Source of the DNA: Caldisphaera sp.
Lineage (GTDB): Archaea; Thermoproteota; Thermoprotei_A; Sulfolobales; Acidilobaceae
Length of the DNA: 64,000 bases
Direction: 5' to 3'
Assembly (NCBI RefSeq): GCF_023256325.1
Contig: NZ_JAGDXI010000016.1
Location: forward strand, 1 to 64,000
Below, in pieces: positions 1 to 64,000 of this stretch. The number at the start of each line of letters is the position of its first letter. Positions within the stretch are counted from its first letter, which is position 1. The notes under the pieces were generated by a model, which searched no databases, had not been told where the DNA came from, and saw only the letters and a program-made list of their open reading frames with translations. The position numbers were made by a program, and so were the translations under genes.

Positions 1-9
1 ATAAGAAAA

Positions 10-771
10 ATGAGGGGGAATGAAATAAGCGTAGGAGAGGTACCATTTATAATAGGTTCTCCAGATATAATTTCTTTTAGAGTTCCTCCAAATTTAAGTG
101 TTATACCTTCTGGTATAAGTCCCACAAAAGAATATGTAGAGATAAAAATTGGTACAAATAAGATACCCTTTGTTCCAGGAACTCAAAATATATTTGTAAC
201 TAATCCGAGCGTAGATCCTTTACCTTTTATATCATCATTAATGATACCGACCTTACTGGCAAAGGGGTATAAGATTGTTTATAGAAGTTATTTTCATGGT
301 GAAAAAACTATAAGGGATAGAATAGCAAAATGTCTTGAATATTATCCTAGAAGCTATCATGAATTAATTAATAATTTAAGTATAAGGAATTTAAATCCTT
401 CATCCAAATCTATAATAGATCTTGAATTAATAGCTGAAAATATAGAAAGATACGAAAAACCTGATATAGTAATTGTTGAAGGTCTTGGAACTTATATAGA
501 TTTGGTTTCTGATGCTGAAACTTATAAAGAAGAGCATTATAATAATTTAATTAGAAGGGCTGGTAATAATATAACGGGTTTTTACTTTATACATGAACTT
601 GAAGAAAATATGATGAAAATACCTTTAATAAGCGTTTATGATAGCATCTTTTATTTAACTATTAAAAATAAAAACCTACTCCTGAAATCAATAAGGAATC
701 ACTTAAAAGTTGTTCCGTTAGATCCAATAGAAATAGATGCAAGGAACGTTGAATCATGTTTTATGGTATGA
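10..771 (+). CDS. uncharacterised archaeal protein, possible degenerate RecA/KaiC-like fold
   Basis: I do not recognise this 253-residue protein. It is cytosolic in appearance, with no signal peptide or membrane segment. The stretch around residues 151-160 (KPDIVIVEGLGT) resembles a Walker B-type strand, and residues 57-90 could be a degenerate P-loop region of a RecA-like fold, but no true Walker A motif is visible, so this is only an inference. The reading frame is open to base 1 of the window (ATA AGA AAA before the ATG), so the true start may lie outside the window. Its 3' end overlaps the convergent argF stop by 11 bp. Confidence 0.6.
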   Translation: MRGNEISVGEVPFIIGSPDIISFRVPPNLSVIPSGISPTKEYVEIKIGTNKIPFVPGTQNIFVTNPSVDPLPFISSLMIPTLLAKGYKIVYRSYFHGEKTIRDRIAKCLEYYPRSYHELINNLSIRNLNPSSKSIIDLELIAENIERYEKPDIVIVEGLGTYIDLVSDAETYKEEHYNNLIRRAGNNITGFYFIHELEENMMKIPLISVYDSIFYLTIKNKNLLLKSIRNHLKVVPLDPIEIDARNVESCFMV

Positions 772-1705
772 GAGAAGTTAGTATTGCTTTTTCGCTATGT
801 AATCTATTTTCAGCCTCATCCCACACTGCTGACCATGGACCTTCTATAACATCATCTGTAACTTCTTCTCCTCTATGGGCCGGTAGGCAATGTAAAAATA
901 TAGCATTATTGTTGGCCCTTTCCATAAGTTTTACATTAACTTGATAAGGTTTTAATAGCTTTTTCTTTGCTTCAGCTATGTCTTCTTGGCCCATGCTAAC
1001 AAAAACGTCTGTATAAACAACATCTGCTTTATCTACAGCCTCTAAGGGATCTTCAGTAATAACTATATTAGAACCACTAATTTCTGCAAAGCTTTTTGCA
1101 GCTTTAAATATTTCATTATTCGGCTTTAAATCTTTTGGAGAACCAAGATAAAAGTCAATGCCTAGTTGAGAAGCAGCTATCATTAGGCTATGAACCATAT
1201 TATCACTTCCATCCCCGATAAAAGCAAGCTTTAATCCCTTAAACTTCCCTTTCTTTTCATATACGGTCATATAATCAGCTATAACTTGCATTGGATGTGA
1301 CAGATCGCTTAAAGCATTTATTACTGGTATATCTGCATAATTGGCTAATTCAATCAAATCGTTGTGATTTTTTACTCTAGCTGTTATACCATTAACAAAC
1401 CTTGAAAGAACTCTAGCTGTATCTTTTATTGGTTCTCCTCTTCCTAATTGTAACTCATTCCATCCTAATGTTATTGGCTGAGCTCCCAATTGATATGCAG
1501 CTACTTCTAAGCTAACCCTAGTCCTTGTAGAAGGTTTTTCAAATATCATTGCAATGCTTTTTCCGTTTAAAGTATTTAAAATTCTTTCTCCAGCATGATA
1601 TCTGCGTTTTAGGTCTAATCCTAATTCAATCAAATACTTAACTTGCTCAGGTGTAAATTCTTTAAGACATAGCATGTCTTTTCCTTTAAGCTCCTTTATT
1701 GACAT
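761..1705 (-). CDS. argF: ornithine carbamoyltransferase
   Basis: Transfers the carbamoyl group of carbamoyl phosphate to ornithine to form citrulline in arginine synthesis; cytosolic. The carbamoyl-phosphate motif KPSTRTRVSLE is near residue 57, and the family signature HCLPAHRGEEV lies near residue 271, with the Cys that binds ornithine. The in-frame region extends to a TTG at 1732, but I place the start at ATG 1705 because GGTG sits exactly six bases upstream, as in several other genes here. That gives 314 residues, normal for the family. It is divergent from the YrdC gene, with a short shared promoter region. The HCLP motif separates it from aspartate carbamoyltransferase. Confidence is high. 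Confidence 0.95.
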   Translation of the reverse strand: MSIKELKGKDMLCLKEFTPEQVKYLIELGLDLKRRYHAGERILNTLNGKSIAMIFEKPSTRTRVSLEVAAYQLGAQPITLGWNELQLGRGEPIKDTARVLSRFVNGITARVKNHNDLIELANYADIPVINALSDLSHPMQVIADYMTVYEKKGKFKGLKLAFIGDGSDNMVHSLMIAASQLGIDFYLGSPKDLKPNNEIFKAAKSFAEISGSNIVITEDPLEAVDKADVVYTDVFVSMGQEDIAEAKKKLLKPYQVNVKLMERANNNAIFLHCLPAHRGEEVTDDVIEGPWSAVWDEAENRLHSEKAILTSLIP

Positions 1706-1734
1706 CGTCATCACCATAAAATTAATCATCAAAA

Positions 1735-1750
1735 AGGTATAAAAAGATTA
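1735..1750 (+). promoter_or_regulatory. TATA box of the YrdC/Sua5 gene
   Basis: The sequence AGGTATAAAAAGATT in the argF/yrdC divergent gap holds a TATAAAAA box about 35 bases before the ATG at 1777. That spacing implies a short or absent leader, usual for first genes in crenarchaea. It is a motif match only. Confidence 0.45.
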
Positions 1751-1776
1751 ACTTTAAGAAAAAATAGGGAAGCAAA

Positions 1777-2415
1777 ATGAAAGTTATCAAGGTAGATATT
1801 GATTGCCCTAATAAAGAAGTTATAAAAGAAGTTGCTGAAGTTATAAAAAATGGAGGAGTAGTAGTTATACCAACAGATACTGTTTATGGTTTAACTGCGG
1901 ATCCGTTTAACGAAAAAGCTATGAGAAGAGTATATGAAGTAAAAGGTAGGGAAGAAGGTAAACCATTACCAATACTTTTAGGGGAAAGTCATGATGCAAT
2001 TTCATTAGTTAAGCCAAGTGAGATGTTTTGGAAGCTAGCTAAAGCATTTTGGCCAGGAAGCTTAACTATAGTTGAAAACCTATCTGATACAGCACCTTCA
2101 CATTTATCTATTTGGGGTAGTATAGGAGTTAGGCTACCAAATTGTTACTTCTGTAGGGCTCTTGCAAGAGAAGTAGGAGGAGCTATAATTGGAACAAGCG
2201 CTAACATATCTCACATGAAATCTCCAGTAAATGTAGAAGAAGCTTATAACATGCTAAAGGACAGAGTTGATCTTTATATTGATGGAGGACAGGCTAGGAT
2301 AGGTTTATCTAGCACAGTTGTAAGTATTGTAAATGGCAATCTAAAAATCTTAAGAGAAGGCGCTGTCAAAGAAGAAGAGATAAAAAGGGTTTTGTTTAAT
2401 ATGGTGGAGAAATGA
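1777..2415 (+). CDS. L-threonylcarbamoyladenylate synthase (YrdC/Sua5 family)
   Basis: Makes threonylcarbamoyl-AMP from threonine, bicarbonate and ATP, the first step of the universal tRNA modification t6A. The 212-residue protein is a single YrdC domain: VVVIPTDTVYGLTADPFN near residues 28-46, KGREEGKPLPILL near 64-76, and IGTSANISHMKSP near 148-160 are all typical. It lacks the C-terminal Sua5 domain found in longer archaeal homologues. The stop overlaps the next gene (PUA protein) by 4 bp (ATGA), so the two are co-transcribed with the PAC2 gene behind them. The two tRNA-modification genes sitting together fits the role. Confidence 0.93.
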   Translation: MKVIKVDIDCPNKEVIKEVAEVIKNGGVVVIPTDTVYGLTADPFNEKAMRRVYEVKGREEGKPLPILLGESHDAISLVKPSEMFWKLAKAFWPGSLTIVENLSDTAPSHLSIWGSIGVRLPNCYFCRALAREVGGAIIGTSANISHMKSPVNVEEAYNMLKDRVDLYIDGGQARIGLSSTVVSIVNGNLKILREGAVKEEEIKRVLFNMVEK

Positions 2416-2891
2416 TGAAAATAGTTGAGCCAAGCGAATCTCAATTAGAAACTATTAAAGCAATATTATCTTATCAATTTGATTCTAGAGTTGCCGATGC
2501 TTTTATAAAAAAGCCCTTAAAGATTTCCATGAGATTAGGTAAGATAAGGTATGTTTATTTAGAGGAAAAAAGAATAATGACTTTACGGCCTACTGATTTC
2601 GGTTTTACATTAGATATAGAATCAGGAAAAATAGTATTGGAAAACTCAGAATATCCTAAATATAGAGTAGTTGTAAAAGAAGGAGTAAATTATTTAGGAG
2701 ATGTTATGGGAATAGATGTAATAGATGCTGATCCATCAATAAAGCCTGGAGATGAGGTTGTGATAATAAATAATAAGGGGGAAATAGTAGGTATAGGAAA
2801 GGCTAGGGTGCCTGGGTTTATGATGAAGTCTATAGGAAAAGGAGAAGCTGTTAGAATAAGAAAGGTGTTAAAAAATGGGCAGAAAGGTTGA
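2412..2891 (+). CDS. PUA-domain RNA-binding protein, probable archaeosine/TGT partner
   Basis: A 159-residue soluble protein whose C-terminal half is a PUA domain (GDEVVIINNKGEIVGIGKA near residues 117-135, then a GKGEAVRIRKV tail). The N-terminal part resembles the domain that precedes PUA in archaeosine transglycosylases. PUA domains bind structured RNA such as the tRNA acceptor arm. The tgtA gene in this window (22327) ends before the PUA domain that many archaeal TgtA proteins carry, so this may be the detached PUA subunit; that is my inference. It overlaps the YrdC gene by 4 bp and the PAC2 gene by 17 bp. Confidence 0.8.
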   Translation: MMKIVEPSESQLETIKAILSYQFDSRVADAFIKKPLKISMRLGKIRYVYLEEKRIMTLRPTDFGFTLDIESGKIVLENSEYPKYRVVVKEGVNYLGDVMGIDVIDADPSIKPGDEVVIINNKGEIVGIGKARVPGFMMKSIGKGEAVRIRKVLKNGQKG

Positions 2892-3606
2892 AATAATTTT
2901 AAATGTAGGAGAAGATGTTTTTAGAGATAACGTAATAATAACTGGCTTTCCTGGATTTGGAAGAGTAGGGTATACTGTACCAAAATATCTATCAGTTGCT
3001 TTGCAAATGAAAAAAGTAGGATATATTATGACCGAAAGAATGCCTTCGGTTATTTTAGTTGAAGACGATGGTATAGGACTTCCTTTTGAAATATACCAAA
3101 ACAACAATATAACAGTTTTAATGAACAGGGCCGTTCCTGAAATAATAGATCAAAATGCGTTTAGTGAAAAAATTTCGAGTTGGATCAAGCAAATGGGATT
3201 TAAATATGCTGTATTGGTTGGAGGGCTTAGCAGGGAGTTTATGAACGAAAATGAAACTTACGGATATAGGTGGATTAGCAATACTTCTTATAATGGACCT
3301 TCCTTAGAAGCCCCTAAAATGGAAAAAGGTCTAGGCGTTGTGGGTCCTCTTGCGTTGTTTTACATTTATTTGGAAAAATTGAAAATACCAACGGCCATGG
3401 TTTTACCATATTCAATAGTCGAAGGTGTAGATTACGATGCAGCTTTTGTTGGGGTGAAGGCAATATTAAAGAGCTTGCTAAAAATGGAAGCTGCTGTTCC
3501 AGAACTTGAACAACTAGCTGTTAAACAAAGAGAAGAAATTGATAAGATAGTAAAGATGCTTCAATCCGAGACTCAAAAAGAAGGACCTTCTAATATTTAT
3601 ATGTAA
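2875..3606 (+). CDS. PAC2 family protein (proteasome-assembly-chaperone-like)
   Basis: A 243-residue soluble protein of the PAC2 family (PF09754), which includes archaeal PbaA-type proteins related to eukaryotic proteasome assembly chaperones. The signature GFPGFGRVGYTVPKYL near residues 24-39 is clear, as are YAVLVGGLSREF near 111-122 and the glycine-rich segment before the C-terminal helix. The C-terminus (residues about 208-235) is a charged helix. A role in proteasome assembly is inferred from the family; proteasome subunit psmB is in the same window at 58857. It is the last gene of the yrdC-PUA-PAC2 run and ends 4 bases before a 22-bp palindrome. Confidence 0.85.
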   Translation: MGRKVEIILNVGEDVFRDNVIITGFPGFGRVGYTVPKYLSVALQMKKVGYIMTERMPSVILVEDDGIGLPFEIYQNNNITVLMNRAVPEIIDQNAFSEKISSWIKQMGFKYAVLVGGLSREFMNENETYGYRWISNTSYNGPSLEAPKMEKGLGVVGPLALFYIYLEKLKIPTAMVLPYSIVEGVDYDAAFVGVKAILKSLLKMEAAVPELEQLAVKQREEIDKIVKMLQSETQKEGPSNIYM

Positions 3607-3609
3607 TTT

Positions 3610-3631
3610 TTGTTAACTCCCCGGTTAACAA
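3610..3631. repeat. 22-bp palindrome, copy A (GTTAAC pair)
   Basis: Arms TTGTTAAC and GTTAACAA flank the spacer TCCCCG. It fills most of the gap between the convergent stops of the PAC2 gene (3606) and the frame-corrected encapsulin gene (3635). One of four near-identical copies in the window. The arms could form an 8-bp hairpin or act as a protein-binding palindrome. Confidence 0.85.
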
Positions 3632-3634
3632 TAA

Positions 3635-4706
3635 TTAATCTTGTTTGCTTATTAATGCTATGGATTCGGACATTTTTACTCTAATAGATAAGGTTTCCCA
3701 AATTTCAAATATATGGGACGAGCCCTGTAGTCCTATGTAATCAAGTTTATTGCTTGCTCCAAAAACTATATTTGCTATTCCTGTTGGAAGGTATAAGTAA
3801 AGCTTCTCCATATTTAATACCTTCAGAAACTACTATTTTATCTACTACCTTGCTAACCCTTGTTAGCTCATCAATTCCTGAAGGATCGACCACAGATGAT
3901 AAATATGCTCTATCAGAAGGTGAAATAACTAGGCTTAATTGAGATTTTGATGCAATATTGTTTACGGCTTTTGACATTAGAGCGGTAAAAGATCCTGGAG
4001 ATGACCAGTTACCTTGAATTTTAACTTTAGCTTGAGAAGATAGAGTATTAAATATTAAAGTATCTTCTTGTTTTGCTAATAATGTGGATGCCCAAATTAC
4101 AGAAGAAATAGGAGGTTTAGATAACATTCTTCTATAGTAATCGAGAATTTCTTGTTCTATGCTAAAATATGTGCTCAGTTTTTGCAAAGGAATTATATCG
4201 GAAGAAGATTTAATTATTTCTCCTTCCAAAAGCTTTTCTGATGGTACTGCTAATGTACCATCACCAAGGGTTAATGAGGTCATAAATGATCTAAGCTTTG
4301 CATTTTTTAATAAAGTTTCATTTATTGCAGACTTAATTTCATTAACTTCAGTATCATTAAGTGGGCCTAATGGATCAAGAGCCTTATTGTCTTTAGAATT
4401 TTTTTGCTCAGAATTTTCTAAAAGAGAAGAAACTTCCTTACCTCCTTTTTCAAGCTCTATAGCTTGCTTAGGATCAAGTCTTTTAAGCAATTCAAGGAAT
4501 TCGCCTAGATGCGTTTTTTCTTCATTAGCTATATCAACTAAAACCTTCTTAACAGATTCATCATTAGTATAACTGGCAAGCTGCATGTATAGGTTTATAG
4601 CATCAAGTTCAGCTATAGCACCTAGCCTAACAATTTCTGCAACTCTATCACCTTCTACTTTAACAAAAGGATCTAGTGGATTTTTTGATAACAAATTCAT
4701 CCCCAT
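3635..4706 (-). CDS. encapsulin shell protein fused to a ferritin-like domain; frameshifted near the C-terminus
   Basis: Forms a protein nanocompartment shell (HK97 fold) that stores or detoxifies iron. Residues about 20-90 form a ferritin-like helical pair with E33 and the EExxH ligands E62, E63 and H66. After a Ser/Lys-rich linker, residues about 130-306 match the shell domain. This fused layout is that of the Pyrococcus furiosus virus-like particle and its Sulfolobus counterpart. The uninterrupted frame stops at 3747 (319 residues). Skipping one T at 3788 gives 50 more residues, ending with IFEIWETLSIRVKMSESIAL, which fits the expected encapsulin C-terminal strand. The corrected length of 356 suits the family. 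The lesion may be a sequencing error, a mutation or a +1 shift at CCT-T. Confidence 0.85.
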
Positions 4707-4735
4707 AATTGATTGTTAATTTAAGTTAATATATT

Positions 4736-4750
4736 TTTTATTTAAATTTG
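4736..4750 (-). promoter_or_regulatory. TATA box of the encapsulin gene
   Basis: On the minus strand the sequence TTTAAATAAAAAAT lies about 31-44 bases upstream of the encapsulin ATG at 4706. This is the right distance for a leaderless or nearly leaderless transcript. No ribosome binding site is seen before the start. Motif match only. Confidence 0.4.
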
Positions 4751-4835
4751 TAATTAAAGCTCTGTATTTAATATATTTTGGATCAATATATTAGAGCTTA
4801 ATAATGTTATTAGATACTATATAGAGGGGAATAAA

Positions 4836-6380
4836 ATGAATCAGCTTAATATAATGGGAAAGACTAAGCTCAGCTTAGATGATCCATTCTTTAATGATAT
4901 ATATGACGTAGAAGAAGGAATTCCTGTATTTAAATATTTTCTTAATGGAGAGTGGAAGAAAAGCAATGATAGAAGCAAAATAGTTTCACCAATAGATAAC
5001 AATGTAATAGCCTATATATCGAGGCCTGAATTAAGTGAAGTGGAAAAGGCAATAGAAAACATGTATTCAAAAGGTAAGTGGAAAATTAGAGATATGCCAG
5101 GAGACATTAGATTAAAAATAATTGAAAAGATTGCTGATATTTTAGAAAAACACCAAGATGTTGTAATAGATTCATTAGTAATAAATGCGGGCAAAACATA
5201 TAATTCAGCTAAAGGAGAAGTTCTAGCTACTATAGAAAGGCTAAGAAAGTCCCCATTAGATCTTAGGAAAATTGTTGGAGATCTAATACCAGGGGACTGG
5301 AGCTCAGAAGCATTAGAAACAGAGGCCCTAATTAGAAGAGAGCCTTATGGTATATCTCTTATAATAATTCCTTTCAACTACCCTTTGTTTGATAGTGCTA
5401 ATAAGATAACCTATACAATATTACCAGGGAATGCAATAATTTTAAAGCCTCCAAGTTCAGATCCGATTCCTTCTCTATTTTTATTAAAGATGGCGATAGA
5501 AGCAGGACTTCCAAAAGAAAGCATAGCTTTAATTACTTTGCCTGGGAAACATATGTCTAAGGTTGTTTCTAATAGCAAAATAGGTATAATTAACTTAACG
5601 GGCAGTACTGAGACTGGTATAGAGGTAATGAAAGAGGCTGGAATTAAACAATTTATAATGGAACTTGGAGGTGGAGATCCTGCTATTGTATTGGGAGATG
5701 CAGACATAAGTTGGGCTGCGAAAAGGATTTCATTGGCTATAACAAGTTATAGTGGACAAAGATGTGATTCTATTAAATTAATATTAGCTGAAGATAAAAT
5801 TTATGAACAGCTTAAAAATGAAATTGTTAATGAGCTCTCTAAGGTAAAGGTAGGAGATCCAAGAGATAAAGGTGTTGATATGGGACCCTTAATTGATAAA
5901 TCGAGTGCAGATCAATGGGAAGAAGGAGTGAAGGACGCTATAGCTAAAGGGTGTAAAATATTATTTGGAGGTAAGAGAATAAACGATACTTTTATTGAAC
6001 CAGCATTAATAGAATGCGATAAAGATAAAGTTAAAGAATTAGTTGCATATAAAGAGGAAATATTTTCATCTATAGCAATAATAACAAAGTTTAGTGATTT
6101 AAATCAGGCAATAGAGCTTTCAAACGATAGGAGATACGGCTTAGATGCATCAATTTTTGGTAATGATGTTAATAAAATAAGAAAATTAGTTAGATTACTT
6201 GAAGTTGGAGCTATATATATAAATGATATGCCAAAGCATGGAATTAATTACTACCCATTTGGAGGTAGGAAAGATTCTGGCATAGGAAGAGAGGGTATTG
6301 GGTATAGCATTGAGCAGGTAACTGCTATGAAATCGATAGTTTACAATTATAAAGGTAAAGGGGTTTGGGATTATATATAA
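4836..6380 (+). CDS. gapN: non-phosphorylating glyceraldehyde-3-phosphate dehydrogenase (ALDH family)
   Basis: Oxidises glyceraldehyde 3-phosphate directly to 3-phosphoglycerate with NAD(P)+, the one-way step of crenarchaeal glycolysis. The 514-residue ALDH fold is complete: N181 in IPFNYP, the catalytic Glu276 in MELGGGDP, and nucleophile C310 in SGQRCDS. The C-terminal FGGRKDSGIGREGIGYS block is typical of archaeal GapN. Other ALDH substrates cannot be fully excluded, but the overall pattern matches GapN best. The gene is divergent from encapsulin and has a purine-rich GAGGGG site about 10 bases before the ATG. It appears monocistronic. Confidence 0.87.
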   Translation: MNQLNIMGKTKLSLDDPFFNDIYDVEEGIPVFKYFLNGEWKKSNDRSKIVSPIDNNVIAYISRPELSEVEKAIENMYSKGKWKIRDMPGDIRLKIIEKIADILEKHQDVVIDSLVINAGKTYNSAKGEVLATIERLRKSPLDLRKIVGDLIPGDWSSEALETEALIRREPYGISLIIIPFNYPLFDSANKITYTILPGNAIILKPPSSDPIPSLFLLKMAIEAGLPKESIALITLPGKHMSKVVSNSKIGIINLTGSTETGIEVMKEAGIKQFIMELGGGDPAIVLGDADISWAAKRISLAITSYSGQRCDSIKLILAEDKIYEQLKNEIVNELSKVKVGDPRDKGVDMGPLIDKSSADQWEEGVKDAIAKGCKILFGGKRINDTFIEPALIECDKDKVKELVAYKEEIFSSIAIITKFSDLNQAIELSNDRRYGLDASIFGNDVNKIRKLVRLLEVGAIYINDMPKHGINYYPFGGRKDSGIGREGIGYSIEQVTAMKSIVYNYKGKGVWDYI

Positions 6381-6436
6381 AATTTTTTAATTTGATTTCG
6401 TGGAAATATTTAAATAAATTTTCAAATTAAAATTAA

Positions 6437-7621
6437 ATGGTGCAAAAAACGATCAAGGGTTGTAATAAATATAGCATAATCATAGGAGTTGTAATGTTAG
6501 CTATATATATCCTCTTGTTAAAATTTTTAAATTTATCAAATAGTTTCTCGTTTTTTAATGTAAATTTCATTATGTATTTAACCTTATTACCTATATTAAT
6601 AGCCATATTTTCAATTATATCAACTCTTTTAAGCAAAAGTTATTTAACAGGCATAGCATCATCAACGATACCTTTACTATTTATATCAAATTCTATTTCG
6701 GATAGTTTTTTAATATTATATTCTATATTTGGAATTTTTTCTTCATTTATATTTTACTTTTTTATAAAATCTAAGAACAAAATTTTTCTAGGAAAATTTG
6801 AAAATCCAATACCTTTAGCTATAGCAGCAGTTGCATTATCTTTAATATTAATAGTTAATTATTTCAATTATAGGTTTCTTTTAGCATATTTTTTAATCTC
6901 TTTAATAAGCAGTTTTTTATCTTCTACAGAACAAAAATTTTTTAGATCTTCCTTATTAGGCATATTATCCTCTTTAGGGCCAATAGGTTTCTTTATTATT
7001 TCATGGTATTTGGTTGAAAGGCCTATTTATATTAGAGATTGCAATGGTTTAGAATTGAGCAATAAAATATTAATGTCATCTATAGGTAATAGAGATCTTG
7101 CATGCGCTGAAGGAAAAGCAAAAATAAAGCTTGAAAGGCCTTTTATTTTATGGATATATGGTAAATACAACCCTGTTAAATTGAAAAATTATATTGAAAT
7201 AGGGATTAGTGAAAAACCAAGTTGCAAAGAATCAAATTGTATAGATTTAAGCGACAAAGATTTATATCATAGCATAAATTTCTTAAATAATTTAAGTAAT
7301 GAATTAAGAGGTGAAAAGGATTTATTAATAAAATTAAACATGGAGATGTTAAGCAATGCTGATCTAATAAATGTGTTAAAAAAGTTATCAAAAAGAATTA
7401 GCTTAGTTATTGAGATGAAAGACTTTATTGATAAAGATTTTATGCAGAAATTCAATGCTGCATCATCAGGTGTAGTTTTTTGCTGCGTAGAAGATCCTGA
7501 AAAATCTTTAAATATAGCAAAGGTGTTTTTTAGGTATCCTTACGAACTTGCTGAAATACTTAAGCAAAATGCCCTTGTATACCCATCTTGCGATAATGGA
7601 TTCTTAGTTTTAAGAATATGA
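6437..7621 (+). CDS. polytopic membrane protein with C-terminal soluble domain, unknown function
   Basis: I do not recognise this 394-residue protein. Residues 1-195 hold about six or seven hydrophobic segments, separated by very short loops. Residues about 196-394 form a soluble domain with alternating strands and helices and several Cys (CNG, ACAEG, SCKESNC, FCCVED, SCDNG), which could bind metal or form disulfides. There is no catalytic motif I can name. A TATA-like TTTAAATAAATT at about 6410-6420 is close to the ATG, suggesting a leaderless transcript. It is convergent with the Mo-oxidoreductase gene. The Cys pattern is the main clue for follow-up. Confidence 0.65.
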   Translation: MVQKTIKGCNKYSIIIGVVMLAIYILLLKFLNLSNSFSFFNVNFIMYLTLLPILIAIFSIISTLLSKSYLTGIASSTIPLLFISNSISDSFLILYSIFGIFSSFIFYFFIKSKNKIFLGKFENPIPLAIAAVALSLILIVNYFNYRFLLAYFLISLISSFLSSTEQKFFRSSLLGILSSLGPIGFFIISWYLVERPIYIRDCNGLELSNKILMSSIGNRDLACAEGKAKIKLERPFILWIYGKYNPVKLKNYIEIGISEKPSCKESNCIDLSDKDLYHSINFLNNLSNELRGEKDLLIKLNMEMLSNADLINVLKKLSKRISLVIEMKDFIDKDFMQKFNAASSGVVFCCVEDPEKSLNIAKVFFRYPYELAEILKQNALVYPSCDNGFLVLRI

Positions 7622-7710
7622 TTTTGCTAGCAGAAGATTTTAGAAATTAATAAAATATCTTTATTAACGATTTTTGCTGTATAAAACAATTATTAGACTT
7701 TGCAAAATTA

Positions 7711-7732
7711 TTGTTAACCGGGGGGTTAACAA
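7711..7732. repeat. 22-bp palindrome, copy B (GTTAAC pair)
   Basis: Arms TTGTTAAC and GTTAACAA flank CGGGGG. It is the exact reverse complement of copy C at 32906. It lies in the 113-bp convergent gap between the membrane-protein gene (ends 7621) and the Mo-oxidoreductase gene, only 2 bases from the latter's stop at 7735. Confidence 0.85.
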
Positions 7733-7734
7733 TT

Positions 7735-8748
7735 TTAACAAAGATCCTTTACATCAGGGTTTCTTATTTTAAATCTTTCATTAGGTAAAACCTTCCCTCT
7801 CTCATGGTATGATAGTGCTTCCCAGTAACCATCTATGTATCTTTCCGATATGTAAAGAGAAGATAGCCATTTTGATCCTTTCCATCCGAAAAGGTCTGGA
7901 GAATAAATCCTTGCTGGAAAACCTGCTTCTGGATTTAATTTGTTCCCATCCATTTCTATAACAACATAAGTGTTTTCCAATATATCTTTTTCAATAGGTA
8001 TTGTTGATGAATAGCCAGACATACTTATAGCAATAATCCACTTTGATTCGCTCTTTAATCCTGATAAATTTATTAAGTCTAATAAGTTAATTCCTTTCCA
8101 TCTTTTTCCCTTAACGCTCCAACCTGTTACGCAATGGAAGTCCTTTTCTCCAATATCTCTTGAAAGCTCTTCTAATTGGCTATATGTTAGCTCAACTTCT
8201 TTAACAACATCTCCTTTTATGCTTAGCCTATATTTATTTAGTTCAACTTTTGGTATTTCTTCTTCAGCAACATAAATAACAAATTTTGGTATTTCTTTTT
8301 GGCCTATAGGTTTTTCAAAAGTAGAACAGTTTTTATCTAAAAAAATCGGCTCCATCTTTTCCCCTTTTTCTAAAACCTTTCCTTTAATTAGTTCATTTTT
8401 TATATTTTCATCTAATTTGCTTAATATTGAAGAAAACATTACTCCACTTGTGTTTAAAAAATACCCGTTTCTTTCTACAATCCTCAATATTCCGTCAAAT
8501 TCATTTATTTTAAATTTATGTAGATTAAAGCTTCTTCCTATAAACTCTTTTTCAATATAGCTCCCAAGTTTAAAATTATAACCGAACAATTCATTTAGTT
8601 CTTTAATTGATTCTAAAGCTATACTTTTTATATCGTTAAAATCTTTTATTTTTATTGACCCTCCGCATTCAAACACTATAGGTATGTTTAAGCCCTCAAG
8701 CAAATTGTTATAATATGACTTGCAGCCGCTTATTTCCATAATTTTCAC
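7735..8748 (-). CDS. sulfite oxidase/MsrP-like molybdopterin oxidoreductase with extra N-terminal domain
   Basis: Residues about 170-330 are an oxidoreductase molybdopterin-binding domain (PF00174), with C206 in the motif FHCVTGWSVKGKRWKG as the expected molybdenum ligand, followed by FPARIYSPDLFGWKGSKW. The family uses Mo-pterin to oxidise sulfite or reduce S- or N-oxides; the substrate here is unknown. Residues 1-165 are a separate domain I do not recognise, with a few Cys (C9, C28, C141). No Tat or Sec signal is present, so it should be cytosolic, unlike many relatives. It is divergent from the HerA-like gene. Confidence 0.8.
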   Translation of the reverse strand: MKIMEISGCKSYYNNLLEGLNIPIVFECGGSIKIKDFNDIKSIALESIKELNELFGYNFKLGSYIEKEFIGRSFNLHKFKINEFDGILRIVERNGYFLNTSGVMFSSILSKLDENIKNELIKGKVLEKGEKMEPIFLDKNCSTFEKPIGQKEIPKFVIYVAEEEIPKVELNKYRLSIKGDVVKEVELTYSQLEELSRDIGEKDFHCVTGWSVKGKRWKGINLLDLINLSGLKSESKWIIAISMSGYSSTIPIEKDILENTYVVIEMDGNKLNPEAGFPARIYSPDLFGWKGSKWLSSLYISERYIDGYWEALSYHERGKVLPNERFKIRNPDVKDLC

Positions 8749-8845
8749 TCAAGATATTTTATTAAAGTTAGTTCTTTTTAGCTTTAACATATATTAGTTT
8801 TCTCCACCTCTCTCCTTTATATTTTTTAGATAGAAGAGGGAGACT

Positions 8846-10456
8846 ATGATATTAGATAGAGTACCTAGGTATTTTAGACCTTTAATAGGTTTAGCGGCTA
8901 TATTAATTGTTATATGGGAATTTAAAATAGAATTTTATTATTATAATTATATAATGTATTTTCTACCCATTTTAATAGCAATACCTTTAATTATAAGGTT
9001 TAACAAAATTAAAAATATAAAAAAAGTGAGGGGAAGTTATGATGCTATAGAATTAGAGATAAATGGTAGCAAAGAAGAAAAAGAAGAAACAGGTAAGGTT
9101 ATTTCTAGCATAATAAAGGATAGGTCTAAAAGCAATGCAGTAAAATATGGATCTATTTCAATATCATCAGGAGGATATACAAGAACCTTTGTGGCTATAG
9201 GTTCTAAGAACAAGAATGATGTAGAAATTGAAAGAGAAGTGTTTAAAACTTTGATTTCAACCTCATTTAAAAATGTAAGGATTAAAGAAATCAATGATGA
9301 AGAAAAAGGGGGTTTAATAAAAGCAATTGATAATATAAGCCCAATTGGTAAAGGAGAAATATTAATAGCTCCTTCAGATAAAGGGATATCACTAAGTGAA
9401 GGAATTTATATAGGAAAAACATTTGATAATGCATATAATAAGGATGTCTATTTGAACGAAAATGATATAGAATCCCATATAGCAATATTTGGCTCAACAG
9501 GAACAGGTAAATCAACAACAGCTGCTACTCTTGCTTATAGGGCATCAGGCATTTTTGATGTTTTAATAATGGATTGGACTGGAGAGTTTTCAGATATGAT
9601 GGAGAGCGCAAACATTATTTATCCTATGGAATTTAATATAGATCCATTTAAAATTGATGAATTTAATGAGAGGCGTGATATATTAATAGATTCTTTAAGC
9701 AGTGGTTTAGGATTAACGGAACCTCAGCAATACCTTTTAATGAAAGTAATCCAAGATGAAAATCCATTGTCTATTGGGGACTTAATAGAAAAAATAGAAA
9801 GGTATAGTGAAGAAGCTAGGTGGGATAGGGATGTAAAAAGGGGTCTTCTAAGAAAAATAGAAATACTAAAAAATGTTATGAGGAAAAGCAATATAAAACA
9901 AAATCTTAGCTTAAATAAAGGGATAAATATTTTAAAATTAGACGAAATAGATAGTTTAAATGCAAGGAAATCATATGCGTTACTCTTTTTAGCAATGATA
10001 TATCTTAAAAGAAAAAGGAACGATAAGAAATTGTTAATAATTATAGATGAGGCTCAAAACTATTTTGATAGCGAGGGAGGTAGTTTAATAGAACAAATGA
10101 TGGCTCAATCAAGAAAATATGGTTTAAGTATTGTTATATCAACACAATCACCCTCATTAATACCTAATAGTGTCTTGCTTAATGCGAACACAAAGATTAT
10201 ACATGCATTGAGAAGTGCAAAAGATAAGGAAGTAATATACATGACTATGAGTTTAAATCATGAATTAAATAGCCAACTCGACAAATTTGAAATTGGTGAG
10301 GCTTTATTACAATCTTCTTCAATCCCCAACCCTATTATAATTAAGGTTGATCCGATCAACGAGAGAAGAAATAAAATTAACAAGACTTTCATCAATAAGC
10401 CAATTGATTTTGATTCCAAAATCGAGAGAAGAAATTTTATCAAAGATAATGCCTAA
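8846..10456 (+). CDS. HerA/VirB4-like P-loop ATPase with N-terminal membrane anchor
   Basis: A 536-residue ATPase of the HerA/FtsK superfamily (DUF87 type). Residues about 13-52 contain two hydrophobic segments, so it is probably membrane-tethered. Walker A is GSTGTGKS at residues 216-223, then a WTGEF segment, Walker B LLIIIDEAQNYF near 395-406, and a STQSP sensor near 432. HerA-type motors pump DNA or work with the nuclease NurA in end resection, but no nurA is next to it, and the membrane anchor suggests DNA or protein export instead. A GAGGGAG site precedes the ATG. The last 45 codons overlap the convergent AK6-like gene. Confidence 0.85.
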   Translation: MILDRVPRYFRPLIGLAAILIVIWEFKIEFYYYNYIMYFLPILIAIPLIIRFNKIKNIKKVRGSYDAIELEINGSKEEKEETGKVISSIIKDRSKSNAVKYGSISISSGGYTRTFVAIGSKNKNDVEIEREVFKTLISTSFKNVRIKEINDEEKGGLIKAIDNISPIGKGEILIAPSDKGISLSEGIYIGKTFDNAYNKDVYLNENDIESHIAIFGSTGTGKSTTAATLAYRASGIFDVLIMDWTGEFSDMMESANIIYPMEFNIDPFKIDEFNERRDILIDSLSSGLGLTEPQQYLLMKVIQDENPLSIGDLIEKIERYSEEARWDRDVKRGLLRKIEILKNVMRKSNIKQNLSLNKGINILKLDEIDSLNARKSYALLFLAMIYLKRKRNDKKLLIIIDEAQNYFDSEGGSLIEQMMAQSRKYGLSIVISTQSPSLIPNSVLLNANTKIIHALRSAKDKEVIYMTMSLNHELNSQLDKFEIGEALLQSSSIPNPIIIKVDPINERRNKINKTFINKPIDFDSKIERRNFIKDNA

Positions 10457-10933
10457 TGAATCCTCTGGCTTTAAGTTTGTAGTATCAATTTCAATAATCA
10501 TATCATTATAATCATAAATATCCTCAGCAATAGTATTAAATGCTTCAGCTAAAACATTTTCAGAAATTTTTTTATGATCCCAACCTTTATTTTCTAGTCT
10601 TTTCATTAAAATTAATGGATTTGTTCTTAGTAATAATACAAATGCTGTATTAAAATAAAATCTATCATCATCAAGAAAAACGTCTGGGTAATGAGTAATA
10701 AGAATAGTTAATCCATTGCTTTCTTTAAGTATTTCTTCTTTTAACTCTTCTTCCTTTATTACATAAGTATTCCTTCCTGTTTCATCAGGCACGACTAACC
10801 CTTTCTTAATTGCAAATTCGGAAACTTCTATATATTTGCAATTGATTTCTTCAGAAAGAATTTTCCCTATGCTACTTTTCCCTGTTCCAGGAGTGCCTGA
10901 TATTATTATAAATTCTTTATTATCTTCATTCAT
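10319..10933 (-). CDS. AK6/Fap7-like adenylate kinase family NTPase
   Basis: A small P-loop kinase resembling archaeal AK6 (Fap7/hCINAP), which acts in small-ribosomal-subunit maturation. Walker A SGTPGTGKSS is near residues 12-21 and TILITHYPDVF near 76-86 fits the family (usually DTHY or TSHF there). I place the start at ATG 10933, inside the ATGAATGA overlap with the upstream AIR-synthase-like gene, giving 204 residues. The frame also opens further upstream to 10963. The last 45 residues, about 20-25 more than typical, overlap the HerA-like gene on the other strand and contain a short internal repeat. Confidence 0.8.
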   Translation of the reverse strand: MNEDNKEFIIISGTPGTGKSSIGKILSEEINCKYIEVSEFAIKKGLVVPDETGRNTYVIKEEELKEEILKESNGLTILITHYPDVFLDDDRFYFNTAFVLLLRTNPLILMKRLENKGWDHKKISENVLAEAFNTIAEDIYDYNDMIIEIDTTNLKPEDSLGIIFDKISSLDFGIKINWLIDESLVNFISSLVDRINLNYNRVGD

Positions 10934-11951
10934 TTTTGCTAGCCCAGAGCCTTGATATTTCATCTTGTGGTGGAGAATCTATAAAAGTTATTTTATTAGA
11001 GTTTTTTACTATAACTTTTGGATTGTCACTTGGATTTAAAACCCTTCCAATTATCGAATACCTTGTATTTATATTGGTTAGTGTTTTTTCCGCTTCTTCT
11101 TTTTTATTTAAAGGTATGGTTGCTAATATTGATCCACTGCTTATTAATTTAGTGTAGTCAATTTTTAATTTCTCTGATATAATTTTAGTTTCCTCTTCAA
11201 CAAAAATTTTCTTTTGATCAATTTCTATATCATGGCCAGATGAATACGCTATTTCATATAGACCCCCTAACATACCTCCTTCAGTAGGGTCATGCATGCT
11301 ATTTACAAGTCTCTTATCTGAAAGTTCTAAAGCCTGATTCATTATGCTTATTCTATTTATGAATTCTGAAGCATTTTCTAGTATATCTGATGGAACTCCT
11401 GATTTTAATGCGTGTTCTCTAAAATCCGTTGCAATGATTGCACTTCCCTCTAGACCAGCTGGGTTTATTTGAAATATTAGATCTCCTTCTTTTGCATTCC
11501 TTGTTGGTATATAGCATTCTTTACAAGAACAGCCTATAGCTGTTCCAATAATTATTGGAGAAATTAGGCCTGGAGTAGATTCAGTATGACCCCCTACAAT
11601 TTCTACATTTAATTTTTTAGCTTCTTTTACAGCCCCTTCTATGATGCTGTTTAAAGAAGAATATAATGAATTTTCGGGCATTAATATATCAAGTATAAGC
11701 CATTTAGGTCTAACCCCTGTTACTGCTAAATCATTTGTGACTACATCAATTGCTAGAGAACCTGCATGATATCTTGCTTCAGTAATTGGGTCGGAGTGTA
11801 TTGATAAGGTGCAAAATCCTAGGTCTATTATAGCAGAATCTTCTCCTATTTCTGCTCCTATTAAAGTTGAGGCTTTTTTGAATGAATTTACATTATCTAA
11901 TACTATTTCTTTTAATATATCTGAAGGTAGCTTTCCGACCCAACTAGGCAA
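10926..11951 (-). CDS. AIR synthase/HypE-like ATP-binding protein
   Basis: A 341-residue member of the PurM-like family (AIR synthase, HypE, selenophosphate and thiamine-phosphate kinases). The N-terminal GEDSAIIDLG and the HDPTEGGMLGGLYEIA signature near residue 218 are typical of the HypE-like archaeal group. No Cys/Sec active-site motif of selenophosphate synthase is seen at the N-terminus. The substrate is unknown; the family forms acyl-phosphate or phosphorylated intermediates with ATP. The start is a TTG at 11951 with GAGGG overlapping the preceding metE stop. It lies between the methionine synthase genes and the AK6-like gene, all on one transcript. Confidence 0.82.
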   Translation of the reverse strand: MPSWVGKLPSDILKEIVLDNVNSFKKASTLIGAEIGEDSAIIDLGFCTLSIHSDPITEARYHAGSLAIDVVTNDLAVTGVRPKWLILDILMPENSLYSSLNSIIEGAVKEAKKLNVEIVGGHTESTPGLISPIIIGTAIGCSCKECYIPTRNAKEGDLIFQINPAGLEGSAIIATDFREHALKSGVPSDILENASEFINRISIMNQALELSDKRLVNSMHDPTEGGMLGGLYEIAYSSGHDIEIDQKKIFVEEETKIISEKLKIDYTKLISSGSILATIPLNKKEEAEKTLTNINTRYSIIGRVLNPSDNPKVIVKNSNKITFIDSPPQDEISRLWASKNE

Positions 11952-11962
11952 AACTTAACCCT

Positions 11963-12955
11963 CTAATATTCTTTCCTTGCAATTTTCGTGGCATTAACCA
12001 TGTTTATTAGCTTTCCTTTAGCTATCTCCCTTGGTAAAAGCTTTAAGCCGCAATCAGGGTCTATATAGACTTTTTCTGGCCCTAGAATGCCTAGTTTCAT
12101 AAGTTTATCTATAGCTTCCTTGATTTCATTAACGCTCTCTATTTGCAGAGTATGTACGTCGACTACACCATAGCCAAGTTCTTTATTATATCCATATTCC
12201 TTTAAATAGGGCAATAGCCTGAAATCGCTGTTCTTAAATTCTAGATCAAATTGGTCTACTGGATAATCTAGTATATAAGGTAGTAGCCTTTCAAGCCTTC
12301 CATAGCATATATGTACAATCCTCTTTGCATCCATTCCTTTAAATATGTAATCTAAAGCTTCCTTTAATAGGTCCGCCTCTTCTTTCCAAGGTCTTGTTGA
12401 TAATGCAGGTTCATCAACTTGCACATATTTGGCCCCATTTCTTATTGCCTCCATTAGCTCTTCTCTTATTATTTTTGCAAAATCCATTATGATTTCTTTT
12501 CTATCTCCGTAAAACAGATCAAAACTCCATTCAAGCATAGTGTATGGACCAGTTATTATTGCTTTAACAGGCCTGCCGTTGCTTATTTTATTTGTATATA
12601 ACCAATCTGTTATTATCATCTCTCTAACTCTTTCAAGTTTGTTAACTATAATAGGCTTCCTAAAGTAAACATTATCAAATATCCTAACCCAATCTCCTTC
12701 ATTATAACCCTTAAGTCTTTGGGCAAAATAGACTACCATGTCTTCTCTTGATTGTTCGCCATCACTTATTATATCAATTCCTGCATCTAGGTAATCCTTT
12801 ACTACTTCATTAATTGGACCCCTTATCTTTTCATGGAATTCTTCCTCGCTAATCTCATTTCTGTCCCTTTTCTTTATTATTTCGCTTGCCTCACCTAGCT
12901 TTGGATAACTTCCAACAACTGTTGTAGGAAACTTTTTCGGGACTTCATAGCTCAT
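11963..12955 (-). CDS. folate-independent methionine synthase, core MetE catalytic domain
   Basis: A 330-residue single catalytic domain of cobalamin-independent methionine synthase, which methylates homocysteine. The start TTVVGSYPK, the IVHICYG motif near residue 218 (His and Cys zinc ligands) and [11 protein letters not shown] near 300 (second Cys ligand) are present. Full-length MetE is about 750 residues with an N-terminal half for polyglutamated methyl-folate; this short form belongs to the core-MetE (Mes) group, whose methyl donors differ. The gene overlaps the upstream MetE-like paralogue by 4 bp (ATGA), which suggests that they function together. Confidence 0.88.
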
Positions 12956-13983
12956 TGCTTTTCAACCTCCTTTATAGGATTTATAAATTCTGCATTTAAT
13001 TCGCTAGCTATCTTTTCTAAATAAGATCCCAATAAATACGTTTTCCTTATAGCAAAATTATAGGGAATCACATCAAACCATGTTGTAGTTGTAACCCCTA
13101 TTTCTTCATTTTCTATTTTTGTTATATTTATTAAAATCTCTTTTATTTTATTGTAGTCATCGTCGTGAATTCTCCTAGCATCTATTAAACCTAAAATAGG
13201 TTTTTTATCAGAAAATCCTTGGCTTTTAATTAAATCTAAAAACCTAGAAGGGGAATCCATAGCGTCAATGCTTATATATTTAACTTTTGTATCTATTAAC
13301 TTTTCATAAACTTCCTTTTTAGGTATATCAAAATAAACAGATAAAGTAGTTGGTATATTAACTCTCTTAGCTATATTTGAAATAAGGTCTTTAGCTAAAT
13401 CAGCATCTTCTTTAGTTATTTCATTATCTGATAATATGGGTTCATCTATTTGTATCATACCTGCTCCAGCTTTTTCAGCCTTTTCAGCCTCCATAGCTAA
13501 TATCGATGAGATGCTATATGCTAAGTCTTCTTTAGACAAACCGCTTTGGTTTTTACCCATTAATACCAAACTCAAAGGTCCTGGAATGACTGCTTTAATT
13601 AAAGAGGGATAAGCTACTTTACTATATGCCCTTATTCTTTGGGGCCAAACAAAGCTCTCTATATCTGGCTCTGCAGTAAATACGGGTATTCTATAAAAGA
13701 AATTGTTATCAAAATACCTTAAAAGGCCTGTTATAGAGACGTTCCTCCATGACTCAAGGAATGGTCTAAAAATATCGTGAAAGTCAAGCATTCCATCAGT
13801 TACATACCTCAAACCAGATGCAACTTGGGAGCCTATAACAGCACTTGAAATTAAAGCTATATTTATTTCATGGCTTAGATAAGTTGATTCTCCTTTTTCT
13901 AGGTCTCTCATTTCATGTCTTGCATGCATTGATCTTGGATACCCTCCTAAAACTGCCCCCCATAGTTTGACCACATTTTTCAC
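12952..13983 (-). CDS. MetE-like paralogue lacking zinc ligands, putative methionine synthase partner
   Basis: A 343-residue TIM-barrel protein of the MetE/UROD superfamily ([13 protein letters not shown] near the start, [13 protein letters not shown] near 175, [10 protein letters not shown] near 270). Where the catalytic partner has HICYG and DPDCG, this protein has LSVYFDIP and TTTTWFDV, so it has no obvious zinc site and probably does not activate homocysteine itself. It may bind the methyl donor or form a heteromer, as the N-terminal half does in full MetE. This is inference from sequence and from the 4-bp overlap with the downstream catalytic gene. It is the first gene of the run. Confidence 0.8.
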
Positions 13984-14088
13984 CTATGCTCTTTAAAAAG
14001 TGCAAAGAAATAAATTTTAAAGAATTGTATAGGATTTTATTAATAGGTCATTTTGCAAGTGTTTTAAAGTCTAATTAAAATAATTAAT

Positions 14089-15291
14089 ATGGTGAAAAAA
14101 GTGCCTAAAATTAAAGGAAATGTATATATTGTAGACGGCCTAAGAACACCAGTAGGAAAATTTGGTGGAAGCCTAAAGGATTTTCATCCAGCTGATTTAG
14201 CAGCATATACTTTGACTTCATTAATAAACAGAGCAGGTATTTCTCCAAAAGATTTAGACATGCTTATTTATGGTCATGTTATTAGGGCAGGAACTGGTAT
14301 GGATACAGCAAGACAGGTTGCCTTAAAGTCTGGTGTTCCTGAATATATAGACTCTATGACTGTTGATATGGTTTGCGCAAGCGGTATGAATGCGATAATA
14401 ACTGCTGCCAATTATATTCAGGCAGGTTCGTTTAATTTAATTGCAGCTGGAGGTATGGAATCAATGAGTTATTCTCCATTCTTATTGGGGCAAAACATAA
14501 GGTGGGGAGTAAAGCATTTGATTGGAAGTCAAATGAATTTATTGGATGCTATGGTTTATGATGGATTATGGGACGTATTTCAAAACAAAATTATGGGAGA
14601 AGAAGCTGATATGACAGCAAAGGAGTACAATGCTGACAGGGATTCTTTAGATAAAATATCATATGAGTCTCATATGAGAGCCGCAAAAGCATGGGACTCA
14701 GGCTTAATGAAAGACTTCGTTATACCTTTTGAACAAAATGGAAAAATAATTTTAGATCAAGATGAGGGGATAAGAAGGGATACGAGCATTGATAAATTGA
14801 GAAAATTAAAGCCAGCATTTAGTGGAGGATTTCATACTGCAGGCAGTAGCAGTCAAATAAGTGATGGTGCAGCATCTTTATTAATAGCAAGCGAGGAAAA
14901 AGTTAAGGAAATGGGATTGAAGCCAATAGCTAAGATTGTTGGTTTCGCCTTTCATGGAGTTGAAACGTGGAAGTTCCCAGCAGCGCCCGTAGGAGCAATA
15001 AGTAAATTGTTAGACTCTATAGGATGGAGTATTAAAGATGTTGATTATTTTGAAAATAATGAAGCATTTGCTGTAAACAGCTTTATATTGAATAAAGAAT
15101 TAGGTATTCCATATGAAAAGCTTAACGTTCATGGAGGTGCAATAGCTATAGGTCATCCATTAGGAATGAGCGGTGCCAGAATTACTTTGGAATTAATTAA
15201 TGTGCTTAAGAAGCATGGAGGAAAAAGAGGGGTCGCATCAATTTGTCATGGATTAGGAGGGGCATCAGCTTTAGCTATTGAAATTGTTTAA
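14089..15291 (+). CDS. acetyl-CoA C-acetyltransferase (thiolase)
   Basis: Catalyses Claisen condensation of two acetyl-CoA to acetoacetyl-CoA, or the reverse cleavage; in archaea it can feed the mevalonate route or fatty-acid breakdown. All catalytic motifs are present: C96 in DMVCASGMNA, HGGAIAIGHPLGMSGAR near residues 345-361, and the second Cys in ICHGLGGA near 388. At 400 residues it is normal for the classical degradative/biosynthetic thiolases, and unlike the short archaeal SCP-x thiolases it keeps every active-site residue. It appears monocistronic, with an AT-rich leader and no clear ribosome site. No HMG-CoA synthase is nearby. Confidence 0.88.
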   Translation: MVKKVPKIKGNVYIVDGLRTPVGKFGGSLKDFHPADLAAYTLTSLINRAGISPKDLDMLIYGHVIRAGTGMDTARQVALKSGVPEYIDSMTVDMVCASGMNAIITAANYIQAGSFNLIAAGGMESMSYSPFLLGQNIRWGVKHLIGSQMNLLDAMVYDGLWDVFQNKIMGEEADMTAKEYNADRDSLDKISYESHMRAAKAWDSGLMKDFVIPFEQNGKIILDQDEGIRRDTSIDKLRKLKPAFSGGFHTAGSSSQISDGAASLLIASEEKVKEMGLKPIAKIVGFAFHGVETWKFPAAPVGAISKLLDSIGWSIKDVDYFENNEAFAVNSFILNKELGIPYEKLNVHGGAIAIGHPLGMSGARITLELINVLKKHGGKRGVASICHGLGGASALAIEIV

Positions 15292-15302
15292 ATATCAAAC
15301 AG

Positions 15303-16196
15303 CTAATCAATTTCTTGGGCCTTGTTTTTGATAAAATTACCGTTTCTTAAATCTAACAATGCTTCATTTATCTGATCCCATGTGTTCATAACTATAGGTC
15401 CATACCATGCTATTTGCTCTTTTAGAGGTCTGCCGGAAAGCAAGATAAACCTTATACCGTTTTCTGAATAAACTTTTAAGAAATCACCATCGCTGAAAAT
15501 AGCAAGCTCTCCCGGTTTTATAATATTTCCATTGGGTTCAAAAATACCATTTCCTTCCAAAACCAAAGCTAATACGTTGTATCCTCTCTTAGTTTTGTAT
15601 TCAAATTCTCCCTCTTCCTCTAGTTTAACATCAAAATACGACGGATCTACATAATTGTTGGCATTTACCGGGCCCTGAACCCTATTATAAATCCCAGAAA
15701 CTACCTTTACTTTGCCTTTATCTATTTCAACTGTTGGAGATCTATTTCCTTTAATATTTCTGTATAAAGGCATTGACATCTTTAAATGGCTTGGTAAGTT
15801 TATCCATAATTGAAATCCTTTAACTTCAGTTAAGGAAAATTTTTTGTCTAATTGATCCTTATATTCTAATGGTTTTGGCATTTCCTGGTGGAAAATTCCA
15901 CTACCAGCTGTCATCCATTGTATATCATTAGGATATAAGACTCCTTTATTCCCTTCACTATCTTCATGCTCTACTTTTCCATTAATTAGATAAGTTATAG
16001 TTTCAATACCTCTATGAGGATGCCAGGGAAATCCTGCTATATAATCTTCTATTTTATCAGAACCAAAGAAATCTAATAGAAGAAATGGATCTGTTAAAGG
16101 AGCTGTATATTGAGAACCAAAGACTCTATATAGCTTAACTCCAGCACCATCAATAGTATATTTTCCTTTAATTATCTTAAAAATTCTCCTTTGCAT
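15303..16196 (-). CDS. pirin family cupin protein
   Basis: A 297-residue bicupin of the pirin family. The N-terminal cupin carries the metal-binding residues HPHRGIETITYL near residues 58-69, the His in KVEHEDS near 76, and the HQEMP motif near 102. Some pirins are quercetinases and others are iron-dependent redox or transcription cofactors, so the reaction is not assigned. The C-terminal pirin domain (NVLALVLEGNGIF, residues about 200-212) is intact. The gene is convergent with the thiolase and divergent from the pilus operon, sharing a 166-bp intergenic region with a 24-bp AT palindrome. Confidence 0.88.
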   Translation of the reverse strand: MQRRIFKIIKGKYTIDGAGVKLYRVFGSQYTAPLTDPFLLLDFFGSDKIEDYIAGFPWHPHRGIETITYLINGKVEHEDSEGNKGVLYPNDIQWMTAGSGIFHQEMPKPLEYKDQLDKKFSLTEVKGFQLWINLPSHLKMSMPLYRNIKGNRSPTVEIDKGKVKVVSGIYNRVQGPVNANNYVDPSYFDVKLEEEGEFEYKTKRGYNVLALVLEGNGIFEPNGNIIKPGELAIFSDGDFLKVYSENGIRFILLSGRPLKEQIAWYGPIVMNTWDQINEALLDLRNGNFIKNKAQEID

Positions 16197-16256
16197 TATT
16201 CCACCATTTAATTAACTCATATAAAATTATTAAGCAAAAGCATATATTTCTAAATA

Positions 16257-16280
16257 ATTTTATATTTTAAAATATAAAAT
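16257..16280. repeat. 24-bp perfect AT-only palindrome
   Basis: A perfect palindrome made only of A and T (half-site ATTTTATATTTT) in the divergent region between pirin and the pilus ATPase. It lies about 80 bases before the pilus ATG. It may be an operator or simply a product of high AT content. Confidence 0.5.
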
Positions 16281-16362
16281 GATTTGCAGTTAAATAAAAT
16301 TAGAATTTTTAAATGTTAAATCATAAAGTAACCTTTAATTAATTTTCAAAACTTTCAATTTT

Positions 16363-18012
16363 ATGGGCTTTAAATATTTTAAAGCTTTACTTTATAGTAT
16401 AAAATATAGAGAAAGTGGGGTAGCCTCTTTGGAAATAAACAACAAAGAAGAAAGCAAGAAAATTAATGTGTTAGAAGAATATGGTGTTGTAGGCTACCCC
16501 AAAGTATTGATAAGGATTTATGAAGATCAGGAAAAAAGAAGGCTTTACGATATAAAAGAACCGATATTAGATGATATTTCCATAAAAGTTTATAAAGAAT
16601 TAATGGATATTGTATCAAAAGATATAGATTTATCTAAAAAACTAGCAGAAAAAAAGATTTTGGAAGAGGGTATAGATATTTTAATTCCAATAGCAAAAAA
16701 TTTAGCATCTAAAAAATTAATAAAAGGTTTTCATATAAGAAGAGATGGAAAATTTAAGGAGCTGCAAAAAAGAATAGATGATATTGCTCTTGTTTCTTCT
16801 TATTATGTTTCAAGAGATTTAATAGGCTATGGAAAGATTGAGCCGCTAATAAGAGATCCATATATAGAAGACATATCATGCAACGGTCTTCACATACCAG
16901 TATTTGTTTATCACACAAAATACGAATGGCTTACTACAAACGTTGTCTTTAATACCCAAGAAGAGCTTGATTCTATTATAGCTAAGCTAGGGGTTAGAAG
17001 TAGCAGGGAGCCTTCTATTGCTACCCCAATAATAGAAGGCCTATTAAAGCCTGAAGGGTATAGGGTAAACATTGTTTTGGATACAGTATCTAGAAGAGGA
17101 CATAGCTTTACTATAAGGAAGTTTAGGGCAGAACCATTTACATTAATAGAACTTATGAGGTCTAAGACTTTAGATCCACTTGTTGCAGCATTTATTTGGC
17201 TTTCTGTAGAAAACAAACAAGGAATAATATTTTATGGTCCTACTGGAAGCGGTAAAACGACTCTATTAAATGCATCTACAACTCTTTTGCCAACTGAATA
17301 TAAAATAGTAACTGTGGAAGATACTCCTGAAGTTTATTTACCATTTCATGAAAACTGGGGCGCAATGATGACTAGATTATCAACGGATCCAAGAGTTGAA
17401 AATGTAACAATGCAGTCCCAAATAGAGGCTGCATTGAGGCAGAGACCTGATGTTATAATAGTTGGAGAAATAAGATCTAGAGAGGCATATGCATTTTTCC
17501 AAGCATTAGCAACTGGCCATGGAGGTTTAACAACAGTTCACGCAGAGTCTGCTGATGTTTTAATCAAGAGGCTTGTTTCACCTCCAATGAACGTGCCTGC
17601 TAGCCTTATATCGGCGGCCAGGCTGTTTGTTAATATTTTGAGAATAGAAGAAGGAGGCAATGTGTTTAGAAAAGTTATGAGAATAGATGAGTCTTGGGGA
17701 TATGATGTTGAAACTAATAGTGTGTTGTTAAAAGAAAAAATATTATGGGATAGATATAAAAATTCTTGGTATATGAAAGGGAAGGAAAGCTATTTGTTAA
17801 AATCAGTTGCTTCTCTCAATTTAATAAGCTATGAGGAAGCATTTAATGATTTAAAAATGAGAGCAACAATATTAAATTGGCTTATGAATAAAAATGCTGA
17901 TAATGCAATGCTTAATGAGGTTCTTAGATTATATAGAAGAAATCCTATAGATTTATATAATAAGGCTAAGGCAGAAACAGGAGAATTTAACATAGATATA
18001 AGGGGTGATTAA
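16363..18012 (+). CDS. type IV pilus assembly ATPase (GspE/TadA family)
   Basis: The cytoplasmic motor that drives pilin assembly. Walker A GPTGSGKT is at residues 292-299, the Asp-box region TVEDTPEVYLP follows near 318, the His-box and Walker B RQRPDVIIVGEIRSREA near 363-379, and GHGGLTTVHAES near 386-397. The N-terminal 200 residues match the archaeal secretion ATPase N1/N2 domains. At 549 residues it is normal for archaeal UpsE/AapE/FlaI-type ATPases. It opens a five-gene operon with two membrane platform proteins and two pilins, and overlaps the next gene by 8 bp. The lack of other archaellum genes argues against ArlI. Confidence 0.92.
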   Translation: MGFKYFKALLYSIKYRESGVASLEINNKEESKKINVLEEYGVVGYPKVLIRIYEDQEKRRLYDIKEPILDDISIKVYKELMDIVSKDIDLSKKLAEKKILEEGIDILIPIAKNLASKKLIKGFHIRRDGKFKELQKRIDDIALVSSYYVSRDLIGYGKIEPLIRDPYIEDISCNGLHIPVFVYHTKYEWLTTNVVFNTQEELDSIIAKLGVRSSREPSIATPIIEGLLKPEGYRVNIVLDTVSRRGHSFTIRKFRAEPFTLIELMRSKTLDPLVAAFIWLSVENKQGIIFYGPTGSGKTTLLNASTTLLPTEYKIVTVEDTPEVYLPFHENWGAMMTRLSTDPRVENVTMQSQIEAALRQRPDVIIVGEIRSREAYAFFQALATGHGGLTTVHAESADVLIKRLVSPPMNVPASLISAARLFVNILRIEEGGNVFRKVMRIDESWGYDVETNSVLLKEKILWDRYKNSWYMKGKESYLLKSVASLNLISYEEAFNDLKMRATILNWLMNKNADNAMLNEVLRLYRRNPIDLYNKAKAETGEFNIDIRGD

Positions 18013-18934
18013 GATTAAATCATATAAAAATATTTTTTATAAAATTTTAATAAATTTGAACCATTTTTTCTATAATTTATTTTATAATTTAAAACCATGC
18101 AATCTCATAAAAAAACTAAGCCCTGAGATAGATTACATGATTTTGGGTTCCGGAATAAGTAAAGGATTTTATAATTATTGTAAAAGAGAAGTTACCTTAA
18201 TTTTTCTTTTTTTACCTACATTATTATGGGAAGTTGTTTATATTTATTCAGGCCTATCGGGAAAATACGGCATTGAAAAAATTATAATAATTTCGATTCT
18301 AGCAGTTGTTTTAGGTTATTTATTGTCTCTTGGCTTAAGTATTTTAATTCCATCTTTCAAATACTCATCAAGAAAAGATGACTTAGAGGCAAAGTTTCAT
18401 ATATTTGCCTCAACTCTAACTTCTTTGCTTGCAGGTGGAGAAGGTCTTTCTCAAGCTCTTTTAACATTTGTTAATAAATATTCTGATGAATTAAAAGAAT
18501 TTAACGTAGAAATGAACTATATAAAGACATATGTAACCTTAAATGAAAATCCTGCTAAAATATTAGAAGGGTTATCTAAAATAACCCCTTCCCCAAGCCT
18601 TAAGCTTTTGGCTCAATCCCTTGCAAGAGGAGCTGTTGCTGGGGCAGATTTGGTTCAAATAGCTCAGGATTCTATATCTTCCTATCTGAATTATTATTAT
18701 TCTTTGGTTGAAAGAATATCCTCGTCTATTGGAACTCTATTGGAATCTTTTTTAGTTGTTGGTATTGTGGGTCCGGTCTTAATAGGAGTCATGGGAATGT
18801 TATTTACTGTTTATCCGGTTAGCACGATAAGTTTTACATCATTAATTATATTAGTTATATTTATACTAATACCTATAGTGTCTCTGATAACAGCTGTTCT
18901 AGCTGATAATCAAACATCAAAATTAAAGCTTTAG
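18005..18934 (+). CDS. type II secretion F-domain membrane protein (pilus platform, part 1)
   Basis: A 309-residue inner-membrane platform protein of the GspF/TadC type. Hydrophobic segments are at residues about 63-82, 92-120, 245-268 and 275-300, with a cytosolic domain near 121-235 (AGGEGLSQALLTF, LARGAVAGADLVQIAQ). The likely start is GTG 18005, overlapping the ATPase stop by 8 bp. In most crenarchaeal pilus systems one larger protein holds two F domains; here they are split between this gene and the next. It anchors the ATPase under the growing pilus. Confidence 0.85.
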   Translation: MIKIKSYKNIFYKILINLNHFFYNLFYNLKPCNLIKKLSPEIDYMILGSGISKGFYNYCKREVTLIFLFLPTLLWEVVYIYSGLSGKYGIEKIIIISILAVVLGYLLSLGLSILIPSFKYSSRKDDLEAKFHIFASTLTSLLAGGEGLSQALLTFVNKYSDELKEFNVEMNYIKTYVTLNENPAKILEGLSKITPSPSLKLLAQSLARGAVAGADLVQIAQDSISSYLNYYYSLVERISSSIGTLLESFLVVGIVGPVLIGVMGMLFTVYPVSTISFTSLIILVIFILIPIVSLITAVLADNQTSKLKL

Positions 18935-18943
18935 GTGAGGAAG

Positions 18944-19849
18944 ATGAGAACTGTTGGCCCCCCAAGACCTTTAAAATATTTAATTTTTATTCCCGTGTCT
19001 GGAATTTTATCTTTGTTTATTTTCTATTATATATTTAAAAAATTATTTCCAACTCAATTCCCTGTATTTACAAGTTTTTCTAATATACCTGTTCCATCTA
19101 CCATGATAACAATAATATATGTGGATTTATTTTTTGTTTTTTTATTGTTACCATACGCAATATATTCAAGGAAGTATAGCAATTATATGCTAGAGTTAAA
19201 AAGGCAGGCAAGATCATTTTTAGAAATTTATCCAAGCGTAGCTGCTTCATTACCTTCAGTTTCCCAAGCTATACTAGCTTCTGTAGAGCTGGTTGAGCCA
19301 CCTTTAAAAGATTATTTAGCTGCTTTTGGCTCTCTGTATAAAATGACAGGTGATCTTGAAGGATCTTTTTTGAAAATCTTTTCTTCTTCACCAAGAGATG
19401 TAAGGTTATTGCTAACGTCTATATTAACAACTGCGAGAAGTGGAGGTAGAGCTAGTGATATTTTAAATGTCACAAGCAGGTATGCTGCAGAGCTTCAAAG
19501 GATGGAATTTTATTTGAAAAACAGATTGCAATCGTATTCTTCAGTAATAATTTTAGGCATAGCTGTTTATGGCTTCGCAGTAGGTATGACCATAGTTATG
19601 CTTGAGGTATTGAAGAAAAATGCAACATTTGGATTAACAGGAGTTATGACAGCAACCATAAATATACCAGGTATTTTAGGAATATTTTTCTATTCACTTT
19701 TAATAGTTTCTGCTACATCAGGTTATATTATAGCGAAGGTTATATCAGACTTTGCACCAAGAACAAGCGAATACTTCATTTATTTAATATTAATAGGCAC
19801 ATTCACTATGATAGTTGCTTTAAGTTTAGCATCACATGTTGTGATTTAA
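18944..19849 (+). CDS. type II secretion F-domain membrane protein (pilus platform, part 2)
   Basis: The second platform protein, 301 residues from ATG 18944, which is preceded by AGGTGA at a normal distance; the GTG at 18935 lies inside that site. Hydrophobic segments are near residues 10-30, 50-70, 195-220, 235-260 and 275-298, with a cytosolic F domain between (ARSFLEIYPSVAASLPS, ARSGGRASDILNVTSRYA). It follows part 1 directly and probably forms a heteromer with it, as TadB and TadC do. The pilin genes begin about 55 bases downstream. Confidence 0.85.
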   Translation: MRTVGPPRPLKYLIFIPVSGILSLFIFYYIFKKLFPTQFPVFTSFSNIPVPSTMITIIYVDLFFVFLLLPYAIYSRKYSNYMLELKRQARSFLEIYPSVAASLPSVSQAILASVELVEPPLKDYLAAFGSLYKMTGDLEGSFLKIFSSSPRDVRLLLTSILTTARSGGRASDILNVTSRYAAELQRMEFYLKNRLQSYSSVIILGIAVYGFAVGMTIVMLEVLKKNATFGLTGVMTATINIPGILGIFFYSLLIVSATSGYIIAKVISDFAPRTSEYFIYLILIGTFTMIVALSLASHVVI

Positions 19850-19904
19850 ATTGGGTTATACGTTAATAAACTTTAAATAAAAATAAAAAATATCGGGTCA
19901 GACA

Positions 19905-20345
19905 TTGAGAAATAAAAGGTCTGTTAGCAATATAGTTGCAGAAATAATGATGATACTAATAACTTTGGCTGTTGGATTTACATTGATAGTTTATTTATCA
20001 TCTGCTGCTGGAGGATTCGTTAGCTTAACCAATAGCAATAATAATCAAGCCCAGCTTGCATTACAGCAATACATTGTCCCCATGGGTTCCTATATAAGTA
20101 ATGGAAACTTATACTTTATATTTAATAGTGGTCCTATGGGGGCACAGATTAATAGCGTTTATATTAATAGCACATTGATCAATACCTGTTCCATTTTATT
20201 TAATAAAACTTCATATAGTTTATCTCATTACATACCTCCAGACGCAGTTGCTGTTATCAAATGTACAAACGTTAAATCAGTGACTTCATTAGTTACAGTA
20301 TCATATAGCGGAGGAGAGGTATATGCAATGGCAAATCCATCGTAA
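19905..20345 (+). CDS. archaeal type IV pilin-like protein
   Basis: A 146-residue pilin-like protein. The N-terminus KRSVSNIVAEIMMILITLAVG is a short basic head followed by a hydrophobic helix of about 22 residues, as in class III signal peptides cut by prepilin peptidase. The mature part carries Asn-linked glycosylation sequons (NST, NKT) and two Cys (in NTCSI and IKCTN) that may pair. The start is a TTG. It overlaps the next pilin gene by 23 bp and completes the platform operon. No prepilin peptidase gene is in the window. Confidence 0.8.
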   Translation: MRNKRSVSNIVAEIMMILITLAVGFTLIVYLSSAAGGFVSLTNSNNNQAQLALQQYIVPMGSYISNGNLYFIFNSGPMGAQINSVYINSTLINTCSILFNKTSYSLSHYIPPDAVAVIKCTNVKSVTSLVTVSYSGGEVYAMANPS

Positions 20346-21324
20346 AAAATCTCAGTCTGCAATAGTTGGAACTATAATATTTATTATAGCAGCATTTATT
20401 ATAGCAGGAGTTATGTTTAGTCTTATAAATTACAATCAAAATGTTTTAACTACTCAAAAGAATTCTATACAGGTACAACAAATGGCAAGCTTAATGGAAA
20501 AGGATATATTTGCTTATTATAATTATACAAATAACAATATTTATATAAATGTTTCAGGTATGGTATATCCTTATAGCTATTACATATCAGGTATTTCAGT
20601 TATATTAAAAAATGGTAGTTATATAACTTTTGATTCATATTCTGGAGGTAGCAATTCTTTACAAATAATAGTTAAAGGAAGTAATAATAAGATAACAACG
20701 TATAATTCGTTACCAGTTTCTCTTGCTCCAAATTCATCGGCTTTAATAATTATAAGCAATGTTAAAAGTGATCCTATAGGTATTTCTGTAAGCGTTGTTA
20801 ATGGGAAAGCCATAGCTTCGATACCTGTTGAGAATGTACAGCAAATTCTTTCAGCATTAAGAGGAACTGGTGTTATATATGTTGTTCCGCCAGTAAGTAA
20901 AATAATAACCAATAAATACTTTAATGTTAGTTTCTTAATAACAGAAGTCAATATACTTAATAAAACAGTATTTACTCCTGCAAATTCCCCCTATAACTAT
21001 ACATGGAGTGTATCTTTTGATTTAAATACAAAAGCAAACTCAGGTATTACTGGTACAGGTACATCAGTACCTGCGACAGTAACTCATAAAACTGTTACAT
21101 TCTATACCATTATAAGTTTTTCTAATGGAAATAATGTTACGTTTATTAAGATTCCCTCAGGATACTATTATTACTATAATGTATCTAACCTATATTTTTG
21201 GATCACTATTAATAAAAACAAATATTATAATTTTACATGTTACGCTAATCCATCTAATGGTATAATATTTGTTAATCAAAACACTAACATAAGCATAACA
21301 TATAATTGTTATCAAACATCATAA
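20323..21324 (+). CDS. large type IV pilin-like surface protein
   Basis: A 333-residue protein with a basic head (HRKKSQ), then the hydrophobic helix SAIVGTIIFIIAAFIIAGV, the layout of a class III signal peptide followed by a pilin N-helix. The rest is a beta-rich, Asn/Ser/Tyr-rich ectodomain with many NxS/T sequons. It is longer than ordinary pilins and may be a tip or minor pilin. The ATG has GGAGAGGT just upstream and overlaps the previous pilin by 23 bp, so the two are translated together. It ends the pilus operon. Confidence 0.78.
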   Translation: MQWQIHRKKSQSAIVGTIIFIIAAFIIAGVMFSLINYNQNVLTTQKNSIQVQQMASLMEKDIFAYYNYTNNNIYINVSGMVYPYSYYISGISVILKNGSYITFDSYSGGSNSLQIIVKGSNNKITTYNSLPVSLAPNSSALIIISNVKSDPIGISVSVVNGKAIASIPVENVQQILSALRGTGVIYVVPPVSKIITNKYFNVSFLITEVNILNKTVFTPANSPYNYTWSVSFDLNTKANSGITGTGTSVPATVTHKTVTFYTIISFSNGNNVTFIKIPSGYYYYYNVSNLYFWITINKNKYYNFTCYANPSNGIIFVNQNTNISITYNCYQTS

Positions 21325-21341
21325 TTAAGACGAATTGTTAT

Positions 21342-21761
21342 CTATTCCTTGGCTCCCATCTCAATAAGTTTTTTCCTCAATTCTTGAGGTATTTCCATTG
21401 ATTTGTTATTTATTTCATCATATACTACTGCAACAATTTTACATATTGCCGATAATTGATTGCTGCTTTCATTATGTATCTCGTATGTATACCTTATACT
21501 ACTTTTTCCCAACAAAATTTCAGTTATATTAACGCTATATAAGTCTCCTGGCCTTAATGGGTTTTTGTAATCACACTCAGCATGAACTCTCGGCATTAGT
21601 AATCTTTTACCAACTTCTCCTTTTTGTGAAATATTTAATGATGCAAAGAAGTCTTCTTCAGTTCTTTCACATACTCTAAAGAAATTAGAAAAGTGCATCA
21701 TTATAGCTGCATCCGTCTCACTCCAATAAACTCTGTATTTCGCTGAAAATATAGGCTTCAC
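21342..21761 (-). CDS. hotdog-fold acyl-CoA thioesterase (YbgC/4HBT-like)
   Basis: A 139-residue single hotdog domain of the 4-hydroxybenzoyl-CoA thioesterase family. The motif YRVYWSETDAAIMMHFSNFFR near residues 9-29 is the family's active-site region, with an Asp in the usual position, although the common YN/D-H-G loop is altered. The substrate is unknown. The start GTG 21761 is chosen because GGTG lies six bases upstream; the frame also opens at TTG 21773. The gene is convergent with the pilus operon and divergent from the SmAP3 gene. Confidence 0.85.
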   Translation of the reverse strand: MKPIFSAKYRVYWSETDAAIMMHFSNFFRVCERTEEDFFASLNISQKGEVGKRLLMPRVHAECDYKNPLRPGDLYSVNITEILLGKSSIRYTYEIHNESSNQLSAICKIVAVVYDEINNKSMEIPQELRKKLIEMGAKE

Positions 21762-21862
21762 ATTTATCACCAATTTTGAAAAAAATTAAGGGAATTAAAA
21801 GTTTTCTATTAGATAGAAAAACCTAATATTTAGAGAAATATAGAAAAAGATAGGTGCAAGAA

Positions 21863-22309
21863 ATGTCAGCGTCGCCAGAGCCAGCAAGGAGATTCGTTTC
21901 ACGTTTAAATTCATTGCTAGACAGGAGCGTTACAATAAAGCTAACCAATGGTAGATATTATGTAGGAAAGCTAACAGGTTATGATCCTGCAACTTACAGC
22001 GTTATGCTAGAATCAGCTAAAGATAATGAAGGAAATTTATGGCCTGTTTCTATAATTTATGGGGGAAGTATAAGTGAGATTTTAATTGGGGAAAGTGAGA
22101 TTTTTAATGCAAAGGAGTTTTCAGAGTTTTTAACTAGGTTTGGTAATATTGAAAAGCATTTAATAAAAGTTTATGATGATATAAATGTGGTTGAAATTGG
22201 TAAAAACATAAAGGTTTCTAAAGATGGTGTTGAAGGTTCAGGTCCTTTGGCCCAAAAGATATACAGCATATTTAGAGAATATTTGAGGACGAAAGGAATT
22301 AATCAATAA
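21863..22309 (+). CDS. SmAP3-type Sm-like RNA-binding protein
   Basis: A 148-residue archaeal Sm-like protein. Residues about 10-75 are the Lsm domain (LLDRSVTIKLTNGRYYVGKLTGYD, then ISEILIG), which forms ring-shaped oligomers that bind U-rich RNA. The remaining 70 residues (NAKEFSEFLTRFG...) are the extra C-terminal domain known from crenarchaeal SmAP3. I use ATG 21863, six bases after AGGTG; the GTG at 21854 lies within that site. It sits 17 bases before tgtA, so the two RNA-related genes are probably co-transcribed. Confidence 0.87.
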   Translation: MSASPEPARRFVSRLNSLLDRSVTIKLTNGRYYVGKLTGYDPATYSVMLESAKDNEGNLWPVSIIYGGSISEILIGESEIFNAKEFSEFLTRFGNIEKHLIKVYDDINVVEIGKNIKVSKDGVEGSGPLAQKIYSIFREYLRTKGINQ

Positions 22310-22326
22310 CAACGGTGTTTTAATTA

Positions 22327-23808
22327 ATGTTTATTATAAAGGATTTTGAATTAGCTGGTAGAATAGGAATTTTAAAAACAAATAGGGGGATTATAGAAAC
22401 TCCTGCATTTTTCCCAGTTATAGATCCTTTGAAGCAAGATGTTGGAATAAAGGAAATCGAAGAGATGGGATTTAATCAAATTATAACAAATGCTTATTTA
22501 TCATATAAGAGATTTGGGGAAAAAGTAATTAGTGAAGGAATTCATAAGGTATTAGGATTTGATAAAGTAATAATGACTGATTCGGGGGCATATCAGGTAT
22601 TAAAATATGGGAGTATTGATGTCAACCAGGAAACAGTTATGAACTTTGAAAAAGCTATTGGAAGTGATATTGCTGTTATTTTAGATAAGCCAACAGGAGA
22701 CACTGATTTAAAGGAAGCTGAAGAGAGTGTTGAAGAAACATTAAAAAATGCTTACGATGCAGTTAAATTAAAAGATGATAAAACTATTTGGGTCCTTCCT
22801 ATACAAGGAGGAAAATATTTAAATTTAGTTGAAAAAAGTGCCAGAGAATCATCAAATCTCCCATTTGAGATGTTTGCTATTGGTAGCCCAACAGTTTTTC
22901 TTGAAAAGTATGGTTATAATCTTATAATAGATATGATAGCGACTGCAAAGAAATACTTACCTCCAGAAAAACCTTTACACCTTTTTGGAGGAGGTCATCC
23001 ATTAATTTTTCCATTTGCCATAGCAATGGGTGTAGATACATTTGATTCCGCTTCATATGAATTATATGCAAAAGATGATAGATATATAACGGATTATGGA
23101 ACTGAAAAGTTAGAGGATTTAGAGTATTTTCCTTGCAATTGTCCAGTTTGTTCTAAATATACCCCTAAGGATTTAATGGAAATGGATGTAAAAGAGAGAA
23201 GGAAGCTTTTATCAATACATAACTTATATGCAATTAAAAAATCAATAAATAGAACTAAACAAGCAATAAGAGAAGGGAGGCTTTGGGAATTTTTAGTTGA
23301 GATCTCTAGGTATAGACCAGAAGCGCAAAGCGCCTTAAGATCATTAAGCAAACATATAAAGTATATGGATAGATTTAATCCTAAGTATAAGGGAAATCCT
23401 AGAGGGCTTAAGTTTTATGGAATAGAAAACACTTGGAATCCAAGAATTATTAACTATAAATCATGGGTTTTAACAAAATATGAAATAAAAGGAAAAGACG
23501 GAATTATAATGAAACCTTATAGAGGTTGCAAAAAAGAAGATATAAAAAATATGAATTTAATATATTACGCTCCTTACTTAGGTTTAATACCTTATGAAAT
23601 TTGTGGTCTATATCCAACGGCTCAATTTCATTACGTTAATCCAATTCCAAAAGAAGTTGAAAATGAACTAGTTAATACTATTAGAGCGTTTATTATAAAG
23701 AATAGGCAAAATAAAATAATAAAGGTATTTGCAGATAAGAATATTTTATTTAGTTATAGTGTAGGAATTGAAGCTGAAAAATTAGGTGTAGAGGTTTTAT
23801 GGAGTTAG
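22327..23808 (+). CDS. tgtA: archaeosine tRNA-guanine transglycosylase, without PUA domain
   Basis: Exchanges guanine at tRNA position 15 for preQ0 as the first step of archaeosine synthesis. D85 in TDSGAYQ and D240 in FDSASYELY are the catalytic aspartates, and C270, C272 and C275 in CNCPVCSK are zinc ligands. The protein ends at residue 493 after the C2-type region, whereas many archaeal TgtA proteins extend to about 580 with a C-terminal PUA domain. That domain is missing here and may be supplied by the separate PUA protein at 2412. It follows the SmAP3 gene closely. Confidence 0.92.
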   Translation: MFIIKDFELAGRIGILKTNRGIIETPAFFPVIDPLKQDVGIKEIEEMGFNQIITNAYLSYKRFGEKVISEGIHKVLGFDKVIMTDSGAYQVLKYGSIDVNQETVMNFEKAIGSDIAVILDKPTGDTDLKEAEESVEETLKNAYDAVKLKDDKTIWVLPIQGGKYLNLVEKSARESSNLPFEMFAIGSPTVFLEKYGYNLIIDMIATAKKYLPPEKPLHLFGGGHPLIFPFAIAMGVDTFDSASYELYAKDDRYITDYGTEKLEDLEYFPCNCPVCSKYTPKDLMEMDVKERRKLLSIHNLYAIKKSINRTKQAIREGRLWEFLVEISRYRPEAQSALRSLSKHIKYMDRFNPKYKGNPRGLKFYGIENTWNPRIINYKSWVLTKYEIKGKDGIIMKPYRGCKKEDIKNMNLIYYAPYLGLIPYEICGLYPTAQFHYVNPIPKEVENELVNTIRAFIIKNRQNKIIKVFADKNILFSYSVGIEAEKLGVEVLWS

Positions 23809-24833
23809 ATTTTTTGCATGAGCTGTCTGAACTTTTCTGCATTAGATTTGAATGATGATAGCATTTCAAGCCTTTCATTTCTTCTTTTTTCAGACTCAGC
23901 AATAATTTCTTTCTGCCAATCCTCTGTAACTTTAAATTCTGGTATTGGTTCGCTCCTACCCGTTGGTCCTACATGAACTAATGTGAAATAGCTTGTTGTT
24001 GTGTGTTTTTCTTCTCCAGTAATTTCATCTCTTTTAACCACTTTTGCAATAACTTCCATGCTGCTCTTCCCTATGTTTGTTAATGTGCTGTAAATGATTA
24101 AAGTCTCTCCAACCATTACTGGAGAATAAAAATCTGTTGTGTCTACAGATGCTGTAACAACAGGGCCTCTAGCGTACCTTGTTCCAACTAAAGCAGTTGA
24201 TTCATCCAATAATCTCATAAGCTTGCCAGCAAATAAAGTGTTTAATGCCATAGCGTCTTCTGGCATAACAACTTTATAGTTCGTTATAGTAAACCTATCA
24301 TCTAGACCTCTTGGAGGAGAAGAGTCTAAAGCCCTTTCTTTTCTATCCTTTATCCTGTTTTCCCTGTTTTTTCTCCTCTTTAAAGCATCTTGATATATTT
24401 CTTCCTCTTCCTTTGTTTTTGCTTCAATGCAAGCATCTAGCATTACAGGCCTTAAATCTTTACCTACAGCTACATACGTCATGTGGGCTAAAGTAGTTAG
24501 CCTCTTTTCATTAAGTATAGGATTTTCCGCTTCAACCAATAAGCTAACATCTATACTTGTATTTCCTATATAATCAACCCAAGCAGTTATGTTTGCATTT
24601 TCCCCAACTAATACGGGAGATATGAAAAATATGCTATCCATACCAGCTAATAAGGTTGGTCTCTTAGCTATCCTAGTTGCTTCCATGTTTGATACTTGTA
24701 TCATCCAATCTTCTATAACTCCTCCAAATAACATGCCTAATGGGTTTGCATGCATAGGCATTACTTGAAATAATGTAGTTAACTTAGTTTCAAATGGGCT
24801 TAGTTTTCTTTTACATGGCATTACTTTCCCCAT
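23805..24833 (-). CDS. tandem hotdog acyl-CoA thioesterase
   Basis: A 342-residue protein with two hotdog domains, residues about 10-135 (HANPLGMLFGGVIEDWM) and 185-310 (NTLFAGKLMRLLDE). The two domains are joined by a charged helical linker rich in Lys, Arg and Glu near 136-175. It resembles BFIT/ACOT-type acyl-CoA hydrolases, which free fatty acids or short acids from CoA. The first domain keeps the N-P-x-G-x-x-F-G-G motif and the second N-x-x-F-A-G. The start is either ATG 24833 or ATG 24821. It is convergent with tgtA, overlapping its end by 4 bp. Confidence 0.85.
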   Translation of the reverse strand: MGKVMPCKRKLSPFETKLTTLFQVMPMHANPLGMLFGGVIEDWMIQVSNMEATRIAKRPTLLAGMDSIFFISPVLVGENANITAWVDYIGNTSIDVSLLVEAENPILNEKRLTTLAHMTYVAVGKDLRPVMLDACIEAKTKEEEEIYQDALKRRKNRENRIKDRKERALDSSPPRGLDDRFTITNYKVVMPEDAMALNTLFAGKLMRLLDESTALVGTRYARGPVVTASVDTTDFYSPVMVGETLIIYSTLTNIGKSSMEVIAKVVKRDEITGEEKHTTTSYFTLVHVGPTGRSEPIPEFKVTEDWQKEIIAESEKRRNERLEMLSSFKSNAEKFRQLMQKI

Positions 24834-24869
24834 AGGAATAGTTGCAATAAAAATTAAATATATTTATTG

Positions 24870-25295
24870 CTAATAATTGTTGCATTTACCATCTATTAAT
24901 ATCTTTTTTACATCAACATTAATTCCATATTTAGACAAAACCTGTTTAATTTCTTCAATAGCTTGACCATCAACATCTATAATACTATCTTCATTCCTGC
25001 AATAAATATTTATATGAGGGAATGTTTGGTCTATCCTCATTTTCCCGTCTATATCAAATGTATCTATTATTTTTAAAGACTCTAACATCTTTATTGTATT
25101 ATAAACTGTTGACATACCCACCCTAGGTAAAACTTTTTGTGTTTCATCATATATTTCCTTTAATGATGAATGATTTTTAACCATAGCTAATATAGTTTTT
25201 GATATAAGTATTCTTTGAGGTGTCATTCTAAGTTCTTTTTCGCTAAGTTTTTCTAGCACGTCTTTCATTCGGTCGTCTATATCTTGTTCTTTCAT
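24870..25295 (-). CDS. Fur/PerR family regulator with reduced metal site
   Basis: A winged-helix regulator of the Fur family, which senses metal or peroxide. MTPQRILISKTIL near residues 22-34, then VGMSTVYNTIKMLESLKII (recognition helix) are typical. The dimerisation part is reduced: the usual HHH-x-x-CxxC zinc region is FPHINIYCRNED, with only one Cys of the first pair and a lone C-terminal Cys. It may therefore lack the structural zinc site. I use ATG 25295, which has GGATG six bases upstream; the longer start is 25304. It lies downstream of mdh on the same strand. Confidence 0.85.
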   Translation of the reverse strand: MKEQDIDDRMKDVLEKLSEKELRMTPQRILISKTILAMVKNHSSLKEIYDETQKVLPRVGMSTVYNTIKMLESLKIIDTFDIDGKMRIDQTFPHINIYCRNEDSIIDVDGQAIEEIKQVLSKYGINVDVKKILIDGKCNNY

Positions 25296-25391
25296 TTTAA
25301 TCATCCATAAGTATTATGCATAGAAAGTTTTTAACTTTTTCTTATAAAAAATAGTTTCTTTATAATAAAAAATAGTAGTTATTATTGTGTT

Positions 25392-26327
25392 TTATTTATA
25401 TTCAGGAGGCAAAGCGCTTAACAAGTTTTTAACGGCTTCAATACTCTTCATAAATCCTTGGCGTTCTTCGTTATTGAGTGGGACTTCTAATACTTTCTCA
25501 ACTCCGTTCTTCCCTAATATAACTGGGACTTCTGCAACAACATCGTTAACTCCATATTCTCCTTGTAAAATAACGCTTGCAATTATTGCTCTCTTCTGAT
25601 CGTTTTTAATTGCTTCTGCCATTAGTGTTAACCCAGCTGCTGGAGCCCAGTTGCTACTATAGCCTCTTAATTTAATTACTTCAGCACCTGCTCCAACTGT
25701 CTTCTTAACTATTTCATCAATTTGATCCTTTGTCATTAGTTCGCTTAATGGAACTCCTCCAACCATAGATAGTCTTGGTACTGGGAACATGTTTTCTCCA
25801 TGCATACCTAAAACAATTGGCAAAATTGAAGCTGGACTAATACCTAATTTTTGGGATGCATAATAAGATAATCTTGGAGCATCTAATAATCCACTAAAAC
25901 CAATAACTTGGTTTCTTGGGGCTTTTAGCCTCTTATAAACTACGTATGTCATTGCATCGCTTGGGTTTGTTAAAACTAAAACCTTTGCTTTCGGCGAATA
26001 TTCTTTAATAGCATCAGATACTTCTGCCATTACTTTTGCATTTATTGCTAACAGCTCTTCTCTCGTCTGTCCAGCTTTTCTTGGGAAGCCTGCTGTAATT
26101 ATAACAATATCTGAACCTGCCATGTCTTTATAATCATTTGATCCTATAACTTTCCTGCTAGACCCTATGGCTGCAGCCATGTGGCCTAAATCCAATGCTT
26201 CGCCTTGAGGCTTATCCTTTAAAATATCAATTAATACTACATCATCAACATCTCTCATTAAAAGAAAAGCACCAGTTGTTGCCCCAACCTTTCCTGCTCC
26301 ACCTACTACTGTAATCAATTCTCCCAA
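25392..26327 (-). CDS. mdh: malate dehydrogenase (LDH-like family)
   Basis: Interconverts malate and oxaloacetate with NAD(P)H in the citric acid cycle. The Rossmann motif VVGGAGKVGA starts at residue 7, D34 follows the second strand, and the substrate loop FPRKAGQTRE carries R83 and R89 as in malate rather than lactate enzymes. The relay pair D149/H176 is present in SGLLDAPR and GMHGENM. At 311 residues it is the normal size. A TATA-like TTTATATAAACC near 26363-26376 is about 40 bases before the start. The nearby lpdA gene is upstream on the same strand. Confidence 0.95.
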   Translation of the reverse strand: MGELITVVGGAGKVGATTGAFLLMRDVDDVVLIDILKDKPQGEALDLGHMAAAIGSSRKVIGSNDYKDMAGSDIVIITAGFPRKAGQTREELLAINAKVMAEVSDAIKEYSPKAKVLVLTNPSDAMTYVVYKRLKAPRNQVIGFSGLLDAPRLSYYASQKLGISPASILPIVLGMHGENMFPVPRLSMVGGVPLSELMTKDQIDEIVKKTVGAGAEVIKLRGYSSNWAPAAGLTLMAEAIKNDQKRAIIASVILQGEYGVNDVVAEVPVILGKNGVEKVLEVPLNNEERQGFMKSIEAVKNLLSALPPEYK

Positions 26328-26408
26328 CCTCTACTAATTTTATAATTGTTAGAACCTGTAATTAGGTTTATATAAATGAGACGTATTGAATTTTTACTAA
26401 ATCCCTTT

Positions 26409-27719
26409 TTAAACTTTAACGTAGTGTATTGGTCTATTCAATGCGAGTTCTGCAACTTCTTTTAATGCTTCAGACATAGTAGGGTGAGGAGGCATGCTAA
26501 ATGACAGATCCTCAAGAGTTGCTTTTAACTTAACTGCAAGAGTTGCTGAAAGAGCTAGCTCAGATGCAAATGTTGATATTGCATGAACACCTATTATTCT
26601 ATTAGAAGAATCATAGACTATTTTTATTAAGCCTATCTCTTCTTTTTCTATAACAGACCTTGCAAGCCCACCTAATGGTAATTTAGTTTCTTTGGCTTGA
26701 ATCCCCAAAGAATTAGCCTGAGTTAATGTATAACCAACTGAAAATATTTCAGGCTTTGAGAAAATAACGCTAGGTATAATGCTATAGTCTATTTCTTTAA
26801 GGTTTCCTGAAACGCCCTCCGCGGCAGCAACTCCTTGAGCAAATGCTTTGTGGGCAAGCATTGGATTCCCAGTTACATCTCCTGAAGAGAAAATATTTGG
26901 GTTGGAAGTTCTCAAATATTTATCAACTTTTACAAAACCCTTTTCATCAGTTTCAACTTTTATGTTTGGTAGTAAAGTTTTCCTTCCTACTGATATGAAA
27001 ACAGAATCGAATTCCATGTTTTCATTATTTATATTTACTATAACATATTTTTCTCTTTTTTCTTTAATTTCTTTTATTGTTGTGTTTTTTAATATCTTAA
27101 CCCCTTTACTCTTTAAAGCCCTTTCAGCAAGTCTTGATATATCAGCATCTATATTAGGAAGTATTTTAGGCATAACTTCTATTAGAGTTACTTGAGAGCC
27201 TAGTGAAGAAAAAGCATTTGCATACTCTACTCCAACATAGCCTGCTCCAACTATTAAAATGCGGGAAGGTAATTCTTTTAGGCTAAGAATTGTTCTATTA
27301 TTATGAATTATTTGGCCATCAGCTTTTATATTAGGTAGATCTGAAGGCTCTGAGCCCGTTGCTATTATTAATTTTTTCGACCTTAATCCGTTGTTTTCCT
27401 CAATAAAGTTATCATCACTTTCTTTAATGTTTGCATTTGAATAAAAAACATCTATTTTATTGTTTTTTAAAAGATATGAAATGCCTTCTCTTACCTTATC
27501 AGAGGCATTTATAGCTTCTTCAATAGCTGATGAAAAGCTCTTACCTTCAAGAGATGATTTTATTAATGCCTTTGTAGGTATACATCCATAATTTGTGCAT
27601 TCCCCTCCAAGCTTGTTCTTTTCTATTAAGGCTACCCTTAAACCTAATTGTGAAGCTCTTATAGCTGCAGGATAACCTCCAGGGCCTCCCCCAACAACTA
27701 TTAAATCGTAGAGCTCCAT
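26409..27719 (-). CDS. lpdA: dihydrolipoamide dehydrogenase-like FAD/NAD disulfide oxidoreductase
   Basis: A 436-residue two-dinucleotide-fold flavoenzyme. The FAD motif GGGPGGYPAA is at residues 10-19, the redox pair C41 and C46 is in GGECTNYGCIPTK, the NAD motif ILIVGAGYVGVEYA is near 153-166, and the C-terminal HPTMSEALKE near 412 provides the catalytic His-Glu. It may serve 2-oxoacid dehydrogenase complexes or the glycine cleavage system, but no other subunit of these is nearby, so the partner is unknown. Slightly shorter than the usual 460 residues. It lies 81 bp upstream of mdh. Confidence 0.87.
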   Translation of the reverse strand: MELYDLIVVGGGPGGYPAAIRASQLGLRVALIEKNKLGGECTNYGCIPTKALIKSSLEGKSFSSAIEEAINASDKVREGISYLLKNNKIDVFYSNANIKESDDNFIEENNGLRSKKLIIATGSEPSDLPNIKADGQIIHNNRTILSLKELPSRILIVGAGYVGVEYANAFSSLGSQVTLIEVMPKILPNIDADISRLAERALKSKGVKILKNTTIKEIKEKREKYVIVNINNENMEFDSVFISVGRKTLLPNIKVETDEKGFVKVDKYLRTSNPNIFSSGDVTGNPMLAHKAFAQGVAAAEGVSGNLKEIDYSIIPSVIFSKPEIFSVGYTLTQANSLGIQAKETKLPLGGLARSVIEKEEIGLIKIVYDSSNRIIGVHAISTFASELALSATLAVKLKATLEDLSFSMPPHPTMSEALKEVAELALNRPIHYVKV

Positions 27720-27817
27720 TTACTTCACCTAAATCCCTATTAATTCTTATCCATGTAAAAATAGCTTGTTAGTATTTTATATTGTCTAATGAATTTGAGC
27801 TATCTTTAGCAATGAAT

Positions 27818-30256
27818 TTATCTTGTTAACAAATATAGCTTTTCTCCAATTTTTTCTCCTTCTGGATTTTTATTTATAATAAAATCTGTTTTGTGTAATG
27901 CCTTTAAATCGTTTATGAAATCTGATAAGCTTTCATCGGCAATAATTAATTTACCTTCAATTGGTTTGTTAAGGCTTATATTATGGGATTTCTTATAGGT
28001 CCAAACTTCCTTGTTTATTTCTATTATATCTAAAGCTTTTTTCATTAATTTTTCTTTTTCTTCTTTATTAAACATAGGTTCAGGAACTCTTTCTTCCATT
28101 ATATCTTTATTATAAAGCATTTTGTAAGAGTAATATGTAACAAATGGCATTATAGGGGATAGCATAATTAATGACGATCTAAAGATTTCATGTAAGCCTT
28201 TCCAAGATGATTTCTGCTCTTCTTCATTAAATTCTTTCTCTCTATTATATGCTCTGTTCTTAACTAATTCAACATAATTTGATGCAAACACATCCCAAAT
28301 TAATTCATACAATAGACTAATAGGTTCAAACATGTCTAAGGATTGGTAACCTTTATCAATTCTTTCTATATAATCTTGGGTTAGAGCTAAGAAAGCTCTT
28401 TCAGTTTCTGTATAATTAGTATAATTAGAATCTTCATATGGGAATGAAGAAATAAATCTAGATAAATTCCATATTTTCGTTGCAAAATTTCTCCCAGTTA
28501 TAACTTTTTTCTCATCAAATCTATAGTCATAGCCAAGTCTTGCAGATATTGCAGCCCAATACCTAAAAGCATCAGCTCCATATTTGCTTACTATGGGATC
28601 GGGATCAATGACATTGCCTAATGATTTATGCATCGGTCTTCCTTTAGGATCTAATCCCATTCCAGTTATCCTTATGTACTTGAAGGCAGGTTTCTTAGTT
28701 AGTTGATAAACTCTTAATAATGAATAGTATAACCAAGATCTTATTATATCTTCTCCTTGTGGTCTTAGTGTGTTTTCTATGGCCTTTTCAAAAAATTCTT
28801 TGTTTTCATCCCATTTTGTTACATATAATACTGATATGCTTGAGTCAAACCAAGTATCAAAAACTCTTTTTTCTCCAACTATTTTTTCTTTGGGAGCATT
28901 ACAAACTGGGCATCTATCAAATGGAACATCATCTAACCATGGCCTATAGTATTTACCTGGCTCAGGTGTTAGAATTGAGTTACAATTCGTGCATCTCCAA
29001 GCAGGTATTTCTGTTCCATAGTATCTATCCCTTGATATAGGCCAGTCCATAGATATGCTGTCTATCCAATCAAAAAGCTTTTTCTTATGCATTTCAGGTC
29101 TTATATCAATTTTGTTTATAATTTCTTTAAGTTCTCCTTTAAATGGAAGTTGTTTTAAGAAGAATTCTTTTCTGTTTATTATCTGCAATGGCGTTTTACA
29201 TCTCCAACAAACTGGTATAGTATGTTTAATTTTTTCCTTTTTAACTAAAACTTTTTTCTTTTCAAGTTCTTCTACTATTTTCTTTCTTGCATCCATAACG
29301 GTTAGACCTGATAAGAAAGCTGAATTTTCTAGCATAGTTCCTATAGGGCTTATTAATACCTTAGGCTTTAAGTTAAGCTCTTTGAAAAGCCTTATATCAT
29401 TTTCATCACCATAAGAACAGACCATCATTAATCCAGTTCCAAAATCCATATCAACGCTTGGATGCTCAATTATTTCCATTTCTACATCATATAATGGTGA
29501 TATGGCTTTCTTTCCTCTTAACTCTTTATACCTTTCATCCTTTGGGTTATAAATTAATGCAGCGCAAGATGCTAAAAGTTCGGGCCTTGTTGTTGCAACT
29601 GTAACATATTTTTCTTCTCCCTTTATTTTAAAGTTTATATAATAAAGGTAACCTTCTTCTTCCTGATATTCAATTTCAGCCTCAGCTAATGTAGTCCCAC
29701 ATCTAGGGCACCATCTTACAGGTCTTTCATCTTCATAAATTAAACCTTTTTTAAACAATTCTATAAAGGTCTTTTGGGTCATCTTTCTGTATTTTTCGCT
29801 ATCAGTTCCATCTTTCCAATAGTCGAAACTACATCCAAGCCTCTTCCAAACGTTAACTATGTCTTTTTCTGCATTATCTAAATAGCCTTTACATAAATCC
29901 AAAAATTTTTTCCTCCCTTCAGGAGTAGATGCCATATCTCTTGCTCTTATGTTATAAATTTTTTCCACTTGAACTTCAACAGGTAAACCATTTCTATCAG
30001 CATAAAAAGGAGAAATTACTTGGAATCCTTTTAACCTATAATATCTTGAAATCATGTCTATTTGAGAGTAATGAGCAGCTCCTCCAACATGCCATTTTCC
30101 ACTTGCATATGGAGGAGGTGTATCTATAACTATTATTTTGTTTGATGCTTCATCAATTTTATTATCTTTTTTCTTTTTCTCCCACTCATTTAATATTAAT
30201 AGTTCTAAAGACGGATCCCACTTTGTTTCATTAATTTTAGCCTTATTCTCTTCCAT
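27818..30256 (-). CDS. valS: valyl-tRNA synthetase
   Basis: Charges tRNA-Val with valine and edits misactivated threonine. The 812-residue class I enzyme has the HIGH-type motif SGKWHVGGAAHY near residue 53, the editing domain with TVATTRPELLASCAA near 221, and the KMSKS-type motif GRPMHKSLGN near 526-535, which is usual in archaeal ValRS. Paired Cys (CPRCGTT, CWRCKTP, CTNCNS, CPVCNAP) suggest zinc sites. The C-terminal anticodon-binding domain is present, but the long bacterial coiled-coil tail is not. A bare TTGTTAACAA overlaps its last codons. Confidence 0.95.
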   Translation of the reverse strand: MEENKAKINETKWDPSLELLILNEWEKKKKDNKIDEASNKIIVIDTPPPYASGKWHVGGAAHYSQIDMISRYYRLKGFQVISPFYADRNGLPVEVQVEKIYNIRARDMASTPEGRKKFLDLCKGYLDNAEKDIVNVWKRLGCSFDYWKDGTDSEKYRKMTQKTFIELFKKGLIYEDERPVRWCPRCGTTLAEAEIEYQEEEGYLYYINFKIKGEEKYVTVATTRPELLASCAALIYNPKDERYKELRGKKAISPLYDVEMEIIEHPSVDMDFGTGLMMVCSYGDENDIRLFKELNLKPKVLISPIGTMLENSAFLSGLTVMDARKKIVEELEKKKVLVKKEKIKHTIPVCWRCKTPLQIINRKEFFLKQLPFKGELKEIINKIDIRPEMHKKKLFDWIDSISMDWPISRDRYYGTEIPAWRCTNCNSILTPEPGKYYRPWLDDVPFDRCPVCNAPKEKIVGEKRVFDTWFDSSISVLYVTKWDENKEFFEKAIENTLRPQGEDIIRSWLYYSLLRVYQLTKKPAFKYIRITGMGLDPKGRPMHKSLGNVIDPDPIVSKYGADAFRYWAAISARLGYDYRFDEKKVITGRNFATKIWNLSRFISSFPYEDSNYTNYTETERAFLALTQDYIERIDKGYQSLDMFEPISLLYELIWDVFASNYVELVKNRAYNREKEFNEEEQKSSWKGLHEIFRSSLIMLSPIMPFVTYYSYKMLYNKDIMEERVPEPMFNKEEKEKLMKKALDIIEINKEVWTYKKSHNISLNKPIEGKLIIADESLSDFINDLKALHKTDFIINKNPEGEKIGEKLYLLTR

Positions 30257-30583
30257 CTCAGTTACCTGGATTACTAGGAAATCATTAAATTAAAAATTTA
30301 TTTAAGTCAGAGTTCTACCTAAATTAAAAATTAATATAAAAAATGTAAAAAGTCAAAGAACAGTATTGTTTAGAAAAAATAATAGGATTATAAAACACTG
30401 ATAGGTATTTTAATTTATTAGTAATTGCTATAGCAATCTATTATTTTCTTGCCTAAAATTTAATTTTAAAACCTCTTAACAATTATTAAGTTATTCTCAT
30501 ATTTTTTGTATTATTACGGAGTTAAGTTTAAATATGTTACAGAAAAATTAAAGAATAGCGAATAAAAGAGGTGTTCGTATATC
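30257..30583 (+). other. 327-bp AT-rich intergenic region with pilin promoter
   Basis: This divergent gap between valS and the pilin gene is very AT-rich. A TATA-like TTTAAATA at 30527-30534 sits about 50 bases before the pilin ATG at 30584, and GAGGTG lies 10 bases before that start. I see no open reading frame, RNA gene or repeat in the rest. Confidence 0.5.
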
Positions 30584-31087
30584 ATGAAATATACGATTAA
30601 AGGTTTAAGTATGAGAAAAAATAATAAGGCAATATCTGATATAGTAGCGGTTGTCATGCTTATTTTAATTGCTATAGCTGCAGCAGTATTGATTTATTTG
30701 TGGCTAAGCGGATTAGTTGGTTCAGTACATTCATCAAATCCTGCCCTAACTGAAAGAATTAGCATAAATGCTGTTGTTATAAATTTCAGTAGCAGCACTT
30801 GGTACGTAACTGCTTATGTATTAAATTCTGGTTCTAGCCCCGTAACAATAAATGCCTTATATGTTTTAAATGCTAGCAATGGGGCAACATTATTTGGTGG
30901 TTCAACGTTATATAGCAGTGTTAACGGCGGCACGCAAACATCGTCTATTTCTATACCAGCTAACACAGTAGAACCAGTGGTTTATAGGGCAAGCTCTTCT
31001 CAAGTACCGTCAGCGGGTACTCCAATTATTGTTGAGGTAACAACAACAAATGGGGTTCAGGCAACTTATCAACTAACATGGCCTTAA
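30584..31087 (+). CDS. archaeal type IV pilin (paralogue 1)
   Basis: A 167-residue pilin. The class III-type head RKNNKAISDIVAVVM is followed by a hydrophobic helix (LILIAIAAAVLIYLWL), the standard archaeal pilin N-terminal domain. The ectodomain is rich in Ser, Thr and Val. Its C-terminal pattern (TTNGVQATYQLTWP) matches the pilin at 33167 almost exactly, so the two are paralogues. Start uncertain: ATG 30584 is preceded by GAGGTG, whereas ATG 30611 gives a more typical short head. It has its own promoter and is not linked to the assembly operon at 16-21 kb, whose machinery may export it. Confidence 0.85.
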   Translation: MKYTIKGLSMRKNNKAISDIVAVVMLILIAIAAAVLIYLWLSGLVGSVHSSNPALTERISINAVVINFSSSTWYVTAYVLNSGSSPVTINALYVLNASNGATLFGGSTLYSSVNGGTQTSSISIPANTVEPVVYRASSSQVPSAGTPIIVEVTTTNGVQATYQLTWP

Positions 31088-31120
31088 ACCTAAATAATTA
31101 CTTTATTTTTATTTTCTTTT

Positions 31121-32509
31121 TTATATTAAATAGCTTAAATCACCAGGTATTTTAGGTATATTACCAGATATATTTAATACATCTTTTTCTAAATCATTAA
31201 CTATTTTATCAATATTTTCATCTATTTTATCAATTTCAACTTTCTTTTCAACCCTTTTCCCATCATAAACAGATACAGTTATCTTTTTGCTTTCAACTTC
31301 TTTTTTACCAACATAAATTATTATTGGAGGCTTTGCAGTAGTCTCTATTTGTCTAACATCTCCTGATAAGCTGGTCCTGCTAGTCTCTTTATATCCAGAC
31401 CTAAATCCATTTTTAATAAGCTCTTTATGTATACCTTTAGCTACATCTTCAACTTTTTCATCACTCTCATCTCCAGCTTTTATTGCCAATACTGCGAATT
31501 GTAGAGGTGATATGGAAAATGGCAACCTACCTTTATAGTTATCTAAATAAACACCCAAAAACCTCTCAATAGATCCAAGTAAAGCTCTATGTATAACATA
31601 AACGTTTATATCACCGAAAACTTCTTTTACCATATCATAAATCTTAAATCTCCTTGCTAAGTTAAAATCAAACTGTATAGTTCCTAGTTGCCACTCCTTG
31701 TTATCTTCCATCTTAACTATAACATCAATTTTAGGTCCATAAAATGCTGCTTCCCCAATACCTTTTATAAATGAGATCCCATAATCTTTCCCTATTTTTT
31801 CTGCAGCCTTTTCCAAAAATTCCTCAGCCTTTTCCCATTCATCTAGACTTCCCATAAATTCAGTTCCTATTTTGCTTCTATCAGATACGCTTAATCTTAT
31901 TTTTATGGTCTCTGGTGAAACTTTTATCTTAAAAAGTTTGGAATATATGGTTATCATTTCATCAAATACATCAGTAACGACTTTTACAGCATCTTTTTCA
32001 GGGGTTATTATATGGGCATCATCTTGGGTAAAAGCCCTTGCCCTTAATAAACCGAAAACGCTCCCACTTGGCTCTAGCCTATGAACCCTTCCTAACTCAA
32101 ATACCTTAAAAGGTAGCTGTATTTTACCCCTATATTTGCCAAGTTCATTCAAGAATATCATTAAATGGAAAGGACAATTCATTGGTTTGACAGCATAATC
32201 TTTATCTTCTAGATGAAAGACATACATGTTTTGCTTATAATACCCCATATGGCCTGATACTTCAAAAAGCGAAGTGCTGCTTATTAATGGGGTTTCAGCA
32301 ATATAATAACCCCTCCTTGCATGGAAATTAGTTAGTATTTGATATAATGAAGACCTTAAATAACCGCCCCCTAAACTAAACAGAGGTATGCCAATGCCTA
32401 TATAATAGCCAAATTCTCTCTCCAATTTGGGCACATTGGTTTCAGGCTTTATTGCTATGTCTAGGTCATATGCATAATCCATGTGGTTTTTTTCAGCTTT
32501 TTCGCTCAT
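31121..32509 (-). CDS. thrS: threonyl-tRNA synthetase, catalytic type without editing domain
   Basis: Charges tRNA-Thr. The 462 residues begin almost directly with the class II catalytic core (FGYYIGIGIPLFSLGG), with no N-terminal TGS or archaeal editing domain. Motif 2 is FELGRVHRLEPSG, motif 3 lies around HRALLGSIERFLGVYLD, and PMNCPFH carries a zinc-binding Cys. The C-terminal anticodon-binding domain (residues about 355-450) is present. Some crenarchaea pair such a ThrS-cat enzyme with a separate editing-only ThrS-ed protein; no ThrS-ed is in this window. It is convergent with the pilin at 30584. Confidence 0.92.
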   Translation of the reverse strand: MSEKAEKNHMDYAYDLDIAIKPETNVPKLEREFGYYIGIGIPLFSLGGGYLRSSLYQILTNFHARRGYYIAETPLISSTSLFEVSGHMGYYKQNMYVFHLEDKDYAVKPMNCPFHLMIFLNELGKYRGKIQLPFKVFELGRVHRLEPSGSVFGLLRARAFTQDDAHIITPEKDAVKVVTDVFDEMITIYSKLFKIKVSPETIKIRLSVSDRSKIGTEFMGSLDEWEKAEEFLEKAAEKIGKDYGISFIKGIGEAAFYGPKIDVIVKMEDNKEWQLGTIQFDFNLARRFKIYDMVKEVFGDINVYVIHRALLGSIERFLGVYLDNYKGRLPFSISPLQFAVLAIKAGDESDEKVEDVAKGIHKELIKNGFRSGYKETSRTSLSGDVRQIETTAKPPIIIYVGKKEVESKKITVSVYDGKRVEKKVEIDKIDENIDKIVNDLEKDVLNISGNIPKIPGDLSYLI

Positions 32510-32616
32510 AATTTTACACCTCTTAAATTTTTATTAGATTAAAATTTAAATCTTTCATTATTGTCTATGAGTTATTTATTAATTATGAGCTTTTATTTTG
32601 AAACGATTTTTTATAT

Positions 32617-33084
32617 TTGGGAGAAGAAATGGAGGTAAAAATAATTCCGGTAATCCATAATATTAGCAGTGTGCAAAAACTTATAGATATGGCTAGGCTT
32701 AGCTTTGGTTTTGGTTACAAAAACATAATCATAACAAAAGCATACGGAGGTGCAGCTCAAAACGGTGTTGCTGAGGTATTTAAGATATCCTTAAAAGAAA
32801 ACAAAGGGGTTGTTGTTTTACCTGATTTAAAAGATGTAATAGATCTCTACAATCCAAAAAAGGTAATATTAATAGATAAAGAGAATTCAAAAGACGAGAT
32901 AGATATTGTTAACCCCCCGGTTAACAATGATCTAATGCTTGTATTTAATGGATCGGATTCATCATTTTCTCCTTCTGAAATTTCTCTTGGAGAGCCGTAT
33001 TATATAAAAGGGGTTAAAGGTAAGATTGGTAGTGTTGCCGAAGCTGCCCTCTTGCTTTATGCGTATTCAAAATTCTTAGCTTAA
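32617..33084 (+). CDS. SPOUT-like archaeal protein (often annotated RecB-family nuclease)
   Basis: A 155-residue conserved crenarchaeal protein. The C-terminal ISLGEPYYIKGVKGKIGSVAEAALLLYAY resembles the knotted SAM-binding end of SPOUT methyltransferases, and homologues are labelled RecB-family nuclease or SpoU-like in databases; I recall that labelling and have not checked it. No nuclease motif is visible. The 22-bp palindrome copy C lies inside the gene and encodes the segment DIVNPPVNND (near residues 96-105), in a loop between two conserved blocks. The likely start is ATG 32617 or ATG 32629. Confidence 0.75.
   Translation: MGEEMEVKIIPVIHNISSVQKLIDMARLSFGFGYKNIIITKAYGGAAQNGVAEVFKISLKENKGVVVLPDLKDVIDLYNPKKVILIDKENSKDEIDIVNPPVNNDLMLVFNGSDSSFSPSEISLGEPYYIKGVKGKIGSVAEAALLLYAYSKFLA
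32906..32927. repeat. 22-bp palindrome, copy C (GTTAAC pair), inside a coding sequence
   Basis: Arms TTGTTAAC and GTTAACAA flank CCCCCG. It is the exact reverse complement of copy B. It is read in frame inside the SPOUT-like gene as IVNPPVN. The only intragenic copy of the four. Confidence 0.85.
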
Positions 33085-33134
33085 ATAGAAATAACATAAG
33101 TTTTCCTTAAAGATTTCATTTAATAGCACCAGAG

Positions 33135-33156
33135 ACCCTGCTTGCAAGGGCGGGGT
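33135..33156. repeat. GC-rich hairpin between convergent genes
   Basis: ACCCTGC (33135-33141) pairs with GCGGGGT (33150-33156), with one G-U, around the loop TTGCAAGG. It stands out in AT-rich surroundings, between the SPOUT-like gene and the pilin stop at 33167. It could be a terminator-like hairpin or a relic of an IS200/IS605-type element end, whose ends often carry CCCCGCCC hairpins. Confidence 0.5.
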
Positions 33157-33166
33157 AATTTACTAT

Positions 33167-33607
33167 TTACGGCCAATTTGTTTGGTAAGTTGCCTTAACT
33201 CCGTTAGTAGTTATAACCTCTATAATCACAGGAGTGCCTGGATTAACATGAACTTTAGTATTGTTTGATGCATATACAAGCCCAACGCTTTTAGGATTTA
33301 TATTTAAGTTCCCAGATGGTGTGTTATTAAAGAATATTAATGAGTTATTGTAGTATAAAACTGCAACGCTGCTTATAGACGTTTGAGATCCTAGATTTTG
33401 CACATAAGCGTAAGCTATATAATTATTGTTTCTATACGTTATGTTAGCTGAACTAATTTCAATTTTTACATATAGTGCTGGATCATTATAGTGCATTGAC
33501 CCTATTAAACCATTTAGCCAAACATATAACAGTAAAGAGGCTGAGATAGCTACTATTATTAGCATAACGACAGCAACTATTTCAGATATTGATCTCTTTT
33601 TGCTCAT
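33167..33607 (-). CDS. archaeal type IV pilin (paralogue 2)
   Basis: A 146-residue pilin with head SKKRSISEIVAVVMLIIV and a hydrophobic helix through about residue 30. The ectodomain ends TTNGVKATYQTNWP, nearly the same as paralogue 1 at 30584, and many NxS/T sequons suggest glycosylation. I place the start at ATG 33607, which has GGTG six bases before it; the frame also opens at ATG 33619. It faces the SPOUT-like gene and is divergent from the secreted protein at 33739. Export probably relies on the ATPase and platform genes at 16-21 kb. Confidence 0.85.
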   Translation of the reverse strand: MSKKRSISEIVAVVMLIIVAISASLLLYVWLNGLIGSMHYNDPALYVKIEISSANITYRNNNYIAYAYVQNLGSQTSISSVAVLYYNNSLIFFNNTPSGNLNINPKSVGLVYASNNTKVHVNPGTPVIIEVITTNGVKATYQTNWP

Positions 33608-33738
33608 TTTTTCCACCATATTTATTATTTAAATCTAAATTTAAAAACTTAAGCAATTTATTCCCTACACTTTCCCTACACTTCCCAGAGGTTCCCTAAT
33701 ATAGCTTAAATTACATAATCTAAGATGGGTGATAAAAA

Positions 33739-35184
33739 GTGAAAGGATTTGGCATAAAGATTGCCTCTTTGCTATTGACTTTGATGGTAATAGGGGCTAT
33801 AATCTTTCCCTTTGTAAATGCTCAGCCTTCAAGTAATAATGGAAATGCAGAAAACCAAAACTCAACATTAATTCTATTAAATATAACTAGTAAAGCAATT
33901 AACTTTGCTAAAAATAATGGTATAAATGTTACATTGGCTCAAAAATACTATCAATTAGCTCTATCATCATATAATGAAGGCAACTATACACAAGCACAAA
34001 TATATTTACATTTAGCTATGAAGGTATTGGCAAAGCAAATGGAAAGTAAAAAAGAAACGGTAACGCCTGTTTTACAGGCTGAAGGTATTAAGGTACAATT
34101 AAAGCTAATAGAGAACTTTGTTAGCAAGAGCAAATTATTTAATGAAACATATAAAAACATGATATTATCTCAAATAAATCAATCTTTATTATATTTAAAT
34201 GAAGGAAATGTAAGCCAAGCGGCTAAAACTCTTTCAGAGATAAAGCAAGAACTTATGCAGGCATCAGTAAAGATATCAGATGTAGCCAAACAAAGAGTTT
34301 CCCACTTTATAAAGAACAAAATTAAAAACGAAATTAATAATATGAATAAAATGTTTGAGTCAGAGATGGGGAATGTTACATCAGAGTTCAGTTATAACGT
34401 TAATGTAACACCAGTTTTAAGTCTTGTTGAAAAAGAAATTAATTCAACTAATATAAGCGTTAACACATACGCCCACATACTAATTGCTTTAAACAATTTG
34501 GAAAACTTCATAGTAAATCAAAAGATTTCGTTTGTTTTCAATTTGTCTGGCAGAAATAAAGAGCTATGGGGAATTTTAATCAATCTAGAGGCTATAAACA
34601 GGTCTTTAAATATGGTATCTGCTAGGACAAATAACCAAAATATAAATAATGCAATAAGTCTTATGGAAGAGTCAATAAACGAGACCAAATTCTCCATTAA
34701 GGAATGGTATATAGGTAATGATACTGGAGCATTAAAACTCATAAACGAATCAATTCAAAATGATATACAGGCTCAACAATACTTATCTAATACATCAGGT
34801 ATGGCAAACATGCTCATACCAATTTCAAATAGAATATATAAACTGGACTATATGGTGCTTAAATTAATAAACAACACTATAATAATTGGTAAAAGCGTTG
34901 AAATAGAAGGCTTTGTTATTTGGAACCTATCATCAAACAGCTATTTAATAGTTGGTCATATAATATCAATAGGAAATAATATGATGTTTATGCCTGTAAC
35001 CGAGCACATGTGGCAATTGATGATAATAAATGTTTCCAAGTCAACGCAAATAAATGGAACCATATATCCAAATGAAGTCGTTAAAATAAACGGTATTATA
35101 ACTGGAAAATACTATGCTATATATGAGGTAAATGCAACCCAAATAACTGTTTTAAGCAATTCAACAAATACAGTTAATTCATAA
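33739..35184 (+). CDS. secreted helical glycoprotein, unknown function
   Basis: A 481-residue exported protein. Residues about 1-29 are a Sec signal peptide (SLLLTLMVIGAIIFPFVNAQ, probable cleavage after NA). The body to about residue 370 is strongly helical, with segments rich in Asn, Lys, Leu and Glu that look like TPR-like or coiled-coil repeats (ALSSYNEGNYTQAQIYLHLA, LLYLNEGNVSQAAKTLSE). The last 110 residues are beta-rich. It has many N-glycosylation sequons and no C-terminal anchor. It starts at a GTG, seven bases after GGTG. The next gene, an anchored surface protein, follows at once, so the two may form a cell-surface complex. Confidence 0.7.
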   Translation: MKGFGIKIASLLLTLMVIGAIIFPFVNAQPSSNNGNAENQNSTLILLNITSKAINFAKNNGINVTLAQKYYQLALSSYNEGNYTQAQIYLHLAMKVLAKQMESKKETVTPVLQAEGIKVQLKLIENFVSKSKLFNETYKNMILSQINQSLLYLNEGNVSQAAKTLSEIKQELMQASVKISDVAKQRVSHFIKNKIKNEINNMNKMFESEMGNVTSEFSYNVNVTPVLSLVEKEINSTNISVNTYAHILIALNNLENFIVNQKISFVFNLSGRNKELWGILINLEAINRSLNMVSARTNNQNINNAISLMEESINETKFSIKEWYIGNDTGALKLINESIQNDIQAQQYLSNTSGMANMLIPISNRIYKLDYMVLKLINNTIIIGKSVEIEGFVIWNLSSNSYLIVGHIISIGNNMMFMPVTEHMWQLMIINVSKSTQINGTIYPNEVVKINGIITGKYYAIYEVNATQITVLSNSTNTVNS

Positions 35185-35195
35185 CGGTGTTAATA

Positions 35196-35879
35196 ATGAA
35201 TATTAAAGTACCAATACTGCTTTCATTAATTTTTATTATCTTTTTAATGCCTTTAGTTGGACATGCTTATCAATCCTACCAATATAGCCAACTGTACATT
35301 GATGAGTATGGTGATCTAAGCGGCTATTTTATAGTAAATGTTACTAATGCCCCAACAGTTGTGACTATAAACATACCTGGAAATATATCTGCGTATGAAG
35401 CTGTTAGCGGCAATACAAGCTTACCAGTTACAATTAATAGAAATAATGTTAGCGTTTTGGTCGAAAATAATAGTATAGTAAACTTGTCATTTATTTCTTT
35501 TAACGCTGCAATACAAAAAGGTGAGACATTTTTCCTAGACATAGACTTGCCTTCATACACAAATCTAATTTTACCTAGCAACGCTGTTATAATTTACACA
35601 AATGCAACAATACAGGGCATTAATGGAAATACAATAAGTCTATATCCTGGAAACATTGAAATAGAATATTCAATTCAAAATATCACAACTACTTCTACTA
35701 CAACTATTACCTCAACATCTACTATTACCTCAAATTCTTCTACATCGACCTCCTCTACAACGCCTCCCTCAACCTCAATATCGCCTACAACAAAAGGCAT
35801 AATATTATATGGGGTTATTGGCATTGTAGTAGTTATAATAGCAATAGCAGTTTTATTATTATTGAGAAGATCTAAATAA
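35196..35879 (+). CDS. Ser/Thr-stalked membrane-anchored surface protein
   Basis: A 227-residue extracellular protein. An N-terminal signal peptide (LLSLIFIIFLMPLVGHA) is followed by a beta-rich domain to about residue 160, then a stalk of nearly pure Thr and Ser (residues about 163-197), and a C-terminal membrane helix (GVIGIVVVIIAIAVLLLL) with a basic RRSK tail. The stalk is a likely O-glycosylated spacer that lifts the domain through the S-layer. The start ATG 35196 has GGTG six bases upstream. It probably acts with the secreted protein at 33739 in the same operon. Confidence 0.72.
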   Translation: MNIKVPILLSLIFIIFLMPLVGHAYQSYQYSQLYIDEYGDLSGYFIVNVTNAPTVVTINIPGNISAYEAVSGNTSLPVTINRNNVSVLVENNSIVNLSFISFNAAIQKGETFFLDIDLPSYTNLILPSNAVIIYTNATIQGINGNTISLYPGNIEIEYSIQNITTTSTTTITSTSTITSNSSTSTSSTTPPSTSISPTTKGIILYGVIGIVVVIIAIAVLLLLRRSK

Positions 35880-35932
35880 ATATTTACAAAAGTTTTTATT
35901 TTCTATATATAAATTATTTATAGGTGGTTTAG

Positions 35933-36508
35933 GTGCACTCATGGAGAGAAGAATTTTGGGGAAGACATAATTTATTTGATAGTGATGAAATAGTTAAAGA
36001 AGTCTTAAATAAAATAAACCTAGCAAAAGGATTTTATGTTGCGGATTTAGGCTCAGGCACAGGTAGGTTTACTATACCCTTAGCAAAAGAAATAGGGGAA
36101 AATGGAAAGGTTTTTGCGGTTGATATATCAAAGGAATCATTAACGATATTGAAAGAAAATGCTGATAGAGAAAAATTAAATAATATTGAAATTGTATATG
36201 GAGATATTTCAAAAAAGATACCTCTTGACGATAATTCTATCGATGTGGCTTTTATGGCAAACGTTTTTCATGATATCCTTTATGAGGGTAATGAATCAAT
36301 TGTATTAAGTGAAATAAAGAGGATTTTAAAAAATAATGGTAGGTTAATAATTTTGGAGTTTAAAAAGATAAGAGGTCCTCCAGGTCCACCAATTTTTATG
36401 AGAATTTCGCATGATGAGTTAATTAATATTTTAAATAAAAATGGTTTTTCAGCAAAATATTTGGGAGAAATAGGCAAATATCATTATTTAATGGAGGCAA
36501 GGATATAA
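35933..36508 (+). CDS. class I SAM-dependent methyltransferase
   Basis: A 191-residue methyltransferase with the glycine-rich motif VADLGSGTGRFTIPLA near residues 36-51, the acidic VDISKESL near 64, and a motif IV-like DVAFMANVFHDI near 103. The fold resembles UbiE- and ArsM-like enzymes, but no arsenic-binding Cys are seen, so the substrate is unknown. The start is a GTG at 35933, six bases after GGTG. It is followed after 26 bases by the M24 gene and may be co-transcribed. Confidence 0.82.
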   Translation: MHSWREEFWGRHNLFDSDEIVKEVLNKINLAKGFYVADLGSGTGRFTIPLAKEIGENGKVFAVDISKESLTILKENADREKLNNIEIVYGDISKKIPLDDNSIDVAFMANVFHDILYEGNESIVLSEIKRILKNNGRLIILEFKKIRGPPGPPIFMRISHDELINILNKNGFSAKYLGEIGKYHYLMEARI

Positions 36509-36570
36509 ATGCCTAAAAGAATTTAATTTAATAGGTGGTAGAGATTTTTAAAATTAGTAAAGGAGAGTTA

Positions 36571-37734
36571 ATGAAAAGGATAAATTCTGTATTAGATAAA
36601 ATAAAGGAAAGCAATTATGATGCTATCTATCTAACTAACCCAACTAACATTTTTTATTTAACAAATATTTCAATAATATCAACAGAAAGGCCATTCGCTC
36701 TAATAATTCCGGTTGATGGATCTCCAATAGCTTTTTCTCCATCTGTAGAAAAAAATCATTTAGAATACAGGAATTCAATTGCAGGAAATATAATAAATCA
36801 AATTTATTATTATTTTGATTATCCTGGTGAAGTTCATCCATTGAATAAAGTAGTTGATATAATAAAGGAATTCAAAATAAAAAGTCTTGCAACTGATAAT
36901 TCAATAGGAGCAAATCCGATATGGGGCTATAAAGGACCAAAGCTTTCTGATTTATTGCAGAAAGAAGGTATTAAAGTAGATAATTTAGGGGAAATAATAA
37001 ATGAAATGAGACTAATTAAATCAAATGAAGAGATAGAACTAATAAAAGAAAGTGGAAAATGGGCCGCAAGATCAATAAAGATTGCTATGGATTTAATAGA
37101 AGAAAATAAATGGGATTGGGAAATAGCTCTCGATGCCAGTATGAAGGTACTTCATGAAATGAATAAACAATATTCCCCTTATTTACCTTTAAGAGAATCT
37201 GTTGGAATGGTTGTTGGTTTTAGAGGGCAAGTAGGAGAGTTCTCCTCTTATCCTCACGCATTAGTAAGTGAAAGATCTATAAGAAAAGGTGATATTCTAG
37301 GAATAGGTGCAGGACCGGAAATAGGAGGGTATTACTCTGAGCTTGAAAGAACCTTAATATTTGGAAAACCAAATGAAAGAATTCTAAATTATTTTAATAA
37401 AATGCTTGAGTTAAGAGAGGAAGCCTTTAACGCATTGAGACCTAATATAAGTGCGTCTGAAGTTGATAAAGCAGTTATGGAAAAAGCTAAAAAGCTAAAA
37501 GTAGAAGAATTTTTAAGACATCATACAGGTCATGGTTTGGGTTTAGAAGGTCATGAACCTCCATTTTTAGATATCGGCTATAATGTAGAATTAAAGCCAG
37601 GTATGGTGGTAAGCATAGAGCCTGGGATATACAATAATTACGGAGGATTTAGGCACAGCGATACAGTTTTAGTAACAAAAAATGGCAATGAATTGCTAAC
37701 TAACTTCCCTGATGAGGAAGAGTTAATATTATAA
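36571..37734 (+). CDS. M24-family (Xaa-Pro peptidase/creatinase-like) protein with altered metal ligands
   Basis: A 387-residue creatinase-plus-pita-bread protein. The overall layout is that of Xaa-Pro dipeptidase: N-terminal domain to about residue 135, then the M24 domain with H321 in HHTGHGLGLEGHEPP and E350 in SIEPGIY. However, the metal ligands of the peptidases differ: the first Asp is Gly245 (GDILGIGAGP), the second is Glu257 (SELERT instead of SDxTRT), and the final Glu is Ser363 (GFRHSDTVL). It may be a metal-independent hydrolase like creatinase or another non-peptidase. I use ATG 36571 with AAGGAGA upstream; the frame opens at 36535. Its end overlaps doxX. Confidence 0.78.
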   Translation: MKRINSVLDKIKESNYDAIYLTNPTNIFYLTNISIISTERPFALIIPVDGSPIAFSPSVEKNHLEYRNSIAGNIINQIYYYFDYPGEVHPLNKVVDIIKEFKIKSLATDNSIGANPIWGYKGPKLSDLLQKEGIKVDNLGEIINEMRLIKSNEEIELIKESGKWAARSIKIAMDLIEENKWDWEIALDASMKVLHEMNKQYSPYLPLRESVGMVVGFRGQVGEFSSYPHALVSERSIRKGDILGIGAGPEIGGYYSELERTLIFGKPNERILNYFNKMLELREEAFNALRPNISASEVDKAVMEKAKKLKVEEFLRHHTGHGLGLEGHEPPFLDIGYNVELKPGMVVSIEPGIYNNYGGFRHSDTVLVTKNGNELLTNFPDEEELIL

Positions 37735-38148
37735 ATAAAATGGTATTTTTAGTATATAATCTATTGAATATATTCCGGGGCCTGTTATTATTAGCACTAA
37801 TGATATAATTAAATATATAACGTCAATTTCCGATGCAGCCGGGTTATTTATCATTAGATACGGAGATTTCATTTTTATTCCTTTAACATATAAAACTATA
37901 GATAAAAACTGTAATAAAAACAATATAGCAGCTATCCTAGTTAGAAAACCGAATATTAATGCTATTCCTCCCACCAATTCTAGCAAAGCCGTTGCGTAGG
38001 TTAAACCTTCAGGAACTCCAGCACCTTTCATGAACTTTGCTACCCCTTTCAGATCTTTAAGCTTGGGAAGCGAGTGTCCAATCATATTTATACCCATGAG
38101 TAATCTAATGATAAATATTCCAAGGGATGCGCCAAATAAGTAATTCAT
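37729..38148 (-). CDS. DoxX family membrane protein
   Basis: A 139-residue protein with four hydrophobic helices (residues about 5-25, 50-70, 74-92, 113-133), typical of the DoxX/DoxD-like family. It contains the RLLMGINMIGHSLPKL block near the N-terminus and the GVPEGLTYATALLELVGGIALIFGFLTR signature. In Acidianus, DoxD is a subunit of thiosulfate:quinone oxidoreductase, but short DoxX proteins elsewhere have unknown redox roles. I use ATG 38148, six bases after GGTG. It is divergent from the HxlR regulator, which probably controls it. Confidence 0.85.
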   Translation of the reverse strand: MNYLFGASLGIFIIRLLMGINMIGHSLPKLKDLKGVAKFMKGAGVPEGLTYATALLELVGGIALIFGFLTRIAAILFLLQFLSIVLYVKGIKMKSPYLMINNPAASEIDVIYLIISLVLIITGPGIYSIDYILKIPFYL

Positions 38149-38202
38149 TTCTATCACCTAGCTCTTTTTATTATTTTATATTCAAAATACTAAATATATA
38201 CT

Positions 38203-38228
38203 AGCAACTATTACTGTATGTAGTAGCT
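38203..38228. promoter_or_regulatory. inverted repeat, candidate HxlR operator
   Basis: AGCAACTA (38203-38210) and TAGTAGCT (38221-38228) form a 26-bp imperfect palindrome (7 of 8 positions) in the doxX/hxlR divergent gap, near where the hxlR transcript should start. A TATA-like AAATATATAC lies just before it. A dimeric HxlR protein could bind here; this is a motif inference. Confidence 0.45.
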
Positions 38229-38250
38229 TTTCTGAAGCGAAGTGATAAAA

Positions 38251-38586
38251 ATGGGGCAAGAGAAATGCGAGCTAACACAGAATTTATGGGAAAGACTTGC
38301 TAAGAAGTGGACTCTAGCAGTTGTTTACAATTTAGGTGTTTCTAAAGGTAGCGGTTTTAATGAACTAAGAAATAGAATAGGGAGTATTAGCCCTTCTAGC
38401 CTAGTTGAAAGGCTTACAGAGCTTGAAGGAATGGGCATAATAAAAAGGGAAGTAATCCCTAGTAAACCTCCAAAGGTATTATATAGATTAACTCAAAAAG
38501 GAGAAGAACTATATAAAATATTAGATCAATTGGCATCATGGTATCTATCTAATGAGGAAACATTAGAAAAATCTCTTAAAGTATAA
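38251..38586 (+). CDS. HxlR-type winged-helix transcriptional regulator
   Basis: A 111-residue HxlR/MarR-like regulator. CELTQNLWERLAKKWTLAVVYNLG and LVERLTELEGMGIIKREV, then RLTQKGEELYKIL, are the usual HxlR layout with the winged helix at the centre. An N-terminal Cys (C5) may sense redox or electrophiles, as in HypR and YodB. I use ATG 38251; the frame opens nine bases earlier at a GTG. It is divergent from doxX and followed by a small membrane protein and an MFS transporter, which could be its targets. Confidence 0.87.
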   Translation: MGQEKCELTQNLWERLAKKWTLAVVYNLGVSKGSGFNELRNRIGSISPSSLVERLTELEGMGIIKREVIPSKPPKVLYRLTQKGEELYKILDQLASWYLSNEETLEKSLKV

Positions 38587-38615
38587 ATTTTTATTTTCAT
38601 TTAATTCTGAACTCC

Positions 38616-38981
38616 TTGGAGCTAGAGTTGCAAAAAGAATTAAGGTTAATGATGATAATATTAGTTGCGTTGGGTTTGATTACAGGGTTAATTTTAGGAA
38701 TATCAGGTATACCTATGATAATTGGATTAACAATAACAATAGGCTTCCTTCTTTATATCATCTCAGCTTTAATATACCCCAATTCAAGGTTTATTTTCTT
38801 AGGATTAATGGTAGGAGGAGATATAGGGTCTATAATAACTTTATTTTCTCATCCCTTAGTTTTACCTTTTTTGATAATAGAAAGAGGTAATGGACATATA
38901 TCAATAGATATAGATTTTGTCCAAATCATAGTTTTTGCTGAAATAATATATCAAATAATAAAATATTTAAAAAGAAGGTGA
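38616..38981 (+). CDS. small four-helix membrane protein, unknown function
   Basis: A 121-residue integral membrane protein with about four hydrophobic segments (residues 12-32, 33-53, 58-85, 98-115) and basic ends. I do not recognise the family. The start is a TTG, either 38616 or 38628; the latter has GGAG six bases before it. It lies between the HxlR regulator and the MFS transporter, only four bases before the latter, so it is probably part of that operon and may act with the transporter. Confidence 0.6.
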   Translation: MELELQKELRLMMIILVALGLITGLILGISGIPMIIGLTITIGFLLYIISALIYPNSRFIFLGLMVGGDIGSIITLFSHPLVLPFLIIERGNGHISIDIDFVQIIVFAEIIYQIIKYLKRR

Positions 38982-38985
38982 TAAA

Positions 38986-40074
38986 TTGAGACAAGAGCTA
39001 TCAATATATTTTTCTAGGACTATCTATGCTGCTCAATGGTATATATTAGCTCCTGCAACATTAGCCATAGCAGAAGCTGAAAATGTAAGCAAGGGATTAA
39101 TAGGCTTTCTACCATTTGCATTTATAATAGGTGCAGCAATAACCCAAATACCTGCTGCATATCTTTCATCTAAAATTTCACCTAAAAAGACATTTTTAAT
39201 AGGTTTATTTATATTGTCATTATCTGACATTTTAGTGCCGTTTACAAACAAGTTTATTTATGCAATATTATTAAGAATCTTGGCAGGTCTAGGAGCAGGC
39301 CTATATTTTTCCCCTGCAGCAGCTGTTTTAGTATATTCAAATAAAGAAAGGTCAGCAACCTTAATGGGCTTATATAATGCAGCTTTTAGTATAGGAGGTC
39401 TAATAGGGTTATCTTGGGGTTTGGTAGATGCTCTTTTAGGTTGGAGGGAGGCAACATTTATAGGAGGTCTAATAGGGCTAGTAGCCTTTTTAGAAAACTT
39501 GTTTTTTGTTAAAGATATTAAGCTTTCATCTAAAAACAAAATGGTTTTTGATAAAAAGCTAATAATTTTAGGAATAGCCACATCAGGTATTTGGGGAAGT
39601 AGCTATGCTGTTGGTACATTAATTCCTTCTTTTGCGTCAGAATTATATAAGATTAGCTCATATAGAGTAAGCCCATTAGTTTCCTTATATTTCCTTGGGA
39701 ACATTATAGGAGGTTCTTTAACTTCATTATTTGAGAAGAGGAATAAGTTTAATTCAATTTTATTAATGGCTGCTTTAACAGGTATTACTTATCCTCTATA
39801 TGGCATACTAGGAATATATTTTATGGCTTTTGCATCACTTTTAAATGGCATTTTTGTTAATGTTACGACAAGCATTTATTATGCGTTAGCAATTGATGAA
39901 TTAAATTCAATAAACGAGTCATTATCATTATCAATAATAAACTTGATAAACATGGTTATAGGGGTATGGGTTTCTCCAATATTTTCATTAGCCATGTCTA
40001 TAAATCTAAAGTTATCTTTATATATATTGCTTGCCTCAACTATTATACCGGTAGTGTTAATTAAAAAATTATAA
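38986..40074 (+). CDS. major facilitator superfamily transporter
   Basis: A 362-residue transporter with about eleven to twelve membrane helices. The MFS pattern is visible around residues 50-90 (AAYLSSKISPKKTFLIGLF and LRILAGLGAGLYFSPAA), the usual loop 2-3 and helix 4 region. The second half has weaker motifs. Two near-identical segments, IGGLIGLSWG and IGGLIGLVAF, lie within 70 bp. The substrate is unknown. The start is TTG 38986, with GGTGA just before it. Its place behind HxlR and a small membrane protein hints at efflux. Confidence 0.8.
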   Translation: MRQELSIYFSRTIYAAQWYILAPATLAIAEAENVSKGLIGFLPFAFIIGAAITQIPAAYLSSKISPKKTFLIGLFILSLSDILVPFTNKFIYAILLRILAGLGAGLYFSPAAAVLVYSNKERSATLMGLYNAAFSIGGLIGLSWGLVDALLGWREATFIGGLIGLVAFLENLFFVKDIKLSSKNKMVFDKKLIILGIATSGIWGSSYAVGTLIPSFASELYKISSYRVSPLVSLYFLGNIIGGSLTSLFEKRNKFNSILLMAALTGITYPLYGILGIYFMAFASLLNGIFVNVTTSIYYALAIDELNSINESLSLSIINLINMVIGVWVSPIFSLAMSINLKLSLYILLASTIIPVVLIKKL

Positions 40075-40098
40075 ATTCAAAAAAAGGTTGTGGAAGTA

Positions 40099-41160
40099 AT
40101 GGAAGGAAACGAAAAGATAGCAGTAATAGCAGACTGGGATGCTGATGGAGTAATAGCTGCTGCTGCCATAGTATATTCTCAAGAAAAACTTGGTATTTTT
40201 CCAGTTAAAGGAAAAAGGAAGGTAGAGTTAATACCATCAGGGCCTAGAGAGCTAGAGCATGCCTTTAAGGAAAAGTGTTGGGATATTTTAATCATACTAG
40301 ACATACCATTTTCTCAAGAAGTAAGCAAGGCCCTAGACGATTTATATTCTAGGGGATGTAAGCCGAAGATATACTACTTTGACCACCATCCAGTAACTCT
40401 TGAAAATATGAACAATATAGAGACAAAATACAATGCATTAGCCATATTAGGTAAGAGCCCAACAGCTATATTGGTTAGGAGGTTCTTAGATGGGCTTAAT
40501 GTTAAGCTTACACCTAGACTATCAAATTTGGTAGATGCTATAGGTACATTGGAAGGAGGGGGTTGGCTTAGGAATAAACAACAAGTTCCTGAAGGTATAG
40601 TAAAGCTCGCAGCATCCATATCAAAGGCTTTGAACCAAAGCAAGGATAAGAGCATATGGGAAAAATACGTTGAATGGGCTTCAAATCCATTACCCTTTGA
40701 ACAGTCTTTATTAAAACAAAGTAGTGAAGATGATTTCAAAAATGTTATAGAGTTAGGGTTTGAGGTATCTAAAGAGAGTGATAGAGAAATTAAAGAAAAA
40801 GCTATGGAACTAGCTATGTCAGCAAAAAATTTAGGTTATATAAAGTTTATAGATGCAAGGGATAAATGGAATAAGAGTGGAGCATCCGCTTTAACTTCAG
40901 CTATTTTTAAAATATTAAAGGTAACAACCGCTCTACTAGCTGAGAAGAAAGAAGATAATGTTAGGCTTTTAATAATAAGGAGCGGTAAGGGGGAAGCATT
41001 AAAGATAATGAAGAATTTGTTCTCTATGGGTATAACAGAAGATGTTGGAGGCCATGGAAATATAGCTGTGGCTAAGGTCAAACCTGAAGTAACCATTAGG
41101 AATTTAGAGGAAGCATTGAGGAAGGCATCTATACAATCATTGCAAGAAGATAATTCATGA
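40099..41160 (+). CDS. DHH-family phosphoesterase (RecJ-like)
   Basis: A 353-residue DHH/DHHA1 protein. The N-terminal VIADWDADGVIAAAA (residues about 9-23) supplies metal-binding aspartates, FDHHPV near 95 is the name-giving motif, and the C-terminal DVGGHGNIAVAKV near 317 is the DHHA1 nucleotide-binding part. The family covers RecJ-like exonucleases and small-oligonucleotide phosphodiesterases; whether it degrades DNA, RNA or oligonucleotides is unknown. I use ATG 40099; the frame opens at GTG 40090. It directly precedes thermosome alpha, which has its own promoter. Confidence 0.83.
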   Translation: MEGNEKIAVIADWDADGVIAAAAIVYSQEKLGIFPVKGKRKVELIPSGPRELEHAFKEKCWDILIILDIPFSQEVSKALDDLYSRGCKPKIYYFDHHPVTLENMNNIETKYNALAILGKSPTAILVRRFLDGLNVKLTPRLSNLVDAIGTLEGGGWLRNKQQVPEGIVKLAASISKALNQSKDKSIWEKYVEWASNPLPFEQSLLKQSSEDDFKNVIELGFEVSKESDREIKEKAMELAMSAKNLGYIKFIDARDKWNKSGASALTSAIFKILKVTTALLAEKKEDNVRLLIIRSGKGEALKIMKNLFSMGITEDVGGHGNIAVAKVKPEVTIRNLEEALRKASIQSLQEDNS

Positions 41161-41170
41161 GAAATACTAG

Positions 41171-41198
41171 AGAAAAGCTTATATAGAAGCGATCTCAC
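41171..41198 (+). promoter_or_regulatory. thermosome alpha promoter, shared block with thermosome beta
   Basis: AGAAAAG (BRE-like), CTTATATAG (TATA) and AAGC, then three variable bases and CTCAC. The same block appears at 49330-49357 before thermosome beta. The conserved part downstream of the TATA box would overlap the start site and suggests joint control, probably by heat. Confidence 0.7.
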
Positions 41199-41244
41199 GA
41201 ATACTCTACTGGAGCTAAAATTAGTTAGGGAATAGGTGATAAAT

Positions 41245-42924
41245 ATGGCAAGTGGTTCAGGAAGCAATATACCTGTATTAATACTTAAAGAAGGTACTCA
41301 AAGATCTTATGGTAGGGAAGCATTAAAAAACAATATATTAGCGGCTAAGGTTTTATCGGAACTATTAAAGACAAGCCTAGGTCCTCGCGGACTAGATAAG
41401 ATGTTGATCGATTCTTTTGGAGATATAACTATTACAAATGATGGTGCTACAATAGTAAAAGAAATGGAAATACAGCACCCAGCAGCAAAGCTATTAGTGG
41501 AAATAGCAAAAGCCCAAGACAGTGAAGTAGGAGATGGAACTACAAGCGTTGTTGTATTAGCTGGTAGCTTGTTAGAGAAGGCAGAAAAACTATTAGATGA
41601 TAATATACATCCATCAATAATTATTGATGGTTATACAAAGGCTATGAACAAGGCATTAGAGGTTTTAAACACTATAGGTAGAAATATAGACGTTGAGGAT
41701 GAGAGCACTCTAAGGAAAATAGTTGATACTACAATATCTAGCAAATACACAGGTCAAGGGCCTGAAAAAGACAAAATAATAAACATAGTTGTGGATGCAA
41801 TTAAGACAGTTGCTGAAAAAAGAGAAGATGGATCATATTACGTTGATTTAGATAACGTTAAGATAGAGAAGAAGAAAGGAGAAAGCTTAATGGACACTTC
41901 TCTTATTAAAGGAATTGTTATAGATAAAGAAGTTGTTCATCCTGGCATGCCAAAGAGGATAGAAGATGCTAAGATAGCAGTATTAGATGCAGCATTAGAA
42001 ATACAGAAACCAGATATATCAACAAAGATAAGGGTAACAGATGTTGACCAGCTTGATAATTTCTTAGAAGAAGAAACAAAAATATTAAGAGAAATGGTAG
42101 ATCAAATAGCTGCAACTGGAGCAAATGTTATCATAACACAAAAAGGTATTGATGATGTTGCTCAACATTTCTTGGCAAAGAAAGGGATATTAGCAGCTAG
42201 GAGAGTAAAGAGAAGTGACATAGAAAAAATCGCTAAAGCAACAGGTGCAAAGATTGTAACAAGCATTAAAGACCTAAAGCCTGAGAGCTTAGGCTATGCA
42301 GCATTAGTTGAGGAAAGAAAAGTAGGGAACGATAAGATGATATTCATAGAAGGTGCAAAGAATCCAAAGAGCGTTACAATATTATTAAGAGGAGCTAATG
42401 ATATGCTATTAGACGAGGCTGAGAGGAACTTAAACGATGCATTGCATTCTCTTAGGAACATACTAAGGGAACCAAAGATAGTTGGAGGAGGAGGAGCTAC
42501 TGAGACAGAAATAGCAATGGCTGTAAGGAGTTATGCAAGAACTATTGGAGGTAAAGAGCAACTAGCTATTGAGGCATTTGCAGACGCGCTAGAAGTCATA
42601 CCTACAGTGCTTGCTGAAAGCAGTGGAATGGATCCATTAGATGCATTAATGGAGCTAAGGTCTCATCATGATAAGAACTTGAAGTTTGCTGGCATAAATG
42701 CGGTTGATGGAAAAGTTGTTGACGATGTAACAAAGTATAACATATATGAACCAATACTAGTTAAGAAACAAGTAATAAAGAGTGCATCAGAGGCTGCAAT
42801 ATCTTTAATGAAGATAGACGACTTAATTGCCGCTTCAGCACCAAAATCAGAATCTAAACCTGGTCAAGGAGGAGAAGGATCTTCAGGCATGCCCTCTGGA
42901 ATGCCTGGCGGCATGGGTATGTAA
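41245..42924 (+). CDS. thsA: thermosome subunit alpha (group II chaperonin)
   Basis: A 559-residue ATP-driven folding chaperone that assembles into double rings. [25 protein letters not shown] and [12 protein letters not shown] near the N-terminus, with [11 protein letters not shown] later, are group II chaperonin motifs. The [12 protein letters not shown] form matches the alpha type. The C-terminus ends in a Gly/Met-rich tail (GGMGM) that lines the chamber. The start ATG 41245 is six bases after GGTG. A 95-bp stretch (42133-42227) is identical to thermosome beta, pointing to gene conversion. Confidence 0.97.
42133..42227 (+). repeat. 95-bp tract identical to thermosome beta (copy 1)
   Basis: Every base, including third codon positions, equals 50279-50373 in thsB, while flanking codons differ freely. 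It encodes the apical-domain segment [15 protein letters not shown] and the following [12 protein letters not shown]. Recent gene conversion is the simplest explanation. Confidence 0.85.
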
Positions 42925-43051
42925 TCTAATTTTTTATTTTTATAAAAATATTTTTGCTTTATCTTTTAATAAACTTTACAAAGCTTAATTATTTTTTGGT
43001 TGTATTGTATTTGTTTGAGCGATAAACTAGGATAAGGGGTTAGAACAAATA

Positions 43052-45880
43052 ATGTCTATTGAACTGCTAAACCCAATGCTTAAAGACGTTATAAACAGCT
43101 TGGGTTATAAAAAGCTTTTACCGATACAGGAAAAAGCTATACCTGTTGTTTTAAGTGGTAGTCATGCATTAATAATATCTCCAACTGGTTCCGGAAAAAC
43201 TGAGGCAGCATTTTTGCCTGTAATTTCTTCAATTTTAAGCAAGAAAAAAGAAGATGGAATAAAAGCAATATATATAACTCCTTTAAGGGCTTTGAATAGA
43301 GATATATCTTATAGAATAGAAAAAATAGTTTCTGGAGTAGGTTTGACAGTATTTTTAAGGCATGGAGATACTACGCAATCTCAAAGAAAAAAGTTTTTAG
43401 AAAGTCCTCCAGATTTAATGGTAACTACACCTGAGAGTTTAAACTTGCTTTTAACTATAAAAAATAAGAGAAGTATATGGGAAAATATTTCTTATGTTAT
43501 TGTTGATGAACTCCAAGAGTTATTAGATAATAAAAGGGGGGTTGAATTATCATTAATTCTGGAAAGACTTGATGAAATCTCTAAAAACAGAATACAAAGG
43601 ATAGGACTGTCAGCAACCTTGTCTGAAAAATCAAAAAAGGAGGCGGCTAATTTATTGGCTTATAATAGAAAAGTAGAAATTGTTGAAGACTATTCTACAA
43701 AGAAATATGATATATCAATAAGGGTTAATGGTAGTGAAGATCAATGGGATAACATAGTTAAGAGCATATCAAAAATAATAAAGGATAATAAAGGGTCTGT
43801 CTTAGTTTTTACAAATACAAGGTCTGTTGCAGAAAAGCTCTCAACAGAATTATCAAAAACCTTAGGAAATGTTGGAGTTCACCATGGAAGTCTTTCTAGA
43901 GATGTTAGGGAAAGGGCAGAAAAGATGTTTAGAGAAGGTGAAATAAAGGCTTTAGTCTCAACTGCATCAATGGAATTAGGAATAGATATAGGTAAAATAG
44001 ATACGGTTATACAATTTATGTCACCCAGACAAGTAATAGTTATGCTTCAAAGAACTGGTAGATCTGGTCATAGAATAGGCGATATAAGTAAAGGGATTAT
44101 AATTACTATGGATAACCTATTTGAAATACTTGAATCAGGTGTAATAGCATTAAGGTCTGAAAAAGGTGAACTTGAGGATTTGATTCCACCAAAAAATTCA
44201 ATTGATGCCTTAGCACATCAATTAGTGGCAATGGCTGTTGAGGGGACTTCTGATAATATAAATACGTCTTTAGAAATAGCTAAAAGGGCCTATCCCTTTT
44301 CAAAAATAACATATGAAGATGTGCAAAGAGTGCTTAATCATTTAAATAATGTTAGAATAATAAAATTCGATGAAGAAACTGGAACAATTTATCAATCTAA
44401 AAGAACAAGGAAGTATTTATATAGCGTTTCCATGATACCTGATGAAGTAAGCTTTAAGGTATATGATATATCATCAAACTCAAGAGTTGGAGAAATAAGT
44501 GAGAGGTTTATAGAAACAGCTGTTTTAGAAGAAGGGAAAGAAAACTTCAGGTTTACATTAGCTGGTAAAGTATGGGAAGTAGTTACAATAGATTATGAAG
44601 AAGAGAAAGTAGAGGCAAAACCGGTTGCAATAAATGAGGGTGCAATACCAGTATGGGAAGGAGAATTAATACCAGTCTCTTACAGCGTTTCTAGAGAAGT
44701 CTGCTCTTTAATTAGCCTAGGAATGATAGATGGGAAAGAATTAGAATCTTTATTAAAAAAGAGGAAAGTACCTGAAGATGCTATTTTTAGGTTGATCAAT
44801 GTTTTAAACAATACAAGAAATGTTTGGAATGCTGAATTAACTCCTCAAAACTTAGTTGTTGAGGAAGTAAATGGAAGTTCTATTTTATATACGTGTTTAG
44901 GAAGTAAGGGAAATTTTTTATTAGCATTAATTTTATCAAAGATTATTGAAAAGTATATTAAAGTCCAGATAGATTATATACCATATGCAATTATCTTTAC
45001 CTCTCCAACTGGTGTTTCTGGGAATTTGGTAAAGGAGGCATTATATGAGCTCAAAAAAATGGATGCTCCAGAAATAATGATTTTGTCTCAAGATGCTGTT
45101 AAAAGCTCTATAGTTTACATATCAAGATTTTTGCAAGTAGCTAAAAGGCTTGGAGTGGTAGATACTGATATAAAAATACCTTTAGAATTAGGTAAAAAAA
45201 TGATAGAGGCTTATAGAAACACTGTTGTGGATGAGGAAACTATTAGAGAGATTATTTACGATAAGTTTGATATAGATTCTTTGATGAAATTTAAAGATGA
45301 CTATAGAGATGTAAATGTTGTAAAACTTAAAGAACCAAGCCCATTAGCTAAGGAAGTTTTGTCTAACCCATATTTAAGAAAGGACTTGGCTACAAATCTA
45401 AAATCCCTCGCAATAGATTATATTATTCAAGGACTTAGAAAAAATGCTTTAAACAGGGAAGCATTATTTGTTTGCATTACTTGCAGTGAAACTTGGGAAA
45501 GCAAGGTAAAAGACCTAGGCGATGTTATTAGATGCCCTAAATGTAAAAGCATGATGGTAGCACCTATGCCAAGCACTGACTGGGGTAAAAATGCAATAAG
45601 TATTTTTAGGCAGTGGAAGAAGGGGGAAATAAAGAAATTAAACAAAGATCAAAAGAAAATTATAGATGAGATTAAAGACAGGGCGGCTCTTTATATAAAT
45701 TATGCATCGCAAAATTTGGGAAGATATATTATAGAAGCTTTAATGACTCAAGGTGTGGGACCTAGAGCCGCGAGAAGGGTTATAGAGGCATATATGAAAG
45801 GAGGAGATAAAGAGTTCTATAAGGCCTTGCTTAAAGCAAAAGAAGAATATATATCATATAAAAAATACTGGGATCAGTAA
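43052..45880 (+). CDS. lhr: Lhr-type superfamily 2 DNA helicase
   Basis: A 942-residue large helicase-related protein (archaeal aLhr group), a 3'-5' helicase that remodels forks and may anneal strands. Motif I ISPTGSGKTEAAFLPV is near residue 38, motif II is VDELQELL (DELQ rather than the usual DEVH or DELH) near 151, motif VI is QRTGRSGHR near 332. A C-terminal zinc-ribbon-like CITCSETW...CPKCK lies near 808-833, and it ends in basic helices. It lies between thermosome alpha and tRNA-Glu with its own start. Confidence 0.93.
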   Translation: MSIELLNPMLKDVINSLGYKKLLPIQEKAIPVVLSGSHALIISPTGSGKTEAAFLPVISSILSKKKEDGIKAIYITPLRALNRDISYRIEKIVSGVGLTVFLRHGDTTQSQRKKFLESPPDLMVTTPESLNLLLTIKNKRSIWENISYVIVDELQELLDNKRGVELSLILERLDEISKNRIQRIGLSATLSEKSKKEAANLLAYNRKVEIVEDYSTKKYDISIRVNGSEDQWDNIVKSISKIIKDNKGSVLVFTNTRSVAEKLSTELSKTLGNVGVHHGSLSRDVRERAEKMFREGEIKALVSTASMELGIDIGKIDTVIQFMSPRQVIVMLQRTGRSGHRIGDISKGIIITMDNLFEILESGVIALRSEKGELEDLIPPKNSIDALAHQLVAMAVEGTSDNINTSLEIAKRAYPFSKITYEDVQRVLNHLNNVRIIKFDEETGTIYQSKRTRKYLYSVSMIPDEVSFKVYDISSNSRVGEISERFIETAVLEEGKENFRFTLAGKVWEVVTIDYEEEKVEAKPVAINEGAIPVWEGELIPVSYSVSREVCSLISLGMIDGKELESLLKKRKVPEDAIFRLINVLNNTRNVWNAELTPQNLVVEEVNGSSILYTCLGSKGNFLLALILSKIIEKYIKVQIDYIPYAIIFTSPTGVSGNLVKEALYELKKMDAPEIMILSQDAVKSSIVYISRFLQVAKRLGVVDTDIKIPLELGKKMIEAYRNTVVDEETIREIIYDKFDIDSLMKFKDDYRDVNVVKLKEPSPLAKEVLSNPYLRKDLATNLKSLAIDYIIQGLRKNALNREALFVCITCSETWESKVKDLGDVIRCPKCKSMMVAPMPSTDWGKNAISIFRQWKKGEIKKLNKDQKKIIDEIKDRAALYINYASQNLGRYIIEALMTQGVGPRAARRVIEAYMKGGDKEFYKALLKAKEEYISYKKYWDQ

Positions 45881-45940
45881 TAGCTATAAAGCTCTCTGCT
45901 GTATTGGCAAAAGTAATATTTCAACTATTCTTAAGCACAA

Positions 45941-45950
45941 CTTTATAAAA
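45941..45950 (+). promoter_or_regulatory. TATA box of tRNA-Glu
   Basis: CTTTATAAAA lies about 25-34 bases before the first base of the tRNA, the expected distance for a tRNA transcript beginning at or just before the mature end. Confidence 0.6.
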
Positions 45951-45974
45951 CCTAATTTTATATATGATTTTGGT

Positions 45975-46049
45975 GCCGCGGTAGTATAGTCCGGTCCAGT
46001 ATGCGGGCCTCTCGAGCCCGTGACCCGGGTTCAAATCCCGGCCGCGGCA
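45975..46049 (+). tRNA. tRNA-Glu (anticodon CTC)
   Basis: The full cloverleaf is visible: acceptor GCCGCGG pairs with CCGCGGC at 46042-46048, followed by discriminator A. The anticodon stem CGGGC/GCCCG encloses CTCTCGA, giving anticodon CTC (Glu). The T arm CCGGG/CCCGG holds TTCAAAT. There is no intron and no encoded CCA. GC content is far above the surroundings, as expected for a hyperthermophile tRNA. Confidence 0.97.
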
Positions 46050-46367
46050 TAAAACTATTTGATTCGAATAAACGAATATTATAAATATAAATTATATCCA
46101 GATTGGAAAATTAAGAGATCAATTAAGTTACTATAGTTTTAATCATAATAGAAAAGATAACTATGTGCCGTTTAGTTTTTTATCACAAGTTAAAATTCGC
46201 TAGTTCTAAACACAAACATTACGTAATAATTTAGTTAAATTAGTGCAGAAAATATAACATAAATTAAACATAATCTAGAAGTTTTTATAGCATTTAAGAT
46301 TTTTGTGGTTAACTAGAGTTTTTCCCCTTATCTATTTTGAACCTATTAGCCTATAAAGGGAAAAATA
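46050..46367 (+). other. 318-bp intergenic region after tRNA-Glu
   Basis: AT-rich and without a supported gene. It has a small inverted repeat (ATTCG at 46062, CGAAT at 46073) just after the tRNA and a TATA-like GTTTTTATAGC near 46280. No repeated tRNA 3' end or integrase is present, so there is no sign of an integrated element. Confidence 0.5.
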
Positions 46368-47537
46368 ATGTGGTTCGCAATAGCGATGCTATTCATGGCT
46401 TTACTATCGTCTCTAGACATAGGAATATACTCATATATTGGTTATAAGACCAATGTAACTCCTTTTCAATATGGATTAATAAGTGCTATGTGGAGTGCGG
46501 TATTTATTATATCAAACCTATTCTTGGGTAAAGTATCTGATAAAGGTAACAATAAGTTTTTAATTGTGATATCATTCCTTTCTATTATGGTAACGGGCAT
46601 TCTCTTTTCTTTTCATAATCTTACGTTTTTAGCTATTGCTTATATGTTTCATGCATTAGGTGTCGCATCATCAAATTTAGCCATTTCAACAACAATTTTT
46701 GAAATAAAAAGCAGCGATAAGTGGAAATATTACATAGAACTTCAAAAATTTTCCTTCTATTTAATTAGAGGTCTTGGTCTATTATCTTTTTATTTTATAT
46801 ATGATGTTATTCCATTTGATTATATTATATATTTTTCAGTAGCAGTAGGTTTACTCACATTTCTATCATTACCAAAGGTAAACCTCAAAGTAGAAAGGAT
46901 TTTGCATTCGTTTTCTCAAGATTTCAATTCGATAACAGATCATATAAAAATACTTTCATATTTGGCATATGATAGCATAAATTCCTTACCAAACGCTGTA
47001 AAACAAGGCTTTATATCATATAAGAGAGTGTCAACAAAAATGATTTCGTTATCTATGTTCTTCGCTACCTTTACAGGAGACTATATTTTTACTATACTTC
47101 CGTTACTTATAAAATCAGATGTAAGCTTAAGTTTATTATGGTTATCTTATGGAATAACAGCTATAATAATAAGCTTATCGTTAATTCTATTTTCAATGTT
47201 TTCAAATACGAACAATAAAAAGGTAGCATTGTTTTCGATAATTGCTAGAGGTATTTGGCTTGTCTCAATATTGTCCTTTGTAAATAATACTTTAAACTTA
47301 ATAGCATATATAGCAATATCTTCCGTTTTATTTAGCGTAATTGATATTGCTTTGTATAATATATTTTCAGAAAACTCAAGTGGTTACGGATCTCATATTT
47401 ACTATACTCTTAGGGAATTAGGTACATTAACCGGCTCTTTATTGGTAGGAATAGCTTTTACTTTAGGGAAAGAAGTTTTTATTACAATACCTATAATAAC
47501 TACTATAATATCTGCTTTAATGCTGTTAATCGCGTAA
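46368..47537 (+). CDS. MFS-like membrane transporter
   Basis: A 389-residue protein with about twelve hydrophobic helices. The segment VFIISNLFLGKVSDKGNNKFLIVI (residues about 45-68) is the typical MFS loop between helices 2 and 3. Substrate unknown. It is not close to the MFS protein at 38986 in sequence. The start ATG has AAAGGG a few bases upstream and stop codons before it in frame. It is likely a single-gene transcript. Confidence 0.75.
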   Translation: MWFAIAMLFMALLSSLDIGIYSYIGYKTNVTPFQYGLISAMWSAVFIISNLFLGKVSDKGNNKFLIVISFLSIMVTGILFSFHNLTFLAIAYMFHALGVASSNLAISTTIFEIKSSDKWKYYIELQKFSFYLIRGLGLLSFYFIYDVIPFDYIIYFSVAVGLLTFLSLPKVNLKVERILHSFSQDFNSITDHIKILSYLAYDSINSLPNAVKQGFISYKRVSTKMISLSMFFATFTGDYIFTILPLLIKSDVSLSLLWLSYGITAIIISLSLILFSMFSNTNNKKVALFSIIARGIWLVSILSFVNNTLNLIAYIAISSVLFSVIDIALYNIFSENSSGYGSHIYYTLRELGTLTGSLLVGIAFTLGKEVFITIPIITTIISALMLLIA

Positions 47538-47650
47538 ATTTTTATCAAATTTTTCAAGAAAAAGCTTTTTAGAGGTGATTTAAAAGATTTTTATAAGTTT
47601 AAAAGGCGGATCTTTATTAAATATAATAGAAATAAAAATGATGAACTATC

Positions 47651-48262
47651 ATGATAAATAATAAAAAATTATTAATCATTTCAACAGATATTGGCAATAT
47701 AAAAATTGTTGGCGATAAAAGAGTTTATATACCATCAGATGATAGCTTTTTGATTATAAAAGCAATGCTTATACTTAAGGATAAAGGATATTCGTTTAAC
47801 AGAATCATAGATATTGGAACAGGGTCTGGAATCCTATCTGTAGCAGCACAAAGAATATTTAATCCTAGGATATTGATTTCAACAGATATATCTCCATATG
47901 CAGTTGTTGATGCCAAAAAAACAATGGAAGAAGAGGGGGTAAGTTCTCTTGTTATTAGATGTAATGGAACTTCTTGTTTGAAAGGAAAATATGATCTATC
48001 TATTGTAAATCCTCCTTACTTACCATCAAATGACAAAATAAAAAGAGATAGTTGGATTATAAAGACTTGGCAAGAAGGTAGAAATCATAAAAAAGTTTGT
48101 ATCGCATCAACAATATCAGAAAACATACTGATTTTAAGATCTAGTTTATCAAGGTTCGATCAAAATAAATGCCTTAAAAAGTTCAATTATAATAGGATAA
48201 AATTAATTGAGGAAAATACTTTTATGGAAAGGCTTGAGGTAAATTTCTGGAGTAAAATCTAA
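47651..48262 (+). CDS. HemK2/PrmC-like protein glutamine methyltransferase
   Basis: A 203-residue SAM methyltransferase with IIDIGTGSGILSVAAQ near residues 56-71 and the NPPY motif in DLSIVNPPYLPS near 117, which marks N5-glutamine or adenine methyltransferases. Archaeal HemK2 methylates the GGQ motif of release factor aRF1, the probable role here. The part after NPPY appears shortened: the segment holding the usual late strand and GG turn seems reduced (GRNHKKVCIASTISENILIL). It could be an imperfect or truncated homologue. A TATA-like TTTATTAAATAT precedes the ATG. Confidence 0.72.
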   Translation: MINNKKLLIISTDIGNIKIVGDKRVYIPSDDSFLIIKAMLILKDKGYSFNRIIDIGTGSGILSVAAQRIFNPRILISTDISPYAVVDAKKTMEEEGVSSLVIRCNGTSCLKGKYDLSIVNPPYLPSNDKIKRDSWIIKTWQEGRNHKKVCIASTISENILILRSSLSRFDQNKCLKKFNYNRIKLIEENTFMERLEVNFWSKI

Positions 48263-48298
48263 TCTTTTAATATTAGCTAAAGGCCTGTAATTTAAAAA

Positions 48299-48931
48299 CT
48301 AATGGAGGTTTTTCTCTATATATTTTAGAATTAACTCGATTCTGCATTGCAATTCTTTATTGATTTGTTTGTATTTGAAACTAATAATTTCATTGTATAT
48401 AGAATTTAGTTGTTTATTTATTTCTGTGCTTGAATCAACTTTTTCTGCCTGTATTTTTGGTCCGCCTTCCATAAATCCCTCTGGATAATACCAATCCTTT
48501 AACCAAAAAAATCCTAAATTAAATAACTTAAAACCAAGCCGCGTTAAAACAGGTATTATACCTAAGCTTAATTCTTTTAAAGTTTTTTCATCATTTGTAT
48601 ATTCAACGAACAGCTTATCGCCAGGCTCTAAATTTTCAGATAGAAATTCTAATATTTTACTTTCCATTTTGCTATCATAAAAATCTATATAGAGTCCTTC
48701 AACTTTTATTTTATTTGGTATATCAAAAACTTTCACCCAAGGTTTATAGTAAGGTGGCCTTCCTAGAAATATTTTCATTTTTAGTAAACTAATTTCTTCT
48801 TTATTATATTTAAATATCAATAATAGATTCTTTTCCTCTTTAAATCTACCATTCAAAATTTTGCCTGATCTTATCTCATAATCCTCAATTTTAAATCCTT
48901 CTTTTAGTTTGCTAATAAAATCTTTTTTCAA
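48299..48931 (-). CDS. DUF1122 family protein
   Basis: A 210-residue archaeal protein of unknown function. Several blocks match what I know of DUF1122: LGRPPYYKPWVKVFDIP near residues 56-72, EGLYIDFYDS near 78-87, LEPGDKLFVEYTNDEKT near 101-117, and KDWYYPEGFMEGGPKIQAEK near 144-163. The family is often adjacent to methyltransferases. The start is a TTG. It is convergent with the HemK2-like gene and upstream of the palindrome-containing gap. Confidence 0.7.
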   Translation of the reverse strand: MKKDFISKLKEGFKIEDYEIRSGKILNGRFKEEKNLLLIFKYNKEEISLLKMKIFLGRPPYYKPWVKVFDIPNKIKVEGLYIDFYDSKMESKILEFLSENLEPGDKLFVEYTNDEKTLKELSLGIIPVLTRLGFKLFNLGFFWLKDWYYPEGFMEGGPKIQAEKVDSSTEINKQLNSIYNEIISFKYKQINKELQCRIELILKYIEKNLH

Positions 48932-49111
48932 TTTGATCTCGTACTTATCATAAAAAAAGAGACTTTATAAAAAAGTGTTAATAAAAAGGATGGTAAGTTT
49001 TTCTGGAATATCAGGAAAAGACACCTTAAGTATAAATAATTTATATCTTTTGTATATAAATATGTGATAAGATCTATAAATAAAATATATTTTGTTTTAA
49101 TAATAAATTAA

Positions 49112-49133
49112 TTGTTAACTGGGGGGTTAACAA
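49112..49133. repeat. 22-bp palindrome, copy D (GTTAAC pair)
   Basis: Arms TTGTTAAC and GTTAACAA flank TGGGGG. It lies in the divergent gap between the DUF1122 gene and thermosome beta, about 200 bases upstream of the thsB promoter. The dyad extends to AATTG and CAATT at the ends. Confidence 0.85.
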
Positions 49134-49329
49134 TTAGTAATTTTTCTCAATAAAATATGCCTCATTTCTTAAACCAATTTTATTTCTTATTTATTAAGAC
49201 ACAAAAGTAAAGTTTATTATTATTTGTTTTTAATTTATTAATTTATTGTTAAATTTTTAAAATAACTTTTTTAATTATGAAAACTTAAAAGAAAATAGCA
49301 TTTACAATACTTTTTATGTTACCTACTAT

Positions 49330-49357
49330 AGAAAAGTTTATATAGAAGCTCGCTCAC
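49330..49357 (+). promoter_or_regulatory. thermosome beta promoter, shared block with thermosome alpha
   Basis: AGAAAAG, TTTATATAG and AAGC, then three variable bases and CTCAC, as at 41171-41198. The surrounding bases differ, so the shared part is probably under selection. The TATA centre is about 55 bases before the ATG at 49397, leaving a leader of about 30 nt. Confidence 0.7.
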
Positions 49358-49396
49358 ATAAGAATCTCGGCAGTTGATTAGATAGGGTGAAAGTAT

Positions 49397-51064
49397 ATGT
49401 CGATGCCTATTGAAAACATGGGAGTACCTGTTATAATATTAAAAGAAGGTACTGAGAGATCTTATGGTAAGGAAGCTGTTAGAAATAACTTAATGGCAGC
49501 AAGGGCTATTTCAGAAATTTTAAAGACAACTTATGGTCCTAAAGGAATGGATAAAATGCTTGTTGATAGTCTAGGAGATGTAACAATTACAAATGACGGT
49601 GCTACAATTTTAGATAAGATGGATTTACAGCACCCAGCTGGTAAAATGCTAGTTCAAGTAGCCAAAGGTCAAGATGAAGAAGCTGGAGATGGAACTAAAA
49701 CTTCTGTTATTTTTGCAGGAGAACTTTTAAAGGAAGCAGAAAACCTATTAGAAAAGAATATACATCCAACAATAATTATTAATGGTTATAAGCAGGCATT
49801 ACAAAAAGCTATTGAAATATTAGAAAAGATATCTGAACCTGTTAGCTTAGATGATAAAGAAAAATTGTTGTTAGTTGCTAAGACAAGTTTAAACAGTAAA
49901 GCGGTTTCTGAAGCCAGAGAGCACTTTGCTAACATAGCGGTAGAAGCTGTTAGGGCAATTACAGAACAAAGAGGAAACAAGTATGTTGCAGATATAAACA
50001 ACATACAAATAGTTAAAAAATATGGAGGTAGTTTACTAGATACACAATTAATTTATGGTATAGTTATTGATAAAGAAGTCGTTCATCCAGATATGCCAAA
50101 GCGTGTTAAAAATGCAAAAATAGCGTTATTAGATGCATCATTGGAAATTGAGAAACCTGAATTAGATATGGAAATTAGCTTATCATCGCCTGAATCGATG
50201 AAGAAACTATTGGATAAACAAGAAAAAATGTTATCAGAAAAAGTTGAGAAAATAGCTGCAACTGGAGCTAACGTTGTAATAACACAAAAAGGTATTGATG
50301 ATGTTGCTCAACATTTCTTGGCAAAGAAAGGGATATTAGCAGCTAGGAGAGTAAAGAGAAGTGACATAGAAAAGCTTGCTAAAGCAACTGGTGCAAGAAT
50401 AGTTACTAACCTAGATGATTTAAAGCCAGAAGATTTAGGGTTTGCAGAAAATGTTGAAGAGAAGAAAATAGGAGAAGACAAGATGATATTTGTAGAGGGT
50501 GCAAAGAATCCAAAGAGCGTAACAATATTAATACGCGGTGGATTTGAAAGATTAGTTGAAGAAGCTGATAGAGCAATTCATGATGCATTAAGTGCTGTAG
50601 CTGATGCTGTAGTTGATAATAAAATAGTTGCTGGAGGAGGAGCTGTTGAAGAAGAAATAGCAAAAGAGTTAAGAGAATGGTCTAAAGGCGTACCAGGTAA
50701 AACACAAATAGCTGTTGAATCATTTATAAAGTCATTAGAAGCATTACCACAAACTATAGCATTTAATGCCGGTCATGATCCAATAGATATATTAATGAAA
50801 TTAAGAAGCGCTCATTCAGATGATTCAAAGAAATGGTATGGAATTGATATAGAAACAGGAAACATAGTAGATATGTGGAATAAAGGAGTTATTGAACCAA
50901 TGAGAGTTAAGGCTAATGCATTAAAGGCAGGAACGGATGCTGCAAGCCTGATATTGAGGATAGACGACATGATTGCAGCTAAAAAGAGCGGGGGAGCTGG
51001 AGGAAAAGGACCCAGCGGTAAATCATCAGAAGAAGAATCTGGTAAAGAATCTAGCAGCGATTAG
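49397..51064 (+). CDS. thsB: thermosome subunit beta (group II chaperonin)
   Basis: A 555-residue chaperonin. [27 protein letters not shown] and [12 protein letters not shown] are diagnostic, and [15 protein letters not shown] fits the beta type. The C-terminus is Ser/Glu/Lys-rich ([12 protein letters not shown]) rather than the Gly/Met tail of alpha. It forms mixed rings with the alpha subunit. GGGTG lies upstream of ATG 49397. It shares a 95-bp identical tract and a promoter block with thsA. Confidence 0.97.
50279..50373 (+). repeat. 95-bp tract identical to thermosome alpha (copy 2)
   Basis: Identical to 42133-42227 at every base, 8.1 kb apart in direct orientation. A further shared 23-bp run lies downstream in both genes (GGTGCAAAGAATCC region). 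Codon-level identity supports recent conversion between the paralogues. Confidence 0.85.
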
Positions 51065-51123
51065 ACCTAATTTTCTAATCTATTTTTTATTTCTGTGCTA
51101 TATTTATTCTTTGGGTTAAAGGA

Positions 51124-52182
51124 ATGATTAGTGGTCATCCAATAGATTTGCCTCAAAGAATTATTATCGGAGAAAATGTTTTAGATAATATTGGAAACCA
51201 AGTATTTGAGCTATTTAATAAAGGAAAATCTGTTTTAATTTTCACAGGGCCAAACGTTTATAGAAAATATTATAGCAAAGTTAAGGAAAGTCTTGAAGAT
51301 AAAGGATTTTCAGTATCATATATGATAACTAGTGCACCAACCGTTGATTATGCTAAATCGTTATCTGATGAGGTCTCGAAGGATAATTTTGACATATTAT
51401 TAGGTTTAGGTGGTGGGAGAAGTATAGATTTAACAAAATATGTTGCCATGAGCCTTGATAAAAACTTTATAAGCGTTCCAACAGCAGCGAGTCACGATGG
51501 TATAACTAGTCCTTTTGTCACTTTAAGAGGTTTTGACAGATTCCATTCTAAACCAGCTAAACCGCCAAAGTTAATATTAATAGATATAAATGTTATAATG
51601 GATGCCCCAAAAAGGCATAATGCTGCAGGATTCGGTGATTTGATAGGAAAATATACGTCCGTATTAGATTGGCGTTTAGCCCACAAATTAAAAGGGGAAT
51701 ATTATGGAGAATACGCAGCAAGCTTAGCATTAATGAGTGCTAAACATGTGAGCATATATTCCAAAGAAATAGGTCTCGGGAATAAGGAGGGAATAAGAGT
51801 TCTATCTGAAGCATTGGTTAGCAGTGGAGTTGCTATGTGTATTGCAGGAAGCTCTAGACCTGCTAGTGGGTCAGAACATCTTTTCGCGCATGCATTAGAA
51901 ATGGTAAGTAAGAATCCACCATTACATGGAGAAGCCGTTGGCGTCGGTACAATAATGATGTCATATTTGTATGGAAAAGATTGGAAAAAAATTAGGGAGT
52001 TATTAAAAACTGTTGGAGCTCCTACTAATGCTAAAGAATTAGGTGTAACAGAAGATGAAATATTAAAAGCACTAACAAAAGCCGTGAGTATTAGACCTGA
52101 GAGATATACGATTTTGGGCGATAGCGGTTTAAATGAAAAAGCTGCAGAAGAACTTGCTAAGAGTACTCTCGTAATTAGATAA
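51124..52182 (+). CDS. egsA: sn-glycerol-1-phosphate dehydrogenase
   Basis: Reduces dihydroxyacetone phosphate to sn-glycerol-1-phosphate, the defining backbone of archaeal lipids. The 352-residue enzyme has the NAD(P)-binding GLGGGRSIDLTKY near residues 96-108, TAASHDGITSPFVTL near 121, and the zinc-site regions GFGDLIGKYTS, GSEHLFAHALE and PPLHGEAVGVG. Length and motifs match archaeal EgsA. It follows thsB after 59 bases and may be co-transcribed or have its own promoter. Confidence 0.95.
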   Translation: MISGHPIDLPQRIIIGENVLDNIGNQVFELFNKGKSVLIFTGPNVYRKYYSKVKESLEDKGFSVSYMITSAPTVDYAKSLSDEVSKDNFDILLGLGGGRSIDLTKYVAMSLDKNFISVPTAASHDGITSPFVTLRGFDRFHSKPAKPPKLILIDINVIMDAPKRHNAAGFGDLIGKYTSVLDWRLAHKLKGEYYGEYAASLALMSAKHVSIYSKEIGLGNKEGIRVLSEALVSSGVAMCIAGSSRPASGSEHLFAHALEMVSKNPPLHGEAVGVGTIMMSYLYGKDWKKIRELLKTVGAPTNAKELGVTEDEILKALTKAVSIRPERYTILGDSGLNEKAAEELAKSTLVIR

Positions 52183-52235
52183 CTCAGGATTTTTTATAGG
52201 TAAAGCTTTTTATAATGTTTTGATTTAATAAAAAA

Positions 52236-53033
52236 CTATCTTTTAATATATTTGGAGATTAATACTCCTAGAAAATATAATCCACTTAACGTAAGTCCTA
52301 TTATAGTTTCTATTATGCCTCCTGTCGCTCCAGGTGATATAATTAACGCTATTATAAAAGATAGAGCAACCGCGTATCTCCAATATTTTAACCACGTTTT
52401 ATAATCAGCAAACCCGATATATGTTAGGGCAACAATAACTATAGGGTATTCGAATGATAAGCCTAGCATAATAACGAATGATAAAACTGTCGACATAAAA
52501 GCTCTTATGCTTAAGCTAGGTACTACGCCTTCACCCAGGTTAAGGTAATACATGAATTTGAATAAAGCTGGCAATACAATGAAATAAGCAAACAATGCCC
52601 CTGTTAGAAATAGAATAATTGATGGAACAATAAACTTCTTTATTGCACTTCTTTCTTTTGGAGTCAGTGCTGGAAAAAGAAATGCATATATTTCATATAT
52701 CCATAATGGTGAGCTTAAAATTGAAGATATTAGAGAAGAAGTATATAAACTACTTATTAAAGGATCAAAAGCGTTTATAGATATTAAAATCATACCTTTT
52801 GGCAGCATGAATTCTCTAATTTTTTTAAAAATATAAACGCTTGTGCTATTTACTAATGAAGGATAAGGATAATAAATATATAATCCTTTGAAATCTATAC
52901 GATTAAATTTAAAAAACATTATAAATAATAGCAGAACTATAAATAATATAAAAGGGATTAAAAGCCTTCTTATTAATTCATTTACATATTTTGAGTATTC
53001 TTTTAATATTGAACTTGATTGATTGTTTTGCAT
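52236..53033 (-). CDS. tatC: Sec-independent protein translocase TatC
   Basis: The receptor subunit of the twin-arginine translocase, about 265 residues and six membrane helices. SSPLWIYEIYAFLFPALTPKER (the conserved cytosolic loop region with Glu) is diagnostic, along with NELIRRLLIPF at the N-terminus. I place the start at ATG 53033; the frame opens 17 codons earlier at 53084. It is divergent from tatA; together they form a minimal TatAC system. Its clients probably include the Rieske protein of the nearby respiratory operon. Confidence 0.88.
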   Translation of the reverse strand: MQNNQSSSILKEYSKYVNELIRRLLIPFILFIVLLLFIMFFKFNRIDFKGLYIYYPYPSLVNSTSVYIFKKIREFMLPKGMILISINAFDPLISSLYTSSLISSILSSPLWIYEIYAFLFPALTPKERSAIKKFIVPSIILFLTGALFAYFIVLPALFKFMYYLNLGEGVVPSLSIRAFMSTVLSFVIMLGLSFEYPIVIVALTYIGFADYKTWLKYWRYAVALSFIIALIISPGATGGIIETIIGLTLSGLYFLGVLISKYIKR

Positions 53034-53220
53034 AGATCTCCCAGGATTATCTAAGTTCTTAAGTTTAATAATACTGCTGTACAATTTAACTTGTTACTAT
53101 TTTATACTCCTTTTCTATGCTTTAAAGCTAATTAATAAACAATGCTTACAAATAATAAAAACCTAACTTTTCAGATGTAATAAAGTAAGTTATAAATTGA
53201 AATGGAATTCCTTTTACAAA

Positions 53221-53231
53221 AATTTATAAAC
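53221..53231 (+). promoter_or_regulatory. TATA box of tatA
   Basis: AATTTATAAAC about 45-55 bases before the tatA ATG at 53277, with GGTG six bases before the ATG. The promoter serves tatA and the TPR gene. Confidence 0.4.
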
Positions 53232-53276
53232 ATTTAACTCTTCTAAATGTAGATATAGTCTAGGAAGGTGTAAAAC

Positions 53277-53477
53277 ATGTTAGATAGCTTGATAAATTGG
53301 ATAATAGTTATAGTTGTTATAGCTATATTATTTGGGGGTGCCACTAAAATACCAGAAATTGCCAGAGCTCTTGGAAGAGCTGTTGGCGAATTTAAGAAAG
53401 GTCAAATGGAAGTTGAAAAGGAACTAAAAGAAGGATTAAAAACAGAAAAAGATAAAAAAACGGAGGAAAATTCATGA
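53277..53477 (+). CDS. tatA: Tat translocase pore subunit TatA
   Basis: A 66-residue single-span protein. Residues about 5-20 form the membrane helix, followed by FGGATKIPEIARALGRAVGEF, the amphipathic helix with the conserved FG and a highly charged tail. It polymerises with TatC to move folded proteins carrying a twin-arginine signal. It starts six bases after GGTG. The stop overlaps the next gene by 4 bp (ATGA). Confidence 0.93.
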   Translation: MLDSLINWIIVIVVIAILFGGATKIPEIARALGRAVGEFKKGQMEVEKELKEGLKTEKDKKTEENS

Positions 53478-54115
53478 GTAGTGAATTAGATTTAAGCAAA
53501 AAATTATTTGAAGACGGCATTTCACTTATGAATCGAGGTCTGTTAATTCAAGCTGCAAATAAATTTATTGAGGCATCTAATTATATTTTAAATATGAAGG
53601 AAGTAAATGAAGAATCAAGATTGTTGCTTGTTAAATCATTAATTAATCAAGGAGCAATAATGATAAATTTAGGTAAATTTGCATTAGCCATAAATTCTCT
53701 TCTCAAATCTTGGCAGATATTAAAGAATGGAGATAATCCTATGTTATTAAAAGCAACTTACATTAATTTAATCAATGCATTTATAGCAACAAAAAGATTT
53801 AATGAGGCAAACAGTTTTATTAAAAAACTTGAAAATATAGATGAAGAATCTAAAGCATATGCATTATTGTTTAGATCTAAAATATTGATAGAAAGTAATA
53901 ATACTAATGACGTTTTAAAGTATTTAGAGGAAGCAAAAAGTATATTTTTAAAGTATGGATTTAAAGATCAGGCTGCAGCAGTTATAGCAACTCAAGCAGA
54001 ATATTATTTTTTGATTGAAAACAAAGAAAAGGCAAATGAAAAAATAAAAGAAATTAAAGAAATAATTGGTGAAGATGCTGATAAAATGTTAAAAAATGTT
54101 AGAGCGTGTACATAG
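53474..54115 (+). CDS. TPR-like helical repeat protein
   Basis: A 213-residue soluble protein made of helix-turn-helix pairs of about 34-37 residues (SLMNRGLLIQAANKFIEAS, AIMINLGKFALAINSLLKS, INAFIATKRFNEANSFIKK, KSIFLKYGFKDQAAAVIAT), which match the TPR pattern. It overlaps tatA by 4 bp, suggesting a role beside the Tat system, perhaps as a chaperone for folded precursors; this is inference from position. No signal or membrane segment is seen. Confidence 0.75.
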   Translation: MSSELDLSKKLFEDGISLMNRGLLIQAANKFIEASNYILNMKEVNEESRLLLVKSLINQGAIMINLGKFALAINSLLKSWQILKNGDNPMLLKATYINLINAFIATKRFNEANSFIKKLENIDEESKAYALLFRSKILIESNNTNDVLKYLEEAKSIFLKYGFKDQAAAVIATQAEYYFLIENKEKANEKIKEIKEIIGEDADKMLKNVRACT

Positions 54116-54133
54116 CGATCCTTCTTTTTTATC

Positions 54134-55081
54134 TTATTTTTCGTTTAATGAAGATATTAGAAACATTGTTGTAAATAAATAAATTAACATTATATACATG
54201 GTGTCTGTCATTAGATAAGCGCTTGTAAATACGCCTAAAAGAGATATTGGTATAAAAAACAAATTAATGTCTTTCTTGATGTTGAAAAGTCCTAAGAAAA
54301 GGGATAAAATTATTATAAAAGATAATGGACTAAACCAAGGTAATGGAACAGCTATTCATAAAGATGTTTGCATTGACATATTGAATACATATTTAAATAA
54401 GGTATTAGTTAAAGAATAATATGTTAAGGGAAACACAATCAAAATAGATATTATAGATGCTATTAAAATTTTATATTTACCAGAGTTTTTAATTTCGAAG
54501 TAAGCAAGTACAAAAAATCCTATAGAAAAAAGGTATAGAGATAATGGGTATAAATTTATTGGCGGATATATAAACAGCATATTAGATAAAAAGGTTAATA
54601 CAAAAAACAAAGAAGATAGTAACATGGATAAACCAAATAAAGTTTTTAATAATAGTTGAACGTAGTTTCTGTAGTTATAAATGGAAAGTAGCATCATTAA
54701 TGGAGGAATTAGAACTGATATAGAAATAAATAATAATCCCAAAGGGCTTGTTATATAACTTAAATAAATACTTTGTGAAAACGATATAATGATTGCAGGT
54801 ATTATCATAAAAAGTACATAAAATATTGAAAAAATAGATATCAGTTTTTCTTTCATAAATATGAAGTAGATAGCAGCCAATACCACTATCAGTTCAATTA
54901 AAACCCTAGATATGTAAGCAATCTTTGCTAATGCTTCATTAATAATATATGGCACTTTAAATGCTCCCATAAAGTAAGGCTCAAGTCTTACAAAAATTTG
55001 TATTGATATTAATTGTAATAAATAAGCTACAATTATAATAGAAAAAAATATTATATTGATCTTATTTAGATAAGGTTTCAT
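54134..55081 (-). pseudogene. cbsB: CbsB-like membrane subunit, interrupted by an in-frame TGA
   Basis: A polytopic membrane protein placed last in the cytochrome bc1-analogue operon. The first open part (54356-55081) has 241 residues and about seven membrane helices. After TGA at 54356-54358 the same frame continues for 73 codons (IAVPLPWFSPLSFIIILSLF and onward) with two or three more helices, then TAA at 54134. The rejoined length of 315 would suit Sulfolobus CbsB, and no usable start follows the TGA. The interruption may be a sequencing error, a nonsense mutation or rare readthrough. The gene overlaps the small membrane gene before it by 20 bp. The CbsB assignment rests mainly on position. 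Confidence 0.65.
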
Positions 55082-55295
55082 GAGCTATTTCCTCATATTT
55101 GTAATAAAATGCAAACATTATTGCAAGAGTTAATAGGATCATTCCTAAAAATATTCCATCAAATCTGTATCCATAAGGATCGCTGCTTGTAGGGACTGAT
55201 GGAGAAATAACTATGCCAAAGATGCTTACTGCTATAGATACAATTAATAATAAAAATCCTATGTATATTAATGCAATCCTAGTATTAGTTTTCAT
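55062..55295 (-). CDS. small two-helix membrane protein of the bc1-analogue operon
   Basis: A 77-residue protein with hydrophobic segments at residues about 8-28 and 47-66, joined by a Pro/Ser/Asp-rich loop. I do not recognise the family. It sits directly behind cytochrome b (one base away) and overlaps the CbsB-like gene by 20 bp, so it is part of the operon. In Sulfolobus a short gene (odsN) follows soxN; this gene is in the matching position but homology is not shown. Confidence 0.7.
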   Translation of the reverse strand: MKTNTRIALIYIGFLLLIVSIAVSIFGIVISPSVPTSSDPYGYRFDGIFLGMILLTLAIMFAFYYKYEEIAHETLSK

Positions 55296-56684
55296 TTATT
55301 GCACCTCCATACGGCTCCTTCTCATTATTTCTATTATCATAAAAGTGAAACCAAGTAAAAGCGTAGCTCCCCACATAACGTTCCTTTCAAATATTAAACT
55401 TATTGATAAGGCTCCGCCGGCTATTGTCAAGAATAATGCAATTATCGCTACTGTGGAATTAGGCTTATTTGGCTGTGTTACATTTTTACCTAAAATTTTT
55501 GTCTTTTTAGATTTTGTCGCGAAATAGGCTACCAATGCCTCTATAGCATACATTGGCAATAGAAATTCAACTGTTTGTATAAACGGAATTGTTAAACCAG
55601 GAGTTAAGTATGCCCATATTGTAAAGAAAGCTAATGTAGATACAACCATCATTCCAAGTGTAAATATAATTGGCCTGTCAGACGGATGTCTCATAGGGCT
55701 TCTATCAATAAATGGTACTATTAATAAGATCAAAAATAATAAACCTATCAAATAGATTCCGTAAACAATATTACTTCCTCCAAATATGGATTGTTTTATT
55801 ATTTGATACATCCACAAGAAATACCAATCCGGTTCTGGAGTATATTGGGCAGCAGCTTGCGGAGAATATTGAGGTCCTAAAGGTATCGGGAAAACGCTTG
55901 CTATTATAACTATTACAGATATATAAAATAATGATAAAGCTAGTAAATATTCAACTCCCCTTGGCCACCATGATATTCCGCTTCTATCATTTTTTTCTTC
56001 GGTGACTGCACCTTTTTTTGGGGGTTTGCTCATTCCGTGAGCTTCAAACATGAACAATTTAAGTCCTAAGAATACTACTAGAAGGATTGGAAGAAGTATT
56101 ACGTGTATGTCAAAAAATCTTTGCAACTCTTCTGCATCAGTTCCATTTCCCACCAATAAAGTATGTAGCCATGAAGTCATCCATGATGGTAAATAACTTA
56201 AAAGTCCTATACCTACATCTGTTGCGGATTTAGAAAGAACAGTCCATGGTAATAAATAGCCTGTAAAGCCAAAACCTAGAGTTATAAGGCCTAATATAAC
56301 TCCTACAATCCACATTCCTTCTCTTGGTTTTTTATATGTTCCTTGCCAAAAGTTTCTGAACATATGGACAAATGCCAAAAATATTATTGCATATGCATCA
56401 TATAAATGGAAATTTAGCAAAAGGCTTCCAAAAGGTAATTTATTGATTATATCAAATGTTGAGCTATAAGCGTTTGCTGTTGTAGGTACATAATTTAGTA
56501 GCAATAAAAATCCCGTAATGCCTTGCATTACAAATCCTACAACTAAGAGAGCGCCTAACCAATAATCAGGTCTAAAAGAGAATTCTGGTATTGGCCTAAG
56601 TATTTCGTCTATATTTTTTATTCCAAACCTCTCAAACACTTTATCCCAAAATCCTTGTTTATCTTTTTGCATTTTCTCTTTCAC
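55296..56684 (-). CDS. soxN: cytochrome b subunit of a bc1-analogous complex (SoxN-like)
   Basis: A 462-residue integral protein that carries the hemes of a quinol-oxidising complex. Helix B has H93 and H107, fourteen residues apart as expected, helix D has H194 in RFFDIHVILLP, and a PDWY motif (TPEPDWYFLW) replaces PEWY at the quinol site. The position of the fourth heme ligand by alignment to cytochrome b6 is Lys209 rather than His. It overlaps the Rieske gene by 4 bp. Confidence 0.92.
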   Translation of the reverse strand: MKEKMQKDKQGFWDKVFERFGIKNIDEILRPIPEFSFRPDYWLGALLVVGFVMQGITGFLLLLNYVPTTANAYSSTFDIINKLPFGSLLLNFHLYDAYAIIFLAFVHMFRNFWQGTYKKPREGMWIVGVILGLITLGFGFTGYLLPWTVLSKSATDVGIGLLSYLPSWMTSWLHTLLVGNGTDAEELQRFFDIHVILLPILLVVFLGLKLFMFEAHGMSKPPKKGAVTEEKNDRSGISWWPRGVEYLLALSLFYISVIVIIASVFPIPLGPQYSPQAAAQYTPEPDWYFLWMYQIIKQSIFGGSNIVYGIYLIGLLFLILLIVPFIDRSPMRHPSDRPIIFTLGMMVVSTLAFFTIWAYLTPGLTIPFIQTVEFLLPMYAIEALVAYFATKSKKTKILGKNVTQPNKPNSTVAIIALFLTIAGGALSISLIFERNVMWGATLLLGFTFMIIEIMRRSRMEVQ

Positions 56685-57298
56685 CCACTAACTGGAGTTC
56701 CTCCAGTTAAGTCTGCACTAACATCAGTTCCACAAGGTGTGCCATGATCGTAAATTGTTGGGGGGTTCATGCCTACTGCATAAATATCTCCAGTCGAACT
56801 GTCCAAAACAAGTTGGACCATTGGGACTGGGCATGGTGCCGGTCCACCTACAACCTTTGCCTTTTCTAGATAATCATAAAGACTTCCATGGCATGGACAA
56901 TGTCCTCCAGGTACATTTGGACCGCCATAAGGTGAAAGGGATGTTTCGAAATGATAAATACAACCCATGTGTTCGCATATAGCACTGAAAGCAACTATAT
57001 CGCTGTTTGGTCCTATTCCTCCTTGAGCTGGTTGACCAAGCTTAACCAAATAATTTGGTTCATTTTCTAGTGGATAATTAAAAGTTATAGGTGAATTAAC
57101 TTGTAAATCGTTAATATTTGCTACTTTAATCTTTGGAAAACTTGTGAGGCCTTCTTGCTCATAACTTAGAGCATATTTGAAAACAGGTTCTAATGCGCCA
57201 CCTACTGCTACTACTGTGCCTGCTGCAAGCAAGAATTTTAAAAAGTTCCTTTTGCCTATATCTATTTTTTCATCATCCTTTTTTACCATATAATTCAC
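56681..57298 (-). CDS. soxL: Rieske iron-sulfur protein (SoxL-like)
   Basis: A 205-residue membrane-anchored Rieske protein. Ligands of the 2Fe-2S cluster are C108 and H110 (CEHMGC) and C134 and H137 (CPCHGS), with C113 and C136 as the stabilising disulfide. The N-terminus GKRNFLKFLLAAG is a Tat-like signal-anchor with Lys-Arg in place of the twin arginine. It follows the CbsA gene after about 60 bases and overlaps cytochrome b by 4 bp. The tat genes are about 4 kb away. It transfers electrons from quinol to the CbsA cytochrome. Confidence 0.94.
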   Translation of the reverse strand: MNYMVKKDDEKIDIGKRNFLKFLLAAGTVVAVGGALEPVFKYALSYEQEGLTSFPKIKVANINDLQVNSPITFNYPLENEPNYLVKLGQPAQGGIGPNSDIVAFSAICEHMGCIYHFETSLSPYGGPNVPGGHCPCHGSLYDYLEKAKVVGGPAPCPVPMVQLVLDSSTGDIYAVGMNPPTIYDHGTPCGTDVSADLTGGTPVSG

Positions 57299-57359
57299 CT
57301 CTTATTCTTGAATTATAATTTTTTAGGGGTAATAAATAAAAGTCTAGTCTTATTTTAAT

Positions 57360-58571
57360 TCACCCCTTTTTGAGTGCAAAGTATAAGATTGCTGAAGCTA
57401 CAACTATTATCACTATAGCCGAAACTTCTGTATATAGTAATGTGGTATTAACTGGAGTTGTTGTTGGAGAAGTTGTAGATGATGTAGGAGATGAATTGCT
57501 TATTACTAAAGGAACAAATGTTGATATTGATTTAATAAATGCATTTTCTCCAAGATACCCCTGCCAAACTGCAAATGCAACATCATATGTCGAACCAGGA
57601 GTTAAGTTAACTTCATATGGTCCAGCTCCTGGGACTGATCCCATTTGTCTTGCCATTTCAACGACCCATGTATGAGAAGTATTGTAAGCCCCTGCTAATA
57701 CATCATAAGGATCTGTATGGTTAGTATCTACATCTGTATAGAATAATCCAGTTCCTAACCCAACTTCATATAGGTTTGATGCATTAGTATAAAGGTTTAA
57801 AGCAAAACCTGTTGGAGGAGCTTGATAATTTACTCCTGTAAATGTAACGTTATGATTCCACCAATTGTAATAAACATATTCTGGAACCGGAGGCATGTTT
57901 AGAGCAGGGCTAACCAGCTGTGTTCCATTCCATGTTGCTCCCATCATGAAATCCCATATATTTGCTGCCCCTCCCGCGGCTAGAGCACCACCATTACTTG
58001 CGCCAACAACCATACAATCATTTGGTGTTCCACTTTGGCCTCCCAGGTACCACATCATAGCTACTCTATCTTGACTATAATATGTTGAATTTACATAATA
58101 GCTCTTTACAATAGTTTCTTCATCAACTCTAGGCGGAGCTACTACATATGTGCCTGAAGAAGTGTTATACCATAAAGGTGGATAGCCAAAAGGCCCTCCT
58201 CCTAACGAAAATACGCTAGAAAGGTGATGGCTTGGCTTTGTAACATTCCATGTTAATAATACAAAAAGATATGTTCCATTCCATGCCGCTTTTACCATTA
58301 TCTGAGATGTATGGCCTCCGCCAGGTACGTTTGCAGATAATGGAATAACAGTCCACGGTATTGAAGACCAAAAGCTTTCGCTTCCTGGATTTTTCAAGTT
58401 GGCAGATCCAGTTATTTTATATGCAATGATTTGAGGTAGGGCACTGCTTGATTGGGCTTTAGAAATATTTACATTTCCATGCATTATACCTATAGCAATT
58501 ATAGATATAGAAAGCACAACAAAAATCAAGATAATCCTTTTTGCTTTTCCTCTCGAAAGCATAGTTCTCAC
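57360..58571 (-). CDS. cbsA: cytochrome b558/566 subunit A-like exported heme protein (CbsA)
   Basis: A 403-residue exported protein. Residues about 11-40 are a signal peptide or anchor, and residues about 380-400 (SAIVIIVVASAILYFAL) are a C-terminal membrane anchor. The body matches the ethylbenzene dehydrogenase/DMSO reductase gamma-like heme b domain (AAWNGTYLFVLLTWNV, RVAMMWYLGGQ) known from Sulfolobus CbsA. Many NxS/T sequons suggest heavy glycosylation, as reported for CbsA. It opens the operon; the start may be GTG 58571 or ATG 58562. It is probably the outward-facing electron acceptor of the complex. Confidence 0.85.
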   Translation of the reverse strand: MRTMLSRGKAKRIILIFVVLSISIIAIGIMHGNVNISKAQSSSALPQIIAYKITGSANLKNPGSESFWSSIPWTVIPLSANVPGGGHTSQIMVKAAWNGTYLFVLLTWNVTKPSHHLSSVFSLGGGPFGYPPLWYNTSSGTYVVAPPRVDEETIVKSYYVNSTYYSQDRVAMMWYLGGQSGTPNDCMVVGASNGGALAAGGAANIWDFMMGATWNGTQLVSPALNMPPVPEYVYYNWWNHNVTFTGVNYQAPPTGFALNLYTNASNLYEVGLGTGLFYTDVDTNHTDPYDVLAGAYNTSHTWVVEMARQMGSVPGAGPYEVNLTPGSTYDVAFAVWQGYLGENAFIKSISTFVPLVISNSSPTSSTTSPTTTPVNTTLLYTEVSAIVIIVVASAILYFALKKG

Positions 58572-58856
58572 TAGTAATTTAATTAATGAAAAATAGTTTA
58601 AAAATATAACTAATCGTTCTAAAAAATCAAAAAACTCCTATAGTTTATATAAAACTTAATTAAAATGTATAATCTTTAAAATATACCTAATATATATTTT
58701 TATAATATTAAAGTTTATAAATAACTATTTAGTAATAGAAAGCATTTCTAAACATAATTTGAATTGATGTTCTTAAGATAATAATTAGTTGGTATTTTAT
58801 CTAACATAAAAATTAAAACTTGTACAAATCCTAAGATTTTTGGTGAAAATAATTTG

Positions 58857-59486
58857 ATGCCCTTCGATAAAGAAAAATCGTTGAAGGCTTTCCATGGAAC
58901 AACAACAGTAGGATTTATAACTAAGGATGCAGTAATTTTGGCTGCAGATAAAAGAGCCACCGCTGGTACTTTAATAGCTAGCAGAACTGTTAAGAAAATA
59001 GTTAAGATAACGGATTATGCAGCAATGACTATAGCAGGTTTAGTTGCAGATGCTCAAATGCTTGCAGATGCAATAAGAGAAGAAGCAAGATTATATGAAA
59101 CAACTAATAAAAGGAAATTAACAATTAAAGGCATGGCAACTTTATTAGCTAATGTCTTATTTTCAACAAAATATTATCCATATTTGGTTCAATTAATAAT
59201 TGGTGGCTATGATACGGAGCCTAGGCTATATAATTTAGACTACTTTGGAAGCATTACTGAAGAGAAGATGACTTCCACAGGCTCAGGCTCTCCAGTAGCT
59301 TTGGGAGTGCTTGAGAGGGATTATAGACAAGATATGAGCATAGATGAAGCTATGAATTTAGCCGCAAGAGCAGTTAAAGTAGCTATTATGAGAGATTCTG
59401 CTACTGGAGATGGTGTAGATGTAATTGCAATAACCTCTAAGGGAATAAGAGAAAGTTTTATACCTCTCCAGCAACTCCTTTCTTAA
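58857..59486 (+). CDS. psmB: proteasome subunit beta
   Basis: Catalytic subunit of the archaeal 20S proteasome. A 14-residue propeptide ends at Gly, exposing the nucleophile Thr15 in HGTTTVGF; the Lys of AADKRATAG and the GSGSP loop near residue 141 complete the active site. The protein is 209 residues from ATG 58857; the frame also opens at TTG 58854. It is divergent from cbsA and followed closely by the aCPSF1 gene. Confidence 0.95.
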   Translation: MPFDKEKSLKAFHGTTTVGFITKDAVILAADKRATAGTLIASRTVKKIVKITDYAAMTIAGLVADAQMLADAIREEARLYETTNKRKLTIKGMATLLANVLFSTKYYPYLVQLIIGGYDTEPRLYNLDYFGSITEEKMTSTGSGSPVALGVLERDYRQDMSIDEAMNLAARAVKVAIMRDSATGDGVDVIAITSKGIRESFIPLQQLLS

Positions 59487-59537
59487 AAGGATAAGAAAAA
59501 GATTTTAACAAAATTTTATTTATCCCGGTGATTTAAT

Positions 59538-61565
59538 TTGGAAGAATCTGGCCAAGAAAGATTAATATCAGGGCAAAAGCTTAGGTCGATGATAGTTAGT
59601 GAAATTTTAAAGAACGTAAGGGATGCGGAGATATCAAGTATAGATTTTGAAGGACCAGAAATCGCAGTTTATGTCAAAAATCCCCAATGGATTTTAGAAG
59701 GTGAAGAGAAGATAAGAGAATTAGCAAAACAGTTAAGGAAAAGAATGGTTATAAGAACTGACCCTAAAGCTAGAAAACCAAGAGAGGCAACAATTCAATA
59801 CATAATGGAAAATACACCTGAAGAAGCAGGAATTACACCAAGTGATATACAATTTGATGAAGTTTTAGGGGAAGTTAGAGTATTTGCTGATAAACCCGGT
59901 AAGCTTCTTGGAAAAGGAAAACCTTTTAGAAACCAGGTATTGGCAAATACTGGTTGGAGATTAGAAGTTCAAAGAAAGTCTCCATTAGTTAGTAAAACTT
60001 TGGCATCAGTTTTGGAGTTATATATAAGGGCATCGTCAGAAAGGAGAAAAGCTTTAAGAGAAATAGGAGAGAGAATTTATAGGGAAATGATAGTAGGTCC
60101 TAAGAATATAAGGATTATAGGCCTAGGAAGTTTTGGAGAAGTGGGTAGATCATCAATATTGCTTGATACAGGTGAAAGCAAAATACTTTTGGATGCAGGA
60201 TTTGCTCAAAGCGGTTATTCAACAGATGCATATCCTCACTTCGATGCACCTGAATTTAGATTAGAAGACTTAGACGCAATAGTTATATCTCATGCTCACA
60301 TGGATCATATGGGGTTGCTTCCAATATTATACAAGTATGGGTATCGTGGACCTTCATATATGACTCCTCCTACAAGAGATATAACAGTTTTAATGTTAAA
60401 GGATTTTATAGATTTGTTTGTTAAAGAAGGAAAAGAGCCTCCATTTACTATGAAAGATATAAATACTATGTTAACAAGAACTATAACGGTTAATTATAAT
60501 GTTGTAACAGATCTATCACCTGATGCAAAGCTAACATTTTCGGATGCAGGTCATATTTTAGGTTCCGCGTTGACTCACATACACATTGGACAAGGTCTTT
60601 TTAACATACTTTACACAGGTGATATAAAATATTATAAAGCCAAAGAGGAATTAAATACTACAAGGTTACAACCTCCTGCAAATACAGAATTTCATAGAGT
60701 AGAGGCCTTAATTATGGAAACTACTTACGGAGCTACAGAAACAGCAACAAGAGAAGAGGCAGAAACACAATTATTTGAATTAATTAAAAAAGTTTATGAG
60801 AGAAAGGGAAAAATTTTAATACCAGTTATGGCAGTAGGAAGAGCCCAAGATATGATGGTTTTAATAAATAAGGCATTACAAGATAAAAAGATTCCTGAGA
60901 TGCCAATATACATTGATGGGTTAATATACGAAGTAACTGCTATTTATACTTCTTATCCGGAATTATTGGCCAAACCTATAAGAGATGAAATATTACATAA
61001 CGATAATAATCCCTTTATAGGACCTAATATGATATTCGTTAACGATTCTAGTAAAAGAGACGAAGCTATATTTAGCCAAGGACCTGCAATAATAATTTCA
61101 ACGAGCGGTATGATGACAGGAGGGCCAATCTTGGAGTACTTTAAGAATTTAGCTGATAATCAAAACAATGCATTAGTATTTGTTAGTTATCAGGCATCAG
61201 GAACTCTTGGAAGGAAGATTGTAGAAGGGGAAAAGGAAATACAAATGATGGATGGGAACCAACTAAAAACAATTAAGGTGAATCTAGAAGTACAAAGAAT
61301 TGAGGGATTTTCTGGACACGCTAATAGAAGTGAACTTCAAGGATTTTTAAGAGGGTTAACGCCTAAGCCTAGAGTGATAATTTTGAATCACGGAGAGCCA
61401 AGTCAAACAATATCTTTTGGAATTTTAATTAAACAGAAGTGGGATAAATTGGGATTCGAATCAATGCCAGAAGTTATTTACCCAGAAAACTTGGAGGCTG
61501 TAAGAGTATTTCCTAGGAATGTAAAACTTCATTCAATGCTAAATTACTTACAGACAGGAAGTTAA
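59538..61565 (+). CDS. fttA: KH/beta-CASP ribonuclease aCPSF1 (transcription termination factor FttA)
   Basis: A 675-residue nuclease related to eukaryotic CPSF73, shown in other archaea to end transcription by cutting U-rich transcripts. The N-terminal 170 residues hold two KH-like RNA-binding domains, followed by the metallo-beta-lactamase core with SHAHMDHMG near residue 252, SDAGHILGSA near 335, and a beta-CASP domain ending in GFSGHANRSEL near 593. All metal-binding motifs are intact. The start is TTG 59538 after GGTG. It is close downstream of psmB. Confidence 0.95.
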   Translation: MEESGQERLISGQKLRSMIVSEILKNVRDAEISSIDFEGPEIAVYVKNPQWILEGEEKIRELAKQLRKRMVIRTDPKARKPREATIQYIMENTPEEAGITPSDIQFDEVLGEVRVFADKPGKLLGKGKPFRNQVLANTGWRLEVQRKSPLVSKTLASVLELYIRASSERRKALREIGERIYREMIVGPKNIRIIGLGSFGEVGRSSILLDTGESKILLDAGFAQSGYSTDAYPHFDAPEFRLEDLDAIVISHAHMDHMGLLPILYKYGYRGPSYMTPPTRDITVLMLKDFIDLFVKEGKEPPFTMKDINTMLTRTITVNYNVVTDLSPDAKLTFSDAGHILGSALTHIHIGQGLFNILYTGDIKYYKAKEELNTTRLQPPANTEFHRVEALIMETTYGATETATREEAETQLFELIKKVYERKGKILIPVMAVGRAQDMMVLINKALQDKKIPEMPIYIDGLIYEVTAIYTSYPELLAKPIRDEILHNDNNPFIGPNMIFVNDSSKRDEAIFSQGPAIIISTSGMMTGGPILEYFKNLADNQNNALVFVSYQASGTLGRKIVEGEKEIQMMDGNQLKTIKVNLEVQRIEGFSGHANRSELQGFLRGLTPKPRVIILNHGEPSQTISFGILIKQKWDKLGFESMPEVIYPENLEAVRVFPRNVKLHSMLNYLQTGS

Positions 61566-61662
61566 AATATAATATTTTAAATTTAAATTCTCTTAGATAT
61601 GCCCTGTTCCTCTATTAGGATATATTTAAGGAATTACCTTAACGACAAAAGTAGTAAAAAGA

Positions 61663-62130
61663 TCAACCTTGGTTAACGAGTTTTTTAAGTTCTGCTAATG
61701 ATAGATCAGCATGTTTTTCCGCAGGTCTCACGTTTTGGAAAACCTTAACAATTACTCCATTAGGATCAATAATGAATGTGGTTCTTTCAGCAGTTAGATT
61801 AGATGATTCTTTCTTTTTAACGTCGTATAATTCTATAACTTCTCCATTACTATCGCTAAGTAATTTAAACTTAAAATCATATCTTTCTGCAAACTTCTTA
61901 ATTTTTTCAACACTATCTGAAGAAATTCCTAAAACCTCTGCATTAAGCTTTTTTATATCATCTAGCAATTCATTGAATCTTAATCCCTCTCTTGTACAGC
62001 CTGCTGTCATAGCTCTTGGATAAAAATATAAAATAACAAACTTTCCTTTAAAATTTGATAGTCTTACCTTTTCACCATCATTTGATATTAGCTCGAAATC
62101 GGGAGCTTTTTCTCCTACTTTTAATACCAT
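61663..62130 (-). CDS. bcp: 1-Cys peroxiredoxin (Bcp/PrxQ type)
   Basis: Reduces peroxides. The 155-residue thioredoxin-fold protein has the peroxidatic C45 in YPRAMTAGCTREG, close to the usual PxTxxCT. No second Cys occurs anywhere in the protein, so it works as a 1-Cys enzyme that needs an external thiol. The family's helix-strand pattern, with FELISNDGEKVRLSNFKGK near residues 12-30, is complete. It is convergent with aCPSF1 and divergent from aIF2-gamma. Confidence 0.93.
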   Translation of the reverse strand: MVLKVGEKAPDFELISNDGEKVRLSNFKGKFVILYFYPRAMTAGCTREGLRFNELLDDIKKLNAEVLGISSDSVEKIKKFAERYDFKFKLLSDSNGEVIELYDVKKKESSNLTAERTTFIIDPNGVIVKVFQNVRPAEKHADLSLAELKKLVNQG

Positions 62131-62293
62131 AAATTTTCACCTGCTATACATTTCTAAGTAAAAATTTAATTTTAGAGATTTTAAATATAGATATAAATAA
62201 CAAAAACTAATAGCATTATAAAAATTTGAAATTGACTTTTCATATATTGTTTTTAAACTTTTATCTTAGCATAAATGGTTAGGGATAAATAAT

Positions 62294-63538
62294 ATGTCAG
62301 AAACAACATTAGAAAATATGCAACCCAACGTTAACATTGGTATTGTAGGTCATGTAGATCATGGGAAGACAACTCTTGTTCAGGCTTTAACAGGAACATG
62401 GACTATGAGACATAGTGAAGAAATTAAGAGAGGAATGACAATAAAACTAGGATTTGCAGATGGAGAAGTTTGGGAATGCTCAGATTGTGGATTTCCAGAA
62501 AAGTATTCCCCTGAGCCAGTATGTGAGTGCTCTCCTGGCTCAAAACCAAAGTTAGTGAGAAGAATATCATATGTTGATGCTCCCGGTCATGAAATATTAA
62601 TGGCCACAATGCTATCAGGTGCGGCATTAATGGATGGAGCCTTGTTAGTTATAGCTGCAAATGAAAATGCACCTCAACCGCAAACATTAGAGCATTTTTT
62701 AGCACTTGATATTTTGGGTATAAGAAATCTTGTAGTAGTTCAAAATAAAATTGATGTTGTATCTCCAGAGAGAGCTAAAGAAAGCTATAATGAAATTAAA
62801 AAGTTTTTACATAATACATGGGCAGAAAATGCACCAATAATTCCAGTAAGCTCTCTTAAGAGAGTTAATATCGATGCTTTGTTAGCAGCAATAGAAAAGT
62901 ATATACCAACTCCGAAAAGGGATGAAAATAGTAATCCACTAATGTTTGTAGTAAGGAGCTTTGATGTTAATAGACCAGGCACGAAGCCAGAAGATTTAGT
63001 GGGAGGAATAATTGGGGGCTCAATAATACAAGGTAAATTTAAAGTAGGTGATGAAATAGAAATAAGTCCTGGTTTGCAATTGGGGAATGAAGGAAAATAT
63101 GAGCCTATAACAACTGAAATTACAAGCCTAAGGTTTGGAAAGTATGAAGTAGAGGAAGCAAAACCAGGTGGTTTAGTTGCTATAGGCACAAAGCTTGATC
63201 CTACTTTAACTAAATCAGATAACCTAGTTGGTAATATAGTAGGCAAACCAGGTTTAATACCTCCGGCAATTAGTGATTTAGAGTTTGAGTATCATTTGTT
63301 TAAGAATGTTGTTGGATCAAAGGAGGAAATCAAGGTTGATCCTTTAACTAAAAATGAAGTCTTAATGCTGGCGGTTGGCGCAAGTTTAACTATAGGAACA
63401 GTTAGTTCTTTTAATAAAGAAACGGCTTCTGTTAAATTAAAAAGGCCTGTTGTTGCATGGAAAGGACTAAGAGTTGCAATAAGTAGAAGAATAGCTGGAA
63501 GGTGGAGATTAATAGGTTGGGGGCTAGTGAACAGGTGA
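62294..63538 (+). CDS. eif2g: translation initiation factor 2 subunit gamma
   Basis: The GTPase core of aIF2 that brings initiator tRNA to the small ribosomal subunit. G1 GHVDHGKT is at residues 19-26, G3 DAPGHE near 96, and G4 VQNKID near 148. The zinc knuckle CSDCGFPEKYSPEPVCEC near 57-74 is typical of aIF2-gamma and absent from EF-Tu. At 414 residues it is the normal length. The stop overlaps the PIN gene by 4 bp (GTGA). A TATA-like TTTTTAAAC precedes the gene near 62249. Confidence 0.96.
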   Translation: MSETTLENMQPNVNIGIVGHVDHGKTTLVQALTGTWTMRHSEEIKRGMTIKLGFADGEVWECSDCGFPEKYSPEPVCECSPGSKPKLVRRISYVDAPGHEILMATMLSGAALMDGALLVIAANENAPQPQTLEHFLALDILGIRNLVVVQNKIDVVSPERAKESYNEIKKFLHNTWAENAPIIPVSSLKRVNIDALLAAIEKYIPTPKRDENSNPLMFVVRSFDVNRPGTKPEDLVGGIIGGSIIQGKFKVGDEIEISPGLQLGNEGKYEPITTEITSLRFGKYEVEEAKPGGLVAIGTKLDPTLTKSDNLVGNIVGKPGLIPPAISDLEFEYHLFKNVVGSKEEIKVDPLTKNEVLMLAVGASLTIGTVSSFNKETASVKLKRPVVAWKGLRVAISRRIAGRWRLIGWGLVNR

Positions 63539-63951
63539 ACCCCAAGGTAATGCTGGATTCTAATATTATAATTATGCTTGGCCAAGGGATCATTACATTA
63601 TCAATGTTCTATGATATATTAGAACAAAAAGTTGAAATGATTACAACAAGTAGTGTAGTAGAAGAGCTTAAAAAAATAGCCGATTTAAACAAAAACAAAA
63701 AAATATATAGGGAAATTAATTTTGGGCTTAGCATAATTAATACTGGTAAAATTCAAATAATCAATACTACAGAAATTGATGCAGATGACTCTATTTTCCA
63801 TGCTTCGTTAGAACTAAAAAATAAAGGAGAAACAGTTTATGTTGCAACAAATGATAAAGAGCTTAGGAGTAGGTTAAGAATTGTTGGGATACCTACTATA
63901 TATTATAGAAATTCTAAATCGATACTTGAAGTAGAATGGAGAGAATCTTAG
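63535..63951 (+). CDS. PIN-domain nuclease (Fcf1-like)
   Basis: A 138-residue PIN domain resembling archaeal Fcf1/Utp24-type proteins that take part in ribosomal RNA processing. Acidic residues line the pocket: D8 in VMLDSNIIIML, Glu in SSVVEELKK, then DADDSIFHASLE and VATNDKELRSRLR. I place the start at GTG 63535, overlapping the aIF2-gamma stop by 4 bp (GTGA), rather than at the upstream ATG 63502, which lies inside that gene. The pairing with aIF2-gamma is common in archaea. Confidence 0.85.
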   Translation: MNPKVMLDSNIIIMLGQGIITLSMFYDILEQKVEMITTSSVVEELKKIADLNKNKKIYREINFGLSIINTGKIQIINTTEIDADDSIFHASLELKNKGETVYVATNDKELRSRLRIVGIPTIYYRNSKSILEVEWRES

Positions 63952-64000
63952 TTGTTATTTAGAATTCATTGTAATTGATAATGTATAATTAGTTTAACAA

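Follow-up and report, generated by a model that had tools for sequence, protein, structure and literature searches.

A palindrome with two GTTAAC-type arms around a GC core, found four times in the 64,000-nucleotide stretch of Caldisphaera sp. DNA analyzed here (the window), shows a new link to replication initiator genes (whiP and sometimes orc1-1) and to plasmids. Judged by its sequence, it is a real, constrained, and origin-linked site family with a putative binder. The unusual features are that the same site occurs at an initiator locus and on plasmids, and that its core has been reversed in place. Crenarchaea use several origins, and to our knowledge the connection between origins, chromosome organization, and plasmids is poorly understood in these organisms.

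Palindromes in the window and in the genome

The four copies read TTGTTAAC-TCCCCG-GTTAACAA and then carry the cores CGGGGG, CCCCCG, and TGGGGG in the same arms. All four were found where the preliminary description had placed them, with 16 identical arm bases, and the second and third copies are exact reverse complements. The first site (3610..3631, TCCCCG core on the + strand) lies between convergent genes, one with weak similarity to proteasome assembly chaperones and the other a fused ferritin-like/encapsulin gene, and aligns with a site of opposite core polarity at C1:1264132 in genome G003, which we take to be Caldisphaera lagunensis. The second site (7711..7732, GGGG on the + strand and CCCCCG on the - strand) also lies between convergent genes and stops 2 bp short of the end of a sulfite-oxidase-like gene (7735-8748, - strand). 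The third (32906..32927) is located inside a 155-aa DUF2122 gene (32617-33084, + strand), and the eight codons covering it are the same in the G003 ortholog. The fourth (49112..49133) lies upstream of a thermosome gene, between it and a divergent neighbor. In G003 and G004, the thermosome gene has no such site before it, and its upstream gene differs from that in the window. These contexts (two convergent, one divergent, and one intragenic) are those first described.

The four window copies are genuine. The window has a GC content of 32%, and its base composition predicts 0.0001 16-base arm pairs, in agreement with the earlier view that such a recurrence would not be expected by chance. With up to three mismatches allowed, seven matches were identified in the window, compared with 0.73 in shuffled sequences, and the three additional matches were without the CCCC core. 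GTTAAC alone was not enriched in the window (23 observed and 21.7 expected).

The genome to which the window belongs (G000, 1.52 Mb) contained 24 exact copies of GTTAAC-N6-GTTAAC rather than just the four first noticed, all 24 with a YCCCCR core, and no match to a reversed control pattern. The general role first considered for the palindrome depended on its presence in relatives, and the sites do recur there. When arm pairs were searched with spacers of 2-14 bases, the spacing was six in 24 of 25 pairs in G000, 29 of 30 in G003, and 23 of 24 in G004; the figure for G000 combines this search with the N6 search. At a spacing of six, the core deviated at two of 29 sites in G003 and one of 23 in G004. 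The conserved block in the genus is approximately 24 bp long, ATTGTTAAC-YCCCCR-GTTAACAAT (n = 53 sites), with the core imposed by the search pattern in this set and the unbiased evidence for it provided by the arm-pair searches that left the core open. Outside the ~24 bp, information was near background, and the flanks were not common to the copies. Although the coding fraction of the window is 0.92, 17 of 25 sites in G000 and 22 of 28 in G003 lie outside ORFs of at least 100 aa.

The neighboring genes examined were functionally mixed, including mixed metabolism and helicase genes. Ortholog clusters beside 386 distinct sites, a set in which whiP loci are over-sampled, included whiP, its winged-helix neighbor, TiaS with a POR gene, orc1-1, and thermosome. 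Because of these mixed neighbors and the many intragenic copies on plasmids (see below), the sites are unlikely to serve as operators of a classical regulon and nothing else, and the regulator operator suggested in the preliminary description loses ground in this form.

Conservation of places and reversal of the core

For seven of the 25 sites in the G000 genome, a G003 site could be aligned at every base, and an eighth shares its intergenic gap with a G003 site; on the G003 side, this comparison covered the stretches around its own sites. The seven hold their places although the flanks differ by ~18-28% between the two species. The sites also turn over, since only these eight were matched in G003 and the thermosome gap is without a site in two relatives.

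Four of the matched sites lie outside genes or at a gene edge, and in three of these the core is turned around between the same two species of one genus (two judged by alignment and one by eye); the four intragenic sites all keep their polarity. Core polarity is free, which argues against a directional element of the Chi/KOPS type. In four genes, 28 of 29 codons inside sites were identical between G000 and G003, compared with 378 of 677 outside, a comparison that is descriptive only and biased because the genes were picked for a site in both species.

Taxonomic distribution

The pattern TWWACYCCCCRGTWWA had matches in 93 of 214 genomes of the order. The numbers per genome reached ~30 in the own family (f1) and 40 in f11 (Sulfolobaceae, as judged from G192 and G199), and ranged from 4 to 12 in genus g26 of f4 and from 2 to 6 in genera g45 and g46 of f8; in f2, f3, f5, f6, f7, f9, and f10, they were 0-2. 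Outside the order, six genomes in a 398-genome sample of the phylum had 10 matches in total, a count no higher than that of the reversed control. In a pattern scan of the collection, the matches listed were mostly from Acidilobaceae, Desulfurococcales, Aeropyrum, Candidatus Hestiella, and Candidatus Tiamatella; bacteria accounted for 13 of the 80 matches listed, with one match each, and these were taken for chance. The preliminary description had listed protein sites among its candidates. A genome-wide site of a putative protein is supported by the fixed spacing, nearly fixed core, mostly intergenic position, conserved places in several genes, and occurrence across genera and families; a segregation site, also listed there, is conceivable.

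Association with whiP and orc1-1

One gene with orthologs in Acidilobus and Aeropyrum has an inverted pair of sites around it, ~1 kb apart, and a search with its protein matched 115 of 214 genomes at E <= 0.001. The ortholog in G199 (Sulfodiicoccus acidiphilus) is located at 1016659-1017309. In the published description of this species, whiP directly follows a predicted origin at 1,016,172-1,016,607 (PMC6647314). Since the coordinates fit this published place, the palindrome-flanked gene is whiP. It is described as the initiator gene at the third Sulfolobus origin, oriC3, which needs WhiP (PMC4010727, PMC5134839), and two origins equivalent to oriC1 and oriC3 are described in A. pernix (PMC10769869).

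We compiled 11 genomes, chosen for single main contigs and full site lists (main contig only for G192 and G196, and 28 of 29 sites for G003, where one was not placed). Of the 190 sites in this set, 23 are no more than 2.5 kb from whiP, compared with 0.50 expected, and whiP is bracketed by sites on both sides in all 11. Among the 30 best WhiP loci, all from f1, 21 had a site with up to two mismatches within 1.5 kb. Four arm-altered control consensuses gave 0 of 30, and two further controls that kept GTTAAC gave 8 of 30 each, but these overlap real sites and are poor controls. The nine siteless loci belong to genera g7 (four), g8 (three), g3 (one), and g13 (one), and at two siteless loci (L143 and L148) one side ends at a contig end.

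Beyond f1, no site was found within 1.5 kb of the WhiP loci of f7 (two), f3 (one), and the f4 genome G026, and whiP of the f4 genome G210 has four of the 12 sites of that genome at a distance of up to 1.5 kb. The Sulfodiicoccus gene had a single two-mismatch site, 1.8 kb past the gene start. Both core polarities are present around whiP. A script-based scan of 15 whiP loci without the motif, two of them from one genome, identified no replacement palindrome common across genera. A few perfect dyads recur at motif-less loci, within one genus only. In the Fervidicoccus-type family f8, a site pair brackets a putative dCTP deaminase gene (assigned by eye).

In three genomes, a site immediately precedes orc1-1. 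The distance to the ORF is 43-44 bp in G190 and G209, and in G192 and G196 a site is no more than ~110 bp away from the orc1-1 match. In G003, the orc1-1 match is followed by a site after 510 bp, and in both G003 and G000 this site is located inside the gene following orc1-1. No site was detected within 2.5 kb of orc1-1 in G022, G045, G016, and G046, four of the five Acidilobaceae genomes checked; among these, G022, G016, and G046 are presumably Acidilobus saccharovorans, Aeropyrum pernix, and Aeropyrum camini, respectively. A relation to origins, as had been suggested for mapping, is thus seen at whiP/oriC3 and at some orc1-1 genes, but it does not extend to orc1-1 in these four genomes.

Plasmids and probable integrated elements

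Ten plasmid records matched, and seven of them were analyzed (pB12E5, pNOB8, pING1, pHVE14, pYN01, pAH1, and pKEF9). Each of these Sulfolobaceae plasmids harbored 6-13 exact copies and 10-20 copies at up to one mismatch, where 0-0.1 were expected, and four of the seven are typed as conjugative in PLSDB. The dyad TWWAC-YCCCCR-GTWWA is enriched on the plasmids, and the window sites fit the same pattern; the plasmid arms are mostly TAAAC-N6-GTTTA. Some intragenic positions recur closely among plasmids. A ZapB-like gene has a site 8-11 bases short of its stop codon in five of seven, and a 158-165-aa gene has one 186-198 bases short of its stop codon in five of six. Contig C1 of G192 has 13 sites at pB12E5 positions, and the same 13 with the same spacing are found again in the G192 chromosome. 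In G190 and G196, groups of closely placed sites likewise resemble integrated elements.

The motif TAAACTGGGGAGTTTA of Sulfolobus conjugative and pRN plasmids has the dyad spacing and CCCC core of the chromosomal sites, whereas the Acidilobaceae chromosomal copies have longer and better conserved arms and lie at whiP and many other genes. Papers on the pING, pNOB8, and pRN plasmids (Stedman 2000, Greve 2004, Peng 2000) reportedly call the plasmid form a recombination motif, and we know of no report that links it to an origin. Searches of a literature collection, with the exact letters and by topic, returned no paper giving the letters of the palindrome or its link to chromosomal origins.

Proposed role of the sites

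With about an even chance of being right, the reading that we favor is that the palindromes are putative sites of one dimeric, probably host-encoded protein acting as an origin-linked nucleoid or regulatory factor. The symmetry of the arms, their constant spacing, the free polarity of the core, and the missing common flank suggest binding by a protein dimer, and in our view a host-encoded factor would follow from the site being common to chromosomes and seven different plasmids; the alternative would be a plasmid-borne protein family with homologs on chromosomes. The ~25 chromosomal copies, the bracketing of whiP, and the density on plasmids indicate that the palindrome is probably a docking site of a protein common to chromosome and plasmids. 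The putative dimer would read two GTTAAC-type arms and require the GC core in either polarity, and the near-invariant core on the axis suggests a shape or melting requirement. Such a factor would be common to the chromosomes of Acidilobaceae and Sulfolobaceae and to Sulfolobaceae plasmids. It would occupy tens of chromosomal places, most steadily those flanking whiP and the neighboring origin and, in some lineages, orc1-1; there it might bound or regulate the initiator unit, and elsewhere it might organize DNA. The plasmids, with their many sites, would recruit the same factor.

The favored reading has points against it, namely the nine of 30 best WhiP loci without a site, the four of five Acidilobaceae genomes with no site near orc1-1, the turnover of sites between relatives, and the mixed neighbor genes. 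Near-invariant CCCC on the dyad axis is also unusual for a plain dimer operator. Letter-perfect sites that stand on both sides of an initiator gene in two families and crowd the plasmids would provide a direct bait for the putative binder, and the idea is testable in the genetically tractable Saccharolobus and Sulfolobus.

A bolder and rather improbable extension of this role is that an undescribed archaeal factor docks at the palindromes, serves both the whiP replicon and conjugative-type plasmids, and has been co-opted as a chromosome-wide, origin-linked organizer or segregation protein. Under such co-option, the whiP-oriC3 unit would retain plasmid-type sites at its two ends, and the reversal of the core in place would be a mark left by the factor. 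It has been proposed that whiP-oriC3 was possibly captured from an extrachromosomal element (PMC4010727), and SMC-type condensins are reported to be absent from Aeropyrum (PMC10769869).

Alternative explanations

The strongest alternative, although still a doubtful one, is that the binder is WhiP, which would repress whiP, mark its own origin, and bind throughout the genome as well. Adjacency supports this candidacy, since whiP is bracketed both in the 11 compiled genomes and in the f4 genome G210. WhiP is also predicted to have two winged-helix domains (model mean pLDDT 73.5), and its best structural match was SarS, followed by MarR-type proteins, all winged-helix and all weak (TM ~0.27 over the query). 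In this fold search with a moderate-confidence model, SarS was the one match at E < 0.001 and the rest were generic winged-helix proteins; the PDB contained no meaningful sequence relative of WhiP. Plasmid initiators of the RepE/pi type are tandem winged-helix proteins whose own gene is bracketed by inverted sites, and the whiP locus resembles them in both respects, whereas binding of WhiP to the palindrome is partly contradicted here. Co-occurrence across taxa fails both ways. WhiP is present with few or no sites in f3, f7, and genus g7 of the own family; f8 has sites, but the 115 genomes matched by WhiP include no member of f8, and a profile search of ORFs of at least 50 aa on the seven site-rich plasmids gave no WhiP homolog up to E = 10. 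Therefore, WhiP is not clearly the binder.

Less probable is a recombination site, in which arms and core would form the target of a recombinase or a hotspot for rearrangement of plasmids and chromosomes. The reported assignment of TAAACTGGGGAGTTTA to recombination in Sulfolobus plasmids points this way, as do the asymmetric core between inverted arms, its reversal in place between two species, and the density on plasmids. However, the seven aligned sites keep their places between species in spite of flank divergence, and both core polarities occur around whiP.

It is improbable that the palindrome is identical with ucm, a known element to which the nucleoid protein UBP binds. The two resemble each other, since ucm is described as origin-associated in Sulfolobales and Aeropyrum with many other, mostly intergenic sites, and UBP of S. 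islandicus as recognizing a defined origin motif and giving 329 ChIP peaks with an excess in intergenic DNA (PMC12141716). In contrast, ucm is given as 11 bp long and placed in the unwinding region, with ORB2 and ORB3 on its two sides and a monomeric UBP in the crystal (PMC12141716). At the two Sulfolobaceae origins read by eye, those at orc1-1 of G190 and G209, the palindrome lies beside the ORB-like repeat nearest the orc1-1 start (ORBs assigned by eye), and there is none in the AT-rich region.

Slightly less credible still is a small mobile palindrome (MITE- or REP-like) or an RNA hairpin or terminator. The many copies with perfect arms and the one window site without a counterpart in two relatives could fit a palindromic repeat that spreads, which was among the candidates named at first. 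This candidate is not favored because there is no common flank beyond ~24 bp and several orthologous places are kept, and the aligned places inside genes speak against both mobile palindrome and hairpin. Stem pairing is not kept, as the core changes orientation and the stem of some copies ends in a C-A pair. The RNA reading found no Rfam match at the window sites; the sole match at the gathering score in the window was a tRNA away from them.

The least likely candidates are the own sites of the plasmid systems AspA-ParB or PlrA (ORF80/Stf76), for which small winged-helix and PlrA-type genes are annotated on the plasmids. Together with UBP, they were rejected because position or letters do not fit. 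The segregation sites of ParB (parS), SegB, and AspA are likewise palindromes near an initiator or their own genes, but SegB and AspA sites are described as preceding their own genes, with the AspA palindrome upstream of aspA (PMC5120986), and no such gene is tied to the palindrome here. In pNOB8, no site at up to one mismatch lies within 22697-40012, where a putative aspA (before parB and parA) starts at 35127. ORF80/Stf76 is reported to require TTAA-N7-TTAA (PMC4027180), whereas in the palindrome the TTAA spacing is N8 where TTAA is kept, and the plasmid arms are mostly TAAA/TTTA.

At three pairs of orthologous sites, the arms and flanks of the palindrome were conserved and the GC core was inverted in place (5880 of locus L121 versus 15363 of L130, 3613 of the window versus 2134 of L131, and 2982 of L193 versus 9564 of L123).

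Near a third orc1 paralog, a site was identified at a distance of 2-3 kb in three genomes, at 1908143 in G190, 1162236 in G196, and 916964 in the Sulfolobaceae genome G192. Additionally, the 13 sites of pB12E5, a plasmid of Saccharolobus shibatae B12, occurred with equal spacing in both contig C1 and contig C2 (2618461-2644374) of G192; free and integrated copies of this plasmid both seem to exist.

Shortly 3' of the initiator gene whiP, we read by eye, without alignment, an AT-rich element that resembles TACTATACACC...GTATTATGGCG and recurs in similar form across genera (loci L155, L158, L159, L178, L160, L125, and L128), and by the same reading it was present even at loci without palindromes. 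This element is possibly the origin core. In a Fervidicoccus genome, a dCTP-deaminase-like gene, assigned by eye, lay between paired sites (L011, 1416-2313), roughly the arrangement of the pairs bracketing whiP elsewhere.

The window also harbored an ORF on the minus strand (3747-4706) in which residues 16-107 match a ferritin-like cargo domain of the EncB type and residues 115-308 match an encapsulin family 1 shell domain, each scoring below its curated cut-off, and the predicted product of this ORF is a fused cargo-shell encapsulin.

Follow-up and report, generated by a model that had tools for sequence, protein, structure and literature searches.

A probable recent frame-breaking indel near the 3' end of a ferritin-fused encapsulin gene in Caldisphaera sp.

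Encapsulins of the ferritin-like protein (FLP) fusion type carry an N-terminal ferritin-like domain, which oxidises iron, and an HK97-type shell domain, which forms a cage around it. These fusions have been found only in Archaea, mostly in Crenarchaeota (PMC8346489), and share the motif DXXXEEXA(T)H in their fused FLP domain (PMC11202242). A described representative, the Pyrococcus furiosus virus-like particle (PDB 2e0z, 345 aa; ferritin domain 5n5e), has the same domain order as a minus-strand gene in the 64,000-nt stretch of Caldisphaera sp. DNA analyzed here (contig NZ_JAGDXI010000016.1, positions 1 to 64,000; hereafter the window), and the form DxxxEExTH is common to 2e0z and the DIANEEKTH of this gene. 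Residues 14-352 of the read-through protein align to residues 15-344 of 2e0z (E 5.5e-31), but the sequence has diverged and the C-terminal 50 residues lie in another frame here. The FLP-fusion encapsulin of the same-genus genome G004 (L010/L068) is 59% identical over residues 5-307 and 56% identical over the 50-aa tail (E 1e-17), and it occupies the same locus beside a PAC2-family gene; it differs in being encoded in one open frame of 357 aa.

The gene in the window was assigned to family 1 encapsulins through its frame-0 part (3750..4706, minus strand, 319 codons, with Pfam and NCBIfam matches). This part contains an N-terminal ferritin-like (FLP/EncFtn) domain at about residues 1-108 and most of an HK97-type shell domain at about residues 115-306. 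The shell domain matched Pfam Linocin_M18 over residues 115-309 (E 1.4e-11), and an EncFtn-like/rubrerythrin-type ferritin-like domain matched Pfam EncFtn-like over residues 25-87 (E 1.7e-7), both above the gathering score; the NCBIfam matches EncB_fam (1.3e-21) and encap_f1 (2.3e-8) scored under their curated cut-offs. The diiron motif DIANEEKTH lies in the fused ferritin-like domain and fits the archaeal fusion-FLP motif. By these matches the gene is an archaeal FLP-fusion family 1 encapsulin, a known kind.

Frame 0 is open from 4706 to 3750 and then ends at an early TAA stop codon (3747..3749, minus strand), and the 13 codons ahead of this stop encode a tail without homology, SNRNSKYSFWSKQ. 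When T3788 is left out (minus strand CTT ATA CCT T CC), reading goes on in the +1 frame as PTGIANIVFGASNKLDYIGLQGSSHIFEIWETLSIRVKMSESIALISKQD, which comprises the 50 codons of the shell C-terminus and a stop at 3637-3635 (3635..3787, minus strand, identified by homology to relatives) and brings the protein to 356 aa in total. The third frame across this stretch is full of stops. No single open frame holds the complete shell domain, whose last 50 residues sit in the +1 frame, and on this comparison with its relatives the gene is a disrupted member of the family 1 FLP-fusion encapsulins. Frame 0 and the +1 frame are both open over 3829-3750 (80 nt), so that the sequence alone cannot fix the break at 3788.

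To the tail alone, blastp returned E-values of 1e-17 to 3e-5 in 13 of 14 relatives, and the score against a family profile of these 14 rose from 338.7 to 388.7 bits once the tail was added. The similarity of the tail extends to the C-terminus of 2e0z, where it reaches residue 344 of 345. Because the tail is homologous to those of relatives, the frame change is not due to chance. These results bear out much of a preliminary description of this DNA, which had recognized an encapsulin, had placed the stop at 3747 behind a non-matching tail, had recovered 50 C-terminal residues in the +1 frame (356 in total on skipping T3788), and had judged the length close to that of known fused encapsulins; its coordinates proved correct. 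The C-terminus is unbroken and in frame in all 14 aligned homologs, including the next-nearest proteins after that of G004 (from genomes G022, G030 and G013), and none of the 14 shares the frame break, which is thus confined to this genome among those read.

To characterize the lesion, every possible junction was scored against the profile built from the 14 relatives. Restoration (or re-reading) of two nucleotides, with the junction at 3785-3773, gave up to 395.8 bits, and skipping of one base gave at most 390.2 bits, with the value stated above for the complete protein applying at T3788. From the ALLI-type strand to the [DE]-[ILV]-x-x-G motif there are seven residues in all 14 homologs (for homolog L024, which the search pattern missed, the loop length was read by eye from the printed sequence) and six in the reading that skips T3788, and the DNA alignment to the G004 gene placed a 2-nt gap between 3784 and 3783. 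Junction scores, DNA alignment and loop length together delimit a frame-break zone at 3773..3788 (minus strand). Since the loop is seven residues long in every homolog and six when T is skipped, a net loss of two nucleotides is the simplest event; a single inserted T would need a further in-frame codon loss. The simplest account of the break is thus that a net 2 nt were lost near 3784/3783, a reading that differences of a few bits favor and do not prove. The preliminary description had listed mutation, error and a ribosomal shift as possible causes, which is a sensible list, but the specific forms it gave them found little support. We rejected its single extra T at 3788 as the simplest lesion, since without that base the loop has one residue fewer than in any of the 14 homologs; its proposed ribosomal shift at CCT-T is considered below.

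Encapsulin genes are patchily distributed among the relatives. Of 60 relatives, 27 had no match at all, and many others matched in the ferritin-like domain only. Of the four further genomes in the genus, G004 alone gave a strong full-length match. In the single-contig genome G003, about 340 bp separate the neighboring genes at the same locus, and no encapsulin remnant was found there. The absence of the gene from many relatives and from the G003 locus shows that it is easily lost. The convergent neighbor, a PAC2-family gene (2875..3606, plus strand), has an open frame in each of the genus's five genomes and is 86-87% identical in the two nearest. A search of genome contigs returned distant matches to the ferritin-like domain only, and two exact probes found no independent copies of the same species' locus in viral contigs. 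A further same-genus genome, G002, encodes a stand-alone 93-aa encapsulin-type ferritin-like protein (L071 3442-3723), which adjoins another ferritin-like gene; no shell gene was seen around it in a 7-kb stretch.

The best reading of this locus, and a somewhat probable one drawn from one assembly of the species, is in our view that a dispensable encapsulin gene has recently lost its function through an indel. A recent frame-breaking indel, most simply the 2-nt loss described above, would end translation at 3747 and remove the last 50 shell residues, and a normal shell could probably not be built from the truncated product, as far as assembly can be predicted. If the DNA has been read correctly, the gene would be in an early stage of loss of function in a lineage that often does without it. 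The age of the break was approached through comparison with the same-genus gene. The pN/pS of the tail was 0.40, and that of upstream stretches of equal length had a median of 0.42; differences by codon position were also distributed alike in tail and upstream sequence (0.29/0.20/0.55 and 0.33/0.19/0.51, respectively). Synonymous sites are nearly saturated, so these values exclude only an old break. An old pseudogene was rejected on this basis, the tail being without decay, and an undecayed tail would be equally expected were the full protein still made.

The main rival to mutation is a sequencing or assembly error, in which the gene would be whole in the organism and broken only in the assembled contig. 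The tail and the rest of the gene are equally conserved, the break is common to no relative, and the source genome (G000) is a 1.52-Mb draft of 50 contigs in which the site lies 3.6 kb from a contig end, all of which would fit such an error. We therefore regard it as a possibility of some weight, although a minority one, because other observations speak against it. Homopolymers are the usual place for read errors, and the loop length calls for two missing bases at a gap with no homopolymer longer than two, which would be an unusual read error. In a frameshift survey, 298 kb of G000 (the window, most of contig C23 and all of contig C8) were compared with the matching stretches of G003, which placed about 199 kb of G000 under strong protein matches; the survey overlooks shifted tails that are very short and genes that have no relative, and the encapsulin break was detected via G004, since the gene is absent from G003. 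Six other places in G000 were flagged, all of them antisense shadow ORFs lying across ordinary genes of the opposite strand, and no other credible frameshift was found in the about 199 kb of comparable coding sequence. Indel errors thus appear rare in this assembly, and general poor assembly quality was rejected as an explanation. The rarity of frame errors, the accessory nature of the gene and the lack of a long homopolymer at the gap favor a real mutation.

Two further explanations would leave the gene functional. In one, a programmed or tolerated +1 (equivalently -2) shift within 3829-3750 would yield the full-length shell, perhaps together with a short form; the apparent constraint on the tail, the same as on the rest of the gene, and the 80 nt over which two frames are open together would suit it, as would the codon that follows CCT, TCC, which is little used for serine here (3.6 per thousand). 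We hold it to be unlikely, since the break is conserved in no relative, all 14 aligned homologs being in frame, and a +1 shift would yield a product that lacks one residue in a loop whose length is fixed. CCT-T was also rejected as a special slip site on grounds of frequency: across the 58 coding sequences of the window, CCT-T was found in frame 88 times and CCT-TCC 4 times, one CCT-TCC lying in the intact PAC2-family neighbor, so that a shift-prone site is not avoided in ordinary genes. Programmed +1 frameshifting does not require a stimulatory downstream structure; within the 96 nt downstream, no RNA hairpin folded better than shuffled sequences (z -0.65, in a pseudoknot-free model), and an Rfam scan of the window returned only a tRNA. 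The commonness of CCT-T in intact genes, the single frame of the relatives and the lack of a stimulator structure in these scans speak against the ribosomal shift at CCT-T of the preliminary description. Precedent in Archaea consists of one proven cellular case, fucA1 of Saccharolobus solfataricus, which likewise comes from a thermoacidophilic archaeon and spans two overlapping frames but undergoes a -1 shift; for +1 shifts, the review of archaeal recoding gives no cellular case and one suggested in a haloarchaeal virus (PMC8211752). The features of fucA1, namely an A-AAA-AAT slippery heptamer, tandem rare codons and a putative stem-loop (PMC8211752), were not seen in the encapsulin gene. The narrower proposal that a species-specific programmed +1 (or -2) shift within the same 80 nt yields a mix of full-length and C-terminally truncated subunits is a shade less likely still; if true, no earlier +1 recoding event in a cellular archaeal gene would be known, as judged from that review, and the evidence does not point to ribosomal repair of the break.

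In the other explanation, which we find the hardest of all to credit, the gene is split, and the 319-aa product would associate with a separately started 58-aa piece to rebuild the shell fold. A 58-codon +1-frame ORF (3635..3811, minus strand), which could supply such a C-terminal piece, begins at an in-frame ATG at 3811, 24 nt ahead of the homologous tail and preceded by a partial Shine-Dalgarno-like sequence (GAAGGT). This ATG and its surroundings belong to the older coding sequence, so coincidence suffices to explain them, and the arrangement occurs in no relative.

The break most likely reflects an ordinary mutation of recent date, in a gene often missing from relatives, and no novel mode of decoding. 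If the break is real, an archaeal encapsulin gene has been caught at the start of its loss, and life with and without an iron-storing shell could be compared, on a small natural scale, between one sister species that has no such gene at this locus and another in which it has been retained.

Several other features of the region were recorded. An aldehyde dehydrogenase and membrane-protein pair beside the encapsulin gene (window 4836-7621) is inverted relative to G004 and G003. At window 16363-18012 (plus strand), a T2SSE-type secretion/pilus ATPase of 549 aa is encoded in one open frame; its G003 counterpart appears in two frames, with the first part 66% and the rest 86% identical, which indicates a frame break or an altered N-terminus in G003. 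The palindromic element ATTGTTAAC-Y(CCCC or GGGG)R-GTTAACAAT, slightly variable between copies, is dispersed in the window (3612-3629, 7713-7730, 32908-32925 and 49114-49131), mostly between genes. It is also present at several intergenic sites of G003 and G004, one of them the PAC2-side locus of G003 that has no encapsulin, and could represent either a terminator hairpin or a mobile repeat of small size.
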